NCBI GenBank assembly: GCA_026122225.1
Contig: JANEZZ010001664.1
Span: 372,001 to 436,000 of the forward strand
Length of the DNA stretch: 64,000 nt
Direction: 5' to 3'
Source: Heloderma charlesbogerti
Lineage: Eukaryota > Chordata > Lepidosauria > Squamata > Helodermatidae
Shown: positions 1-64,000 of the stretch, in pieces
Layout of the letters: every line of letters starts with the position of its first letter
Position numbering within the stretch: position 1 is the first letter of the stretch
The notes under the pieces: model-generated
Seen by the model: only the letters and a program-made list of their open reading frames with translations
Database searches by the model: none
What the model was told of the DNA's origin: nothing
Translations under genes and position numbers: made by a program

Positions 1-716
1 GGAAGCTGGATGTGGGGAGTTTTGTTTCAATACAGTTTCACCCATTTCACCCATAGTACAGACATTTGTGGTCAACTGATTGGGGGTGATGGTGGAAAGT
101 TTTATGCAGGAGCAATGCTCTCTGCAAAATGCTGTGGAAAGAGGAATTCATTTGGTAATTTGGTGGCCAAACCTCAGGAATGCATCCTTTTAGAACCTGG
201 TGATTACTGTGTCTTGGACACTCTGCAGACAAGCCTGGAAGTACCATGGGATGAATTATGGGATGAATTCATGTTCCTCTTGAGCTTATGGGGGGAGGGA
301 AAAACCTCTTATTCTTGGCCACCAAACACCAATTGTAATATCAAATTGCCAATTACATGTTCAACCCACTGTCAATAATGATTTTTAATTGCATGCTGTG
401 ATATTAAATTAAATCCACATGGTAAAATATGCATTTGAGATTGACTCATTTATTACATAAATACATTAGCTGGCTACTTAAAATTGATTAGCAAGGTTTC
501 AGTTCACCGTAGGAAATTGCTCTGCTAATCCAAGCACTTCACTCTATATTTTTCTATTGCATAAATACCTCACATAATGTTCCTAAAACAAATGTACTTT
601 AGTTTGAATAGGGTTGTGGCAAATGTTCACCCATTTCATTTTTCAGGGCTAGACTAGTGCTCTGAGAGGGTGGGGGTGTATTTCCTCAGCCCTCTCCAGT
701 TATGAGAATGTTCACT
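1..716. other. Unannotated AT-rich DNA
   Basis: I see no repeat family, RNA gene or convincing coding frame here. The open frames are short, lack domain-like composition and overlap each other on both strands. Confidence 0.4.
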
Positions 717-1040
717 TTATTCACTGCCATTGCTTACTTGATCTGCTGCTTCTTTGGCATCATATTTATAAGGGTCCTCTTCCTCTTGGGAATAGTCACT
801 TGGGTTATCATAGTCAATGAAGGATATGTACAAGCAGACTTCCTCCATTCCATACCTTTGCAGTTCCATGGGCTTGTTCTGCCCTACGATCCATTCCTCC
901 TAGAATTCTGGTTTAAGACAGATAATTCTAAAATTAATTCTGGATTTGGAGCATGCACAGCTCCCTGCAACTTTGATTTCCTTTGCATCGTCTGTGTCTT
1001 TCCCTCTTCTGTGATACCAATGTGCACATACTGTATGCAT
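717..1040 (-). pseudogene. Possible broken coding segment, unidentified
   Basis: On the minus strand one frame runs from an ATG at 1040 to a TAA at 717-719, about 107 codons, broken once by a TAG at 900-902. Downstream of that stop the translation is rich in acidic residues and tyrosine (it includes YDNPSDYSQEEEDPYKYD) and looks more protein-like than neighbouring frames. I do not recognise the family. It could be an old exon, a processed pseudogene or chance. There are no splice sites or poly-A tail that decide the matter. A plus-strand open frame (702-1043) covers the same bases but is hydrophobic and low in complexity, so it is probably the shadow of this frame. Confidence 0.18.
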
Positions 1041-1550
1041 TGATAAAACACCACAAAGAAACAAGCTTGCTAGCCCTCTCCATCTAATCCCCCACTCAGA
1101 ATTGCATGAGGGAAAGCAGGGACAAGAGTGTTAGCTCTGTTGATGTCCCTGTCATCCTCTACGACTTGGAGGGTGAACATCTGCAGTAGAAAGCCTGTTC
1201 TAGACTCATGACTTGATTTAGAAGCCTGATTTTCCAGGGTTCTAAATCACGTGGGGAGTCAACACAAATAGAGCAGACTCCCCACTGCAGATGTTTGCCA
1301 TTCAACTTGTGGAGTGCTTTGGAGTGGGCAGAGCTAGCACACCCATCCCCACTCTCCCTCACACAGTCATAACTGTGTTGGGGATTAGAACAAGATGGCT
1401 GATATGACTGCATGATCAATTGTACTGAGATCCTTTTTGTGTAGTGTTTTACTGGTATGGACATGCACCCTTGCATACTGGCAAAACACTACACACAAAG
1501 AATCATGATATGATCAAGCATACAGTCACATGAAACTTGCTCCTTTGTAT
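1041..1550. other. Unannotated DNA
   Basis: No recognisable repeat or gene. The only nearby structure is the target site of the element that begins at 1559. Confidence 0.35.
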
Positions 1551-1558
1551 TGTTTATC

Positions 1559-2518
1559 TAGGGATGTACGAAAGTCACTTACCTGGTCTCGCAGCTTGCT
1601 TCGCGGTGGGGGGGAGGTGCTTTGCTTCTCTCCCCAAAGTTCAGGCTGGGGGGGGAGGCTTCCCGCCTCACCCGGCCGAAATTCAGGCCGGGGGGGGAGG
1701 CTTCCCGCCTCACCCGGCCGAAATTCAAGCTGGGGAGAAGTGCCCCGTCTCCCCAGCCACGAACTGCAAAAGAAAAGTAAAAAAAAAAGCCCCGTGATAG
1801 GCTACGTAATGATTTATGTAGCCTATCACGGCTAGATCTGCAAAGTCAACCATGATAGGCTACGTTAATCATCACGTAGCCTATCACAGGTGACTTAAAA
1901 AAAAAAAAAAGCACGTACGCAAATGGTGGCCCCCATAAGGAGCCGCCATTCACATTCCTTATTTGGTCCCTGTAGTCTACGTAAAGATTTATGTAGACTA
2001 CGGCGAAAATAAGGGCAACGCTATTTGCGTTGCCCTTATTTTCGCCGTAGTCTACGTAAATCTTTACGTAGACTACAGGGACCAAATAAGGAACGCGAAT
2101 GGCGGCTCCCTATGGGGGCCACCATTAGCGTACGCGCTTCTTTTCTTTTCTTTTCAAAGTCACCCATGATAGGCTACGTGACGATTAATGTAGCCTATCA
2201 CGGCTGACTTTGCAAATCTAGCCGTGATAGGCTACGTTAATCGTTACATAGCCTATCACAGGGGCGTTCTTTTTTTTTTTACTTTTCTTGTAATGGCGGC
2301 GGTGGCAGCCGGTCGAAAGACCGGCTGCCGCCCCCGCCCCTGACGAAGACCTGCCGAACCGCTGCCAGGACCCGCCGCTGGGAGTGACATTCGTGAAAGG
2401 TAAGTCCCATCCCGGGGGGGGCGGGGGGACGGAGAATTTCTCCCCGAACCTTCGGAGGACCGAATGCGTTGGCACTCGGCCCCCCGAAGTTTTGGGGAGA
2501 AATTCTCCCCCATCCCTA
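1559..2518 (+). mobile_element. Palindromic hAT-like non-autonomous element (D left, E right)
   Basis: The 960-bp element is flanked by a perfect 8-bp TSD, TGTTTATC, at 1551-1558 and 2519-2526. The left end reads TAGGGATGTACGAAAGTCAC and the right end finishes CATCCCTA. Inside are G-run blocks tandemly repeated in the D end (about 1600-1740), then nested palindromes: GATAGGCTACGT-type units near 1793-1830, 1852-1890, 2165-2202 and 2223-2260, and GTAGTCTACGTA-type units near 1972-2003 and 2047-2078. Around 2024-2036 the centre of the largest palindrome is an AACGC..GCGTT pair. An ATGGCGGC cassette starts at 2293. Outward 5' splice-site matches lie at 1581-1582 (minus) and 2400-2401 (plus). The 8-bp TSD and TAGGG start fit hAT. 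There is no transposase. The E-cassette frame is closed by a TGA soon after the ATG. Confidence 0.9.
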
Positions 2519-2526
2519 TGTTTATC

Positions 2527-5500
2527 AATGCAAAGAAGTGCAGATGTGCATCAGTCAATCCCACCAAAGAAGACTCTTGATATGTACAGTAATGTCCAGA
2601 CTGCTTTTTGGCAGTGTTACCCCGCCCACCCATCTTGTCCCTACATTTCCATACCAGTAGTATAGTGTTGGTGGGGGGAAACTGAAAGAACTTTACAACA
2701 TGGCAAACTGTGCCTGCCCTGCACAGCACTCTTTACAACCGTTGGACAGAAAATGAAACAAAGGAGGATGTCTCATGTATCATCAGTTTCACTTCAGAAA
2801 TGACAGGTAATTTGGAATTCCCAAATTCCAGGAAGACATTTGGATGAAGAGATGTTTGGAAGCATCCCTATGATCACATAGTGAAAGGAACTATTTCCCA
2901 ATAAGACATAGCCAGTAAGGGCTAGATGCATGCTGAAGTCACAGAGGGCAAATGAAGTAGCCTTCAGGAAGCCTTGCTCTCACTCAGAGTGAGCAGAAGA
3001 CTTCCACCCTTTTTCAATGTGATGCCACAAAAAGTTGAAGAATCAGAAATTTCATGTTTCCCATTTTAGGATTCTGATCATAAATGACCCTATGAAGCAG
3101 GGCTCTGATGCCCTCCGAATGTTTCGCTCTACAACTCCCAGAATTCCTCACCATTGGCCATGCTGGCTGGGGCACCAAATGGGGAACGCTGAATTAGATG
3201 GAGCAATGGTCTGAGACAGTATAAGGCAGCTTCCCAAAGCAGTGCCATCGAGAAGCAATGGCAGTGGAAGCCCCAGAAGCTTTGATACAGTGGGATTTGA
3301 TTCAGGTGTATATGGAGCTACAAGTTGATATAGATGCTGCTGTAGTTTAAGCCTGTTGAGAAGGCTAGGCTGCTTGGCTTGCATTTCATGTATTCTCCCA
3401 AGGATACATGGGGATGTTCAGAGTGGCAGGGGAAGGGGAGAGGAGGAGGTTTTTAGTTTCTACCTATTTCATTGTAAGTGAAAGAAACTGGCTTGTGGTA
3501 ATGGAAGGTGTACAAGTTTAAAATCCCCAATTTTGTCTGTCAAGCAGTACGGAGTACTCCTATTGATTTAGTCCAGCCCCACAGCATCAGATTCTCTTTG
3601 CTTCCTTTTTTATGGTGTTTTGCTGGTTTTGGAGATTTGCGAAGCTCTAAAACAAGACTTTTTATTTTTATTTTTTACAGTGTATGTTATTCTGCTGTTG
3701 CATTATTAAAAGCACAAGTTAAATATGTTACATTTGGTGTGTGCAGCAGCAGCACCTGCGGTACTCCTTAGGGCTGTTGCAAAGGCTGTTCATCATTATG
3801 CATTCAGCACTGCTGTCGGACAGCACATATGTTTCCTTCCAACAGTTTCTGGTAGAGAACAGTGCTGAAAAAATAAGCATTTGCTAAGCTATCTGGCTGG
3901 GTGATATTTTGAAGATCAAAACTTTTTAATGGTTCCCCCCAAAATATATATATATATATATTTATATCAGCAACTTTGAAAATTGTGCTATTAAATGATA
4001 ACCTAGTGTTATCATTTCTGTTCAAACAGAAGCCTGCTCTGTGCATGCTGGAGTAAGACTCGCCCAAGCTGGTAGAACGATTCATTCTAAACCCAGTACA
4101 TCCTCTTAGGTTTGAAGAGCTGAGGATATAGTGAAACACTCAGAAAAAGATCAGATAAACAGCTATGAGTATTTTGCTTAGGGGTCTTTTGTCACGAGCC
4201 TAGATGGGTAATGGTGCAATAAATTTGGATAAACTGGGCTTGAGTAATTGTGAAGGTTAAAAATAATGGGTGCTTTTCCTTTGAGCTACAATTTCTGAAT
4301 TTCAAATACGTTATGCTGCATTGCTGATCAGTTGGTGCCCCCTTCTTTTCAAATTTGCCCCTTTATCAGCTGCTTCATTTTTAGCAATCCTCTTTTCTTT
4401 TAATAATGTGCATGTGAGATGGCTGTCCTGGCCACCACCTTACCTCAGAAAGTAGGAGAATGTGAAGGACAGAAGATTCCAATGTTGACTTTGGTGACTG
4501 GGGAGAGTGGTATGGAAGTGTTGCCCATATATGTGTCTGGTCAATCGACCAATTCTTCTTTAGCTGGTTAAATGCCCAGATTCACCTATGTGAATCTCAC
4601 TTCACAATCTGAAAAGTCTCAGTGAGTTTCCTCATTTACCTTTCAAAACTGTATCACACTGTGAATTTATATTCACGGTTACTCATGCAGCCTTTCTTTG
4701 CTGACGTGCAAAACATTCCAAAGGGCTAATATCAGGCATAAACCTATGTTGGACAAAGTGCCATTGATTTCAAGAGGACTTGCGCCAAGTGTGAGTATGT
4801 GTGTGGGGGTGGGGGGGGGGAGTCGAGGCTGGTGGCTCTGATGTCAGTGGGGTAGTGAATCTGCTTCGGGTTTCAGTCAGATGTAGTCAGCACTCTAAAG
4901 TTAAGATCCCAATTTACTCCTAGTCCTTAACTGTCTTGCAGGGATCTTATCCTGAACTTCTTGATTAGAAATATGAGTCTGCATGATGATTTTGAGGTCT
5001 GCATATTGCCATTGGGCAGGCTTTTCCAGTGGTATTTTTTAATGGTTTTCTTTGAACGAGTCTCGCATTTGAGACCACTGTTTAGGAAAACATGAGTCCA
5101 AAGTCTCACGGGGTTGTAGTACTAGTAGCATGGTTCTTCAGATCATAACGGCTCTTTCTAAGCTTCATCCCCCCCCCCATTGATAGTCTCTCTAATGTTG
5201 ATATGCCCAATCGCAAAAGATATGGTTAAAGATATGGAAACCCGGATCAGATTCCCCACTCCACTGAGATTGGAGCCACCAGCCTCAGCTGGTGTGGGGT
5301 GGGCAGCCTCTTCTTTCTTTCTTTATTACATTTCTATAATACTTGATAGCCAAAGATGTCTGGGGAGTTCACAACCTCTTGGGGTCGAGGCTCTGCATTG
5401 CTCAATTGGACCTGTTTCCACTGCGGGTTTATTTTCAAGCAAAATTGCCACTTTTTTTTTTTTTTTTGCTGTTGTGCCGCCGAATTTCAGCCACAAATTT

Positions 5501-5953
5501 GGCAGAGTGGGAGCAGTGGGCATGAGGGGAGGCCACGAAAAAGGCTCTTGGGTGGCATGCAGCCTGTGGACTATGTGTCGCCCACCCCTGGTGTAGAGCA
5601 TTGCACTGAAAGTCATGCTGCTCTACTTGGGGTTCTATGCTTTTCAGAAGGATTTGTAGAATTTCAAGTAACTCAGATGCTTAAATTTCAGCCTGTGGGT
5701 TGGAATGTCTCTGTGAATATTTAATTTAGAGTAGCTATTCAATAAATGCTCTGAGATACTTCATCGATGGAATTGGGAACAGATGGTAATCCAGTGATGC
5801 AACCATGACATTACTAAAGGCATTATTGATAAATGAAGGTAATTAATAAGTTACTGAACATAGATTTAGAAAGCCGATACTCAGGACCAAACTGCACAAT
5901 GTGCTAATTGTGTAGCACGCAGCAGACTGGGATAGTTTTATTTACTCTAGTGT
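2527..5953. other. Mostly unannotated DNA with old repeat fragments
   Basis: About 3122-3178 resembles an old MITE that recurs in the window (ACAACTCCCAGAATTCCT then GGCCATGCTGGCTGGGG). A short (AT)n run sits near 3945-3961. About 5310-5400 reads like the 3' tail of an L2-type LINE in minus orientation. A G-run lies near 4805-4820 and a T-run near 5452-5467. I see no gene. Confidence 0.35.
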
Positions 5954-5964
5954 AACTGCATACA

Positions 5965-6307
5965 CTCCAGCAAAGGAGATTGTTACCTTGTCATGGTGCT
6001 AAACCGTGAATGGACACCCAAGATGGGAAGGTCATGGCAGAGAGGTCAGACTAAATATGATCCCTGGGGAAGGTAACGGCAACCCACCCCAGTATTCTTG
6101 CCATGAAAACTTAATGGATCAGTACAACCAGAGAAATGTCAGTATACCATTGGAAGATGGGACTCCCAGGTCAGAAGATGGTCATATTCTGGAGGTGACA
6201 GACTCGACCTTGGGGAGCGGAGGGTGGCAACGGTCGAGAGGAAGCTCTGGCATGGGCTGGTCCATGAAGTCATGAAGAGTCGGAAGCAACTGAACGAATA
6301 AACAACA
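5965..6307 (+). mobile_element. Internally deleted BovB (RTE) element with intact TSD
   Basis: This 343-bp unit is flanked by an 11-bp perfect repeat, AACTGCATACA, at 5954-5964 and 6308-6318. Its first ~220 bp match the 5' end of the full BovB at 19024 (AGCAAAGGAGAT, GGGACACCCAAGA-like and CCCCAGTATTCTTGCC blocks). Near 6180 it jumps straight to the BovB 3' end (ATTCTGGAGGTGA through ACTGAACGAATAAACAACAA). The whole coding region is absent, so it must have moved by borrowing RTE machinery. It also lacks about 30 bp of the 5' leader that the long copy has. I see no tRNA-like promoter, so it is a deletion derivative rather than a classical SINE. Confidence 0.85.
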
Positions 6308-6318
6308 AACTGCATACA

Positions 6319-7414
6319 TTTCAAATTTGGATGGGGACCAGCGCCCCCCCCAAGAGGAAGGGATTAAACCTTTCGACCCCACACATTTCCCCTGTACATT
6401 CCATTATTCCACAGGGGAGAGGGGTTTTTTTTTAAGCCTCCACTGACTTCAATGGAGACTTCTCCATGGGAAGAAGAATTTCCATGGGGGTGGAATTTCA
6501 GGGGGAATGGGTAGGGGGAAAAGTTTATTCCTCCCCTCCTGGAGCACACTGGTCCCATTCTAAATTTGGACCCCATGCAGTTACACTAGAGAAAATAGAA
6601 CTATCAGGCTCTGCTGCATGCTACACAGTTAGCACAATGCTGTTTATTAAATGTATACAGGCCTGTAAGGGGCAATTTACCTATTTCTTAGGACTCCTTC
6701 ACACTGAGCTTTTATCCTGCAATTGAGATTGCTCCTTCACAGAAGTTTCTGGGCTCTTTACATGATGCCCTGATCATTCAAGGCGTCTCCTGCACTAAAT
6801 GCCCATTGTTCCATTTTTAAATAGATCGCAGATAATGAGCTATCAAATTACCCTGCTGTGTTCCACTTCAGTTTCCTCTGTGAAAAGAGTAAAAGCAGCA
6901 AGAAGAAGAGCGAGAATAATGAAAGATAATGGAAGACTCAGATACGGGGAGAAGAGGGGGAAGGGAGTGGGGGGGAAGGAAGCACATGAAAAAGCGATTT
7001 GTTGCGATCCTGCATTTAAAATGGAAGCAGAAAGTTCTGTTTTAAATGCAGGATTTTAGCCTAGTGTAGAGATGGCTTTAGACTTAGAGTAGGTCGGCTT
7101 CTGTAGGCTTCTCACAGAGAGAGATTGGTCAGGCACCAGTCCACATGTAACAATTTCTAACTGTCTGACACTAATACAGGTGTATTCCTCAGGTCAACAG
7201 TTATTCTGCTGCCTAATATCCTCTGATTTGCTTTAGTACCTAAGAAAATGAAGATTTCTCCCCCCCCCATGTGTTAGGGTGTTAGAACCTCTGAGGCACA
7301 GAGAAAGGTAACTGATTACCTGCCTGCAATGCTTTGAGAGCTTCCTAAAGTATCAGAAAAGGGTATAAATGATGGAGCTGAGGCCTAACCCATCTGGCAT
7401 CACTCCAGGGGGAA
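6319..7414. other. Unannotated DNA
   Basis: No gene or clear repeat. It holds a purine-rich tract about 6890-6990 and a C-run near 7260. Confidence 0.35.
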
Positions 7415-7422
7415 CATGCACA

Positions 7423-7996
7423 TAAGGATGAGTGAAAGTCCCTTACCTGGTCCCGCAGCTTGCTTCACGGTGGGGGGGAGGCTCTTCGGTTCTCCCCCCG
7501 AAATTCTTGGCAGGGGGGGGAGGTGCCCCGTCCTTCCCGGCCGAAATTCAGGCCGGGGGGGGCACCCCATCCCTCGCTGCTGAAATTCTGGCCAGGGGGA
7601 AGGACCCCGTCTCCCCGGCCCTGAAATAAAAAAGTTATGGAACAAAAAAGAAACACATAATAGGCTACGTAATGATTTACGTAGCCTATCATGGCTAGAT
7701 TTTCAAAGTCAGCCGTGATAGGCTACGTAAATCGTTACGTAGCCTATCACTTTTTTAATTTTATTTTATTTTACTGGGAAATGGCGGCGGCAGCTGGTCG
7801 GAAGACCGGCCCCACCCCGCCCCCGCCGAAACGCCGCCGAAACGCCGCCGGGACCTGCCGCCGAGAGGGACATTCGACAGAGGTAAGTCCCATCCCGGGG
7901 GGGGGGGCGGAGAATTTCCCCACCGATTTTGGGGGGGCCGAATGCGTTGGCATTTGGCCTCCCAGAGATTCATGGAGAAATTCTCCGTCATCCCTA
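7423..7996 (+). mobile_element. Palindromic hAT-like element (D left, E right), short form
   Basis: The 574-bp copy has a perfect TSD, CATGCACA, at 7415-7422 and 7997-8004. The left terminus is mutated to TAAGGATGAG. It has only two TACGTA-core palindromes (about 7658-7692 and 7713-7750), so it lacks the GTCTAC and AATAAGG modules of the 960-bp form. The E cassette has an open frame from ATG 7781 (Met then Ala-rich, GRKTG), continuing in phase 0 to an outward donor match at 7885-7890 (GAG|GTAAGT). The D-end donor match is at 7443-7448 on the minus strand. Confidence 0.9.
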
Positions 7997-8004
7997 CATG
8001 CACA

Positions 8005-9165
8005 CCAACCTGGGGAATGGTGGGTTTGAGAAACGATCTCTATATCCTCTTCCTTGAGGCCCAAGGATATGCCAGCTCTGTGGGAGTCACCAGCTCCATG
8101 GGCTGAAGAGTCGTATAAGCTTTCTTTGTGTTTTTATTCTGCATCCATTTTCTATCAATAAACTGTCATCTTTTCCACAGGTAGTCTAGTTTCATCTCGG
8201 TAATCCAAAGAATCTACTCTGACTGGGTCCTGGCAGAACCTGTCAGGAGCGCCCTAGCTGCCTCTTACAGTACCCTCCAATAGCCAGCTCAAGACACAGA
8301 CGAAAAGGATTCTTTCCAAGGCTTTATTCCTTTTACAACTTAATGACTCTTTCAGATGCTAATCACCAGTGACTAAGCAAGGAACTGCACTGGGGTAGTT
8401 AGCAGAGTAGCCTAAGCTCCAGGTAAGGCAGTTGGTCCCCGTTTGAAGGAGAAGAGTGGGAAGACTCTGAACTTATGGGCTATGGAGAGGTCCTCCCTCT
8501 TACCCTTGGGTCCTTGGGACACGACCGTTGTTTTAGTGGTCAGAGCGCCTCCTCTCGGCACCCTCCATCTGGTGCCGCTCCCTGCGTCTGCACCGAGCGT
8601 CCAGCAAAACCCCCTCCACTGCTCTCTCACTGCCAGGGTCACTATCTCTCTCAGGAATGCAGGCAGGAGGAATCTCTTCCTGCCGCTGTGCCTGTGAGAG
8701 ATGAGCAAGCTCCTCTCCCATGGATTGTTATTCCTTCTTGGAATCAGAACTGATCTGGGGCTCTATGGGCTCAGTTTCCATCCTGACAGAACCAGGCCTC
8801 TAGATCAACACATGTGTGAACATGGAAAAGTAAACAGCTAAGGAGGAGCATAAAAACACTTACTCTAGAAGATCTTGTTCACTTAAAAATTTATAGAAAT
8901 TTAATCAAACAAAGAAATCAACAAATAAATAAGGAGACATGGAGGCAATTGGGCTGAGTAGACCTGGCCTCTGGAATTGTTGCCACCTGGGAGCTGAATC
9001 CCTGTTTCCCTCTTCCCCCCACCCACAACTGCCCTGGCCTCACACTCCATCACCCTGCACACACCTTTCCACCCTTAAACTTTTAAACTTTAATTAAACC
9101 TGCACCAACATGGGAGAAGCTTATGGCCTCAGGAAGGCAGGAGAAACTTAAGGCAGCTGCACCAG
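8005..9165. other. Unidentified; possible LTR-like fragment
   Basis: About 8030-8830 has features seen in retroelement LTRs: an AATAAA on the plus strand near 8157, and one on the minus strand near 8327 (in TTTATTCC). No paired terminal repeat, primer-binding site or polypurine tract could be fixed, so this is a guess. The rest, to 9165, is unannotated. Confidence 0.2.
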
Positions 9166-9170
9166 GATAG

Positions 9171-9450
9171 AATCACAGAATAGTAGGGTTGGAAGGGGCC
9201 TACAAGGCCATCAAGTCCAACCCCCTGCTCAATGCAGGAATCCAAGTCAAAGCATCCCCGACACATGGCTCTCCAGCCTCGTCTTGAACACCTCCAGTGT
9301 GGGAGAGCCCACCACCTCCCTAGGTCATTGGTTCCATTGGCGTATTGCTTTAACAGTCAGGACGTTTTTCCTGATGTTCAGACGGAATATGGCTTCCTGT
9401 CACTTGAGCCCATTATTCTGTGTCCTGCACTCTGGGATGGGCTGCATCTA
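9171..9450 (-). mobile_element. CR1 LINE 3' end
   Basis: Reading the minus strand gives the typical end of CR1 ORF2 and 3' UTR. On the plus strand it starts AGAATCACAGAATAGTAGGG, then GGTTGGAAGGGGCC and TCAAGTCCAACCCCCTGC, then the complement of the AACATCAGG..AACTT..TGAC block. The same block occurs in plus orientation at 33546-33952, which supports the call. It is 5' truncated. Confidence 0.85.
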
Positions 9451-9985
9451 TCTATACAATTTAAGTCTTCATGGCTCTCTGCATACATGCAGAAGATTAT
9501 GGAGTTGGTACATACATTCCCACTATGGGCCTTGCCAGACGGAGCTATCTAGAGGCCCAGAAGAAGACATGGAGGAGAAGGAAGGGAATGCTATTCTCAA
9601 TCAGGCCCAAGGCCTGCTTGCCTGTCTAGGTCAGCATTCCCTTTATGCATGCAGTGGCCAACAAAGACTTCTTTTTGTCTGTCCTGAATTTCCCAACATG
9701 ATCCTGCCAGGCATGACCCCGTTAGGTTTAAGTATTATGAGAGAGAGAATGAAAACCTTCCTCCCATCTGCCAGCTTCCTTTCCAGCTCCCCACCTTGGG
9801 TACCCTCCTTCCTGGCTTGATCTCCCCCCTGCTCCTATCCCAGTGGGTTACCCATGGCCTCCCGGCTTCAGGGTGGATCTTGCCCATGTTGGGGCTGGCA
9901 TCTCTCCCTGTCCCCTCTGTAACTCAGGAGGAGTAGATCCGGCCTCTGAGAGAGACCAAACTTTTCAGAACTGGAGGAGGATAAT
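9451..9985. other. Unannotated DNA
   Basis: No gene or repeat recognised. The open frame across 9284-9820 begins in the CR1 tail and has no domain-like features. Confidence 0.35.
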
Positions 9986-10062
9986 GTAAGCCGCCTTGGG
10001 TTCCTTGCAAGAGGAAAAAAGGCTGGGTATAAATGCAATAAATAAATAAATAAACAAACACC
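9986..10062 (+). mobile_element. L2-type LINE/SINE 3' tail
   Basis: The block CCGCCTTGGGTTCCTTG, then a purine run, GGGTATAAATGCAATAAA and an (AAAT)n tail is the conserved 3' tail of reptile L2-type LINEs and of the SINEs they mobilise. Nothing upstream is clearly part of it. Confidence 0.6.
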
Positions 10063-10527
10063 TATTGTTCCTATTGAATTGGGTGAGATTTTCCTTGGCT
10101 CAGTTGGTTTCTGATCTTACCAAAATTCACACATTTCTTCAGAAATGGGATGGAAAGAACTAGTGTTTTTTTTAAAAAAAAATGGATGTAGATTCCTACA
10201 TCCCTGCTTTCTATTTATTTATATTATGTGAATAAGCCTTTAGAGTGGGTGTAAGAAAGGTCAATGGCTATACCATTTGGAAGAACTTCTACTTTAGAGC
10301 AATCCTTGGTTTGATCCAAAAATGTATAGCCAATAGACTGAATGTGGGGGAATTCAGTGTTCAGCAGGATGAACCAGGAAGGGAAGAAGAGGGCCAAGCT
10401 TGGGTCACAGAGCGGGAATGCTATGTGGCAGTCACAGCAACAGATAGAGTCCAAAGGACTAAATACTTACAAGCATCTATGAATCTGTTGCCCATCATTT
10501 GCTGTTACTGCCCCTTTAAAAATTAGT
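10063..10527. other. Unannotated DNA
   Basis: No recognisable gene or repeat between the L2 tail and the target site of the element starting at 10536. Confidence 0.35.
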
Positions 10528-10535
10528 GGAAGGAA

Positions 10536-11294
10536 TAGGGATGGCAGAGAATTCCGGCATGGATTCCAGTGAGGCTGGATTCTTTAGAATCTGGCTCCCC
10601 GGAATCTGTGGCGGAACGGCCTCCTGCCCCCCGTGGAATCCCCCCGGGACAGAACTTACCTGGGACGAATGCAGTGGATGCGGCGGATGCGGCGGCGGCA
10701 GCAGCTCCGGCGGCTGATCTCCTAGCTGGCCACGGCCGGGCTGCTGCCACCGCCATTGCCATCCTTGCAGCCGTTCTAGCCTACGTAAATATTTACATAG
10801 GCTAGAACAATGAAAAATAAAGGAACGCAAATAGCACCCACTACGCTATTTGCGTTCCCCTTTTTTTCGCCTTTTTATCTTACGTAAATATTTACGTAAG
10901 ATAAATCGGCGAAAAATAGGGAATGCAAATGGTGGCTGCCGTAGCCACCGCCATTTGCGTATGCTGTGTTTTTTTTTGGGGGGGGGTGTTAGCCGTGATA
11001 GGCTATGTAAATTCTTACGTAGCCTATCATGGCTGCCTGGCTTGACGCAAATGGCGGCTGCTACGGCGGCCGCCATTTGCATCCACACCAGCCCGTCCAC
11101 GGCCGGAAATCCAGCTGCAGATGGCCCTGCGGCTGCTCACAGCCTGGCTGTGGAGAGTAGCCGGCCATCGAGGATTCCAGAGGGAGGAGCAGATCGCCTC
11201 ACCCCTGTTGCGGATTCCAGGGGGAGGGATGGAGTGCCTCCTCCCCCACCGCAAAAGATTCCGCGAAAAGGTAAATGAGTTTCGTACATCCCTA
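10536..11294 (+). mobile_element. Palindromic hAT-like element (E left, D right)
   Basis: The 759-bp copy has flanks GGAAGGAA (10528-10535) and GGCAGGAC (11295-11302), an imperfect 8-bp TSD (6 of 8). Cores near 10779-10807 (TAGCC arms), 10877-10905 (ATCTTACG arms) and 10995-11032 (ATAGGC arms) sit between CAAATAGC..GCTATTTG and AAATGGTGGC..CGCCATTTGCG pairs. The E-end outward donor match (ACTTACCTGGG) is near 10657. At the D end it has decayed to GGTAAAT (about 11269). Confidence 0.85.
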
Positions 11295-11302
11295 GGCAGG
11301 AC

Positions 11303-12193
11303 GAGTTATGGCAGGGTTCATAAAGTATGCCATGAATACAGAGAGATGCTCATAATGGGATTGTATCAAAGGAATGTAGACCTGCTGGTTAAGTCTAAAG
11401 AATGCTCTGATCCAGCATCCTGTTTCCCATAGTGCTCCACCAGAGACAAGGAGAGCTTGAAGGCAATAGCCCTCACCCACTGTTATTCCTCAGCCATTTA
11501 TATTCAGTAGTATACAGCCTCTTAACATGGAGGATCCATATAGCCACCATGCCTAATAGCTACATTGGAAACTTCATCTTCAGAGGAGGGACTGGGCATT
11601 GGTTGAAATGAGATGACATTTGACAATATGGGCTATAACATTCTGTAAAAGTGCAGCATACTTTAGGAATGACCCTTATGTCCATGGATTTCTTGGCCTT
11701 GTCTGAGCCCTGCTAAGGATAATATGCAAGCTCAGGACCAGCCTGGAGCAGAGAGGAGGAGTAAAAGAGATCCCCATCCTAATGATGGTATAATAATAAT
11801 GTATGCTACTGATCAAAACCAAAATTGCAATAGGCTTGTATTTGGGAGGAATAGCAAGCTTGGCTCAAGAGCACTATAGAACATATAAATTTTACAGTAC
11901 TTGTTTACGTAAATAAATGAAAAAGCTCTTTTCTAAATTGTGGAAGACATGAGGATATTTTAAATAAACACACAAATGTAATGCTGTTAAGGAGAAGGAA
12001 AGGTTGTGTGCCAAGAAAATAAAGAGCATGAACTACTCACTGTAGAAAAGCAATGTGGGGTTTGATTCCTTCTCTTTGGAATTCAGGCGCATGTTGCTGC
12101 ATGGAAATTTACACCATGCTTGTCAAAGGCATCCTTTTTCTTCCTGATTCTCCAAGAGAATCAACATTTAAGAAAACCTTTCTTTGTTCCTCT
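11303..12193. other. Unannotated DNA
   Basis: No gene or known repeat recognised; unique-looking sequence. Confidence 0.35.
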
Positions 12194-12201
12194 GTTTCTT
12201 T

Positions 12202-12884
12202 TAGGGATGTTAGAGAATTCCGCCATGGATCACAGGGAGGCCAAATTCCTGTGAATTCGGCCCCCTGGAATCCGTGGCGGAATGGAGCAACCCGCCCCAC
12301 CACCCCGCAAAAGCCCTGTGAAACGGAGCCTACCTGGCTGCAGCGCCAGCAGCAGCGGGGACTCCAGCAGCGGCTCTGGCGGCAGATGAAGCGGCGGTGG
12401 CAGCGGCGGCTCCAGCCGCTGCCAGGCTGCTGCATCTGCAAATGGCAGCTGTCATAATGGCCGCCATTTGCATCCCTACACCGGCCCATGATAGGCTACG
12501 TATATATTTACGCAGCCTATCACAGCTAAAGTAGGGACGCAAATGGCGTAGGGGACGCCATTTGCATCCCTGCTTTAGCCATGATAGGCTACGTAAATAT
12601 ATACATAGCCTATCACGGGCTGGCATAGGGACGCAAATGGCATTCCCTACGCAGGATGCCATTTGTGTCCGCAGCAGCCCAGCAGTGGCTGGTGGCCTCA
12701 CTGCGGATTGCCCCGGCCAGCGGCTCTGCAGACTGGCCGCAGAGCAGAGCCAGTTGGGCAGGATTCGGGGGGAAAGGAACGGATTGCCTCCCCCCTATTG
12801 AGGATTTTGGGGGGAGGAATGGATTGCCTCCCCCCACCTGGAGACCCCAGCAGAGTCAGGTAAGCGCGGTTTCGTACACTCCTA
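12202..12884 (+). mobile_element. Palindromic hAT-like element (E left, D right)
   Basis: A 683-bp copy flanked by GTTTCTTT (12194-12201) and GTTTCTTC (12885-12892), 7 of 8. Two TACGTA-core palindromes (about 12485-12525 and 12580-12618) bracket a GACGCAAATGGCGTAGGGGACGCCATTTGCATCC-type pair. The outward D-end donor match is CAG|GTAAGC at 12860. The right terminus is slightly decayed (CACTCCTA). Confidence 0.88.
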
Positions 12885-12939
12885 GTTTCTTCACATCCTT
12901 ACAGTGTGCTGTCAATGGCCAAGTGAAATCCAAAACATG

Positions 12940-13045
12940 ATTTTAGCTTGGAAAGGTTCCTCCTGTGCAAGCACTGGGTCATTACTGACCCCTAGAGGGA
13001 CACCTGCTTACGCTGGCATTTTCATGGAAGACTATAGCAGGGCAA
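12940..13045 (+). mobile_element. SINE fragment
   Basis: The sequence around GCAAGCACTGGGTCATTACTG and CCCCTAGAGGGACACC also occurs at 32356-32428 with its continuation at 33257-33330 (TGCCTTCCCCAGTC, AGCAAGCTGGGTACTC). It is a dispersed short repeat of squamate type; the exact family is uncertain. Confidence 0.45.
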
Positions 13046-13486
13046 AAGAGCAGAGTGAGCAGAACTGCATGTTCAGACTGTACCACTTCAGACCGAAGGT
13101 GAGGGATCACATCTGAATGCTCTCACTGTATGCAGAGAAGTAGGACATGAAGGAGAAAGCTAAGCTACAAGAACCTTGTCTGTCTCTGACATGACAACTG
13201 TCCATGGGAAGATGAGAGAGATGAACATTAAACAATAAAAGTTTCCACTTGCAGTCTGAAATAGGCAGAACTGTACCATATGAAACTGTACGTTCAACTG
13301 AAATACACATTTGGACATGTGCAGTCTAAGCAGAAAGGTGAAGCATATACTGGATGAAATTGAAAGAGTTGCTAGGTTTGGGATATCCAAACCAAAGTTG
13401 GAAGGCACCCATCCAGGTGTGGTGCACTATGATCTCTGATTCAAATCTGCTTACCCATGTCCTCATTAGATAGCCTTAGAGCATCT

Positions 13487-15905
13487 TTTGTTGTTGTTCA
13501 GTCATTCAGTCGTGTCCGACTCTTCGTGACCCCATGGACCATAGCACGCCAGGCCTTCCTGTTCTGCGCTCTTTCCCGGAGTGTGCTCAAGTTCATATTC
13601 ATTGCATCGGTATTGCTATCTAGCCATCTCATCCTCTGCCGTCCCCTTCTCCTTTTGCCTTCAATCTTTCCCAGCATCAGGGTCTTTTCCTGGAATTCTC
13701 TTGCTTTCTCCATGATCCAGTGAATGTTGGCGATTTGATCTCTAGTTCCTCTGCCTCTTCGAAACCCAGCTTGTACTTCCGGTAGTTCTCGGTTCACATA
13801 CTGCTGAAGCCTAGCTTGTAGGATTTTGAGCATCACCTTGCAGGCATGTGAAATGAGTACAACTGTATGGTAGTTTGAACACTCTTTGGCATTGCCGTTC
13901 TTTGGAATTGGAATGTAAACTGACCTTTTCCAGTCTTGTGGCCACTGTTGAGTGTTCCAAATTTGTTGGCATATTGAGTGCAGCACTTTAACAGCATTAT
14001 CTTTAAGGATTTTAAATAGCTCAGCTGGAATACTGTCATCTCAACTAGCTTTGTTGTTAATAATGCTTCCTAAGACCCACTTGACTTCACTCTCTGAGAT
14101 GTCCGGCTCAAGTTCAGTGACCGCACTATCATGGCTATCAGGGACATTAAGATCTTTCCTGTATAGTTCTTCTGTGTATTCTTTCCACCTCTTCTTAATC
14201 TCATCTGCTTTTGTTAGGTCCCTGCTTTCTTTGTCCTTTATCATGCCCGTCTTTGCACAAAACGTTCACTTGAGATCTCTGATTTTCTTGAAGAGATCTC
14301 TAGTCTTTCCCATTCTATTGTTTTTCTCGATTTCTTTGCAGTGTTCATTTAAGAAGGCCTTCTTGTCTCTCCTTGATATTCTCTGGAAATCTGCTTTCAG
14401 TTGGATATATCTTCCCCTTTCTTCCTTGCTTTTCGCTTCCCTTCTTTCCTCAGCTACTTGTAAAGCCTCCTCAGACAACCACTTTGCTTTCTTGCATTTC
14501 TTTTTCTTTGGGATGGATTTAGTTGCTGCCTCCTGAACAATGTTACGGACCTCCATCCATAGTTCCTCAGGCACTCTGTCTATCAGGTCTAGGGATGTCG
14601 GAGAATTTCTCCATGAATCTCCGGGAGGCCAAATGCCAACACATTCGGCCCCCCGAAATTGGTGGGGAAATTCTCTGACACCCCCCGCCTCGCCCGGGAT
14701 GGGACTTACCTCGTGCGAATGTCCCTCTCGGCGGCGGGTCTCGGCGGCCGTTCGGCGGCGGCGGCTGGTCTTCCGACCGGCTGCCACCGCCGCCATTTCC
14801 CAGTAATGTAAAAAAAAAAAGTAAAAAGTGATAGGCTACATAAAGATTTACGTAGCCTATCACGGCTAGATTTTCAAAGTCAGCTGTGATAGGCTATGTA
14901 AATTTTTATGTAGCCTATCACGGCTGACTTTGAAAAAAAAAAGCGCGTACGCAAATGGCAGCGCCCACGGGCGCCGCCATTTGCATTCCTTATTTGGGCA
15001 CGGGTAGTCTACGTAAAGATTTACATAGACTACGGCGAAAATAAGGGCAATGCAAATAGCCCAAATAAGCAAATAGCGTTCCAAATAAGGAATGCAAATG
15101 GCGGCGCCCATGGGCGCCACCATTTGCGTTCGCACTTCCCCCCCCAAAGCCAGCCGTGATAGGCTACGTAAATCTTTATGTAGCCTATCTCTCTTTTTTT
15201 TTTTTACATAACTTTTTTCTTTCACGGCCAGAGAGGCGGGGCGCTCCCCCCCGGCCAGAATTTCAGCGGGGAGGGATGGGGCGCCTCCCCACCCGCCAAG
15301 AATTTCGGGGGGAGAAACGGAGCGCCTCCCCCCCGAAAACAGCTGCGGGACCAGGTAAGGGACTTTCATCCATCCCTAACAGGTCTAATCCCTTAAATCT
15401 ATTCCTCACCTCCACTGTATATTCATAAGGGATATGATTTAGGTCATACCTGAATGGTTTAGTGGTTTTCCCTACGTTCTTCAATTTAAGCCAAATTTTT
15501 GCAAGAAGCAGCTCATGATCTGAGCCACAGTCAGCTCCAGCTCTTGTTTTTACTGACTGTATAGAGCTTCTCCATCTTTGGCTGCAGAGTACATAATCAA
15601 TCTGATTTCGATATTGACCATCTGGTGATGTCCATGTGTAGAGTCGCCTCTTGTGTGTGTTTGGTATATTTGGTATGATCAGCGTGTCCTCTTGGCAAAA
15701 CTCTATTAGCCTTTGTCCTGCTTTGTTTTGTACACCAAGGCCATGCTTGCCTGTTATCCCAGTGATTTCTTGACTTCCTGCTTTAGCATTCCAATCCCCT
15801 ATGATAAAAAGGACATCTTTTTTTGGTGTTAGTTCTAGAAGGTGTTGTAGGTCTTCATAGAAGCCCTTAATGTGAAAGCATGTGGTCCAGTTAATGTATA
15901 TGAAG
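13487..15905 (-). mobile_element. RTE-type LINE, 5' truncated and internally deleted, split by a hAT-like element
   Basis: On the minus strand, 15905-15379 encodes an RTE endonuclease region: GDWNAKAG near 15790, YTWTSPDG, and the catalytic GSDHELLL near 15515. After the element at 14590-15378, coding resumes (PEELWMEVRNIVQEA) into the linker and the N-terminal reverse-transcriptase region (CSNYHTVVLISHACKV near 13870, VQAGFRRGRGTRDQIANI near 13760). Near 13690 the frame jumps from WIMEKAREF straight to the C-terminal tail (LGKIEGKRRRGRQ), so the RT palm is missing. The 3' end is a TTGTTGTTGTT stretch (13487) on the plus strand. It is diverged from the BovB at 19024 but matches the tail at 52290-52730. 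The element is dead. Confidence 0.88.
14590..15378 (+). mobile_element. Palindromic hAT-like element inserted in an RTE LINE (E left, D right)
   Basis: A 789-bp copy whose empty site can be read from the RTE coding sequence: ATCAGGTC before it (14582-14589) and (A)ACAGGTC after it (15378-15385), a TSD with one difference. The minus-strand E cassette begins at ATG 14796 (Met-Ala-Ala, GRKTS) and runs in phase 0 to GAG|GTAAGT at about 14707. D-end donor: CCAG|GTAAGG at about 15353. The palindrome block at 15035-15085 is rearranged (AAATAGC repeated out of order). Confidence 0.9.
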
Positions 15906-16611
15906 GACTGTGAACACTTGGGGGAAACACACTGCATAAACACTAAATATCATTATTAATATCATATAATTTGCCCATTTTTAACTATACTAAGGTACTG
16001 GCACCATAACCCCACTCCTCTTATCACTGTTCTAAGAATGTATTCATGTCCACAGAAAGTACGACATTTCTGTGAAGGATGAATCTGAAGACCTCAGCAG
16101 TGTTAGTGTTACTGTCACCATTAGTAGTCTATTGATGTGAGAATTTTCTTCCACAGGGGGGAAAAATGCCTATTGACCCAGCTGAAAACTGGAGGAGCTC
16201 AATAGCATGGTGGAAAAGGTTATGTGGAAAAGATCTATTATTGTCAATTGCATCCAGATGAGTTTAGTCCCTTGCCAGCAAGAGATTCTTTAAAAGGGTA
16301 AAGCAATGACAGCTGAACGGTGGTTTTATGTGGCTGTTAGCACATGGTATAATAACACACCTCGGTTATGAAATGGAGCATGGTCCACCACAATAGAGTG
16401 GGGTTGACTAAATTAGATGAACTAACCTTCAACTATGTTTTCAGCAAATACTGCCATATCATTAGAACAAACTAGATCTGGAATGTGTTTATGCAAGAAC
16501 ATTTCTCCCTGTGTAGCTAGCTAGGGTGTGAGCTGTATCTGAAGGGAACCAGGCTGTACCAGTATGACTTCTGTAGGACAAGGGGCTCTATTGTTATTTA
16601 GGAACATGATG
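15906..16611. other. Unannotated DNA
   Basis: No gene or repeat recognised beyond the 5' break of the RTE copy. Confidence 0.35.
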
Positions 16612-16619
16612 GGCTCAAC

Positions 16620-16965
16620 TAGGGATGCTGGAGAATTCCACTGCGGACTCAATGAGATCGTATTCTGACCTCCAGAATCCGCGGTGGAGTGGCTGCACTT
16701 TCCTCTAGGTTGGGAGGAGTTCCTGCGGGGTGGCTCTCTGGCTCCCTGTAAGATGCAATATGCTAATGGTGTCTGTGATTAGCTTATTGCAGGAAAATTA
16801 CAGCTGTAAATGGTGTATTGTATGCCATTTGTGGCCGTAAAGCACTGACTTTGACCTAAATACAGCTGCAAACAGCTACAATTTAGGTCAAAGTCAGTGC
16901 TTTATGGCCGCAAATGGTGTACCATCTGCCATTTATGGCTATATTTTTCCAAGCGCCAGCCAAAT
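16620..16965 (+). mobile_element. Older hAT-like palindromic MITE, right end unresolved
   Basis: It starts TAGGGATGCTGGAGAATTCC. A long inverted repeat is centred near 16862: GCCATTTGTGGCCGTAAAGC, then TGACTTTGACCTAAAT, is mirrored by ATTTAGGTCAAAGTCAGTGC and TTTATGGCCGCAAATGG. It shares these modules with the copies at 46380 and 49162. I could not fix a right terminus with a TSD; a diverged end near 17170 is possible. Confidence 0.6.
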
Positions 16966-18125
16966 CCTTGAGTGTTCATGTGCAGACAGTATTATTGTAA
17001 CCATGTTTTACATCTGTCTAAACCATATATACTTCTGGGCTTAGAAGTATGAACTTTATGGAACTTGTAATTCTCACCTCCTCTATAAGGTGAGTGTTAC
17101 AGCCGGGTCCTGACTCCTGAATTCTTCTGCAGATTGGATTTTAATGTGACCCTGAGAAGAATTCCCCTCCAACACCCTTCCCAGCCACCTAGCTTCCAAC
17201 CCCTTTCCATCCCAGAAATTAAGGTTATCATACAGTTCCATAAACCACTATGCTTGCACAGTGGCTCTTTATGAAATCATATAATTTTGTCCCATCGAAG
17301 TCAACAGGATGAAACAAGCTTAACAGCAATAGTGAGAAAAACAACAACCTAAGCATGCTCACCAGGAAATAAATTCCACTGAACAATAATATGTTGTTAT
17401 AAGAAGACAGTTCAAAGAAATGTTCAGATCCCTTCGATGTGGTTTTCTGTTTTGTGCAACCTCTGAAAAAGTAAGTGCAATCTAATATTCTCTGACTTGG
17501 ACAACCTGGAGGAGATAAGCAGGGCACTGGATCAAATGCCATCTGCTTAGTGGCTTCCTAATCCCTTTGAAGAACAGACTTAAAGGAGAAGGTGAGAGGA
17601 GAAAATGAAGACAGTCAGAGACAATCAAAATGCTTCCCAGATGATTAAAAAAATGATTCCAGGCATCAGGTTGATAGTGTTGTGAGAAGGAGCAAAAACA
17701 ATGTTAAGAAGACTGATGGCTACACGAGGCTAAATGAGAAACAGGCTTTTTAAAAACAAAAAACAAAAAACTGTGCCTGTGTAAGTGAAGGAGCCTTTTC
17801 TTTAATGTTAAGAGCTAGGACAAGGGTCTCCATTAACGTATTTTATGGGTTGGAGGTGAGTGAGAGATAAAAAGAGACAGTGAGAAAGATAATGCCCAGG
17901 TCCTGGTTAGAGATCATGTCTCTTTCTGAGAATACATCCAGGCTTGAAAATTAAACAACTTTTGGAAATTTAGGAGGGGTAACTGATAACTGAACATATT
18001 CTTTATGTCCTTGGAATACTTAGTGGAAAGAAGACAGTGGTTAGTTAAAAGTACCAGGAAATATCCTCCCAATAAGGTAGCTATAAAAGGTTTAGTTCCT
18101 TTTCTCCATATACACTTCTCCTAGT
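16966..18125. other. Unannotated DNA
   Basis: No gene seen. It may contain the decayed right part of the preceding MITE. Confidence 0.35.
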
Positions 18126-18133
18126 ATACGCAT

Positions 18134-18547
18134 TAGGGATGCTGGAGAAAGTCGAGATGGATTAAAATGAGCTTGGATTTCTAAGAATCCGACCTGCAGA
18201 ATCCACTGTGGAGTGACCCCCTCAGGCCCTGCGGAGTCCATGGACTTTCAGATGATTTTTTTACTTTCCCGAAATTTACACATATAAATCCGTAGAAAAA
18301 TATGTAAGTTTCTGCTGAGGAAACGTAGAATGGAATAGGGGACAATACACTAAATGTTACATATTGGGGTAAATTATGTAAATATGTAAGTAAATACTTG
18401 CCTAAATATTTACGTAATTATTTCCGTATTTTTCCGCATGACAAAAAAAATATTTGCATCTGTCTGTGGGCGGATGACAGAACGAAAGGCACCTGACAAT
18501 CCACAAAACACAGACAGAGTGAATTTTACACAGTCCATACATCCCTA
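18134..18547 (+). mobile_element. hAT-like MITE, second subfamily
   Basis: The 414-bp element is flanked by a perfect TSD, ATACGCAT, at 18126-18133 and 18548-18555. Termini are TAGGGATGCTGGAGAAAGTC and ACAGTCCATACATCCCTA. It is AT-rich in the middle, with GTAAATATTTACGTAA-like blocks near 18375-18425, and lacks the GC-rich cassettes and splice-site matches of the D/E family. A diverged relative lies at 55104-55534. Confidence 0.88.
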
Positions 18548-18899
18548 ATACGCATTTTTATGCACATTTGCCTAATATATGTATTTTTAGTGCACATGTT
18601 TCCCAAATACACACATTTCTGTATGCATTTTTTTCTTCTTCTTCAGAGAACTACATCAAAGCATAGCTGCATTCTGGTTCGTGTATTGACTGGGAAAGTG
18701 CAAATTTGTTAAGTTCATATCAAAATGCAAACTGAACAAAAAATCCCCCCATCCTTCACCTTCCAGTTTCTTCAGGGTGCTCACCAGAGTATCCTATCTT
18801 ACCTTCCTCCCTACCCACATTTCCTGCTGGCTGGGACCATATAAAGCATTCACCAATTAGCAATATCAAGTAAACACCATATCCTGTTTAATCTAGACC

Positions 18900-19012
18900 A
18901 TATTGCCCAACCTGGTGCCTCCCGATGCTTTGAACTTCAGCTCCCATCAGCCCCAGCCAGCAGGGTGAATAGTCGGGAATCCTGGGAGTTGTAGTCCAAA
19001 ATAACTGAGGGT
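18900..19012 (+). mobile_element. Old lizard-type MITE fragment
   Basis: The paired blocks AACTTCAGCTCCCATCAGCC and CCTGGGAGTTGTAGTCCAAA form an inverted repeat typical of a dispersed MITE also present at about 3122, 36062 and 43287. The BovB at 19024 inserted into or next to it. Confidence 0.55.
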
Positions 19013-19441
19013 ACCAAGATGGTCTTCAGCAAAGGAGATCGTTACCTTGTCATGGTGCTGGGGCTTGAGCATCTCAATGACGTCATGAGCTAAACCGTGA
19101 AGGGACACCCAAGACGGGAAGGTCATGGCAGAGAGGTCAGACTAAATATGATCCCTGGGGAAGGAAATGGCAAACCACCCCAGTATTCTTGCCATGAAAA
19201 CTAAATGGATCAGTACAACCAGAGATATGTCGGTATACCATCGGAAGATGGGACTCCCAGGTCGGAAGATGGTCAAAATCCTACTGGGGAGGAACCGAGG
19301 ATAAGTTAAACTAGCCCCAGATGTGATGATGCAGCTAGCTCAAAGCCAAAAGGATGGCTAGCAGCCGATGGTGCTGGTGGTGAAAGACAAATCCGATGTT
19401 CTAAAGATCAACACACCATAGGATCCTGGGATGTAAGATCT

Positions 19442-22362
19442 ATGAGCCAGGGCAAATTGGATGTGGTTACTGGGGAGATGTCAAGATTCAATATAGACAT
19501 TTTGGGTGTCAGTGAACTGAAATGGACTGGAATGGGCCACTTCGCATCAAATGACCACCAAATCTACTACTGTGGACAAGAGGACCACAGAAGAAATGGA
19601 GTAGCCTTCATAATTAATAATAAAGTGGCTAAAGCAGTGATTGGATACAATCCAAAAAATGACAGAATGATCTCAATTCGAATTCAGGGTAAGCCATTTA
19701 ACATCACAGTGATCCAAATATATGCCCCAACCACAGATGCTGAAAAAGCAGAAGTAGATCAGTTCTATGAGGATCTGCAGCACCTACTGGATAGTACGCC
19801 AAAAAAAGATGTTATTTTCATTACAGGAGACTGGAATGCTAAGGTGGGTAGTCAAACGACACCTGGAATTACAGGCAAGCATGGTCTGGGAGAACAAAAT
19901 GAAGCGGGACATAGGCTGATATAATTTTGCCAAGACAACACACTGTGCATAACAAACACTCTCTTCCAACAACCTAAGAGATGACTTTATACATGAACTT
20001 CACCAGACGGTCGACACCGAAATCAGATTGACTACATCCTTTGTAGCCAAAGGTGGCGGACATCTATGCAGTTGGTAAAAACAAGACCTGGAGCTGATTG
20101 TAGTTCAGATCACAAACTTCTTATTGCACAATTTAGAATCAGACTAAAGAGTATAGGGAAGACCCACAGATCAGTTAGATATGAGCTCACTAATATTCCT
20201 AATGAATATGCAGTGGAGGTGAAGAATAGATTTAAGGGACTAGATTTAGTAGATAGGGTTCCGGAAGAACTATGGACAGAGGTTCGCAAAATTGTTCAGG
20301 AGGCGGCAACAAAAAACATCCCAAAGAAAAAGAAAACCAAGAAGGCAAGATGGCTGTCTGCTGAGACACTGGAAGCATCCCAAGAAAGAAGAAAAGCAAA
20401 AGGCAACAGTGATAGGGGGAGATACACTCAATTAAATGCAAAATTCCAGAGGTTAGCCAGAAGAGATAAGGAATTATTTTTAAACAAGCAATGCGCAGAA
20501 GCCGAAGAAGATAGGGATGGCAGAGAATTCCGCCACAGATTCCAGTGAGGCTGGATTCTTTAGAATCTAGACCCCCAGAATCCGTGGTGGAACGGCCTCC
20601 TGCCCCCCACCCCCCTGTGTAATCCCCCCAGGACGGCACTTACCTGGGGCGGATGCGGCGGATTTGGCAGCAGCAGCGATTCCGACGGCAGCTCTGGCAG
20701 CGGTGGGGGCTCCGGCGGCTGGTCTCCTGGCTGGCCGCGGCAGGGCTGCTGCCACCGCCATTGCCATCCTTGCAGCCGTGATAGGCTACATTAGAATTTA
20801 CTTAGCCTATGGCTAACGTCAACCCCCCCCAAAACCCGCAGCGTACACAAATGGCAGCGGCTATGGCGGCCGCCATTTGTGTTCCCTATTTTTCGCCAAT
20901 TTATCTTACGTAAATATTTACATAAGATAAAACGGCGGAAAAAAGGGAATGCAAATAGCATAGTGGACGCTATTTGCATTCCTTTATTTTTCGCCATTCT
21001 AGCCTACGTAAATATTTACGTAGACTAGAACAGTGAAAAATAAATGAACGGAGAAAAATAAATGAGCAGAGCTGGCCATCAAGGATCCTGGGGGGGAGGA
21101 GCGGATCACCTCCCCCCCTGGTTGAGGATTCTGGGGGGAGGGACAGAGCTCCTCCCCCCCACCACGAAAGATTCCATGAAAAGGTGAGTGAGTTTCGTAC
21201 ATCCCTAGAAGAAGATAATAGAATAGGAAGGACAAGAGACCTCTTCCAGAAAATTAGAAACATCGGAGGTAAATTCCAGGCAAAAATGGGTATGATCAAA
21301 AACAAAGATGGCAAGGACCTAACAGAAGCAGAAGAGATCAGGAAAAGGTGGCAAGAATATACGGAATATCTGTATAGGAAGGATAATAATATCGGGGATA
21401 GATTTGACGGTGTGGTCAGTGAGCTAGAGCCAGACATCCTGAAGAGTGAGGTTGAATGGGCCTTAAGAAGCATTGCTAATAACAAGGCAGCAGGAGATGA
21501 CGGTATCCCAGCTGAACTGTTTAAAATCTTGCAAGATGATGCTGTCAAGGTGATGCATGCCATATGCCAACAAATTTGGAAAACACAAGAATGGCCAACA
21601 GATTGGAAAAAATCAACTTATATCCCCATACCAAAACAGGGAAGCACCAAAGAATGTTCAAACTATCAAACAGTGGCACTTATTTCACATGCCAGTAAGG
21701 TAATGCTCAAGATCTTGCAAGTAGACTCCAGCAATTCATGGAACGAGAATTGCCAGATGTACAAGCTGGGTTTCGAAAAGGCAGAGGAACTAGAGACCAA
21801 ATTGCCAATATCGGCTGGATAATGGAGAAAGCCAGGGAGTTTCAGAAAAACATCTATTTCTGTTTTATTGACTATTCTAAAGCCTTTGACTGTGTGGATC
21901 ATTAACAAATTGAGGCATGTTCTTGGTGGTATGGGGATACCAAGTCATCTTGTCTGCCTCCTGAGGAATCTGTATAACGACCAAGTAGCAACAGTAAGAA
22001 CAGACCACAGATCAACGGACTGGTTTAAGATTGTGAAAGGAGTACAGCAGGATTGTATACTCTCACCCTACCTATTCAACCTGTACGCAGAACACATCAT
22101 GCAATGTGCTGGGCTTGATGAAGCCCAGGAACCTCATGACGAGGAGCTGAGGAACCTCTTGACGAAGGTGAAAGAAGAAAGGGCAAAAGCTGGGTTGCAG
22201 TTAAACCTCAAAAAAACCAAGATTATGGCAACCAGCTTGATTGAGAACTGGCAAATAGAGGGAGAAAACGTGGAGGCAGTGACAGACTTTGTCTTTCTAG
22301 GTGCAAAGATTACTGCAGACGCTGACTGCAGCCAGGAAATCATAAGACGTTTACTTCCAATC
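19442..22362 (+). pseudogene. BovB endonuclease/reverse transcriptase, broken
   Basis: The ORF encodes the apurinic-like endonuclease and reverse transcriptase that nick target DNA and copy the LINE RNA. Visible endonuclease parts: an N-terminal block with VSELKWTGMG (about 19510), GDWNAKVG (about 19830) and catalytic SDHKLL (about 20105). RT parts: IPIPKQGSTKECSNYQTVAL (about 21625), GFEKAEELETK (about 21770) and motif A, FIDYSKAFDCVD (about 21865). Breaks: a stop at 19921 after the HRLI block, a hAT-like insertion at 20512-21207, a frame change near 21720, a stop right after motif A at 21901, and loss of the YADD-containing motif C (sequence jumps from GLDEAQ to EELRNLL near 22120). The C-terminus continues in the later BovB pieces to 26400. 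It cannot be active. Confidence 0.9.
20512..21207 (+). mobile_element. Palindromic hAT-like element in BovB (E left, D right)
   Basis: A 696-bp copy with a perfect TSD, GAAGAAGA, at 20504-20511 and 21208-21215; removing one repeat and the element restores the BovB sequence at that point. Core palindromes near 20779-20812, 20901-20932 and 21000-21030 carry three different arms. The GGCACTTACCTGGG donor match of the E end is at about 20637 (minus). The D-end match is GGTGAGTG at 21184. Confidence 0.95.
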
Positions 22363-23234
22363 TAGGGATGGACGAAAGGGACTTACCTCGTCCCGCAGCT
22401 TGCTTCGTGGTGGGGGGAGGCGCTTCGCTTCTCCCCCCGAAGTTCAGGCGAGGGGGGGGAGGTGCCCCGCCTCGCCCGGCTGAAATTCAGGCCAGGGTGG
22501 AGGCGCCCCATCCCTCACCAGCGAAATTCAGGACGGGTAGGAGTGCCCCGTCTACCTGGCCGCAAAAAAAAAATTAAAAAGACACACACACACCCGTGAT
22601 AGGCTATGTAACGATTTACATAGCCTATCACAGCTAGATTTCCAAAGTCAGCCGTGATAGGCTATGTAAATCGTCACGTAGCCTATCACAGGTGACTTTG
22701 AAAAAAAAAAAAAGTGCGTACGCAAATGGCGGCTCCCATGGGGACCGCCATTTGCGTTCCTTATTTTGGCACGTCTAGTCTACGTAAAAATTTACGTAGA
22801 CTACGGTGAAAATAAGGGCAACGCAAATAGCATTCCCTTTTTTTGCGTACGCGCTTTTTTTTTTTTTTTCAAAGTCACCCGTGATAGGCTACGTGACGAT
22901 TTACGTAGCCTATCATGGCTAACTTTGGAAATCTAGCCATGATAGGCTATGTAAATCATTACGTAGCCTATCACGGGTGTTTGGTTTTTTTTACTTTACT
23001 TTTTTTTTTTGCAATGGTGGTGGCAGCAGCCGGTCGGGAGACTGGCTGCCGCCCCTGCCGAAACGCGGCTAAAAGCCGCCGGGACCCGCTGCCGAGAGGG
23101 ACATTCGCAGGAGGTAAGTCCCATCCCGGGGGGGGTGGGGGGCCGGCGGAGAACTTCCCCAACACTTTCGGGGGGCTGAATGCGTCGACGCTCGGCCTCC
23201 CGAAGATTCGTGGAGAAATTCTCCGCCAACCCTA
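22363..23234 (+). mobile_element. Palindromic hAT-like element in BovB (D left, E right)
   Basis: An 872-bp copy at a BovB site. Flanks TTCCAATC (22355-22362) and GACAAATC (23235-23242) match at 5 of 8; both differ by two or fewer bases from GACCAATC, which I expect for BovB here. Six palindrome modules are visible between 22598 and 22977. The E cassette starts at ATG 23014 and reaches GAG|GTAAGT at 23113 in a different phase from the 7423 copy. Confidence 0.88.
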
Positions 23235-23334
23235 GACAAATCTTGATAAAATATTTAAGAGCAGAGACATCACACTGACAACAAAGGTACGCATAGTTCA
23301 AGCAATGGTATTCCCTGTAGTAACAAGGGATGTC

Positions 23335-24007
23335 AGAGAATTCTGCCACGAATCTCAGAGAGCCCGAATGCCAGCACATTCAGCCCCCAGAAATCGGTGG
23401 TGGAATGCTCTGCCCCCCCGCCCCCCCCGGGACGGGGCTTTCCTCGGGCGGTTCTTCCTGGCAGTGGCAGCTCCGGTGGCGGTTCGGCAGCAGTTCGGTG
23501 GCGGTGGCTGCCGCCGCCGCCATTTCCACTTAAAACAACCACCACCACAACAAAAAAGTGATAGGCTATATAAGATTTACGTAGCCTATCACAGCTAGAT
23601 TTTTTAAAAACACCGTGATAGGCGACGTAAATGTTTACATAGCCTATCACGGTGTTTTTTTAAAATCTAGCATCTACGCTATTTGCATTCCCCTTATTTT
23701 CGCCGTCTTAGTCTACGCAAATATTTACGTAGATTAAGATGTGCCAAAATAAGGAACGCAAATGGCGGCGCCCATGGGCGCCACCATTTGCATACGCACC
23801 TTTTTTTTCTTTTAAATTAGCCGTGATAGGCTACGTAAACATTTACGTAGCCTATCACGGCTGACTGCAGGGACCCAAATGGCGGCGCCTACGGCTGCCG
23901 CCATTTGCAGAGCCGGCCGGCCAGGATTCGAGGGGGAGGGACGGAGCACCTCCCTCCCACCACAAATGTCACCCTTCGAAAAGGTAAGTGACTTTCGTAC
24001 ATCCCTA
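23335..24007 (+). mobile_element. Palindromic hAT-like element in BovB (E left, D right)
   Basis: A 673-bp copy with a perfect TSD, GTAGTAAC, at 23327-23334 and 24008-24015, interrupting the BovB C-terminal coding block. The first base is mutated (AAGGGATG). Core palindromes near 23556-23595, 23612-23652, 23707-23735 and 23821-23862. D-end donor match AAG|GTAAGT at 23984. Confidence 0.95.
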
Positions 24008-24086
24008 GTAGTAACCTATGGCTGCGAGAGCTGGACCCTAAGGAAGGCTGAGCGAAGGAAGATAGATGCTTTTGAACTCTGGTGCT

Positions 24087-26078
24087 TAGGGATGTATGAA
24101 AATCACTTACCTTTTGGGGATTATGCTGATGGTGCGGGGGGAGGCATTCCGTCCCTCCCCCTGGAATCCTTGCTGGGGGGGGAGGTGCTCCGTTCTTCCC
24201 CCCCAGAATCCTGGCCGGCCATCTGTGCTCTGCAATGATTCTGTGGAGCCGCCAGCTGGCTCCGCCAGCAGCCGGACATCTGGCCGCTGGCTAGCAGGGA
24301 CGCAAATGGTGGTGGACGTAGCCGCCGCCGTTTGTGTCCCTGCAGTCAGCCATGATAGGCTATGTAAATGTTTACATACCCTATCACGGCTGATTTTAAA
24401 AAAACAAACGCGCGTACACAAATGGCGGCGCCTATGGGCGCCGCCATTTGCATTCCTTATTTTGGCATGTCTTAGTCTACATAAACATTTACATAGACTA
24501 AGACGGCGAAAATAAGGGGAACACAAATAGCGTAGCATCTACGCTATAGGGGTGGATGAAAGTCACTTACCTGTCGTCGAAGGCCGTTCGCGGTGGGGGG
24601 GAGCGCTTCGCTGCTCCCCCGCGAAGTTCAGGCCGGGGGGGAGGCTTCCCGCCTCGCCCGGCCGAAATTCAGGCCGCGGGGTAGGCTTCCCGCCTCGCCC
24701 GGCCGAAATTCAGGCCGGGGAGGAGGCGCCTCGCCTCGCCCGGCTGCGAACGCGAAAGTAAAAAAAAAAAACACAAAACTTCCCCTGATAGGCTACGTGA
24801 CGATTCACGTAGCCTATCACGGCTAGATCTGCAAAGTCAGCCGTGATAGGCTACGTGAATCGTCACGTAGCCTATCACGGGTGACTTTAAAAAAAAAAAA
24901 CAAACACGTACGCGAATGGCGGCCCCCATAGGGAGCCGCCATTCCCGTTCCTTATGTGGTGGCTGTAGTCTACGTAAATGTTTACGTAGACTACGGCAAA
25001 AATAAGGGCAACGCAAATAGCCTTGCCCTTATTTTCGCCGTAGTCTATGTAAACATTTACGTAACGTTGCCCTTATTTTCGCCGTAGCGTTGCCCTTATT
25101 TTCGCCGTAGTCTACGTAAACATTTACGTAGACTACAGCCACCAAATAAGGAATGGGAATGGCGGCTCCCTATGGGGGCCGCCATTCGCGTACGCGCTTT
25201 TTTTTTTTTTTTTTAAAGTCACCCGTGATAGGCTACGTGACGATTCACGTAGCCTATCACGGCTGACTTTGCAGATCTAGCCGTGATAGGCTACGTGAAT
25301 CGTCACGTAGCCTATCAGGGGAAGTTTTTTTTTTTTTTCTTTCATTACAATGGCAGCGGCGGCAGCCGGTCGAAAGACCGGCTGCCGCTCCCGCCTCGCT
25401 CGAAAACCCGCCGAACCGCCGGCCGGACCAGCCACCGGGGGAAATTCGCAAAAGGTAAGTCTCGTCCCGGGGGGGGGTGCGGGGTGCGGGGGGGTGTGGA
25501 GGATTTCTCCCCGAAACTTGTTCAGGGGGCCGAACACGTTGGCGCTCGGCCCCCCGTAGTTTCGGGGAGAAATTCTCCGCCATCCCTACTACGCTATTTG
25601 CATTCCCCTTATTTTTCGCCGTCTTAGTCTACGTAAATGTTTACATAGACTAAGACATGCCAAAATAAGGAACACAAATGGCGGCGCCCGTGGGCACCGC
25701 CATTTGCATACCCGCATGTTTTTGTTTTTGTTTTTAATCAGCCGTGATAGCTATGTAAACATTTACGTAGCCTATCACAGTGTTTTTAAAAAAATCTAGC
25801 TGTGATAGTCTACGTAAATCTTTACGTAGCCTATGACTTTTTTTTTTTTTTTACTGGAAATGGCGGCGGCAGCCGGTCAGAAGACTGGCCACTGCCGCAC
25901 CGCCGCCGCAGCCGCTGTAGCCGCCGCAGCCACCGCCACCAGGAAGATCCGCCCCAGGTAAGTCCCGTCCCGGGGGGGTGGCGGGGGTGGCGGGCCGTTC
26001 TGCCACCGATTTTAGGGGTCCGAATGCGCTGGCATTTGGCCTCCCCGAGGCCTGTGGCGGAACTTTCGTACATCCCTA
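24087..26078 (+). mobile_element. Palindromic hAT-like element in BovB, itself split by a second copy
   Basis: Flanks CTGGTGCT (24079-24086) and GTGGTGCT (26079-26086), 7 of 8; the plus side matches BovB. Total span 1992 bp, of which 24547-25588 and one duplicated 8-mer are a later insertion, leaving about 942 bp. The left end is type D (ATGTATGAAAATCACTTACC). The right end has an E cassette (ATG at 25860, CAG|GTAAGT at 25954) but finishes AACTTTCGTACATCCCTA, a D-like terminus, so the right end is a hybrid. Confidence 0.92.
24547..25588 (+). mobile_element. Palindromic hAT-like element nested in another (D left, E right)
   Basis: A 1042-bp copy with a perfect TSD, CTACGCTA, at 24539-24546 and 25589-25596. 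Rejoining restores the host element's GCGTAG..CTACGCTATTTG palindrome. It begins TAGGGGTGGATGAAAGTCAC. The E cassette is open from ATG 25350 (Met-Ala5-GRKTG) in phase 0 to AAG|GTAAGT at 25454-25459. Most CpG positions in its cores are intact (CTACGTGA, CACGTAGC), which suggests a young insertion. A local triplication of CCTTATTTTCGCCGTAG lies at about 25024-25110. Confidence 0.95.
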
Positions 26079-26452
26079 GTGGTGCTGGAGGAAAATTCTG
26101 AGAGTGCCTTGGACTGCAAGACGATCAAACCAGTCCATACTCCAGGAAATAAAGCCAGACTGCTCACTTGAGGGAAGGATATTAAAGGCAAAACTGAAGT
26201 ACTTTGGCCACATCATGAGAAGACAGGATATCCTGGAGAAGATGCTGATGCTAGGGAAAGTGGAAGGCAAAAGGAAGAGGGGCCAACCAAGGGCAAGATG
26301 GATGGATCATATTCTGGAGGTGATGGACTCAACCTTGGGGGAGATAGGGGTGGCAACGGTCGACAGGAAGCTCTGGCGTGGGCTGGTCCATGAAGTCACG
26401 AGGAGTCGGAAGTGACTGAACGAATAAACAAGAAAAACAAAACCAAGATGGT

Positions 26453-27002
26453 GAATTATCTAGACATTATGGAAACTGTGGGTGGGCTAAAAAATGCACC
26501 CAGTGTCCAGTCTAAGGAAACAGCCAAAAAATTCTATTCTGCTGCCCCCAAAAGGATGACTGGCTGATCCCATAATATGGAAGGACAGGTGGATGGGTTG
26601 CTGGATGTGCTGCAAAGAGGAAGAGAATGGGGCAGCACAGCCTTATAAAGTCCCTCCCTGATTGTAAGGACATCCCCTTCAATGACATACCAGGATGCCC
26701 CCCATCATGTGCCCCTATCTAAGCTTCAAAGGTGGTAGGGCAATGTGCCACCCTTTGTAACGATGGAGGGACACCATTTTTCCTGCAAGCCTGTGATCAA
26801 AGCCAGTATTGTTGATTTTTAATCTTTTTTTTTTTTAAGATGGACTAAATGGTAATGAGTCCAAGATGTCTCATGGATGTAGAACTTGAGTTAAGTCTCC
26901 CTAATTCTAACACTCTTATCCATTCAACCATGGTGACACATTGACACTGCACAGAAGTGTCCAGTCAGGTGGTGGAGAATGAGAGTGGGGCCCTAACAGC
27001 CT
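26453..27002. other. Unannotated DNA
   Basis: No gene seen. The region ends in a short (TGCC)n run and a (TTAG)n run at about 27001-27035. Confidence 0.35.
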
Positions 27003-27035
27003 GCCTGCCTGCCTGCCTAATTAGTTAGTTAGTTA

Positions 27036-27330
27036 TTTTATTTGTACCCCACCATTCTGCAAAAAAAAAGTACTCAAGGTGGCTTACAGAACCAGTTAGA
27101 ATGGATTAAACAATACATTAAAATGCAATAAAAACATAACAATTACAGGAGAAAATATCATTAAAAACAGCACCCTGTGACCAGCCCTGGTCAATAGTCT
27201 GGCCTCAGCATTCTGGACCAGGTGAAGTTTCTGAACAGTTTTTGAAGGCAGCCCCCACATGGAGCATATTACAGTAGTCCAGACAGATAACTAAGTCATG
27301 CGTGACCACGGCCAGTCTAATATGGTAGTG
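27036..27330 (-). mobile_element. L2-type LINE 3' region
   Basis: TTTGTACCCCACCATTCTGC then ACTCAAGGTGGCTTACA on the plus strand is the complement of the L2 tail; further in, GGACCAGGTGAAGTTTCTG and TTACAGTAGTCCAGAC match the usual L2 3' untranslated and coding end. It is 5' truncated. Confidence 0.7.
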
Positions 27331-27378
27331 CAGCTTATCTTTCATGGAACAATATAATATTCTTAAATATGGGACAAA

Positions 27379-27381
<3 letters not shown>

Positions 27382-27410
<29 letters not shown>

Positions 27411-27432
27411 ATCTATCTATCATCTATCTGTA
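27382..27432 (+). repeat. (TATC)n microsatellite
   Basis: Eight or more ATCT/TATC units followed by interrupted copies. Confidence 0.95.
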
Positions 27433-28517
27433 TATATGCATACATGCATTTGTGGATATCCATGGAAATATGAGCAAACAGAATCAAGCAGTGATGCTAG
27501 AGGAAGTACTGCTTTTCACTCACACACTTAAAATCAACCCACTTAAAATGTATAAATGTTGCTTTTATGCAAAAGACAGTCGCAACTCTTATCAATCATT
27601 ACCTGAACAATAGCAGTGAAATTACAGTCTCAGTAGCCAGCCAAACTGGCTGGTAACTGATTGCTGCAACCGATGATTTTATGCTCTTTAATCTTGCACA
27701 GCATTTTAAACAAACCTGGACTTCATCAGAGGATTCTGATTTTAACAGATTTGGCTGCTGAGAAGAGTGTGATTCTGCCTGGCTTCTGAACTGATGGTTC
27801 AAACTTTCCGAATTTTGTTATTTCCAATTACTAATAGCATCAGCTTGAAGATAAGTATACTGCAGGCAATTGTATCTTAGTACGTATATGCTGTGCTTTC
27901 TTCTGCACATCTATTCCTGGGTAAGTGATGGGATTTTGAGTGAAGAACCTGACCTTGCTTAAAGAAATGATGAAGAAATGTCAGCTCAGAGTTATGAAAG
28001 GCTAAAATGATGACGGAAAAAAATGGCTTTAAGGCATGATCCTGCAAATAAGTGTTCATGATAGAGTGTATGTAGACATGAACCCTTAGTGTTGCTCTGA
28101 AAATTGTGTGTTGCTGCAGCATGGGTTGGTGGCGCTGTTCCTGCAATGGCCAAAACAACTGTGTTTCAGAGGAATCTGCCTTATACCATGTCACACTATT
28201 TGTCTATCTAGCACACTTGTCTACCCTGTAGCTCCTGAGGTTTTCGTAACTGTAGCACATGAGGGTTTCAAACTCACATCATTGTCTGCATAATCCTTTT
28301 AACTTGAGATGCTGGGGTTGAAGCTGGGGTTGAAGCCTGGACCTTCTGCATGCAATATGGATCCCTGGGGGCAGCGATCTTTTCCTCCGGGGATGCCCCT
28401 GGGAACAATACTATGTGATGTCCTGAGAAAGGCATAACATGATTCCCAGGAGCACTTGTGGCTATATTTTCAAAGCACACAGCAGCCAGGCTTCCAAGGG
28501 TATAGTCAATCAATGGA
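27433..28517. other. Unannotated DNA
   Basis: No gene or clear repeat seen. Confidence 0.35.
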
Positions 28518-28565
28518 TTGTTGTTGTTGCTGTTGTTGTTGTTATTATTATTATTATTATTATTA
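28518..28565 (+). repeat. (GTT)n/(ATT)n microsatellite
   Basis: Alternating GTT then ATT units. Translated on the minus strand it gives a poly-Asn frame, which is an artefact. Confidence 0.9.
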
Positions 28566-29104
28566 CATTTCTTAATCACCCATCTGGCCAGTCACCTGGC
28601 CACTCTGGGTGATGTATATCAATACAAACAGTTTTTAAACAATAAAATTTTACATTTAAACATCGTATCTCTAAAAATACCTTAGCCCACCCCAAAAGCC
28701 TGCCTGAACAACCACGTTTTGAATGTGTGGCAGAAGCTCATTAAAGAGGGGGCATGGCGGAGTTCCCTAGGGAGGGAATTCCACAGAGTGGGGTCCACCA
28801 CACAGAAGGCCCTCTCCCTCATCCTCACCAGCCTAGCTGTCCTGGCTGATGGAACAGAGAGAAGGCCATCCGAGGCTGATCTTTTTGAGTGGCCTGTCTG
28901 GTGCTGCTGGAGGCACTCCTTGAGATAGCCTGAGCCAGAACCATATAGAGTTTTAAAGGTCAAAACCAACACCTTGAATTTGGCCCGGACAACAACTGGC
29001 AACCAGTGCAACTCCTTCAGCACCAGAGTGAGGTGATCATGCCGGTGGCTGCCTTTAATTGGCTTTTTAAAAGCCTGAAGAAAGGAGGGAATCCCCACCC
29101 TCAC
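28566..29104 (-). mobile_element. L2-type LINE ORF2 C-terminus and 3' tail
   Basis: The minus strand encodes the conserved L2 ORF2 end from 29104 to 28682: KELHWLPVVVRAKFKVLVLTFK, LYGSGSGYLKECL, RTARLVRMRERAFCVVDPTLWNSLP and LRHAPSLMSFCHTFKTWLF. It lies downstream of where the reverse transcriptase would be, which is absent. The 3' UTR runs to about 28566 (CATTTCTTAATCACCC). It keeps a long open frame for such an old fragment, so the copy is not very degraded. Confidence 0.85.
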
Positions 29105-29520
29105 CCCCTATTTGGAACCTATCACCCTACCTGAATCCTGCACTCTACCAGAATGTTCATTCTTCTCTCCTGGACTTGGGGGGGGGGGGGGTTGTGTCCC
29201 TCCTTGAACTGTAAACACTGGGCAGAGGAAGGGCAACTTATGCGTTCTCATGAAGCTCTTCTGAGAAGTGCAAAGGTCTTGGCTGTGTCAGCAATGATGA
29301 TCAATGTTTACAGTTGTCATGTTTAATAGAAACTGAAGTCACTAGGAGCAAATTTACATATGCATGTGCAACTGCAGCAGCAAGCAGTGGTCATCATCCA
29401 ACCACAATACTCTCCATGTTTCAATTGATTCAGATGAGACATTAAGGAGCAAGTCATTCCTGGGTTTATGCGCAGGACATGACTGTGTGAACAAGCCTGA
29501 AAGGCAGCCGAGAAATATAG
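29105..29520. other. Unannotated DNA
   Basis: No gene; a G-run lies near 29179-29191. Confidence 0.35.
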
Positions 29521-29530
29521 TAAGTAATGT

Positions 29531-29983
29531 GGGGAGCAATCCTATGGCCATTAGACAGCGTCTAGACAGCCATAGGCTATGCTGTTTCCTGGGAACCGAC
29601 CACGGAGCCCTCACTCCAAGGTCGGTTCCCAGAGAACCAACCTTCTCCCACTTCTGCGCTGCCTTGGAGGCAGCACGGATCAGCCCCGTCCTCCGCGCTC
29701 ACAAGAGGCATGCGGATCAGCTGGAAAGGGGCATGGCTGGGGGTGTTCCAGGGCAGGGAGATCGTGATTGCCTGTATGACACATCCTATGTGTCGTACAG
29801 CAGCCTCCTTCCCCGCTCCATCCTCCTGTGGCTAGTGACAGCCACAATCAACAGTCTAGCCGAAAAAGCAGGGCAAGAGAAGCACAGTGGGAACGATCCC
29901 CTCTGTGCTTCTCCTGCCCTGCTTTGGATAGGTGGTTGCCTCCGAGTTCAGAGGCAGCCACCTACCTAGATAGGATTGCTCCC
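29531..29983 (+). mobile_element. MITE of a different family built from palindromes
   Basis: Termini GGGGAGCAATCCTA and TAGGATTGCTCCC form an inverted repeat. Flanks TAAGTAAT (29521-29528) and TAAGTAAA (29984-29991) look like an 8-bp TSD with two extra bases on the left. Inside are separate inverted pairs: GGGAACCGACCACGG with AAGGTCGGTTCCC, and AGCAGGGCAAGAGAAGCACAG with CTGTGCTTCTCCTGCCCTGC. No coding capacity. Confidence 0.75.
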
Positions 29984-30078
29984 TAAGTAAATTTACTGGG
30001 CAAATTCAGGGTGCTTAAGGTTTGAGAAAGCTAGTGTAAAGGTGCAGAAGCACAGTATCATGAAACTGTTTTGCACAC

Positions 30079-30608
30079 TAGGGATGGTGGAGAATTCCGC
30101 CATGGATCTCAGTGAGGCCGAATGCCAGTACATTTGCCCCCCCGAAACCTGTGGTGGAACAAAGCCCCCCTGCCACACCACCCCACGAAAGTCGTGCGAA
30201 ACAGAGCACCTACTTGGTGCCATTTGCACTGCTTTGCGAATGGTGGCCGCATCTGCGGCCGCCATTCGCTTCACGATTTTTGCCATGATAGGCTACGTAA
30301 TGCACGTAGGGACGCCTAATGCAGGGACACCATTTGCACCCCTGCGGAGGCCGTGATAATACTTACGTAGCCTATCACGGCAAAAAAAAGAGACGCAAAT
30401 GGCGGTGGCTATGGCAGCCGCCAGTTGCGTCCCTGCACAGCTCATCAGCAGCTGGATGTTGCTGCGGGTGGCCCCGGCCGGCGGGCGGCTCCGCGGAGTC
30501 ACCATGGAGCGGAGCCAGCCGGCGAGGATTTCTGGGGGAGGCACAGAGCCCCTCCCCCCACCGCGGATGTCACGAAATGAAACAGGTGAGTCGTTTCGTA
30601 CATCTCTA
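30079..30608 (+). mobile_element. Palindromic hAT-like element (E left, D right), reduced
   Basis: A 530-bp copy with flanks TTGCACAC (30071-30078) and CTGCACAC (30609-30616), 7 of 8. Its central palindrome at 30286-30380 is incomplete (GGCTACGTAATGCACGTAGG, then ATACTTACGTAGCC), as if internal arms were lost. D-end donor match ACAG|GTGAGT at about 30585. Confidence 0.88.
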
Positions 30609-31291
30609 CTGCACACCAAAGCGTCAAGGATGCCCCAAATTAGCAATTCAGCTTTATGAGTCTAGCAGGAAATGTAGTGGCCTGTTAACATGAACTGTTT
30701 AAATGCCAGTGGAAAAGATCACTAAGTGGACTGGCAGACATTGCAAATTTAAGAGTTTTTAATTGAGCATATACTGTAAGACTGTAAATCAAGAGTGGGC
30801 AGAAGGTGTTTTGGACTTCACCTCTAGAGCGGTATGCAAATGGTCTCTTGAAATTATCTACCTTACGTGTGGGCAGATAAATGTAGGAGACAATTTCACT
30901 GAATTTCTCCAGGAGGAGGAGAAATTCTCACTTGGAGGAGGAGGTGCAAATGCACAGTTACAAGATGGCAGATATTTGGCTCAACAATACTATAAGCAAG
31001 AAGGATCTTGGAATTCTGGGAGATCACAAGCTGAAAAGAGCCAACAATGTGATGTGGCTGCAAAAAAGACAAATGCTATTTTGGGCTGCATTAATAGAAG
31101 CATAGCTTCCAAATCCCATGAAGTACTAGTTCCCCTCTACTCGGCACTGGTTAGGCCTCATCTTGAGTACTGTGTCCAGTTCTGGGTACCACACTTTAAG
31201 AAGGATTCAGACAAACAGGAGAGGGTTCAGAGGAGGGCAATGAAGATGACCAGGGGACTGGAAACAAATCCCTATGAGGAGTAGGGATATT

Positions 31292-31963
31292 TAGGGATGT
31301 ACGAAAGGCACTTAGCTTTCGCGGATTATGTTGATGTTGGGGGGGGAGGTGCTCCGTCCCTCCCCTCGGAATCCTGGATGGGGGGGAGGCGCTCCATTCC
31401 CCCCCCCCTGGAATCCTGGCTGGCTGGCTGTGATCCGCAGGGATTCTGCGGAGCCGCCTGCCAGCTCCGCCAGCAGCCAGACATCCGGCCACTGGCTAGC
31501 AGGGACGCAAATGGCTGCCATTTGCGTTCCTTATTTTGGCATGTCTTAGTCTATGTCAAGATTTACGTAGACTAAGACAGCGAAAATAAGGGGAACGCAA
31601 ATAAGTCAAATAAGGGGAACACAAACATTTACGTAGCCCATCACGTTTTTTTTTTAAACTTAGCCGTGATAGGCTATGTAAATCTTTACGTAGCCTATCA
31701 TTTTTTTTTTTTTTTTTAACTGGAAATGGCAGCGGCGGCAGCCGGTCGGAAGACCGGCCACCAGAGCCGCCGCCGCAGAACTGCCACCTAACTGCCACCG
31801 AACCGCTGCCGGAGCCGCCGCCGGAGCTGCTGCTGCCAGGACGATCTGCCCCAGGTAAGTTGGAGCCGCCACCGGAGCCGCTGCCGCGAGGAAGATCCGC
31901 CCCAGGTAAGTCCCTGGCATTCGGCCTCCCCGAGATCCATGGTGGAATTCTGTGACATCCCTA
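31292..31963 (+). mobile_element. Palindromic hAT-like element inside another element's terminal repeat (D left, E right)
   Basis: A 672-bp copy with a perfect TSD, GGGATATT, at 31284-31291 and 31964-31971. The TSD is part of the host element's own terminus. Two tandem copies of a 51-bp cassette end in CCAG|GTAAGT at 31855 and 31906. Its GCATGTCTTAG..CTAAGACAG palindrome (31540-31580) and a single ATAGGC palindrome (31665-31700) remain. Confidence 0.93.
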
Positions 31964-32201
31964 GGGATATTAGAGAATTCCGCCACGGACCCAGGGAGGC
32001 TGAATTCTAGTGATTTCGGCCCCCCAGAATCTGCAACCTGCCCCAACACCCCGCGAAAGCCCCGTGAAATGGAGCCTACCTGGCTGCGGCTCTGGCAGCG
32101 GCGGCATTTGCGACTGCAAATGGCAGCTGCTACGTCGGCCACCATTTGCATCCCTGGCAAGCTGTGATAAGCTATGTAAGTATCTAAGTAGCCTATCATG
32201 G

Positions 32202-32345
32202 TTCAGGAAAGGAAAGGAAAGGAAAGGAAAGGAAAGGGAAGGGAAGGGAAGGGAAAGGGAAGGGAAGGGAAGGGGAAGGGAAAGGAAAGGAAAGGAAAGG
32301 AAAGGAAAGGAAAGGAAAGGAAAGGAAAGGAAAGGAAAGGAAAGG
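32202..32345 (+). repeat. (GGAAA)n / (GGGAA)n pentanucleotide tract
   Basis: About 144 bp of GGAAA with a GGGAA-rich middle. It sits just before a SINE fragment that starts GGTTCCTCTTG, so it may be that SINE's expanded 5' or 3' simple repeat. Confidence 0.95.
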
Positions 32346-33330
32346 TTCCTCTTGTTCAAGCACCGAGTCATTGCTGACCCCTAGAGGGACGCCATTTTTC
32401 CTCGATGTTTTCCTGGCAGACTATATAGTAGGGATGTACGAATGTCACTTACCTTTCGCGGATTATGTTGATGGTGGGGTGGGAGGTGTTCCGTCCCTCC
32501 CCCCGGAATCCTCGATGGGGGGGGAGCCGCTCCGTTCCTCCCCCCCAGAATCCTCCGCAGCCAGCTGTGCTCCACGGCAGCTCTGCGGAGCAGCCAACCA
32601 GGCCCAGCCGGGCCAGAGCCATCCGCAGCCAGATTTCCGGCCATGGAGGGCTCTGGGAAAAAACAAACAAACCCCGCGTACGCAAATGGCGGCGGCTACG
32701 GCTGCCGCCATTTGCGTTCCTTATTTTTGCTGTCTTAATCTACATAAATATTTATGTAGACTAAGACAGTGAAAATAAGGGGAACGCAAATAGCGTAGTG
32801 GATGCTATTTGCATTCCCCTTATTTTTGCCGTCTTAGTCTACGTAAATATTTACGTAGACTAAGACGGCCCAAAATAAGGAACGCAAATGGTGGCGGCCG
32901 TAGCCACCGCCATTTGCATACGCCTTTTTTTTTTTTTTTACCCAGACGTTTTAGGCTATGTAAAAACTTACGTAGCCTATCACATCTCTGTAAAAACAAA
33001 CAAACAAACAAAAAATACCTGCAAGTGGCAGCGGCGGCAGCCGGTCAGAAGACCAGCCACTGCCACTGCCACCGAAGCCACCGCCAGAGCTGCTGCCACC
33101 TAGAAGATCCACCCCAGGTAAGTTTCTTCCCAGGGGGCATCCGCAGGGGGTGGGGGGTGGCAGGCCATTCCACCACAGATTTCGGGGGGCCGAATGCACT
33201 GGCATTCGGCCTCACCGAGATCCGTGGCAGAATTCTCTACCATCCGTACTGTATAGTGGGGTTTGCCTTTGCCTTCCCCAGTCCTAACTACCTTTCCCCC
33301 AGCAAGCTGGGTACTCATTGGCTAAAGACA
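32346..33330 (+). mobile_element. SINE fragment, split by a hAT-like element
   Basis: GTTCAAGCACCGAGTCATTG..CCCCTAGAGGGACGCC..GGCAGACTATATAG up to 32428, continuing GGGGTTTGCCTTTGCC..AGCAAGCTGGGTACTC from 33257. It is the same repeat as at 12940-13045 and is nested within the element beginning at 31282. Confidence 0.6.
32429..33248 (+). mobile_element. Palindromic hAT-like element in the SINE (D left, E right)
   Basis: An 820-bp copy with flanks CTATATAG (32421-32428) and CTGTATAG (33249-33256), 7 of 8. Core palindromes near 32736-32766, 32832-32863 (TTAGTC arms) and 32950-32985 (GGCTATG arms). The E cassette's ATG has decayed to GTG near 33027; its donor match CCAG|GTAAGT is at 33117. Confidence 0.93.
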
Positions 33331-33952
33331 CAGATGCAAATGGCAGCGGCTACGGCAGCTGCCATTTGCAACCCTGTGCAGTCCAGCAGCCATATGTCTG
33401 GCTGTGGGCGGCCCCAGCCAGCGGTTCCGCGGAGTCACCGCAGAGCAGAGCTAGGCGGGGAGGATTCTGAGGGGAGGGACGGAGCGCCTCCCCCCCACCG
33501 CGGATTGCCCGGCACAGAGCCAGGTAAGAGTTTCGTACATCCCTAATGAGGAGAGACTGAAAGAACTGGGCATGAGAAGAGAAGACTGAGAAGAGAAGAC
33601 TGAGGGGAGATATGATAGTGCTCTTCAAGTACTTGAAAGGTTGTCACAGAGGAAGGCCAGGATCTCTTCTCGATCATCCCAGAGTGCAAGACACAGAATA
33701 ATGGGCTCAAGTTACAGGAAGCCAGATTCTGGCTGAACATCAGGAAAAACTTCCTGACTGTTAGAGCAATATCACAATGGAACCAATTACCTAGGGAGGT
33801 AGTGGGCTCTCCCACACTGGAGGCATTCAAGTTGATGCTGGACAGGCATCTGTCAGGGATGCTTTGACTTAGATTCCTGCATTGAGCAGGGGATTGGCCT
33901 CGATGGTCTTATAGGCCCCTTCCAACCCCACTATTCTATGATTCTATGACTA

Positions 33953-34331
33953 TTCTAAGATGCAACATTTTCTCCCAGGTAGGCTCCCCATTGGCAGGGC
34001 TTGTAACTCAGCTTCCTTCTTTTTTGGTAAGGGTTTTGTGCTGCAACAGCATCAACCGTCTTGGCAGGCTGGCCCACTGTTTGCATCCACCGCAATGCAG
34101 GTGGGGGCAGTGTTGTGTCTTGCTCCAAGGATGAGGTAGAGTTAGTGTTCTGCTGGAATCTGTCCTACAATTTTCTGAATTTTTCTCCCTCCACCCCTAA
34201 AAGAGGCTTCCATTGTTCTGCCTCATTCAGGATGTTTTAGAATGGTATTTTTGAGCTTACCTAATCACTGTTAGCCTCCCAGGCTGACCTACATCTCCTG
34301 ATCTGAAAAAGCCCTATGGAAGGAATTACTT
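33953..34331. other. Unannotated DNA
   Basis: Unique-looking sequence between the CR1 end and the next element; no gene seen. Confidence 0.35.
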
Positions 34332-34339
34332 CATGGTGC

Positions 34340-34858
34340 TAGGGACATCAGAGAATTCCGCCATGGATCTCGGTGAGGCGGAATGTCAGTGCATTCGGCC
34401 CCACAAAATCCATGGCAGATCGAACCCCCCCCCCACTGCCCCCCTGCAAAATGGGCCTGGAACGGAGCACCTACCTGCTGCCGTCCGCACTGACTTGCGA
34501 ATGGTGGCTGCATGTGTGGCCGCCATTCGCTTCATCCATGTAGCCGTGATAGGCTACATAAATACTTACGTAGCCTATCATGGCTAACACAGGGCCACCA
34601 TTTGTGGCCCTGTGGAAGCCGTGATAGGCTACGTAAATACTTATGTAGCTTATCATGGCAAAATACAGGGACACAAATTTGCGTCCCTGCAGGCTGCCCA
34701 GCAGTTGGATGTCCAGCTGCGGGTGGCCCCAGACAGTGGCTCCACGGAAACTCTGTGGAGCGGAGCTGGCTGGAGAGAATTTTGGGGGAAGGATGGAGCG
34801 CCTCCCCCCACCGCCAATGTCACCCTTCGAAAAGGTAAGTGACTTTCGTACATCCCTG
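34340..34858 (+). mobile_element. Palindromic hAT-like element (E left, D right), short
   Basis: A 519-bp copy with flanks CATGGTGC (34332-34339) and TATGGTGC (34859-34866), 7 of 8. Two TACGTA-core palindromes (34543-34583 and 34620-34658). The last base is G instead of A. D-end donor match AAG|GTAAGT at about 34834. Confidence 0.9.
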
Positions 34859-34866
34859 TATGGTGC

Positions 34867-35152
34867 CCTAAATTGGGCTTTAATTGAAGTGTAGGAAGCT
34901 GAGGAGGGTACAGGTGGCCAGAGAGATGATTGTACAATGAAAAACAGGACCCTTGTGCTCCCTCCTCGGCCACCTCCTAAGTCACGTAAGTCCAAGTAAC
35001 CCAAACCCAGCCCACGAGAATTACTCCGAAGGGTCTTCATCATTGAATTTCTTTTCAAAAGCCATTTGTCTTCTATCAAATTGAATGAGAATGTTTGAAA
35101 AAAATGTGGGAGAAATTTCCCACACAGCACTATTCTGCTCCTAGAACCCCTG
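34867..35152. other. Unannotated DNA
   Basis: No gene or repeat recognised. Confidence 0.3.
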
Positions 35153-35160
35153 CTAGCATG

Positions 35161-36053
35161 TAGGGATGGGGGAGAATTTCTCCCCGAAACTTCGGGGGGC
35201 CGAGCGCCAATGCATTCGGTCCTCCGAAGGTTGTTCGGGGAGAACTTCTCCGCCCCCCCTGCCCCCCGCCCCCCCCCGGGATGGGACTTACCTTTAATGA
35301 ATGTCCCTCCCGGCGGCGGGTCCTGGAGGCGGTTCGGCAGGTCTTCGTCAGGGGTGGGGGCGGCATTACAAGCAAAGTAAAAAAAAAACAAAACGCCCCT
35401 GTGATAGGCTATGTAATGATTAACGTAGCCTATCACGGCTAGATTTGCAAAGTCAGCCGTGATAGGCTACGTTAATTGTCACGTAGCCTATCACGGGTGA
35501 CTTTAAAAAAAGAAAAGAAAAGCGCATACGGCTAATGGCGGCCCCCATAGGGAGCTGCCATTCGCGTTCCTTATTTGGTCACTGTAGTCTACGTAAAGAT
35601 TTATGTAGTCTACGGCGAAAATAAGGACAACGCAAATAGCGTTGCCCTTATTTTCGCCGTAGTCTACGTAAATCTTTAAGTAGACTACAGGGACCAAATA
35701 AGGAACGCAAATGGCGGCTCCCTATGGGGGCCGCCATTTGCGTACGTGCTTTTTTTTTTTAAGTCACCCGTGATTGGCTATGTGACGATTAACGTAGCCT
35801 ATCACGGCTGACTTTGCAGATCTAGCCGTGATAGGCTACGTAAATCGTCACGTAGCCTATCAAGGGGGCATTTTTTTTTACTTTTTATTTTGCAGCCGGG
35901 CGAGGCGAGGCGCCTCCCCCCCGGCCTGAATTTCGGCTGGGCGAGGAGGGAAGCCTCCCCCCCCAGCCTGAACTTCGGGGGGAGCAGCGAAGCGCCTCCC
36001 CCCCACCGCAAAGCAAGCTGCGAGACCAGGTAAGTGACTTTCTTGCACCCCTA
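35161..36053 (+). mobile_element. Palindromic hAT-like element (E left, D right), long form
   Basis: An 893-bp copy with a perfect TSD, CTAGCATG, at 35153-35160 and 36054-36061. It is the 960-bp subtype of 1559 in the opposite orientation. Outward donor matches are at 35290-35291 (minus) and 36030-36031 (CCAG|GTAAGT, plus). The centre (35580-35695) is a near-perfect inverted repeat of over 100 bp around AACGC..GCGTT. The E cassette's ATG region is partly deleted (about 35365). Confidence 0.95.
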
Positions 36054-36061
36054 CTAGCATG

Positions 36062-36130
36062 TCCAATGGCCAGGAATTCTGGCAGTTGAAGTCCAAACAT
36101 CTGGAGACCTACTTTCTGCCCACCGCTGCT
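36062..36130 (+). mobile_element. Old MITE fragment
   Basis: GGAATTCTGGCAGTTGAAGT and AAACATCTGGAGACC match the right half of the MITE seen at 18900 and 43287. Confidence 0.5.
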
Positions 36131-37035
36131 GTAAATCATATCTTACTTGTTAGTAGTTGCATTTAAGTCACAATGTAGCTACTAGTGCTTGACATACCAG
36201 AGAAGAATTTAAGCTGCCATGCATGCTGCCATGATACCTAGCTACGTATGTACGCTGCGAGAAGATGTTCTTAGAAACATTATAGCAAAATTCGAACACC
36301 ATTTAGAGTCAAAACTATATACACCCTTGAAGTGCTAGTATATGAGGAAATCGAGGAAGGCAGAATATCAGGATCCCAAAAAGGAATGTTACCAAGGAAT
36401 TGGGATTGAAATGTCCCGATTCAGGGAGTCTCTGTTAAGTGATTCTTTAATGAGCTTTATTTTTCAGGAATGTGGGAGGATTTCATCTCATCACAATGAC
36501 AGTTCTATTTGGAGCCATGACAGGGTTAATGGTGATTGTTTTGACTGGATTAAATTGAAACAAGGAGGGGAAATATTTCCAGTTATTTCCAGCACATTGT
36601 TAGGGAATGAAAGGAAGAGAGGGAGAGAGACCTCTGGAGTAGCAAGTGTTCGGTGATCCCTCAAGAAGAGCTGTTTCGAGTATCTTGTTCTGAAAATGTC
36701 TGATCAGACAGATCTAACTCCAAGGGACAGTTGCACCATTTCAGACAGTGACCCGCAATGCTGTAGACATGCTGATGGTCCTAAAGCTAGAGGGAGGTCA
36801 GGGCTCAGAGTAGGGGCTTCCTGCCAAAGGGATTTAAATGTGCAATTAGGAATGGTTTGCCTTCTTTTTCATTTCATTGCTAGGTTCGAAGAGGAAGGGG
36901 AGGAGGAGGAGGAGGAGGAGGAGGAGGAGAAATAAATGTTGCTGGAAATACCACTTAAAGAGCACTTTCATCTCTCACCACTGTAATACCAGAACATCGC
37001 ACCCATGTGAAAGTGAACCATGATCTTGCTTAGCA
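36131..37035. other. Unannotated DNA with a (GGA)n tract
   Basis: A GGA-rich microsatellite lies at about 36891-36931. The frame over it (poly-Glu) is an artefact. No gene seen. Confidence 0.4.
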
Positions 37036-37043
37036 GATTGCAG

Positions 37044-37737
37044 TAGGGATGTACGAATCCCTTACCTGGCTCTGTTCCGGGGCATCTGCGGTGGGGGGGA
37101 GACGCTCCATCCCTCCCCTCAGAATCCTCCCCAGCTGGCTCCGCTCCGTGGCAACTCTGCGGAACCACTGGCTGGGGCTGGCCGCAGCCGGACTTCTGGC
37201 CACTGCTGGGCTGCTGCGGCTGCAAATGGCAGCTGCTATGCCGGCCGCCATTTGCGTCCCTGCCAAGCCATGATAGGTTACGTAAATATTTATATAGCCT
37301 ATCACGACAAAAGGCAGGGATGCAAATGGCGGCAGCTACGCCATTTGCATGGCTGCCTTTTGCCATGATAGGCTACTTAAATACTTAGGTAGCCTATCAT
37401 GGCAAAGAGCAGGGGCACAAATGGCGTAGCGGCTGCCATTTGCACCCCTGCTCTTAGCCGTGATAGCCTACATAAGTATTTACGTAGCCTATCACGGCAA
37501 AAGGCAGCCACGCAAATGGCAGCTGCTATGATGGGCACCATTTGTGGCTGCAGCAGCCCGGCAGCGGCCAGAACATGAGCCACCGCTACTGCTGCAGCCA
37601 CCGCCAGGTAGGCTCTGTCCCAGGGGGATTCCGCAGGGTGGCGGGGGATGAGGCCATTCCGCCACGGACTCCAGGGGGCCAGATTCTAAAGAATCCGACC
37701 TCACTGGAGTCCGTGGCAGAATTCTCCAACATCCCTA
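37044..37737 (+). mobile_element. Palindromic hAT-like element (D left, E right)
   Basis: A 694-bp copy with flanks GATTGCAG (37036-37043) and GTTGGCAG (37738-37745), 6 of 8. Three consecutive core palindromes (37268-37308, 37365-37402, 37458-37497) alternate with GGGATGCAAATGGC-type pairs, so here the same module is repeated three times. The D-end donor is CTTACCTGG at 37060. The E-end donor is weakened to CCAGGTAGG (37606). Confidence 0.88.
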
Positions 37738-37800
37738 GTTGGCAGGTAAAAATACATTTCCCATGCCCAAATTGGCCAGCATCCTTGAGTTGGGCCTTAA

Positions 37801-37801
<1 letters not shown>

Positions 37802-37857
<56 letters not shown>
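37802..37857 (+). repeat. (TG)n(TA)n microsatellite
   Basis: Pure TG for about 40 bp, then TA. Confidence 0.97.
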
Positions 37858-37859
<2 letters not shown>

Positions 37860-39362
37860 GTGCTAGCTTCTGCTTAGAAGAACATTCTCTGTATAATAAG
37901 TGACATATTAGCAGGATCACAGACACTGATGAAACTTTGATATTGTGCAGGATTCATACAGATAGTGCAATGGGTCCTTTTGGCTTGGCTTTGTGACCAG
38001 AACCTAGGCTTGAGCAGAAAGCTCACTCACTAAGCTTTTTTCTCAAAAGAGGGACTGTTGTGAGGTGCAAAGATTCATAACACACACACCACACACCGAG
38101 CTATTCACTACCTTTTGCAACTGTTCATAGATCATTCACTGGAGACAACCATAGTTCCTACTTTCTGTCATCCTCCTCCCTCTATTTGTTTACTCAGAAA
38201 ATGCCAGAGTGAGGGCAGGAAGCATTGCCCTCATTCTGAATTGGCTTCAATTACCTTGTAGCCAAATCTCCTTGGCTACAGTACAAATAAGAATTAACCA
38301 TAATTTGCAGATGTCTTCATATATGGGATGGAAAGACCTGAGGTTGAAAGAAAAAAAAAAGCCTGTGAGAGAAAGTGAAATTGATAGACTTGCCCATCCC
38401 TATGTGTGGCAAAGTCAAAGTCTTCAATGAACAGAATTCAGGATGGAGTATATATATATCTTGAAAGGGAAGTATATATGTCTGGGTTTGCCAACCACTC
38501 ACTGCAGCAGGGCTCATGTATTTTAAACAGTTGTTCAAATGACAGCAGGATAGCAGCTGCAGGATTGTCCCTCATGACATCAGCTCCATGTAGAAATGGG
38601 CAAACTCCCCATTTCTTGCCCTGCGTGCTGCTCGCAGACCCCTACTGGCTACCTGACCCCGTTCGCTGCATGCAGCGACCATTGGGGTGGTCCACGGGTG
38701 CCCAGCAAGTGGCCACCTGTTTCCTCACTGAACCCCATTTTGCATGAAAAGGGCAGCTCAGACTTTTATTGTAAATAACCATTAATGCAAATGACATCCA
38801 TAAAGCAGCCATTTACACAACATTACAGAGGTACATTGTCCATTTATGCCTGTAACTTTGCAGAGATGGCCACTTTACATCCGCCATTTGAATAAATGCC
38901 TATTTACGAAAAAGCATGAGCTCTATATTTATGCAAAATGATGGCTTGGCAAGGGAGTGGACAGTCGTGTGCCAAATCAGGCAATCAAGGGGATCTGCAG
39001 GCTGGCATCCAAGGCTCAAGCCTGCAAGAAGAAATTGCTGAACTTCAAGCCCCAACAGGATGCTTGCACCATCCCTTGGTCCATGTTAGGAACACCGTCA
39101 ATTGTTGCATAACTATCTGTCATGGAGCTGGAAGATCTTCACCTGTTACATATGTATATGTTTCATGGTGTTGTCATATCTGGTGGTGAACATGTGAAGC
39201 AGAGCTATATCCTGTATGGCATAAGTGCCCCTGATGCACTTTCAGCATAGGATTGTACCCTCAAAAGCTAATATGAAAAAGTTTGTATGGCTAAACCCTT
39301 AAAACTAGACAATTTACAGGATAAGATCCTATTCACTTATGTACTATGAACATTCAGTTTCC
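37858..39362. other. Unannotated DNA, perhaps with an old MITE
   Basis: About 38589-38930 (TAGAAATGGGC start, CATTTACACAAC and CGCCATTTG blocks inside) may be a decayed relative of the hAT MITE at 46380, but no TSD was found. The rest is unannotated. Confidence 0.3.
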
Positions 39363-39370
39363 ACTGAAAA

Positions 39371-40365
39371 TAGGGACGTACAAAACACTTACCTGGTTCT
39401 GGTCAAGGTATCAGCTGGGGGCGGGAGGCGCTCCATCCCTCCCCCTGGAATCCTCGATGGGGGGGAGGCAATCCAGTCCTGCCCCCCGGAATCCTGCCCA
39501 GCCGGCTCTGCTCCACGGCAGCTCCGCGGAGTAGCCGGCCAGGGCCATCCACAGCCGGACTTGCAGCCACGGACGGGCTGCTGTGGACGCAAATGGCGGC
39601 CGCCATAGTGGCCGCCATTTGCGTCCTTCCAGGCTGCCATGATAGGCTATATAAGTATTTACGTAGCTTATCATGGCATGCCCCCAAAAAACAAAATACA
39701 AAACCCGGCGTACGCAAATGGCAGCGGCTATGGCAGCCGCCATTTGCATTCCCTATTTTTTGCCGTTCTAGCCTACGTAAATATTTACGTAGGCAATTAC
39801 GGCGAAAAAAAGGGAACCGCAAATAGCGTAGTGGGCGCTATTTGCGTTCCTTTCTTTTTTTCACCGTAAAAGCCTATGTAAATATTTACGTAGGATAAAA
39901 CGGCGAGAAAAAAAAAGAACGCAAATAGCGCCCACTATGCTATTCGCGGTTCCCTTTTTTTTTGCCATAATTGCCTACATAAATATTTACGTAGGCTAGA
40001 ACGGCGAAAAATAGGGGACGCAAATGGCGGCCACCATAGCCACCACCATTTGCGTACACCTTTTTTGGGGGGGGGCATGTCGCGATAGGCTATGTAAATA
40101 CTTACTTAGCCTATCGCAGCTGCAAGGACGGCAATGGCGGCTGCAGCAGCCCAGCTGCGGTTGGCCAGGAGACCAACCGCCACTGCCACCGGAGCCGCTG
40201 CTGCCGCCGCCAAATCTGCTGCATCTGCCCCAGGTAAGTTCCATCCCAGGGAATTCCGCAGGGGGGGCGGGGGGCAGGAGGCTATTCCGCCACGTATTCC
40301 GGGGGGCTGGATTTTACAGAATCCGGCCTCACTGGAATCCGTGGTGGAATTCTCTGCCATCCCTA
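39371..40365 (+). mobile_element. Palindromic hAT-like element (D left, E right), long form
   Basis: A 995-bp copy with flanks ACTGAAAA (39363-39370) and ATTGAAAA (40366-40373), 7 of 8. Five cores: about 39640-39677, 39769-39797, 39868-39897, 39970-39998 and 40082-40118, with arms AGGC, TCTAGCC, AAGCC, TTGCC and AGGC. E-end donor match CCAG|GTAAGT with GT at 40234-40235. Confidence 0.93.
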
Positions 40366-40373
40366 ATTGAAAA

Positions 40374-41115
40374 TAAAGGGAAAGTAGAATCCCAAAAGTA
40401 CCAGTTATGCTCCAGATCTATCCCTTCTATAATCTCTTTTTGGGCTATTATGAGAACTACATTGACATTTAAAGGCTCTCAGATACTGTTGCTGGGCTTC
40501 TTGGTATGTGTGAGCTGTCTAATGATGAAGGTATATAGTGACAATTTAGCAATTTCAAAGATTTAGATCCCCCCCACCCCATATTGTGTGAAATGTCTCA
40601 AACATTTGGAGGAAATGTTTGGTACTTTGTAATTATTATGATTATTACCACATGTCATTTATTGGTATGGGAACAGAAATCAGATTTCACTTGAGACTGC
40701 AAAGGGCTATAATAACATGATAATTATGCAGCCACTGACAGAGAAGGGTAAAAGGGGGGGAGCACACACAAATTTGTAAGCATTGCTGCTTTAAAAAAAC
40801 ACAAAACCCCTTTTTAAAAGGGTTTCAGTGGTTTATAGAAGGATAATGTAATTTCTTCTGAAATGCAGTTCCTTTGTTTAATCTGATAGAGACTGTCTTA
40901 CAATTATCCCAAGAGCTAAAGTGTAAGAGTAGATATGCAAGAAAAGAAAAAGAGAAAAAAAAGAGGGGGATGGTGGTACTAGGGAAACAACATGGCACCA
41001 ATAACAGGAAACACTGTTGGATAATTCATGAATACATCAACCACAATATATCCTTCACCCAATTATTTTGAAAATAAAGGAGCACACAAGACTGCCTTAT
41101 AATATCATATCATTG
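40374..41115. other. Unannotated DNA
   Basis: No gene or repeat recognised. Confidence 0.35.
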
Positions 41116-41123
41116 GTCCATCT

Positions 41124-41566
41124 TAGGGATGTGTGAATCAGCAAAACTCAACCTCACCAGAGTTCTCCAAATTCTAGCTCAAAGCTTGTTCCCACTCAAG
41201 TCTGCATTGGATTGTGAGATTTTTTTCCCTCTCGCATGAAAATCCATGTATATTTTCATGCATAATTTTCCAACTGTATGCATCAGTTGTTGTGTGCATC
41301 TTTGAAATAGACACATTATTCTCCTATTGATTAAAGCATAAGTATGTGCGTTTTTCAAAAGTACACATTTTTCCATGTGCATTGTTCAAAAGTATGCACG
41401 CTGTCAAACATTGTCATCATCATGTTGTCTGAAAATGACTTTGCAAGCTTGGAAATGAACAGACTTTGACCACAGATTGCATCCTGGTTCATGTTCAATC
41501 CAGAAGGTGCAAACTGGGTAAATCCTGACAAAAAATAAACTGAAACAAATTTTTCATTCATCCATA
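41124..41566 (+). mobile_element. hAT-like MITE, AT-rich third subfamily
   Basis: The 443-bp element has a perfect TSD, GTCCATCT, at 41116-41123 and 41567-41574. Ends are TAGGGATGTGTGAATCAGC and TTCATTCATCCATA. It has repeated ATGCA-rich blocks (GCATTTTTCAAAAGTATGCA type) and no GC cassettes. Copies: 44868-45290, and 46314-47734 in the opposite orientation. Confidence 0.9.
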
Positions 41567-41635
41567 GTCCATCTAGTTCAGAATTTTCAACGCTGACTGG
41601 AAGCAGCTCTGCAGGGTTTCAGGTCTACCTGGAGA

Positions 41636-42583
41636 TAGGGATGAATGAAAGTCACTTACCGTTCCACAGATTATGTTGATGGGGGGGTAGGCATTCCATC
41701 CCTTCCCCCGGAATCCTCGACGGGGGGGGAGGTGATCCGTTCCTCCCCCCTGGAATCCTCCACGGCCAGCTGTGCTCCACGGCAGCTCTGCGGAGCAGCC
41801 GGCCAGGCCCAGCCAGGCCAGAGCCGTCCACAGCTGGATTTCCGGCCGCGGAGGGCTCTGGGGGAAAAAAACAACAACCCCATACACAAATGGCGGCTAC
41901 AGCCGCCGCCATTTGCATTCCTTATTTTTGGCCATCTTAATCTACGTAAATATTTACGTAGACTATGACGGCGAAAATAAAGGGGAACGCAAATAGTGTA
42001 GCAGGCGCTATTTGCATCCCTTTTTGATTCGCCGTTTTAGCCTACGTAAATCTTTACGTAGGCTAAAATGGCGAATCAAAAAGGGATGCAAATAGCGCCC
42101 GCTACGCTATTTGCGTTCCCCTTTATTTTCGCCGTCATAGTCTACATAAATATTTACGTAGATTAAGACGGCCAAAAATAAGGAACGCAAACGGCAGCGG
42201 CCGTAGCCGCCGCCATTTGCGTATGCGGGTTGTTGTTTTTTTTAAAACCCAGCCATGATAGGCTACGTAAATCTTTAAATCTATGTAAAGCCGTAAATGG
42301 ATGCTAAGGGTGATGGCTGCATTTAGGCTAATCTACCAGCTTTACAGCCACAAATGGCGCCCACTATGCCATTTGTGTCTGGAGACTCACTTACCCTACT
42401 CCGGCAATATGGCACGGCAATGGCGGCCGGCCATATCACCAGTGGAGCAGAGCTGGCAGCTGGCTCCACAGGATTGCCGCAGAGTGGAGCCAGCCCACAC
42501 AGATTCTGGGGGTAGGGACGGATCGCCTCCCCCCTCTGCGGAACCCCCACAGACTCAAGGTAAGGGGGTTTCGCACATCCTTA
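41636..42583 (+). mobile_element. Palindromic hAT-like element with two D-type ends
   Basis: Flanks CCTGGAGA (41628-41635) and TCTAGAAG (42584-42591) agree at 4 of 8, all differences being transitions, so the TSD is weak. Left end TAGGGATGAATGAAAGTCAC; right end GGTAAGGGGGTTTCGCACATCC, also D-type. Its centre (about 41930-42170) is a long inverted repeat around GGCGAATC..GATTCGCC with intact TACGTA cores. Confidence 0.8.
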
Positions 42584-42591
42584 TCTAGAAG

Positions 42592-43282
42592 ACATTTTGC
42601 ATGGGAAAGTGCTATAAGCAAGATATATACAGATTTAGATTTATACAAAGGGTAAGAAGAGAATCCATTATCATGTCAAATGCAGACTTAGCCTTTAAGG
42701 AATTACTTCATAAACTTAATTAAACACATTAATCCTTTAAATGGCAAATTAATGTCCTAAGTGATTGGTGCAGCCGGGAGATTTAAACTATAAATTCTAC
42801 TAAGCAGGTGTATTCCATCTTATCTTGTTTGCTCTCCTTACACCCCAAACTCAAAGAAACATCACAGTTACAGAAAACAAAAATATCAAGGGAAAGCAAA
42901 CATAAAGCACAAAGTAATATAAGAAGCTAACTTCATCTGAGCTGAGACAAGGAAAGAGATCATAAAAATGGCAAGTACCTTTTATGATGGTTCCAGTCTG
43001 TTCCATCTTAAGAAAGTCAGATCAGTGTGGATGCTAAGGTTGATAATCACATAGAGAACAGAGGCTGATCTGTGGAGCATAATGCTCCACATTCCACGCT
43101 TGAGTTTCTGGATTACATGCTAAAACAGCTAGTTAGAAAAGAAAAAGCAGAGCTGTTTTCATAACAGCCCATGGACTGGCAGCTACAAATGTGAAACATT
43201 AAGCATGGGGAGCGGAGGTCCAATAAAAATCAGACATCCCCCAAACTGTTAAAGAAAAACCCTGAAGATGCTAACTATGCCT
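42592..43282. other. Unannotated DNA
   Basis: AT-rich, no gene or repeat recognised. Confidence 0.35.
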
Positions 43283-43405
43283 TTAATACAGGGTGAGCGC
43301 TTGTGGCCCTCCAGATGTTTTGGCCTACAGCTCCCATCAGCCCTAGCCAGTACAGCCAATGGTGAAGGGGGGTTATGGGAACTGTAGGCCAAAACATCTG
43401 GAGGA
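43283..43405 (+). mobile_element. Old MITE (inverted-repeat type)
   Basis: GGCCCTCCAGATGTTTTGGC..CTACAGCTCCCATCAGCC is mirrored by GGGAACTGTAGGCCAAAACA..TCTGGAGG. It is truncated at 43405, where the next element begins. Confidence 0.7.
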
Positions 43406-43895
43406 TAGGGATGAACAGATTCACTTGCACCTGCCGAGCATGAGTGCTCGCCAAGTCGCTGTTGCTGCCCCCCACCCCAAGCCAGAGTGTGCGAGCCCTT
43501 GGAGGGGTCAGCAAGCAGTCTGGGAGCACCCTGCTGCTTCTGCTCTGCGATGTGAGCTGCCATTTTTATGCATCAAGGAGCTGGTGGCTGTGGGGGTGTC
43601 CCCACTGCCACCACCACCGTCACCACTGTAACAGGGGGAGGGGGAGGGGAGAGGAACTCCCTTCTGCACCCTCTCCCTTTCTTTTAAGGAGGGCTTGGGG
43701 GAAAATGTATCCATTTTAAACTGATTATCTGTCCCTGCTCCTCTGAATCCGCTCAGCTGCTTCAGGAGCAGCCCAATTGAGTTCCGGCTGCTTCAGAGAA
43801 CACTTGATCTGCTTCAGACAAGCTCTGAATCTCTTTGAAGCAGGATGCTTGGGGTTCTGGATTCAGGCTTCATCCAAAGTGAATGCACACCCCTA
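43406..43895 (+). mobile_element. hAT-like MITE, diverged
   Basis: Ends TAGGGATGAACAGATTCAC and AGTGAATGCACACCCCTA pair as inverted repeats. No clean TSD (CTGGAGGA against GCAGTGCT), so one end may be rearranged. Interior GC-rich left part; no coding sequence supported. Confidence 0.6.
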
Positions 43896-44859
43896 GCAGT
43901 GCTCTGCTTATTTTGGCTCTGTTCACACTACAGCTATTTACTCAAGGCCCCTCCTAGTGTATGTCTGAAATTTTGAGGGGTGTGTGTGTGGCAGGACCAT
44001 ACCCCACATCTTCCCCTCCAGTGTTATGTGGCCCACTAGCCCTATTCCCAATATCAATGAATTCTGTGTGATATTCAATAGGGGAACTTCTGTGTGTCCA
44101 GCTGAATGAATGTATGCTCTCCACAGGATCAGGACATCTGTGCATGGAGAGCCTACATGCATACAGCTGTATCCACGTAGGCTCTTCTTTCTAACACTGT
44201 GCAGAATGTGTGGACACTGGGGGTGGAGCCAGTTCTCCTGCTTATGGTGGCACAGGGGCAGAGCCCTGGGGATTTAGTTAGGGTCAGTTTTAAAGGCAAG
44301 GTCAGTAGCAACACAAGGTCTAAACACAGGGAGGTGCAGAGAAGGCAAAGCCAAGGTCCAAACATAGGGATATCCAGAAAAGAGCAAAGCCAAGATTAGC
44401 ACAATAAGACAAGTCAGGAGCTGGTGTACAAACTTTGTTCCAATGCCTAGTGCCTGGAACTAAAGGCTTTAAGCTTGAGCCTTCAGAGCTCCATGCAGAG
44501 CACAGCTGCCGGCCATCAGTACAGCAGGAAAGATGGTCCACTGATGAATAGAGCCCTGATCATGAGTATACCTTTACTCACAAGGAGTTCTTAATTCTCA
44601 GGCAGACATGTCTGTGTCTAGTAGGCTGTTGAGACTGCATCTTTAGGCACCTGCTCTTCCTAAGGCTAAGTGGCCACCCGACATCTGCCTCTGAGTCCAA
44701 GAGGGGGCAAATACATTGTGGGGGGAAGAGTCAGTTGCTGTCTCCCCACAAGTTCCAGGACACTCTTGATTTGCTTCAAGAGATCACTATTCAAGATTCA
44801 AGGTCCATTGACACAGGCAGCTACTCCATAATGTTTGACTGGGGTGGTGTGGGGGTGCC
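43896..44859. other. Unannotated DNA
   Basis: No gene or repeat recognised. Confidence 0.35.
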
Positions 44860-44867
44860 AGGTCATC

Positions 44868-45290
44868 TAGGGATGTGTGAATCAGCAACATTTGGGCTTG
44901 CTGAAGTTCTTTGAATTCCATCTCAAACCTCATTTGAACTTGAGTTAGTATCAAATTGCAAGCTTTGGTTTTGTTTGGGGGTTTTTTGCATGAAAATCCA
45001 TGCCTATTTTGGGGCAAATTTTCCCAAATGTACACATCAACTGTGTGCATTTTTCAAATGTATGTATTCTTCTCTCATTGGCTAAAGCATATTTATGCAC
45101 ATTTTTCAAAAGTATGCATTTGTTCATGCACATTTTCCAAGTGTATGCATGCTCTTGAACACACTTTTTTTGGTCACCAAATCATATTGCAAACTTGGAA
45201 ATGTGTCCAAGTCCATGTTTGGTTCAAAACATGCGAACTGGGTAAATCCTGTTAAAAAATGAACTGAAATGATTTTCTCATACATAGCTA
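44868..45290 (+). mobile_element. hAT-like MITE, third subfamily
   Basis: Flanks AGGTCATC (44860-44867) and AGGTCATG (45291-45298), 7 of 8. The left end TAGGGATGTGTGAATCAGC is identical to that of 41124; the right end has decayed to CATAGCTA. Confidence 0.85.
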
Positions 45291-45298
45291 AGGTCATG

Positions 45299-46305
45299 CT
45301 CTGAAGAGGTGTCTTCCAGAGGGCGCATGACATTAGCAGCACATGCAGTGTTGGGGGCTGGGCTGTGATCCACAATCCCACTACCACCCCCATGTGCTAG
45401 ATGTACCTATGGAGAATGTTCAAGTCAACAGCCCTACTTTGGTCCCATAAATAGATCACACAGACAGCAGAACATGGGAGCATAGCCTCCCCCTCCATGT
45501 ACAGAGCCATGTGAACTGAGGCACGCACATGTAAACATGTGATCTGTTTGCCCCTACCTTTATGAATATATGCACTGAGTCATACATACCTCCAAATGTG
45601 GTTTTTAATCAACAAGTCCTGGTGACCGCTACAGATTCTTTTCATACGCCAACAGGACAGAAAGTCGGGGGCTAAATTAAAATATTGTTCCAAATTTGAC
45701 ATGCCAGCTTTTCAATAGCTCATTGTTTCTTACCATTTCCTCTTTCCGATGAAGCAGAAATTAAAGGCTCTTGCACCCTTATATCTGTAGTTCCATCAGT
45801 AAACACATGAATACAGACCCGCTCTTACATCTTAATAATTGCCAGGCAAAATTAACAAGCTGCTAATGTTTTGAATTATGAATTGGAGGCCAGCATTCAG
45901 GGTGGGGTCTTCAAGTCAGTTGAGCTGCCTGCCCTACGTTCCCTGGAAATAAGTGACTGTTTATCCATTTCCCCTGATTAGGAGGCTGCTTTGCAACCAG
46001 ATAAAAATGGTTTTAAATGTGAGACCCTGGCATTGTGCTTTGCTTTCTGGATTTAGTGCTGAACATTACAAGGAACTGGAGATTGATTTTGCTAAGGAAG
46101 CAGTGCCAGATAAAACAAGAGAAACACAAGCAGCCCTGTTTATGGAATTAAGTTGTGTTATCATAAGAAGGTAGAAAAAGTACCCGAGCAACATTAATGG
46201 GGGCTGTACAGGGCAATTGTGGGTATACACACACATATACATATCACATGCACCACACATTCACAACAGTATTTTAGACCCACAACATTTGTTGTTGTCG
46301 TTTTC
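45299..46305. other. Unannotated DNA
   Basis: No gene or repeat recognised. Confidence 0.35.
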
Positions 46306-46379
46306 CCTTTAGCTAGGGATATATGAGACATTTCAGTTCATTTTTGACAAGAATTTATCCAGTTTGCACTCCCCAGAAC

Positions 46380-46876
46380 TAGGGATGGGCACCCCCCCCC
46401 CAAAGGCCTGTCTGGGGGTTGAGGGTCCAGTGTGGGGAAATCCAGCTCACTGGATTTTCCCAAGCCCTGTGTGTGCCTGCCAGATTTCGTGGGGCACCTT
46501 TTCAGTTTTAAAAAGGCAAGGCTGGCTGCCATTTGCAGACCTTGGGAAAATCACTGCTGTAAATTGCATATTTTATGCCATTTGTGGCCATAAAGCACTT
46601 CCTCGTAAGTGCTTTTACGGCTGCAATGTATGTAGGTGTAAGTGCTTTATGGCCACAAATGGCATAAAATACGCCATTTAAGGCCATGATTTTCCCAAGG
46701 TCCATGAATGGCAGCCATCAGTCACAGACCTTAACTTTTTAAAAGCTGGAAGCCATCCCATGCAGAGGCTGGCAGGTGTGGAAGTAAGGGCACTCAGTTT
46801 GCTGTGGACTCCACAGGTTGGATTCTTGGGAATCTGGCCTTGTTTGAGTCTGCAGTGGATTTCCCCAGCATCCCTA
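46380..46876 (+). mobile_element. hAT-like palindromic MITE, older
   Basis: Flanks CCCAGAAC (46372-46379) and CCCAGAAA (46877-46884), 7 of 8. A long inverted repeat centres near 46610: AATTGCATATTTTATGCC, then ATTTGTGGCCATAAAGCACTT, against its mirror at 46635-46680. The same modules occur at 16620. Confidence 0.85.
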
Positions 46877-46902
46877 CCCAGAAATCAATGTGGACCAAAA
46901 TG

Positions 46903-47394
46903 TAGAGATGTTGCAGGCACCCGACTGGGTCCAGGAGTCCATTGGACTCCCCCCTCCCCTCGCTCACCCCCCAGATCCTGGCTAGGCAAGCTGCTGCCCC
47001 CAACTGCCAAGCTGTGTGAGTGGCCAGGACTTGCCAGACCCATATGCTCCTCCATATGAGCGACTTTAACACAAGATAGGGGCTCTAGTTTTTATTTAAT
47101 GTTGCTCACAATGGTGGCTGTAAAGGGTCATTTCCACAACATTAAAGGCCTGTGATGTTGTGGAAATGGCCCTTTATGGCTGCTACTGCGTGCAACGTTA
47201 AATATAAAAGATCTAGAGCCCCCATCTTGCATTAAAATGGTGGCTTGCATGGAGGAGCAGGCAGCTGCACAATGCTCCCAGGCCACTCGCTGAGCACTCT
47301 AGGAGCTCACATGGCATGGCTCACATGGGCGGGTGGCAGTGGTGGCTCTTCGAGCACCTGCTGGCCACAGACTCACATGAATTGTCCATCCCTA
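46903..47394 (+). mobile_element. hAT-like MITE, fourth subfamily
   Basis: Starts TAGAGATGTTGCAGGCACC and ends GAATTGTCCATCCCTA. Flanks CCAAAATG and CTGAAATA (5 of 8, transitions). It is the reverse of the copy at 53663-54146. The middle is an inverted repeat around GGGTCATTTCCACAACATTA and its mirror (47125-47185). Confidence 0.75.
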
Positions 47395-47742
47395 CTGAAA
47401 TACCAGCTGTCCATACTTTTCTGAGCTGTCAAAGTGATTTGAAGAACAACAATAAAAAGTATTTAAAAATGCATACATTTGAAAAATGCACATACACATT
47501 TTTACTTTTGAAAAATATGCACAAACATACTTTAATTAATGGGACGAAAAATGGGTACATTTCAAGAATGTGCAAAAGTAATGCATGGATTTGGGAAAAT
47601 TGGCAGGAAAATGCACATGAGTTTCTGTGCAAAAAGAAAATGAAAGCAATGGAGATGGACATGAGTCAGAATGCGCTCCAAGGTGGAATCTGGATAACTT
47701 TGATGAGCGTGAGTTTTGCTGATTCACACTTGTAGCTACCTT

Positions 47743-48527
47743 CTCCCACAGACTCCATAAGCTGGCTCCTGACATTGTGTTACACTCTAGCTTGCCCAAG
47801 AAACAGAGCTCAGGGTCAGCCTATGTAGATGAAAATGTTGGACTATCTAGAGAGGGGCTGGTTCTGTTCTCAAAGGTCCCCATTGCGTTCTATGCTAGAA
47901 AGTAACCAGGAATGTGTACGATTTTGGACAGAGCTAATTTTGCTGAATGGGATAATTGGTTCACACTGCTTGGACCCTAAGCCCTGACTACTGCTTATGG
48001 AATGGGCTTCCTGTTGCAGCCCTCCTGGGTGTTGGGGGACCTCCAGCACAGCAAGAGACATGGCAAAGGGGGATGGCACTGGGAATGGGAAATCAGCCCA
48101 AAAAAATGGGGGGGGGGACTCCCCATTCCCTTTACAAGTGAACTGTGTCTGTATCCCGCTCATGTAATGGCACCTTTGAATCCAAGATGCTTTTTTACCA
48201 GAGTGGAATTTAGCATCCAACCCGCATTATTATTTTTTCCATATAAGTGAATGGATGCCATGGACTCCTAATATGAAAAATAAAGCACTACACTTAGGGA
48301 TAATGTGCAAGGGGTGCCGGAGAGCAAAACTTGTGTACCTCCCCTGACACTGGATAGCCTGGCCTTGAACAATGGGTACTGCATAGGGTTTAATGTGTTG
48401 AATATGCTCAGACTCTTGGAGTTCTTGCAATATGTGGCCCCACACTCCATAGACATCCTGCATGTCATAAAGATGAGTACTTCACTCATTAGATAAAAGA
48501 AAATAACAAGCTGCATTCACATTCCGT
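47743..48527. other. Unannotated DNA
   Basis: No gene or clear repeat seen. Confidence 0.35.
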
Positions 48528-48535
48528 AATGCTCC

Positions 48536-48878
48536 TAGTCCTAGGGGTGTACGAAACCCCCTTACCTGGACTCCGCAGGGGTCTGTGGGGGGGGAGGTGA
48601 GACGTCCATCCCCCCTGGAATCCTCGCTGACTGGCTCCACTCCACAGCAAGTTGGTGGAGCCGCTGGCTGGCTCCAAAGTGCCAGCGATATGGCCGCCAT
48701 TGCCATATTGCTGGTGGGCTGGATTGACTGCGGCCACAAATGGTGTCCGGGTGTCCAGCTGGCAAGGATTCCTCATGGAGGCGGAGGTAAGTCTTCTGAT
48801 CCTCCACGGATGCCGGGGGGAGGATTCTTTTGAATCTGGCCTCACTGGGGTCCATGGAGGATTTCTTCCCCATCCCTA
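48536..48878 (+). mobile_element. Palindromic hAT-like element, minimal (D left, E right)
   Basis: A 343-bp copy with a perfect TSD, AATGCTCC, at 48528-48535 and 48879-48886. The left terminus carries an extra TAGTCC before TAGGGGTGTACG. It has lost all TACGTA palindromes, keeping one CAATGGCGGCC-type pair. Donor matches: CTTACCTGG near 48562 (minus) and GAG|GTAAGT at 48785 (plus). Confidence 0.88.
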
Positions 48879-48892
48879 AATGCTCCCATTAA

Positions 48893-49150
48893 AGGGAAAA
48901 GCTGGTTTTGACCTACAAAGCTCAGGACCACAATACCTGGTGGAGTGCCTCTCCTGGTATGAACCTACCCATATACTATGCTGAGGCCATCCTCCAGGTG
49001 CCTCCTCAGAGGATGGCAACAAGGTATTGGGCCTTCTTGGTGGTACCACCCCACCCCAATTATGGAATGCTTTCCCCAGTGACCTGGCACAAATTTGTCC
49101 TCTTTTTAGCAAAAGGTTAAGACATTCCTCTACTCCCAGGCATTTGTCAG
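48893..49150 (+). mobile_element. L2-type LINE ORF2 end fragment
   Basis: The plus strand has a degraded L2 C-terminal block: a KALVL-like TYKAQD, a YLVECLSWYEPT-like piece, and then GMLSPVTW (LWNSLP position). Several frame breaks. Split at 48878 by the element before it. Confidence 0.5.
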
Positions 49151-49686
49151 AATATGATAAGTAGGGAAGGCGGAGAATTCCACCACAGACCCCAGTGAGG
49201 CCAGATTGTAAAGAATCCACGCACACCCCAGAGTCCGTGGCAGAACGGAGCACTTACCTCCATCTCCCTCCGGAATCCTCTTCAGCCAGATCCTGCTTGC
49301 GGTGATCCTGCGGAGCTGCCGGCCAGCTCCGGAGCGCCAGTGATACGGCCGCCATTGCCATATCACTGGCTGAGGGGGACTGTCTCGGGACGCAAATGGC
49401 ATCCAGTATGTCATTTGTGGCCATAAAGGTTCTAGGTTAAATTAAATGCAACCGTAAATGGCTGCATTTAACTTAAACTAAGACCTTTACGGCCGCAAAT
49501 GGCATAGTGGATGCCATTTGCGTCCGTGCTTTTTCATGCAATATTTGCATAGCCTATCGCATGAAAAAGCAGGGATGCAAATGGCATCCGGTACACCATT
49601 TGCTACCATAAAGGTCTTAGTTTAGGTCAATGCAGCCATTTACGCTTAAACTAAGACCTTTACAGCTGCAAATGGTGTACTGGACG

Positions 49687-50735
49687 TAGGGATGTCAGAG
49701 AATTCCGCCATGAATTCCAGTGAGGCCTGATTCATTAGAATCTGGCCCCCCAGAATCTGTGGCGGAATGGCCTCCCACCCCCCCTGCAAAATCCCCCCTC
49801 AACGGAACTCACCTGGGGCGGATGCAGCAGCAGCAGCTCCGGCGGCGGCTCTGGTGGTGGCTCCGGTGGCGGCTCCGGCAGTGGTGGCTGGTCTCCCGGC
49901 CAGCCGTAGCCAGGCTTCTGTGGCTGCCATTTGTGTCCTTGCAGCCGTGATAGGCTATGTAAGTATTTACGTAGCCTATCATGGCAAAAAGCAGGGACGC
50001 AAATGGTGGCCGCTACGTAGCCTGCCTATCATGGTAAAGGTAGTCACGGTAAATAATCACGTAGCCTATCACAGTAAAGGCAGCCACACAAATGGAGGCC
50101 ACTACGCCATTTGCGTGGCTGCCTTTACCGTAGTAGGCTACGTTAATTTATTTATTTATTTATTTATTACATTTATATCCCGCCTTTTTTTCCTCCAAGG
50201 AACTCAAGGTGGCGTACATAATCCTCCTCCTCCTCCATTTTATCCTCACAACAACAACCCTGTGAGGTAGGTTGGGCTGAGAGTCTGTGACTGGCCCAAA
50301 GTCACCCAGTGAGCTTCCATGGCCGAGTGGGGACTAGAACCCAGATCTCCCAGCTCCCAGTCCAGCACTCTTGCCACTACACCACACTGGCTCTCTTAAT
50401 ACTTACATAGCCTATCACGGCAAAGAGAATGGGCGCAAATGGCATAGCGGCCGCCTCTTGCGTCCCTGATCTTTGCCGTGATAGGCTACATAAATACTTA
50501 CATAGCTTATCACAGCTGCTTGCAAGGACGCAAATTTGCAGCCGCAGCAGCCATTTGCAGCCGCAGCAGCCCGGCCACGGCCGGAACTCCAGCTGTGGAT
50601 GGCCTTGGCTGGCAGCTCCACGGAGCCGCTGTGGATGAAGCTGGCCAGGGAGGATTCCACGGGGAGGGACGGAGTGCCTCCCTGCCACCGCAGATGCCCC
50701 TGCGTGGAGCCAGGTAAGGGATTCGTACATCCCTA
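49687..50735 (+). mobile_element. Palindromic hAT-like element nested in another (E left, D right)
   Basis: A 1049-bp copy, including a 250-bp SINE, with a perfect TSD, ACTGGACG, at 49679-49686 and 50736-50743. Core palindromes near 49945-49984, 50040-50075, 50130-50410 (split by the SINE) and 50478-50516. E-end donor match CTCACCTGGGG (about 49810); D-end CAG|GTAAGG at 50712. Confidence 0.93.
50148..50395 (-). mobile_element. tRNA-derived SINE with L2-like tail
   Basis: On the minus strand it starts near 50395 with an RNA polymerase III box A (TGGTGTAGTGG, 50374-50384) and box B (GGTTCTAGTCC, 50331-50341), then a body and a tail ending CCGGGATATAAATG-like plus (AAAT)n at 50148-50165. TTAAT repeats flank it (50143-50147 and 50396-50400). 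It splits the loop of a TACGTA palindrome. Confidence 0.85.
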
Positions 50736-50959
50736 ACTGGACGCCATTTGCATCTGCAGTCAATCCCCCTCAGCCAGCGACACGGCAATGGCAGCCGTAT
50801 CACTGGCGCTTCAGAGCTGGTCGGTGGCTCCATGGAATCTCTGCAAAGTGGAACCAGCGGGACAGGATTCCAGGGGGAGGAACGGATCACCTCCCTCCAA
50901 GGGCGGATTCCCGGCCAGAACGACAGGTAGGGAATCCACTCATCCCTATGATAATGTTT

Positions 50960-51115
50960 TTTATGGGGCCTGAGATGTACTGTTGATTGTTTTAAATCAT
51001 TTTATTTTTGTAATTTGGCATTATATTATGTTATTATATTGTATTTTTTAAGGATTTTACACTCTTAAACTGCCCAGAGAGCTTTGGCTGTTAGGCAGCA
51101 TAGAAATGTAATAAT
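50960..51115 (+). mobile_element. L2-type LINE 3' tail
   Basis: TTTAAGGATTTTACACTC..CTGCCCAGAGAGCTTTGGC..GCATAGAAATGTAATAA is the common L2-type terminal block. Confidence 0.55.
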
Positions 51116-51602
51116 GAAATATGCTACAGACAGCATGAGCAAGCAAAACTAAAAATGAAGAGTTAGTTGATACACTAATATGTGATGTATTTAGTTCCTT
51201 CCTCAGATGTCCTTTATATTCAATAACCTGATGAGCTGGGGAGATCAGAAAAAAAAAATCCTTTGTATTCATCGCCAACTCAGTTGGAGCCAATTCCGGG
51301 CTGTTCCCCTGCTACCAGAAGATCAAGCAATGGGTGTCAACTGCAGCTGACAAATTGGGTAATAATGTGGGTAATAAATGCAACAGTCACTTGCCTAGTT
51401 AGGGCAATTTATATGTCAACTTTAAAGAGATTCTGCCCATTTTCCAGGACTCAGAAGCATTTGCTAATGGCACCTTTGCTGAGAACATGCCAGCATTGAT
51501 GAATCAAGAGACAAATTTTCTCTTTGACCCCAGCCCGATGTTTTGCAAAAATGAGACCGTGAAGTTCTTGAAGCTCTGGCTTGCTCATGAATTGTCCTTT
51601 TT

Positions 51603-51680
<78 letters not shown>

Positions 51681-52270
51681 AAAGCAAGCCAGAGCTTCCT
51701 AATAGTATTCCCCTGTCCCATAGTAGAAACACCAGCCTCTGATAGAATTTGACATTAGGAAGTGCTGACCTTCTGTATTTCATTCAAAATGTAGGCCTAG
51801 GAGAAGGCTTATATAAGCCTAGAAAAAAGTAAAGTTGGAGAGGAAAGGTTGTATCAAGAAAAGTGGAGGTTTCTATGTGTGAAACTCCTATATGTGGACA
51901 ACATACTCTAGTTATATGTTTTGGTCATCACAAGCTATGGGAAGGTGGAGGAAGGTCATGTCCTCACCCACAAGGTGCATGAAACCCACCTGCAACCCTT
52001 TCCGGGATCCCTGTCACCAGATGCCAGGCTGTTCCTCCCACAATTACTTTTATGGCCACAAATTACAGGTATAGGAGTCACAAATCTGTCGATTTTGCTT
52101 TCTCCCACATTTCAGTTTTTAAAATGTCAAGTTCGGTCAAAGTTTATCTGCAGTACATTGGCTTTCAATCAGCTTGCCACTGACTTATAATATTGTCTAG
52201 CTCTGACTATCAATGGAATCACATCAGAACATGCATTCTTGCAGTTCACGTTTTGGCATTTTAAAGGATG
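51116..52270. other. Unannotated DNA with a GA microsatellite
   Basis: Contains (GA)n then (GAAA)n at about 51604-51682, flanked by a perfect 15-bp inverted repeat (51570-51584 and 51684-51698). No gene; the frames over the microsatellite are artefacts. Confidence 0.5.
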
Positions 52271-52289
52271 GTAAGTGTTCCAGGTCTCC

Positions 52290-52730
52290 CAGTAGTAATG
52301 TATGGCTGTGAGAGCTGGACTATAAGGAAGGCTGAGCGCCGAAGAATTGATGCTTTTGAACTGTGGTGCTGGAGAAGACTCTTTCGAGTCCCCTGGACGG
52401 CAAGGAGGACAAATCAGTCAATCCTCAAGGAAATCAACCCTGACTGCTCGTTGGAAGGACAGATACTGAAGCTGAAGCTCAAATATTTTGGCCACCTAAT
52501 GCGAAGAGAAAAGTCACTGGAAAAGACCCTGATGCTGGGAAAGATTGAAGGCAACAGGGAAGGGGACGGCAGAGGATGAGATGGCTAGATAGCATCACCG
52601 ATGCAATGGATATGAACTTGAGCACGCTCCGGGAGAGAGCGGAGGACAGGAAGGCCTGGCGTGCTATGGTCCATGGGGTCACAAAGAGTCAGACACAACT
52701 TAATGACTGAACAACAACAACAACAACAAG
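52290..52730 (+). mobile_element. RTE LINE 3' end
   Basis: Encodes the RTE ORF C-terminus: VMYGCESWTIRKAERRRIDA, FELWCWRRLFRVPWTARRTN and LKYFGHLMRREKSLEKTLML, with a frameshift near 52560, then the UTR and (CAA)n tail. Same subfamily as the minus-strand copy at 13487-15905. Confidence 0.9.
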
Positions 52731-53662
52731 TGTTCCAGGTCAAATTTTAAACAATTAAAAATGTATGGAGAAAAAGATTCTGACTCAAGAAAAGGTGACT
52801 ACACTAATTCGTCATCACAGATGTGTTGAAATCACAAAGATTCAATCCCAGACTTCTAAGAGTTAAGCACCCTGGGTCTGGACAGATGGATCTGTCAGTT
52901 TTACTTTCTTCAGCATTCTTTTAAAAAATAATAATCTTAAGTTCTCGTCATCACATTTATGAAGAAATTTGCAAATTTTATTTTATGTATTTTTATTTAT
53001 TTCTTACACTTCTATACCACTCAATAGCTGTAGATCTCTGGGCAGTTCGCAACAGTTTTGGTAAGTTATAGTCAAAATCTGCACTGGCTAAATTCAGTAG
53101 ATACAGGTCTTCCCAGCATGGAAATTATCCTACTTGTACAGGTATTCCTAGCATGGAGAGCACCATGTTGTATCTGCCTGCCATGTAATTGTTAACAATG
53201 TGATGACTATTGGGGGAAAAAGGGGTGAACCCATGAATTCATCTCTACAAACATGATTAAATACACAAAGATTCAAACCCAGACTATTAAGAGCGAAACA
53301 TTCCAAGCCATGCACCTGGATGGATGAATCTGTCAGCATCACTTTCTCCCACATTTGATTTTTTAAATTCTCAAGTTCTTTCTGTCCCATCGATGAAAAA
53401 ATGTAAATTTTCATAAGTTCTTAAAATAACAAACCCAACAAAATTCTCACCCATCCCTATTTACAGATTCTGTTGAGGAGAAGACCAGGGTGTGCTGTTG
53501 AAAGGAGCTCTTATTGCCATGGTAATACCCATGTGTATTTTTAATAATACCCATGTGTATTTTTCCAAATGTATGCAGCAGTTGTGATGATCTTCAAAAT
53601 GTATGCATTTTTTCCCATTGATTAAAGCATATTTGTGTACATTTTTCAAAGGAAGCATTATT
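52731..53662. other. Old repeats, unclassified
   Basis: Two related units at about 52795-52930 and 53205-53370 (ACAAAGATTCAA.CCCAGACT, GGATGGATCTGTCAG-like, ACTTTCT), with a shorter relative at 52075-52150. The second ends in a hAT-like CCCATCCCTA at 53459, so this may be a MITE with a decayed left end. About 52980-53055 looks like an L2 tail (minus). Confidence 0.4.
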
Positions 53663-54146
53663 TAGGGATGGATGGACTCACCCAAGTCTGCCCTTGGCAG
53701 GATGCTGCCGCTGCTGCTCACCCATGTGAGCTGGGCCACGCGAGCCCCTGGAGTGCTCTGTGAGTGGTCCGGGAGTGCCCCACAGTGACCCGCTGCTCCA
53801 TGTGAGCTGCCATTTTTACAGAAGATGGGGGCTCTAAATTTTTATATACATATGTAATGTTGCGGCCATAAAGGGCCATTTCTGCAACATTCGATACACA
53901 AAAAGGGCGCAAATGGCCCTTTATGGCTGCTGTTGTGAGCAACATATGAAAATCTGGAGCCCCCATCTTCCATAAAAATGGTGGCTCACATGGAGGAGCT
54001 GGGCATGAGCAGGTAGGTCCAGTATGTCCTGGCTGCTGGTGCAGCTCAGTGGGTGGGGTGGCAGCTCACCAAGCTGGGTTCCGGGGGGCAAGCAGCGGGG
54101 AGTCCAACAGACTCCCAGACCCAGTCGGGCACCCACAACACCCTTA
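53663..54146 (+). mobile_element. hAT-like MITE, fourth subfamily
   Basis: Flanks GCATTATT (53655-53662) and GCATGATT (54147-54154), 7 of 8. Reverse complement of the 46903 copy: TAGGGATGGATGGACTCAC to ACCCACAACACCCTTA. Sits in a third-subfamily MITE whose sequence resumes after it (TTTTTCAAATGTACACATGC). Confidence 0.85.
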
Positions 54147-54326
54147 GCATGATTTCATGTGTATTTTTCAAATGTACACATGCGGTCGAAAGCATTGGAG
54201 GGGGGTCTACAAATCACATTGAAGCTCAAAGATCCACAGACTTTGGCTGCAGATTGTATCCAAGTCTGTGCTTGATCCAGAAAGTTTGAACTGTGTAAAT
54301 CTTGATCAAAATCAAGCTAAAAAAAG

Positions 54327-54983
54327 TAGGGGTGTACGAAACCCCGCTTCCCTGGCTCCACTGGGTTCCGCAGGTGGGGGGAGGCGATCCATTCCTCCCC
54401 CCGGAATCATCAATGGGGGGGAGGAGATCTGTTCCTCCCCCCCCCTGGAATCCTGCTCGGCCTGCTCTGCTCTACAGCCAGGCCACAGAGCTGCCAGCTG
54501 GGCCACCCTGCAGCGGGGCCTCCAGCCGCTGCTGGGCTGGTGTGGACGCAAATGGCATCCTGAGTAGGGGACGCCATTTGCATCCCTATGGTAGCCTGTG
54601 ATAGGCTATGTAAATATTTATGTAGCCTATCATGGATAAAATGGGAACACAAATGGCGTAGAAGACGCCATTTGCATCCCTGCTTTAGCCGTGATAGGTT
54701 ACGTAAATATTTACGTAGCCTATCATGGGCTACCATAGGGACGCAAATGGCGTCTCCTACTCAGGACGCCATTTGCGTCCGCACCAGCCGGGCAGCAGCC
54801 AGAGCTGCCGCCGCCACCAGAGCCGAAGCTGCAGCCGGAGCCACAGCCAAGTAGGCTCCGTTTCGCGGGGCTTTCACGGGGTGGAGGGGTGGGGGGCTCT
54901 GTTCTGCCATGGATTCCGGGGGCCCCGAATTCACTGGAATTCAGCCCCCCTGGGATCCGTGGCAGAATTCTCTAATGTCCCTA
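54327..54983 (+). mobile_element. Palindromic hAT-like element (D left, E right)
   Basis: A 657-bp copy with flanks AAAAAAAG (54319-54326) and GAAAAAAG (54984-54991), 7 of 8. Two cores (54597-54637 and 54690-54729). The D end (TAGGGGTGTACGAAACCCC) has lost its donor match (CTTCCCTGG). The E donor is CAAGTAGG (weak). Confidence 0.9.
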
Positions 54984-55103
54984 GAAAAAAGTTCCTCATA
55001 CATTTACCCATTGGTGATGACTCTCCCTCGAAATGTGGACAGAAAAAGCATCTGTATCTCTCACTTTCTGTCCAGTGTGGTCTGGCGAGTCCCCTATTTT
55101 CAC

Positions 55104-55534
55104 TAGGGATGTTGGAGAAATCCACAACAGAATGAAATGAGTTTGGATTTATATGAATCTGACCAAATCCCACAGTGAATTGGCTTTTCCCAAATTGCCT
55201 GTATTCAGTGGACTTGCAGACAGATTGTTTTTTTTTTTTTAACTTTCCCAGATTTTACACAAATTTAGTCATTGAAAAATACATAAAAAGAAGAGAAAAC
55301 CAGCTGAAAATATGCATTCCTCCCATAGGCTAAAGCATGAAAATAAACATTTTGGAGGATTTGAACATTTTGAAGAGGATATACGCATTTAAGGGGGGAG
55401 GGATTTGCACATTTTGTCAAGTCTGAATTCATGCAAATGTGGGAAATTAAAAAAAATCTGATTTTACCAATGATGGAACGAAAGGCACCTGACAATCTGT
55501 GAAATGCAGACAGAACAAAATCCATATATCACGA
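55104..55534 (+). mobile_element. hAT-like MITE, second subfamily (diverged)
   Basis: Flanks ATTTTCAC (55096-55103) and ATTACCAC (55535-55542), 6 of 8. Body aligns by eye with 18134-18547 (GGAGAAATCCAC, GAAAGGCACCTGACAATC, AGACAGA blocks). The right terminus is decayed. Confidence 0.75.
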
Positions 55535-55542
55535 ATTACCAC

Positions 55543-56290
55543 TGGCCTCTTCGGTAGCAATCCCACACACTTCATTGCACACACAGAGGAGGACTGAAGC
55601 CAAAGTCGGTTGAGTGATCTGAGAATTTGGTTCACTTTGGACTGCTGATCGATATGAATTTTGAACACCTCACTATTTTTAGTCAATGCTGAATCTCGAC
55701 AAGTGCATATTTTGTTTTACTAGGGATTTTGCAAAGTAAAAATAAGCCTAGGTGCCACAAATCTTTACTACTCAAAAGCTGATTAAAGACACAAACAGTT
55801 ATCATGCTGATGTGCCAGAATAGGAATTATGTATGTCCCTGTGCTCTATATTAATTTTGGAGACATCCTGAAGGTAAAACTTGCTCAGGGTCAAATGTAG
55901 CATTGGCTAAAGCACAATCTGAAATCACTGTGACCCATCCACTTTAACGCCTTGGTATATAAGTCCCTATAGGAACGTTACAGTTAACCATTATTACAGG
56001 TTGTGTTTTACTATTGCTGAAGGCTGTTTTAAAGGTTGTTTCCCCACTGCTGGAGTTATACTTTTTTGAAGTGTGCTGCTTTATTGAAGTGTGTGTGTCA
56101 CGACAGCCGAGAATTTCACAGGGCAGGATACCAATAAACAGTAGTCCATACTACACTTCACTAAAATTTAAGGATTTTACACCAAGAACTGAGCTCAAAT
56201 AAGCACAAAGCTATGTTAATTTCCCTCCTCCACTTCCTCCTCCTCCTCCTCCTCCTGATGATTAGCCTTTATCAAATGCCTTTTAACTCA
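55543..56290. other. Unannotated DNA
   Basis: Contains a (TCC)n run at about 56225-56258. No gene seen. Confidence 0.35.
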
Positions 56291-56400
56291 TTATGTATTC
56301 ATTCGATTTGTACGTCACATTCCACCAAGAAAATGGTGTTTAAAAACAAATAGATAAGAACTTGGTTAAAAGCAATAATAAAACAAATACATTAAAAGCA
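56291..56400 (-). mobile_element. Probable L2-type LINE tail
   Basis: CATTCGATTTGTACGTCACA..CCACCAAGAAAATGG, then an A-rich stretch, resembles the reversed L2 tail. Weak. Confidence 0.35.
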
Positions 56401-56431
56401 CAGCTAACACACACACAAAGTTACCCCTATG

Positions 56432-57341
56432 TAGGGATGTACGAAAGTCACTTACCTTTCTGTAGATTATGTTGATGGTGGGGGGGAGGCATTCTGTCCC
56501 TCCCCCCCGAATCCTCGACGGGGGGGGAGGTGATCCATTCCTCCCCCCCGGAATCCTCCATGGCCGGCTGTGCTCCACGGCAGCTCCATGGAGCAGCCAG
56601 CCAGGCCCAGCCCAGGCCAGAGCCGTCCGCAGCCGGATTTCCGGCTGCGGAGGGCTCTGGGAAAAACAAAACAAAACCGCGTATGCAAATGGTGGCAGCT
56701 ACGGCCGCCGCCATTTGTGTTCCTTATTTTTGGCCGTCTTAATCTACGTAAATATTTACGTAGATTATGACGGCAAAAATAAAGGGGAATGCAAATAGCG
56801 TAGCGGGCGCTAATTGTGTCCCTTTTTGATTCACCGTTTTATCCTACATAAATATTTACGTAGGCTAAAACGGCGAATCAAAAAGGGACGCAAATAGCGC
56901 CCGCTACGCTATTTGTGTTCCCCTTTTTTTTCGCCATCATAGTCTACGTAAATATTTACGTAGACTAAGACAGCCAAAATAAGGAACGCAAATGGCGGCG
57001 GCCGTAGCTGCCGCCATTTGCATACACGGTTGTTGTTTTTTTACCCAGCCATGATAGGCTACGTAAATCTTTACGTAGCCTATCACGTCTTGTAAAAAAA
57101 ACCCAACACCCCCCCCCAAGACTGCAAATGGCGGTGGCGGCAGCCGGTCAGAAGACCAGCCGCTGCCGCAGCTGCCGCTGGAGCCGCTGCCCGGAACATC
57201 TGCCCCAGGTAAGTCTCATACTGGGGGGGTTCCACGGGGTGGCGGGGGGGTGGCAGGCCATTCTGCCACGGAGTTCGGGGGGCCGAATGCACTGGCATTC
57301 GGCCTCACCGAGATCCGTGGCGGAATTCTCTGACATCCCTA
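56432..57341 (+). mobile_element. Palindromic hAT-like element (D left, E right), long form
   Basis: A 910-bp copy with flanks CCCCTATG (56424-56431) and CCCCCATG (57342-57349), 7 of 8. Cores near 56740-56768, 56842-56870, 56940-56970 and 57048-57086; three have fully intact TACGTAAATATTTACGTA. The E cassette starts at ATG 57128 and reaches CCAG|GTAAGT at 57209-57210. Confidence 0.95.
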
Positions 57342-57349
57342 CCCCCATG

Positions 57350-58020
57350 AGGGAGCATACAGAGAAAATATTAAATGCAGATGCAGCACAAGCTGAGTGC
57401 AATCATATGAAAGTTTACTAAGAAGAAAGCCTCATTTGGTTAAATAGGGCTTACTCCAAAGTAAATTTGAATAAGACTATACCATAAAACACTTAAAAAC
57501 ATCAATAGACATTAAGGCATATATAATTAAAATAGCTAGGACAGCAAGAAAATCCTTGAGACAGTCAGTCCTCATGAATATCACTTCAGGAGTTGGCCAC
57601 CACGTATCCTGGGATATCCTTGGAAAGAGAGTTCCAAAGTGTGTGTGCCACGGCAGAAAAGGCCCTGCTAGATTACTTTTCCTGGGGAAATGATGGGAAT
57701 CATTATTATTTGTTTTCGTTTATATACTTCCTTATCTGCTAAAAAACCATCAAAGCAGTGCACAACAATTTTAAACAATAAAAAACAAGACCATGAGAAA
57801 CAGTGAAAACATTAAAAACTTTACATTTTAAAAAGGCTAAATTTAAAAGATGCATCTTTACACCCTTTCTAAAGGCAAAAAGAATGGGGGCAATTGTAGT
57901 TCTTGAGGGAGCACATTCCACAGTTTGTGGACAACAAAGGAGGAAGCCCTTTTGTGTGTGCCTGACAAAGAGACCTCTGTGGGCAATGGTGCCAGCAAAT
58001 ACAAATACAGGGTGATAATT
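57350..58020 (-). mobile_element. L2-type LINE 3' region, degraded
   Basis: The minus strand over 57700-58000 carries the L2 end block (CACAAACTGTGGAATGTGC and GGCACACACAAAAGG-type pieces); a second worn piece is at 57585-57670. The left part, to about 57580, is unassigned. Confidence 0.5.
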
Positions 58021-58259
58021 GTCCAGAGGTAAATGTGTACTGTATTTGTTTCATTGTCCATCGATAGATATATGGTACCATCCAAGAATAAAACAGCAAC
58101 TAATGATATATTGTCAGATTCCCAGAAATAAAAAGCAAGGAGTGGAATGGGGGGTCTCTTGGAGTCTTGCAAAGGATTCACCCTTGCCTATCTGTAATGA
58201 AGGCATAGAAAATAATTTTGCTTTCAGTTTGCATTTTGATAAGAATTTGCAAAATTTGC

Positions 58260-58715
58260 TTTTCCCAGATCAATATGTAAACTGGAATGTGGTTATCGAG
58301 GTCTACAAAATTATGCATGGTGTGGAGAATGTGGATAAGGAGACATTTTTCTCCCTCTCTCAAAATATTAGAACCCGGGGTCATCCCATGAAGCAGTTTG
58401 GTGGGAGATTCAGGACAGATAAAAGGAAGGACTGCTTCACACAGTGCGTAGTTACAAATTCCTGGAGGAAAAGGCTATCAATAGCCACTAATCCTGATGG
58501 CTATGTGTTACCTCCAGTATCATAGGCAGCATGCCCAGGTACACCAGTTACTGGGGAACATGGGTGGGAGGGTTCTGTTGCACTCATGTCCTGCTTGTGG
58601 GTTCCTGATTGACAGCTGGTTGGCCACTGTGTGAACAGAATTCTGAACTAGATGGACCCTTGGTCTTATCCAGCATTGCTCTTCTTATGTTCCTATGTTC
58701 CTATGTTCTTAACCC
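58260..58715 (+). mobile_element. CR1 LINE 3' end
   Basis: Same block as at 62600: IEVYKIMHGVENVD, ETFFSL, NIRTRGHPMKQ, GGRFRTDKRKD, then AGCATGCCCAGGTACACCAG and a TATGTTC-type terminal repeat. The upstream join near 58260 is rough. Confidence 0.8.
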
Positions 58716-59110
58716 ACAACCTTGGGGCCACATGTGCCCCCCAAGGCCTTTCCTGTGCCCCCCCATGGTTGCCCTGATCCCACCACTGAATGTCCGCCCT
58801 GTATGTACTCCCCACTCAGTACCCCAGAGACCTTTATTCTTCATTATTAATGCATCTGAGAATTCTTGCAATGAAGATCTCCAAATTAAAAAAAAAAAAT
58901 GCATACCAATATTTTGCATTTGTCTGGGTAAGTGCCCAGACAAAAAATTTGTACAGTCAAGAAAAAACACACAAAAGGGTATTATATAAGGGAAATGAGC
59001 TTGCAAAAAAATGTACAAAATTAGGAGAGATGTTCCTGAAAATGCATACAAAGTTTCATACTGACATGTTTTAAAGTAGCAAACTGATGAGGAAATAGTA
59101 TGGAACAAAT
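58716..59110. other. Unannotated DNA
   Basis: No gene or repeat recognised. Confidence 0.35.
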
Positions 59111-59176
59111 CATATAATCATAGAATAGTAGGGTTGGAAGAGGCCTACAAGACCGTCGAGTCCAACCCCATGCTCA
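59111..59176 (-). mobile_element. CR1 LINE terminal fragment
   Basis: ATCATAGAATAGTAGGGTTG..GTCGAGTCCAACCCC is the CR1 3' end, cut off by the element at 59177. Confidence 0.8.
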
Positions 59177-60004
59177 TAGGGATGTCAGAGAATTCCACCA
59201 CGGATCTCGGTGAGGCTGAATGCCAGCGCATTCGGCCCCCCGAAAACTGTGGCGGAATGGCCTGCCACCCCCCACCCCCTGCAGATCCCCCCCAGGACGA
59301 GACTCACCTGGGGTGGGTCTTCAGGGCGGCGGCGGCCAGTCTTCCGACCGGCCGCCACTGCCACCATTTCCAGGCTTGTGGGGGGGGGGGGAAGACATAA
59401 TAGGCTACGTAAAGATTTACGTAGCCTATCATGGCTACGTTTTAAAAAAAAGAAAAAAAAGACGTGATAGGCTACGTAAATCTTTACGTAGCCTATCATG
59501 GTTGGGGGTGGGTTTAAAAAAAAACGCGTACGCAAATGGCGGCTTTTAGATTAAGCACTTTTAGATGTTAGGATGCTAGGCAGCAGCTGCACATTTTGTA
59601 AAATGCCACATTTGGCCCAAAGATCATAGCTTAGATCCAAGTGTGTTCTGCTAGAAAGAAGAGAGCACTTCTGCCCCAATTTTTACCAATTTTCATGCAG
59701 TACACCCCATGAAAAAAGTGTAACGTAGCGTAGTGGGCGCTATTTGCGTCCCTTTTTTTTTTTGCCGTAATAGCTTACGTAAATATTTACATAGGTTAAA
59801 ACTGTGAAACCGCTGTAGCCGCCATTTGCTTTCGCGGCTTTTTGTTTTTCTCTTCTGGAAGGAAGTCTGCGCAGCGGCCGGATTTCCAGCTGCAGGCGGC
59901 CCCGGCCGGTGAAGAGCTGGCCAAAGAAGGATTTTGGGGAGAGGTGCAGAGTGCCTCCCCCCCACCATGAATCGCCTCACCAAAAAGGTAAGTGATTTTT
60001 GTAT
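59177..60004 (+). mobile_element. Palindromic hAT-like element, interrupted or fused
   Basis: The E end is clear (TAGGGATGTCAGAGAATTCC; minus ATG near 59369; outward donor CTCACCTGGG at about 59306), with two cores (59398-59434 and 59464-59500). At about 59542 it passes into 180 bp of unrelated DNA. Element-like D-half sequence returns at about 59722 and runs to AAAGGTAAGTG near 59988, where it meets the start of another element at 60005. No right TSD. Confidence 0.7.
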
Positions 60005-61060
60005 AGGGGTGTATGAAACCCTGCTTACTTGGCTCTGCCGGGTTCTGCTGGTAGGGATGGGGGAGAATTTCTCCCCGAAACTTTGGGGGGCCAAATACGT
60101 TGGCACTTGGCCCCCCGAAGTTTCGGGGAGAAATTCTCCGCCCCCCCCTCCCCCCAGGATGGGACTTACCTTTCCCGAATGTCCCTCCCGGCGGTGGGTC
60201 CCGGCGGCGGTTCGGCAGATCTTCATCAGGGGCGGGGGCGGCAGCCGGTCTTTTGACCGGCTGCTGCCACCGCCATTCCAATAAAAGTAAAAAAAAAAAA
60301 ACGCCCCCGTGATAGGCTACGTGACGATCAATGTAGCTTATCATGGCTAGATTTGCAAAGTCAGCCGTGATAGGCTACGTAAATCATCACGTAGCCTATC
60401 ATGGGTGACTTAAAAAAAAAAAAAGCGCATACGGCTAATGCAGGCCCCCATAGGGAGCCACCATTCGCGTTCCTTATTTGGTCGCTGTAGTCTACGTAAA
60501 GATTACGTAGACTATGGCGAAAATAAGGGCAACGCTATTTGCGTTGCCCTTATTTTCGCCGTAGTCTATGTAAAGATTTATGTAGACTACAGCGACCAAA
60601 TAAGGAACGTGAATGGCGGCTCCCTATGGGGGCCGCCATTTGCGTACGCACTTTTTTTTTTTTTTTAAGTCACCCTTGATAGGCTACGTGACGATTAACA
60701 TAGCCTATCATGGCTGACTTTGCAGATCTAGCCGTGATAGGCTACATAAATCGTCACGTAGCCTATCAAGGGGCGTGGGTTTTTTTTTACTTTTTATTTT
60801 GTGGCCAGGCGAGGCGAGGCGCCTCCTCCCCGGCCTGAATTTCGGCCGGGCGAGGCGGGAAGCCTCCCCTCCCGGCCTGAACTTCGGGGGGAGCAGCGAA
60901 GCGCCTCCCCCCCACCGCGAAGCAAGCTGCGAGACCAGGTAAGTGGCTTTCGTGCACCCCTATCCGCTGGGGGGGAGGTGCTCCATCCCTCCCCCCGGAA
61001 TCCTCCCCCCAGAATCCTGGCCAGCTGGCTCCATTCTGCGGGGATTCTGCAGACATCCAC
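60005..61060 (+). mobile_element. Palindromic hAT-like element, right-truncated, containing a second copy
   Basis: D end TAGGGGTGTATGAAACCC at 60005-60051, then resumes at 60971 with the G-run block (GGGGGAGGTGCTCCATCCC) and fades near 61060. The intervening copy starts at 60052. Confidence 0.75.
60052..60962 (+). mobile_element. Palindromic hAT-like element nested (E left, D right), long form
   Basis: A 911-bp copy with flanks TCTGCTGG (60044-60051) and TCCGCTGG (60963-60970), 7 of 8. Same subtype as 35161. Donor matches at 60168-60169 (minus) and 60939-60940 (CCAG|GTAAGT). Centre 60484-60605 forms a near-perfect 120-bp inverted repeat. Confidence 0.93.
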
Positions 61061-61520
61061 AGCGAAAAATGTTTTATATATCTGCCTGGACCCTAAGGTA
61101 GTCTCCAGAGGTCCTCCATGTGCCTCTGCCAAATGAGGTGAGGCAGGTGGCTACTAAAGAGATGGCCTTTTCAATGGTGGCACCCACGTTGTGGAATGCT
61201 CTCTGAGAGAGACTTGCCTGGCACCTATATTGTCGTCATAGGAGGCGTTTGAAAGGTGCCACATTTTCTGTCTTCTGAACTGCACAGGGGTGGGTTCTCC
61301 AGAGGGTGGGTGCTGCTACCGAGAAGGCCCACTGTCGGGGTTCTTCATGGTGACATTCCTTTCCTTTTGGAATGACCAGCAAGTCCTCCATTGATGATCT
61401 AAAATGTCAGGGTTATATATAAGGGAAGGCGGTCTGCTAGGTATCCTGTCCCCAAGTTGTTTAGAGCTTTGTATGACAATAACATAACCTTGGAAGTGTA
61501 GAGTAATGTTGTTTAAACCA
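61061..61520 (+). mobile_element. L2-type LINE C-terminal fragment
   Basis: Contains degraded LINE end features (AGGCAGGTGGCTACTAAAGA, GGCACCCACGTTGTGGAATG, AGGAGGCGTTTGAAAGGTG) that match the end of L2-type ORF2 read on the plus strand. Broken in all frames. Confidence 0.45.
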
Positions 61521-62101
61521 ATAAGGCTGCTCAAGAGAAAATAATTTCAGGAATTCAGTGTTAGTCATTAAATCAAATTTGTATCATAGCAGGGAAAACA
61601 AATCATGTCAGAAAGATTTAACAGGCCTTGGGCAAATTATAACCTTGCATTTTACATTTAAATAAAACATGAAATGAATCTCTTAAACTTTGGTGATCAA
61701 TTGCTAAAACTAGTGCAAGTTAATGTAATATTCATGTTTTCTGGTTATCCTTTTCCTTTAGCCCTATAATGATTAGATGGCTATGTTAACAAATTGCAAT
61801 TTGTAAGTATGAGTGTGTGCATACTGTAATAAGTAGTGTGTATATATATTATCAACAGAAAAGAGACTATATTCCATATTCAGAAGGAGCCAGAAATGTG
61901 TATATGCCCGAAGAATGCTGGAAAGAACCCTACAGCACCTTATGTGTTAGTATAATTCCAGATCTTACTTCACACATTTTAGTGTAGCCACCTCACCAAG
62001 CACTTCCTTACAACACAATTTGCCTGCTACATGGACCACATATGGTGGTTCCACATGGCCCCATGGCCCCATTGGAGTCCACCAGGAAAATAGCCTTCAG
62101 C
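61521..62101. other. Unannotated DNA
   Basis: AT-rich, no gene or repeat recognised. Confidence 0.35.
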
Positions 62102-62109
62102 ATGGTGGC

Positions 62110-62590
62110 TAGGGTTGGCGGAGAATTTCTCCCCAAAACTTCAGGGGGCCGAGCGCCAACGTGTTTGGCCCCCCGAACAAGTTTCGGAGAGAAATCCTCC
62201 GAACCCCCCCGCACCCCGCACCCCCCCCGGGACGGGACTTACCTTCGCTGAATGTCCCTCCCGTATTACGTAGGGACATTCAGCGTAATATTACGTATTA
62301 CGTATTTGCGTTGCCCTTATTTTCGCCGTAGTCTACGTAAACATTTACGTAGACTACAGCGACTAAATAAGGAACGCGAATGGCAGCTCCCTATGGGGGC
62401 CGCCATTAGCGTACGTGCTTTTTTTTTATTTTTAAAGTCACCCGTGATAGGCTACGTGACAATGGACGTAGCCTATCACGGCTGACTTTGCAGATCTAGC
62501 CGTGACAGGCTACGTGAATCGTCACGTAGCCTATCGGGGGCGTTTTTTTTTTAAAAAAAAAAAAACTTTCGCGTTTGCGGCCAGGCAAGG
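62110..62590 (+). mobile_element. Palindromic hAT-like element, right-truncated and rearranged
   Basis: E end TAGGGTTGGCGGAGAATTTC at 62110; target 8-mer ATGGTGGC (62102-62109) has no partner. The left half of the central palindrome is gone: at 62262-62305 CGTATTACGTAGGGACATTC runs into ATATTACGTATTACGTATT. The right half (62306-62545) is intact. D-end sequence stops at about 62590, at the junction with a CR1 fragment. Confidence 0.8.
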
Positions 62591-62599
62591 AAAAAAAAG

Positions 62600-63185
62600 T
62601 GCAGAAAAGAGCAACTAAAAGGATGAAGGGGCTGGAGCAACTCCCCTTCAAGGAAAGGTTACGACAGCTGGAATTGTTTGGCTTGGAAAAAAGGAAGGTA
62701 AGGGGAGACATGATAGAGGTGTACAAAATTATGCATGGTGTGGAGAATGTGGATAGAGAGACATTTTTCTCCCTCTTTCACGATACTAGAACCCGGGGTC
62801 ATCCCATGAAGCTGATTGGTGGGAGATTCAGGACAGATAAAAGGAAGGACTTCTTCACACAGCACATAGGTTAACTATGTACTTCACTACCACAAGATGT
62901 GGTGATTGCCACCAACTTGGATGGCTTTAAAAGGGAATTGGACAAATTCCTGGATGAGAAGGCTATTGATGTCCATTAGTCTTGATGGCTATGTGTTACC
63001 TCCAGTATCATAGGCAGCATGCCCAGGTACACCAGTTGCTGGGGAACATGGGTGGGAGGGTTCTGTTGCACTTATCCCATGCTTGTGGTTCCTATTTGAC
63101 AGCTGGTTGGCCACTGTGTGAACAGAATGCTGGACTAGATGGACCCTTGGTCTTACCCAGCATCACTCATCTTATGTGCATATGT
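62600..63185 (+). mobile_element. CR1 LINE 3' end
   Basis: Translates as VQKRATKRMKGLEQLPFKER, LRQLELFGLEKRKVRGDMIE, VYKIMHGVENVDRETFFSLF, RTRGHPMKLIGGRFRTDKRK up to a stop near 62874, then a worn 3' end with the same tail as 58260-58715. Confidence 0.88.
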
Positions 63186-63544
63186 TCTTAAGACCATTTA
63201 TGGAAGTTATAGCAGTTTTCAAAACATGTTTTGAAACATGTTTTTGAAACATGAGCTATAACTTTTCACTATTTCCACAGAAATGCATGAAATGTGGACA
63301 CTTCTCAGCCCCCATGGAGGGGATTGCACCCACCAAATTCCATATAGTTTGGCCTAGTAGTTTGTTTGTTTGTTTTTGCTAGGCACAGGTAAAATGTGCT
63401 GTTCTCTGAAACCTAAGCCAGAGGTCATAAAGGGATAATCAGAGAAGTTAGGTGTTTAAGCAGTGATTAGGAGGAGGTCACTATCCCTAATCTCTGCCAC
63501 AGGTTTCATTGAAGTGCAAAATAAATGACCCCTTTCCCCAACTA
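63186..63544. other. Unannotated DNA with a small repeat
   Basis: Three spaced copies of AAACATG with flanking AGTTATAGC / GCTATAACT inverted repeat (63205-63263). No gene. Confidence 0.35.
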
Positions 63545-63958
63545 CTACTTAGAATCCCTGTCAATTACCTCAGGTTCTCTTTGGCTGAATTGCCTGGGGA
63601 AACACTGGCTGGTCAGCAGGAAGCAAACAAAGACAGCAACCCTACCAGATGGGCACATTGACTTGAACTTCCCCCAACCCATCTCCTCCATGGTGGCCTG
63701 CCTAAGCCTCTTGGGGGTGAGAGACAGAGAGCTTTTAGGAGTTCTGGCACTACCTGCCTTCTGCTTGTCCCTGCTGCCTGTCTGCTGGGACATGGAGGCC
63801 TCTTCCCCAGGCAAGACTGACTGGTGCTGCCTCCTTAAGTGCAGGAGCAGGGTGCTGGTGCTGTAGTGTCCTGGCTGTTTTCCCCTGCTCAGGGATGCCT
63901 TGCAGTGGCAGCAGATGGTAGTGCTGGGATCCACTCCCACCTCAAAGTGGTCCCACAT
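63545..63958 (-). CDS. BED zinc-finger protein fragment, hAT transposase / ZBED type
   Basis: A 137-codon open frame from ATG at 63958 to a stop at 63545. Residues 1-46 fit a BED finger, the DNA-binding domain at the N-terminus of hAT transposases and ZBED proteins: W2 and F5 aromatic pair, C16/C17-x-C19 metal-binding cysteines, then LLLHLRRQH with the H-x4-H pair at about 40-45. Residues 47-100 are a basic, low-complexity linker, as usual after BED. The last 35 residues do not look like the hAT catalytic core and may lie past an exon end or a frameshift. No 8-bp TSD or terminal repeat was found nearby, and the window ends just upstream, so I cannot say whether it is a dead transposase, a source of the palindromic elements, or a domesticated host gene exon. 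Confidence 0.6.
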   Translation of the reverse strand: MWDHFEVGVDPSTTICCHCKASLSRGKQPGHYSTSTLLLHLRRQHQSVLPGEEASMSQQTGSRDKQKAGSARTPKSSLSLTPKRLRQATMEEMGWGKFKSMCPSGRVAVFVCFLLTSQCFPRQFSQREPEVIDRDSK

Positions 63959-64000
63959 GATGCTGCCCTGATGTTTCTATGGAGACAGAGACTGCCTGCC

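Follow-up and report, generated by a model that had tools for sequence, protein, structure and literature searches.

In the hAT element Ds1 of the maize Ac/Ds system, splice donors are located at distances of 12, 22, and 33 bp from the terminus (PMC5432752). Introners are DNA transposons with terminal inverted repeats (TIRs), target-site duplications (TSDs), and built-in splice sites; the element forms the intron, its sites point inward, and a survey of them reports no pattern of gain in groups such as vertebrates (PMC9860276). PIF/Harbinger elements employ a transposase plus a Myb-like protein (PMC9179366), the mPing/Tourist-type MITEs of PIF/Harbinger form large families (PMC2836001), and mouse L1 has conserved functional antisense splice sites that trigger exonization (PMC2176070).

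The window analyzed here, i.e., the whole stretch of 64,000 nucleotides (G000:C1463:372001-436000, from a genome of 2.30 Gb in 3,246 contigs), contains dispersed elements that are members of the hAT superfamily, as judged by their TSD, their TIR, and a transposase-bearing relative, and the two ends of which, designated as D and E, carry outward-pointing 5' splice donor motifs (Table 1). In addition to the window, we analyzed 20 evenly spaced 10-kb stretches from two contigs, which were sampled blind to the donor motif (L001–L020), and 20 stretches centered on listed D-end matches (L021–L040), along with a candidate junction and parts of copies that bear the transposase. Pieces that we take to be SINE-like and CR1-like, squamate in look, are also present.

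Table 1. Coordinates of the hAT elements in the window, with their putative donors and flanking duplications
Feature	Position	Strand	D donor	E donor	TSD	Remarks
hAT element, 960 bp	1559..2518	+	minus 1577-1582	plus 2400-2405	TGTTTATC, exact	D end left, E end right; TIR exact
hAT element	7423..7996	+	minus ~7441-7446 (GTAAGG)	plus 7883-7888	CATGCACA, exact	
hAT element	20512..21207	-	plus ~21184-21189 (GTGAGT)	minus 20638-20643	GAAGAAGA, exact	
hAT element	23325..24007	-	plus 23984-23989	decayed	GTAGTAAC, exact	
hAT element	24547..25588	+	minus 24565-24570	plus 25455-25460	CTACGCTA, exact	inside 24087-26078
hAT element	30079..30608	-	plus ~30586-30591 (GTGAGT)	E side without MAGGTRAG	7/8	
hAT element	31292..31963	+	decayed (CTAAGT)	E side, plus 31855-31860 and 31906-31911	GGGATATT, exact	
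hAT element	32429..33248	+	minus 32447-32452	plus 33118-33123	7/8	
hAT element	35161..36053	-	plus 36030-36035	minus 35286-35291	CTAGCATG, exact	
hAT element	39371..40365	+	minus 39387-39392	plus 40234-40239	7/8	
hAT element	49687..50735	-	plus ~50714-50719 (GTAAGG)	minus ~49807-49812 (GTGAGT)	ACTGGACG, exact	contains an inserted repeat, which we take to be SINE-like
hAT element	56432..57341	+	minus 56450-56455	plus 57209-57214	7/8	
hAT element	60052..60962	-	plus 60939-60944	minus 60164-60169	7/8	
AT-rich relatives	18134..18547, 41124-41566, 46380-46876					same TIR; without MAGGTRAG

Elements were sought as pairs of CATCCCTA-like ends joined to 8-bp duplications, with at most one TSD mismatch as a search condition. 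In the window plus 200 kb, 26 candidate pairs were flanked by 8-bp TSDs of the hAT type (17 exact and nine with one mismatch), and removal of three outer nested candidates left 23 elements that had been found without using the donor motif. The short TIR (TAGGGATG...CATCCCTA) also fits the hAT superfamily. Among the 20 D-ascertained stretches, the TSD was exact in 12, had no more than two mismatches in 14, each of which yielded an element, and was worse or not found in six. The 33 donor-bearing elements range from 444 to 1049 bp, and being short, TIR-bearing, abundant, and putatively non-coding, they are MITEs by description. They are not members of PIF/Harbinger: the TSD is 8 bp rather than 3 bp, and the transposase domain is that of hAT rather than Harbinger. 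The name of the crocodilian 'Chompy' was considered for the family and not adopted.

Of the 23 elements, 19 bear donors; the observed/expected ratio of CpG was 0.69–1.25 in 17 of these and 0.50 and 0.56 in the other two, compared with 0.48 for the window. Because CpG sites were changed about three times more often than other sites in the aligned elements (15.0% vs 5.5%), we ruled out that the elements are a protected CpG island. Four AT-rich elements among the 23 share the TIR and lack MAGGTRAG, and two elements, L034 (with two TSD mismatches) and L037, have lost the E exon together with its donor through a common deletion and retain the D donor. Therefore, transposition as such does not require the E donor and perhaps not the D donor either. 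D/E hybrid ends also occur, e.g., at the right end of 24087-26078 and the left end of L020:1025-2739. A hairpin with a GAAA-type loop in the E exon was considered and rejected as weak; it ranked first among the hairpins of 12 of the 33 listed sides, and its changes were mostly to G-U.

The original prediction, which was made from the window alone, described dispersed hAT-like elements with divergent, outward, consensus donors at both ends, and the 8-bp TSDs and exclusively outward MAGGTRAG motifs of the 23 elements bear this description out. All 11 donor coordinates that it named are occupied by donors, four of them with an offset of one base. Its statement that the GT always points out of the element also held: within 140 bp of an end, the 23 motif-blind elements contained 34 outward and no inward MAGGTRAG, with one more in the middle, and their shuffled versions contained 0.34 on average and two at most (50 runs). 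The motif was found at one end at least in each of the 19 donor-bearing elements and at both ends in 14 of them. The donors, which had been placed about 20 bp (D) and 100–130 bp (E) from the terminus, were measured at 22–25 bp and 90–134 bp, respectively, with a single E donor at 58 bp. Inward MAGGTRAG was absent from all 37 elements, and an introner model, in which the element is spliced out from an inward donor, was thus ruled out. The shorter word GGTAA was counted over the outermost 150 bp of 33 elements, including 14 that had been selected through the D motif; 56 occurrences were outward, 54 of them within AGGTRAG, and none was inward.

These motifs are abundant. GGTAAGT occurs 36 times in the window (20 on the plus and 16 on the minus strand) compared with a mean of 6.09 and a maximum of 13 in shuffled sequences, i.e., approximately six-fold, and GTAAGT occurs 56 times compared with 19.9 expected, approximately three-fold. 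In the counts for the 2.30-Gb genome, which may be lower bounds for repeats, the exact string CCAGGTAAGTGACTTTCG, present once in the window, was found 6,998 times and the reversed pattern not at all, while one 35-nt D end had 14,678 copies with up to three mismatches. The 15-nt D terminus had 52,724 exact matches and its reversed control 10; 38,023 of the 52,724 were preceded at 2–5 nt by AGGTRAG (control, 0; chance, ~0.05%). The remaining 14,701 exact termini had no AGGTRAG at this distance.

D ends were located by a profile of a C-rich module, and the donor had no influence on the choice because the module stops upstream of it. Among 50 matches, 34 with a downstream terminus were retained; the 16 discarded ones were mostly the module's upstream tandem copy and included 59966, a D end with an intact donor and an interrupted terminus. 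AG/GTRAG, where the slash marks the splice boundary, was present in 28 of the 34, with the base counts −2 A33, −1 G34, +1 G33, +2 T33, +3 A32/G2, +4 A33, and +5 G32. Position +6 (T22 G8 A2 C2) and positions −4 to −13 were loose, while +7 was G in 30 of the 34. GTGAG was scarce, occurring in two of the 34 ends and in none of the genome matches listed for the D terminus with AGGTRAG. Clustering of the 34 ends at 67% identity by the 18 nt that precede −3 gave 15 exon-side groups, 12 of which included at least one intact AG/GTRAG; the donor was thus kept across lineages that differ in their exon sides.

E ends were located by the terminal 62-bp module alone, and 42 were retained after one that was cut at the locus end had been discarded. 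The spliceosomal 5' splice-site consensus is MAG/GTRAGT. The best score of the 42 E ends to it was 9/9 in 21, 8 in eight, 7 in nine, and 6 in four, while the opposite strand reached 7/9 at most; AG/GTRAGT was present in 26 and CAG/GTAGG[CT] in four. By this consensus and a donor scoring matrix, the D and E motifs have the form of donors and are predicted to pair with U1.

The original prediction had also claimed that the matches, unlike the bases near them, are preserved among diverged copies, which would suggest selection or recent spread, and here the outcome depended on the level of comparison. In a young D subfamily, 2,553 copies were counted with the hexamer left free and 2,512 with a neighboring non-CpG 6-mer, the single control, left free, the remaining 29 bases being fixed in both counts; among the approximately 100 matches listed in each, seven and six were changed, respectively. 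Since the hexamer and the control decay alike, inserted copies of this subfamily shed the donor at the rate of its neighborhood, and the tested D subfamily lends no support to host-level selection on copies. For the main E type, the corresponding numbers were 3,219 and 4,376, although the single control 6-mer covers positions that differ among subfamilies, and its variation is therefore inflated. In 17 aligned elements, 15 of which have the E donor region, one of 105 cells of GGTAAGT at the E site was changed, compared with 42 of the 667 non-CpG cells on its flanks (p = 0.02). The claim of persistence thus stands between subfamilies and at the E site and fails within the young D subfamily; likewise, sequence constraint is supported for source elements (12/15 D groups and 26/42 E ends) and not for the copies of that subfamily. 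Because lineages keep the donor while young-subfamily copies decay neutrally, the constraint lies on source elements rather than, as far as this subfamily shows, on inserted copies. A signal that is kept across lineages and seemingly decays freely after insertion probably serves the element itself.

Screening with the Pfam profile of the hAT dimerisation domain, in which 150 of 871 candidates were scored, led to transposase-bearing relatives. The copy read at length spans 9,391 bp, from TAGGGATGTCAGAGAAATTCTC to a full D half ending in AAAG/GTAAGTGACTTTCGTCCACCCCTA, and its right end carries an outward donor 24 bp from the terminus. The left end with TAGGGATGTCAGAGAAATTCTC resembles E ends (91% over 22 bp, E = 0.07, with 16 bp identical to two others), and the relative appears to share its ends with the short elements, by a full D half on the right and by an E-like sequence only on the left. 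The TSD matches at 7/8 positions in the C2955 copy and is exact (CACAACAC) in a second copy (C235). An internal CATCCCTA with shared flanks had been considered as the right end and was rejected, as the TSD-bearing end is 3.6 kb further. The donor was present in all six right ends read, in differing surroundings; four of the six are linked to the gene by the expected distance only, with the left ends outside the stretches covered. From left to right, the relative encodes a hAT transposase in an open frame of 878 aa (PF05699, 1.3e-16; zf-BED, 2e-4) preceded by a 136-aa open frame with no Pfam match, and from right to left, it encodes a Myb/SANT-like protein (PF13837, Myb_DNA-bind_4, 4.5e-12), the frame of which is also open in another copy. 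The D half with its palindromes is situated on the upstream side of this Myb-like gene. The left 300 bp contain neither the donor motif nor GGTAA on either strand. By the scoring matrix, no 9-mer on the relative's plus strand exceeds the D donor (12.6; the runner-up, 11.2), and strong acceptors score 14.2 and 10.6 at its positions 672 and 1335, ahead of the first coding ATG at 1339; a coding exon would lie behind these acceptors.

Based on these sequence features, we tentatively propose, at somewhat below an even chance, that the donors at both ends act, or acted in source elements, as outward 5' splice sites of RNA. Each end would act as the outward-directed arm of a promoter, and the C+G-rich flank from the central palindromes to the donor, read outward, would form a short first exon of ~110–200 nt that the donor closes. 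U1 would bind the donor, and the transcript, which according to the original prediction would start inside the element, would be joined by splicing to the flanking DNA or at any rate continue through it; transcription and splicing of this kind would be the reason for the retention of the site. We take AAATGGCGGC to be a YY1-like motif. With one mismatch allowed, it was found in outward orientation no more than 300 nt from the donor on 21 of 25 E sides, including 11 at 83–120 nt, and on seven of 32 D sides, and the evidence for a promoter is therefore stronger at the E end than at the D end. The motif was also found in antisense on 16 of the 25 E sides and 10 of the 32 D sides, which speaks against the RNA-level reading, as do the relative's left 300 bp without the motif, the scarcity of GTGAG at D, and the conserved G at +7, which splicing does not require. 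Moreover, inverted terminal binding sites would likewise point outward at both ends. An internal exon with a conserved acceptor was rejected: by eye, good poly-T/CAG acceptors are present in some elements, and AAG or none in others. A first exon requires no acceptor.

Re-copied spliced RNA would be expected to leave a D exon joined at the exact boundary to other sequence. For one D exon, 94 copies in which the next base is not G contained no such fossil, which is weak negative evidence, and patterns that demand a non-G base miss approximately a quarter of cases; 43 more copies with an altered second base were unreadable in this test. In 92 of the 94, a small change had left the start of the intron side recognizable (~19 nt shown), and the other two were a local insertion (read fully) and a copy running into the end of another element (by letters). 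The local insertion, at C878:770395, had been considered as a spliced retrocopy and turned out to lie within an element.

The main rival explanation, which we regard as somewhat less likely than outward splicing, is that a protein of transposition binds the motif as DNA, the relative's Myb/SANT-like protein being the most likely candidate and the hAT transposase the other, and that the motif resembles a donor by coincidence. The original prediction had named transposase sites as its alternative. This explanation gained weight from the discovery of the Myb-like gene, with its Myb_DNA-bind_4 match and a frame open in two copies, and the outward-only GGTAA words and the conserved +7 G at D are in its favor. 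Trihelix proteins bind GGTAA-like boxes, from which the GGTGAG and GTAGG variants depart. The relative's left end, with no GGTAA in its last 300 bp, and a distance between motif and terminus that ranges from 22 to 134 bp weaken the explanation further, as does the existence of elements that lack the E donor and of AT-rich ones that have neither donor, and it leaves M at −3, A at −2, G at −1, and the loose +6 unexplained. In known Harbinger elements, Myb-like proteins bind the element's own TIRs and act together with the transposase (PMC9179366), a precedent that supports the explanation.

Improbable, on the same sequences, is that U1 would be recruited without productive splicing, shielding transcripts that traverse or exit the element from early polyadenylation, a protection that the original prediction had also suggested, or stimulating the promoter and thereby making insertions less harmful. 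Either orientation of insertion puts one donor near the exit of a host transcript, AATAAA is scarce in the elements (0–3 per strand), and no conserved acceptors were seen by eye, all of which would fit; the D subfamily tested, however, exhibited no selective retention of copies. About equally improbable is a by-product, in which the D donor was inherited from a single ancestor within an extended terminal repeat and the sharp AG boundary is a junction of recombination or template switching at GGTAAGT microhomology. Although CAGGTAAGT occurs twice in the element 31292-31963, at a spacing of 51 bp, D/E hybrid ends exist, and the motif is a word common to D and E ends, many boundaries must all have coincided at −3/−2, and the variants (GTGAG and A, G, or C at +6) match splice tolerance rather than copying.

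Returning to outward splicing from both ends, a wider version, which we regard as very improbable, is that mobile first exons usable in two directions, tens of thousands in number, are scattered over the genome and constitute a distributed promoter system for the family's own transposase. Since donors exit both ends, a downstream transposase-bearing copy would be reachable by splicing from a neighboring element, which would join the acceptors ahead of that copy's first coding ATG; if so, host genes would also be supplied with new first exons. If the donors are used at all, a DNA transposon family would be spreading ready-made, two-way, outward first exons, the mirror image of introners, and its copy number could reshape many transcripts in a vertebrate-size genome. 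If instead the Myb-like protein binds the motif, a hAT element would have adopted a Harbinger-like helper whose DNA site mimics a splice donor. Neither a hAT MITE with outward donors at its two ends nor a hAT element with a Myb-like gene was mentioned in the titles and abstract openings listed, with subscription papers and Repbase reports outside this scope, which does not prove that such elements have gone undescribed.

The elements described here and Ds1 are both hAT elements with near-terminal donors. In Ds1, however, the donors are apparently used inward, such that a host exon is joined with the first bases of the element and the rest becomes an intron (PMC5432752), whereas the donors here point outward. 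Introners share with them the TIR, the TSD, and built-in sites, but here the element would be the exon. The combination of a Myb-like gene and a large MITE family is reminiscent of PIF/Harbinger, from which the present family differs in its hAT transposase (PF05699) and 8-bp TSD. Mouse L1, finally, is a retrotransposon, whereas the family found here consists of putatively non-coding DNA elements with outward donors at both ends.

The poly-T/CAG stretches that adjoin the centre of some hAT copies score as 3' splice sites, reaching at most 16.2 with a splice-site matrix, so a complete exon could be formed by some of the copies. Among the near-perfect palindromes that make up the element centre, some are spaced 58 bp apart. 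The central palindromes of some copies hold other elements, for which the TSDs or flanks read CTACGCTA, TAGGCTAC, AGCCTATC and ATATTTAC; a preference of these elements for inserting into their own palindromes is possible.

The hairpin preceding the E donor ranks as the best hairpin in 12 of the 33 sides listed. At a single E end in the window, CAGGTAAGT occurs twice, 51 bp apart, as if the sequence had been duplicated at the motif. In two elements from stretches taken around D-end matches (L034 and L037), one common deletion has taken out part of the centre together with the E exon and its donor; this derivative, which lacks an E donor, may have amplified.

Coordinates of hAT-related features (L001–L020, 10-kb stretches taken regardless of motif; L021–L040, stretches around D-end matches)
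Feature	Location	Remark
Elements with poly-T/CAG stretches beside the centre	window 32429-33248, 1559-2518, 56432-57341	splice-site matrix score
Repeated palindromes of the centre	window 1751-2302 and counterparts	TGATAGGCTACGTAA..TTACGTAGCCTATCA
Nested elements	window 24547-25588; L020:1288-2160; L032; L025; L029 left flank	
Hairpin	window 2298-2332 and counterparts	GGCAGCCGGTC-GAAA-GACCGGCTGCC, ~100 nt upstream of E donor
Paired CAGGTAAGT	window 31852-31911	
Separate 566-bp family	L009:3212-3777	same TIR as donor-bearing elements
Transposase-bearing relative, TSD-bounded	L053:2339 to L054:1728 (contig C2955)	9.4 kb

The separate family carries CAGGTGAGT 19 bp from one end, facing outward, and GGGGTGAGT 115 and 134 bp from its two ends, both outward. 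The transposase-bearing relative holds two convergent genes within a single element, one coding for a hAT transposase and the other for a Myb/SANT-like protein, whose frame was observed in two copies. This second gene is reminiscent of PIF/Harbinger.
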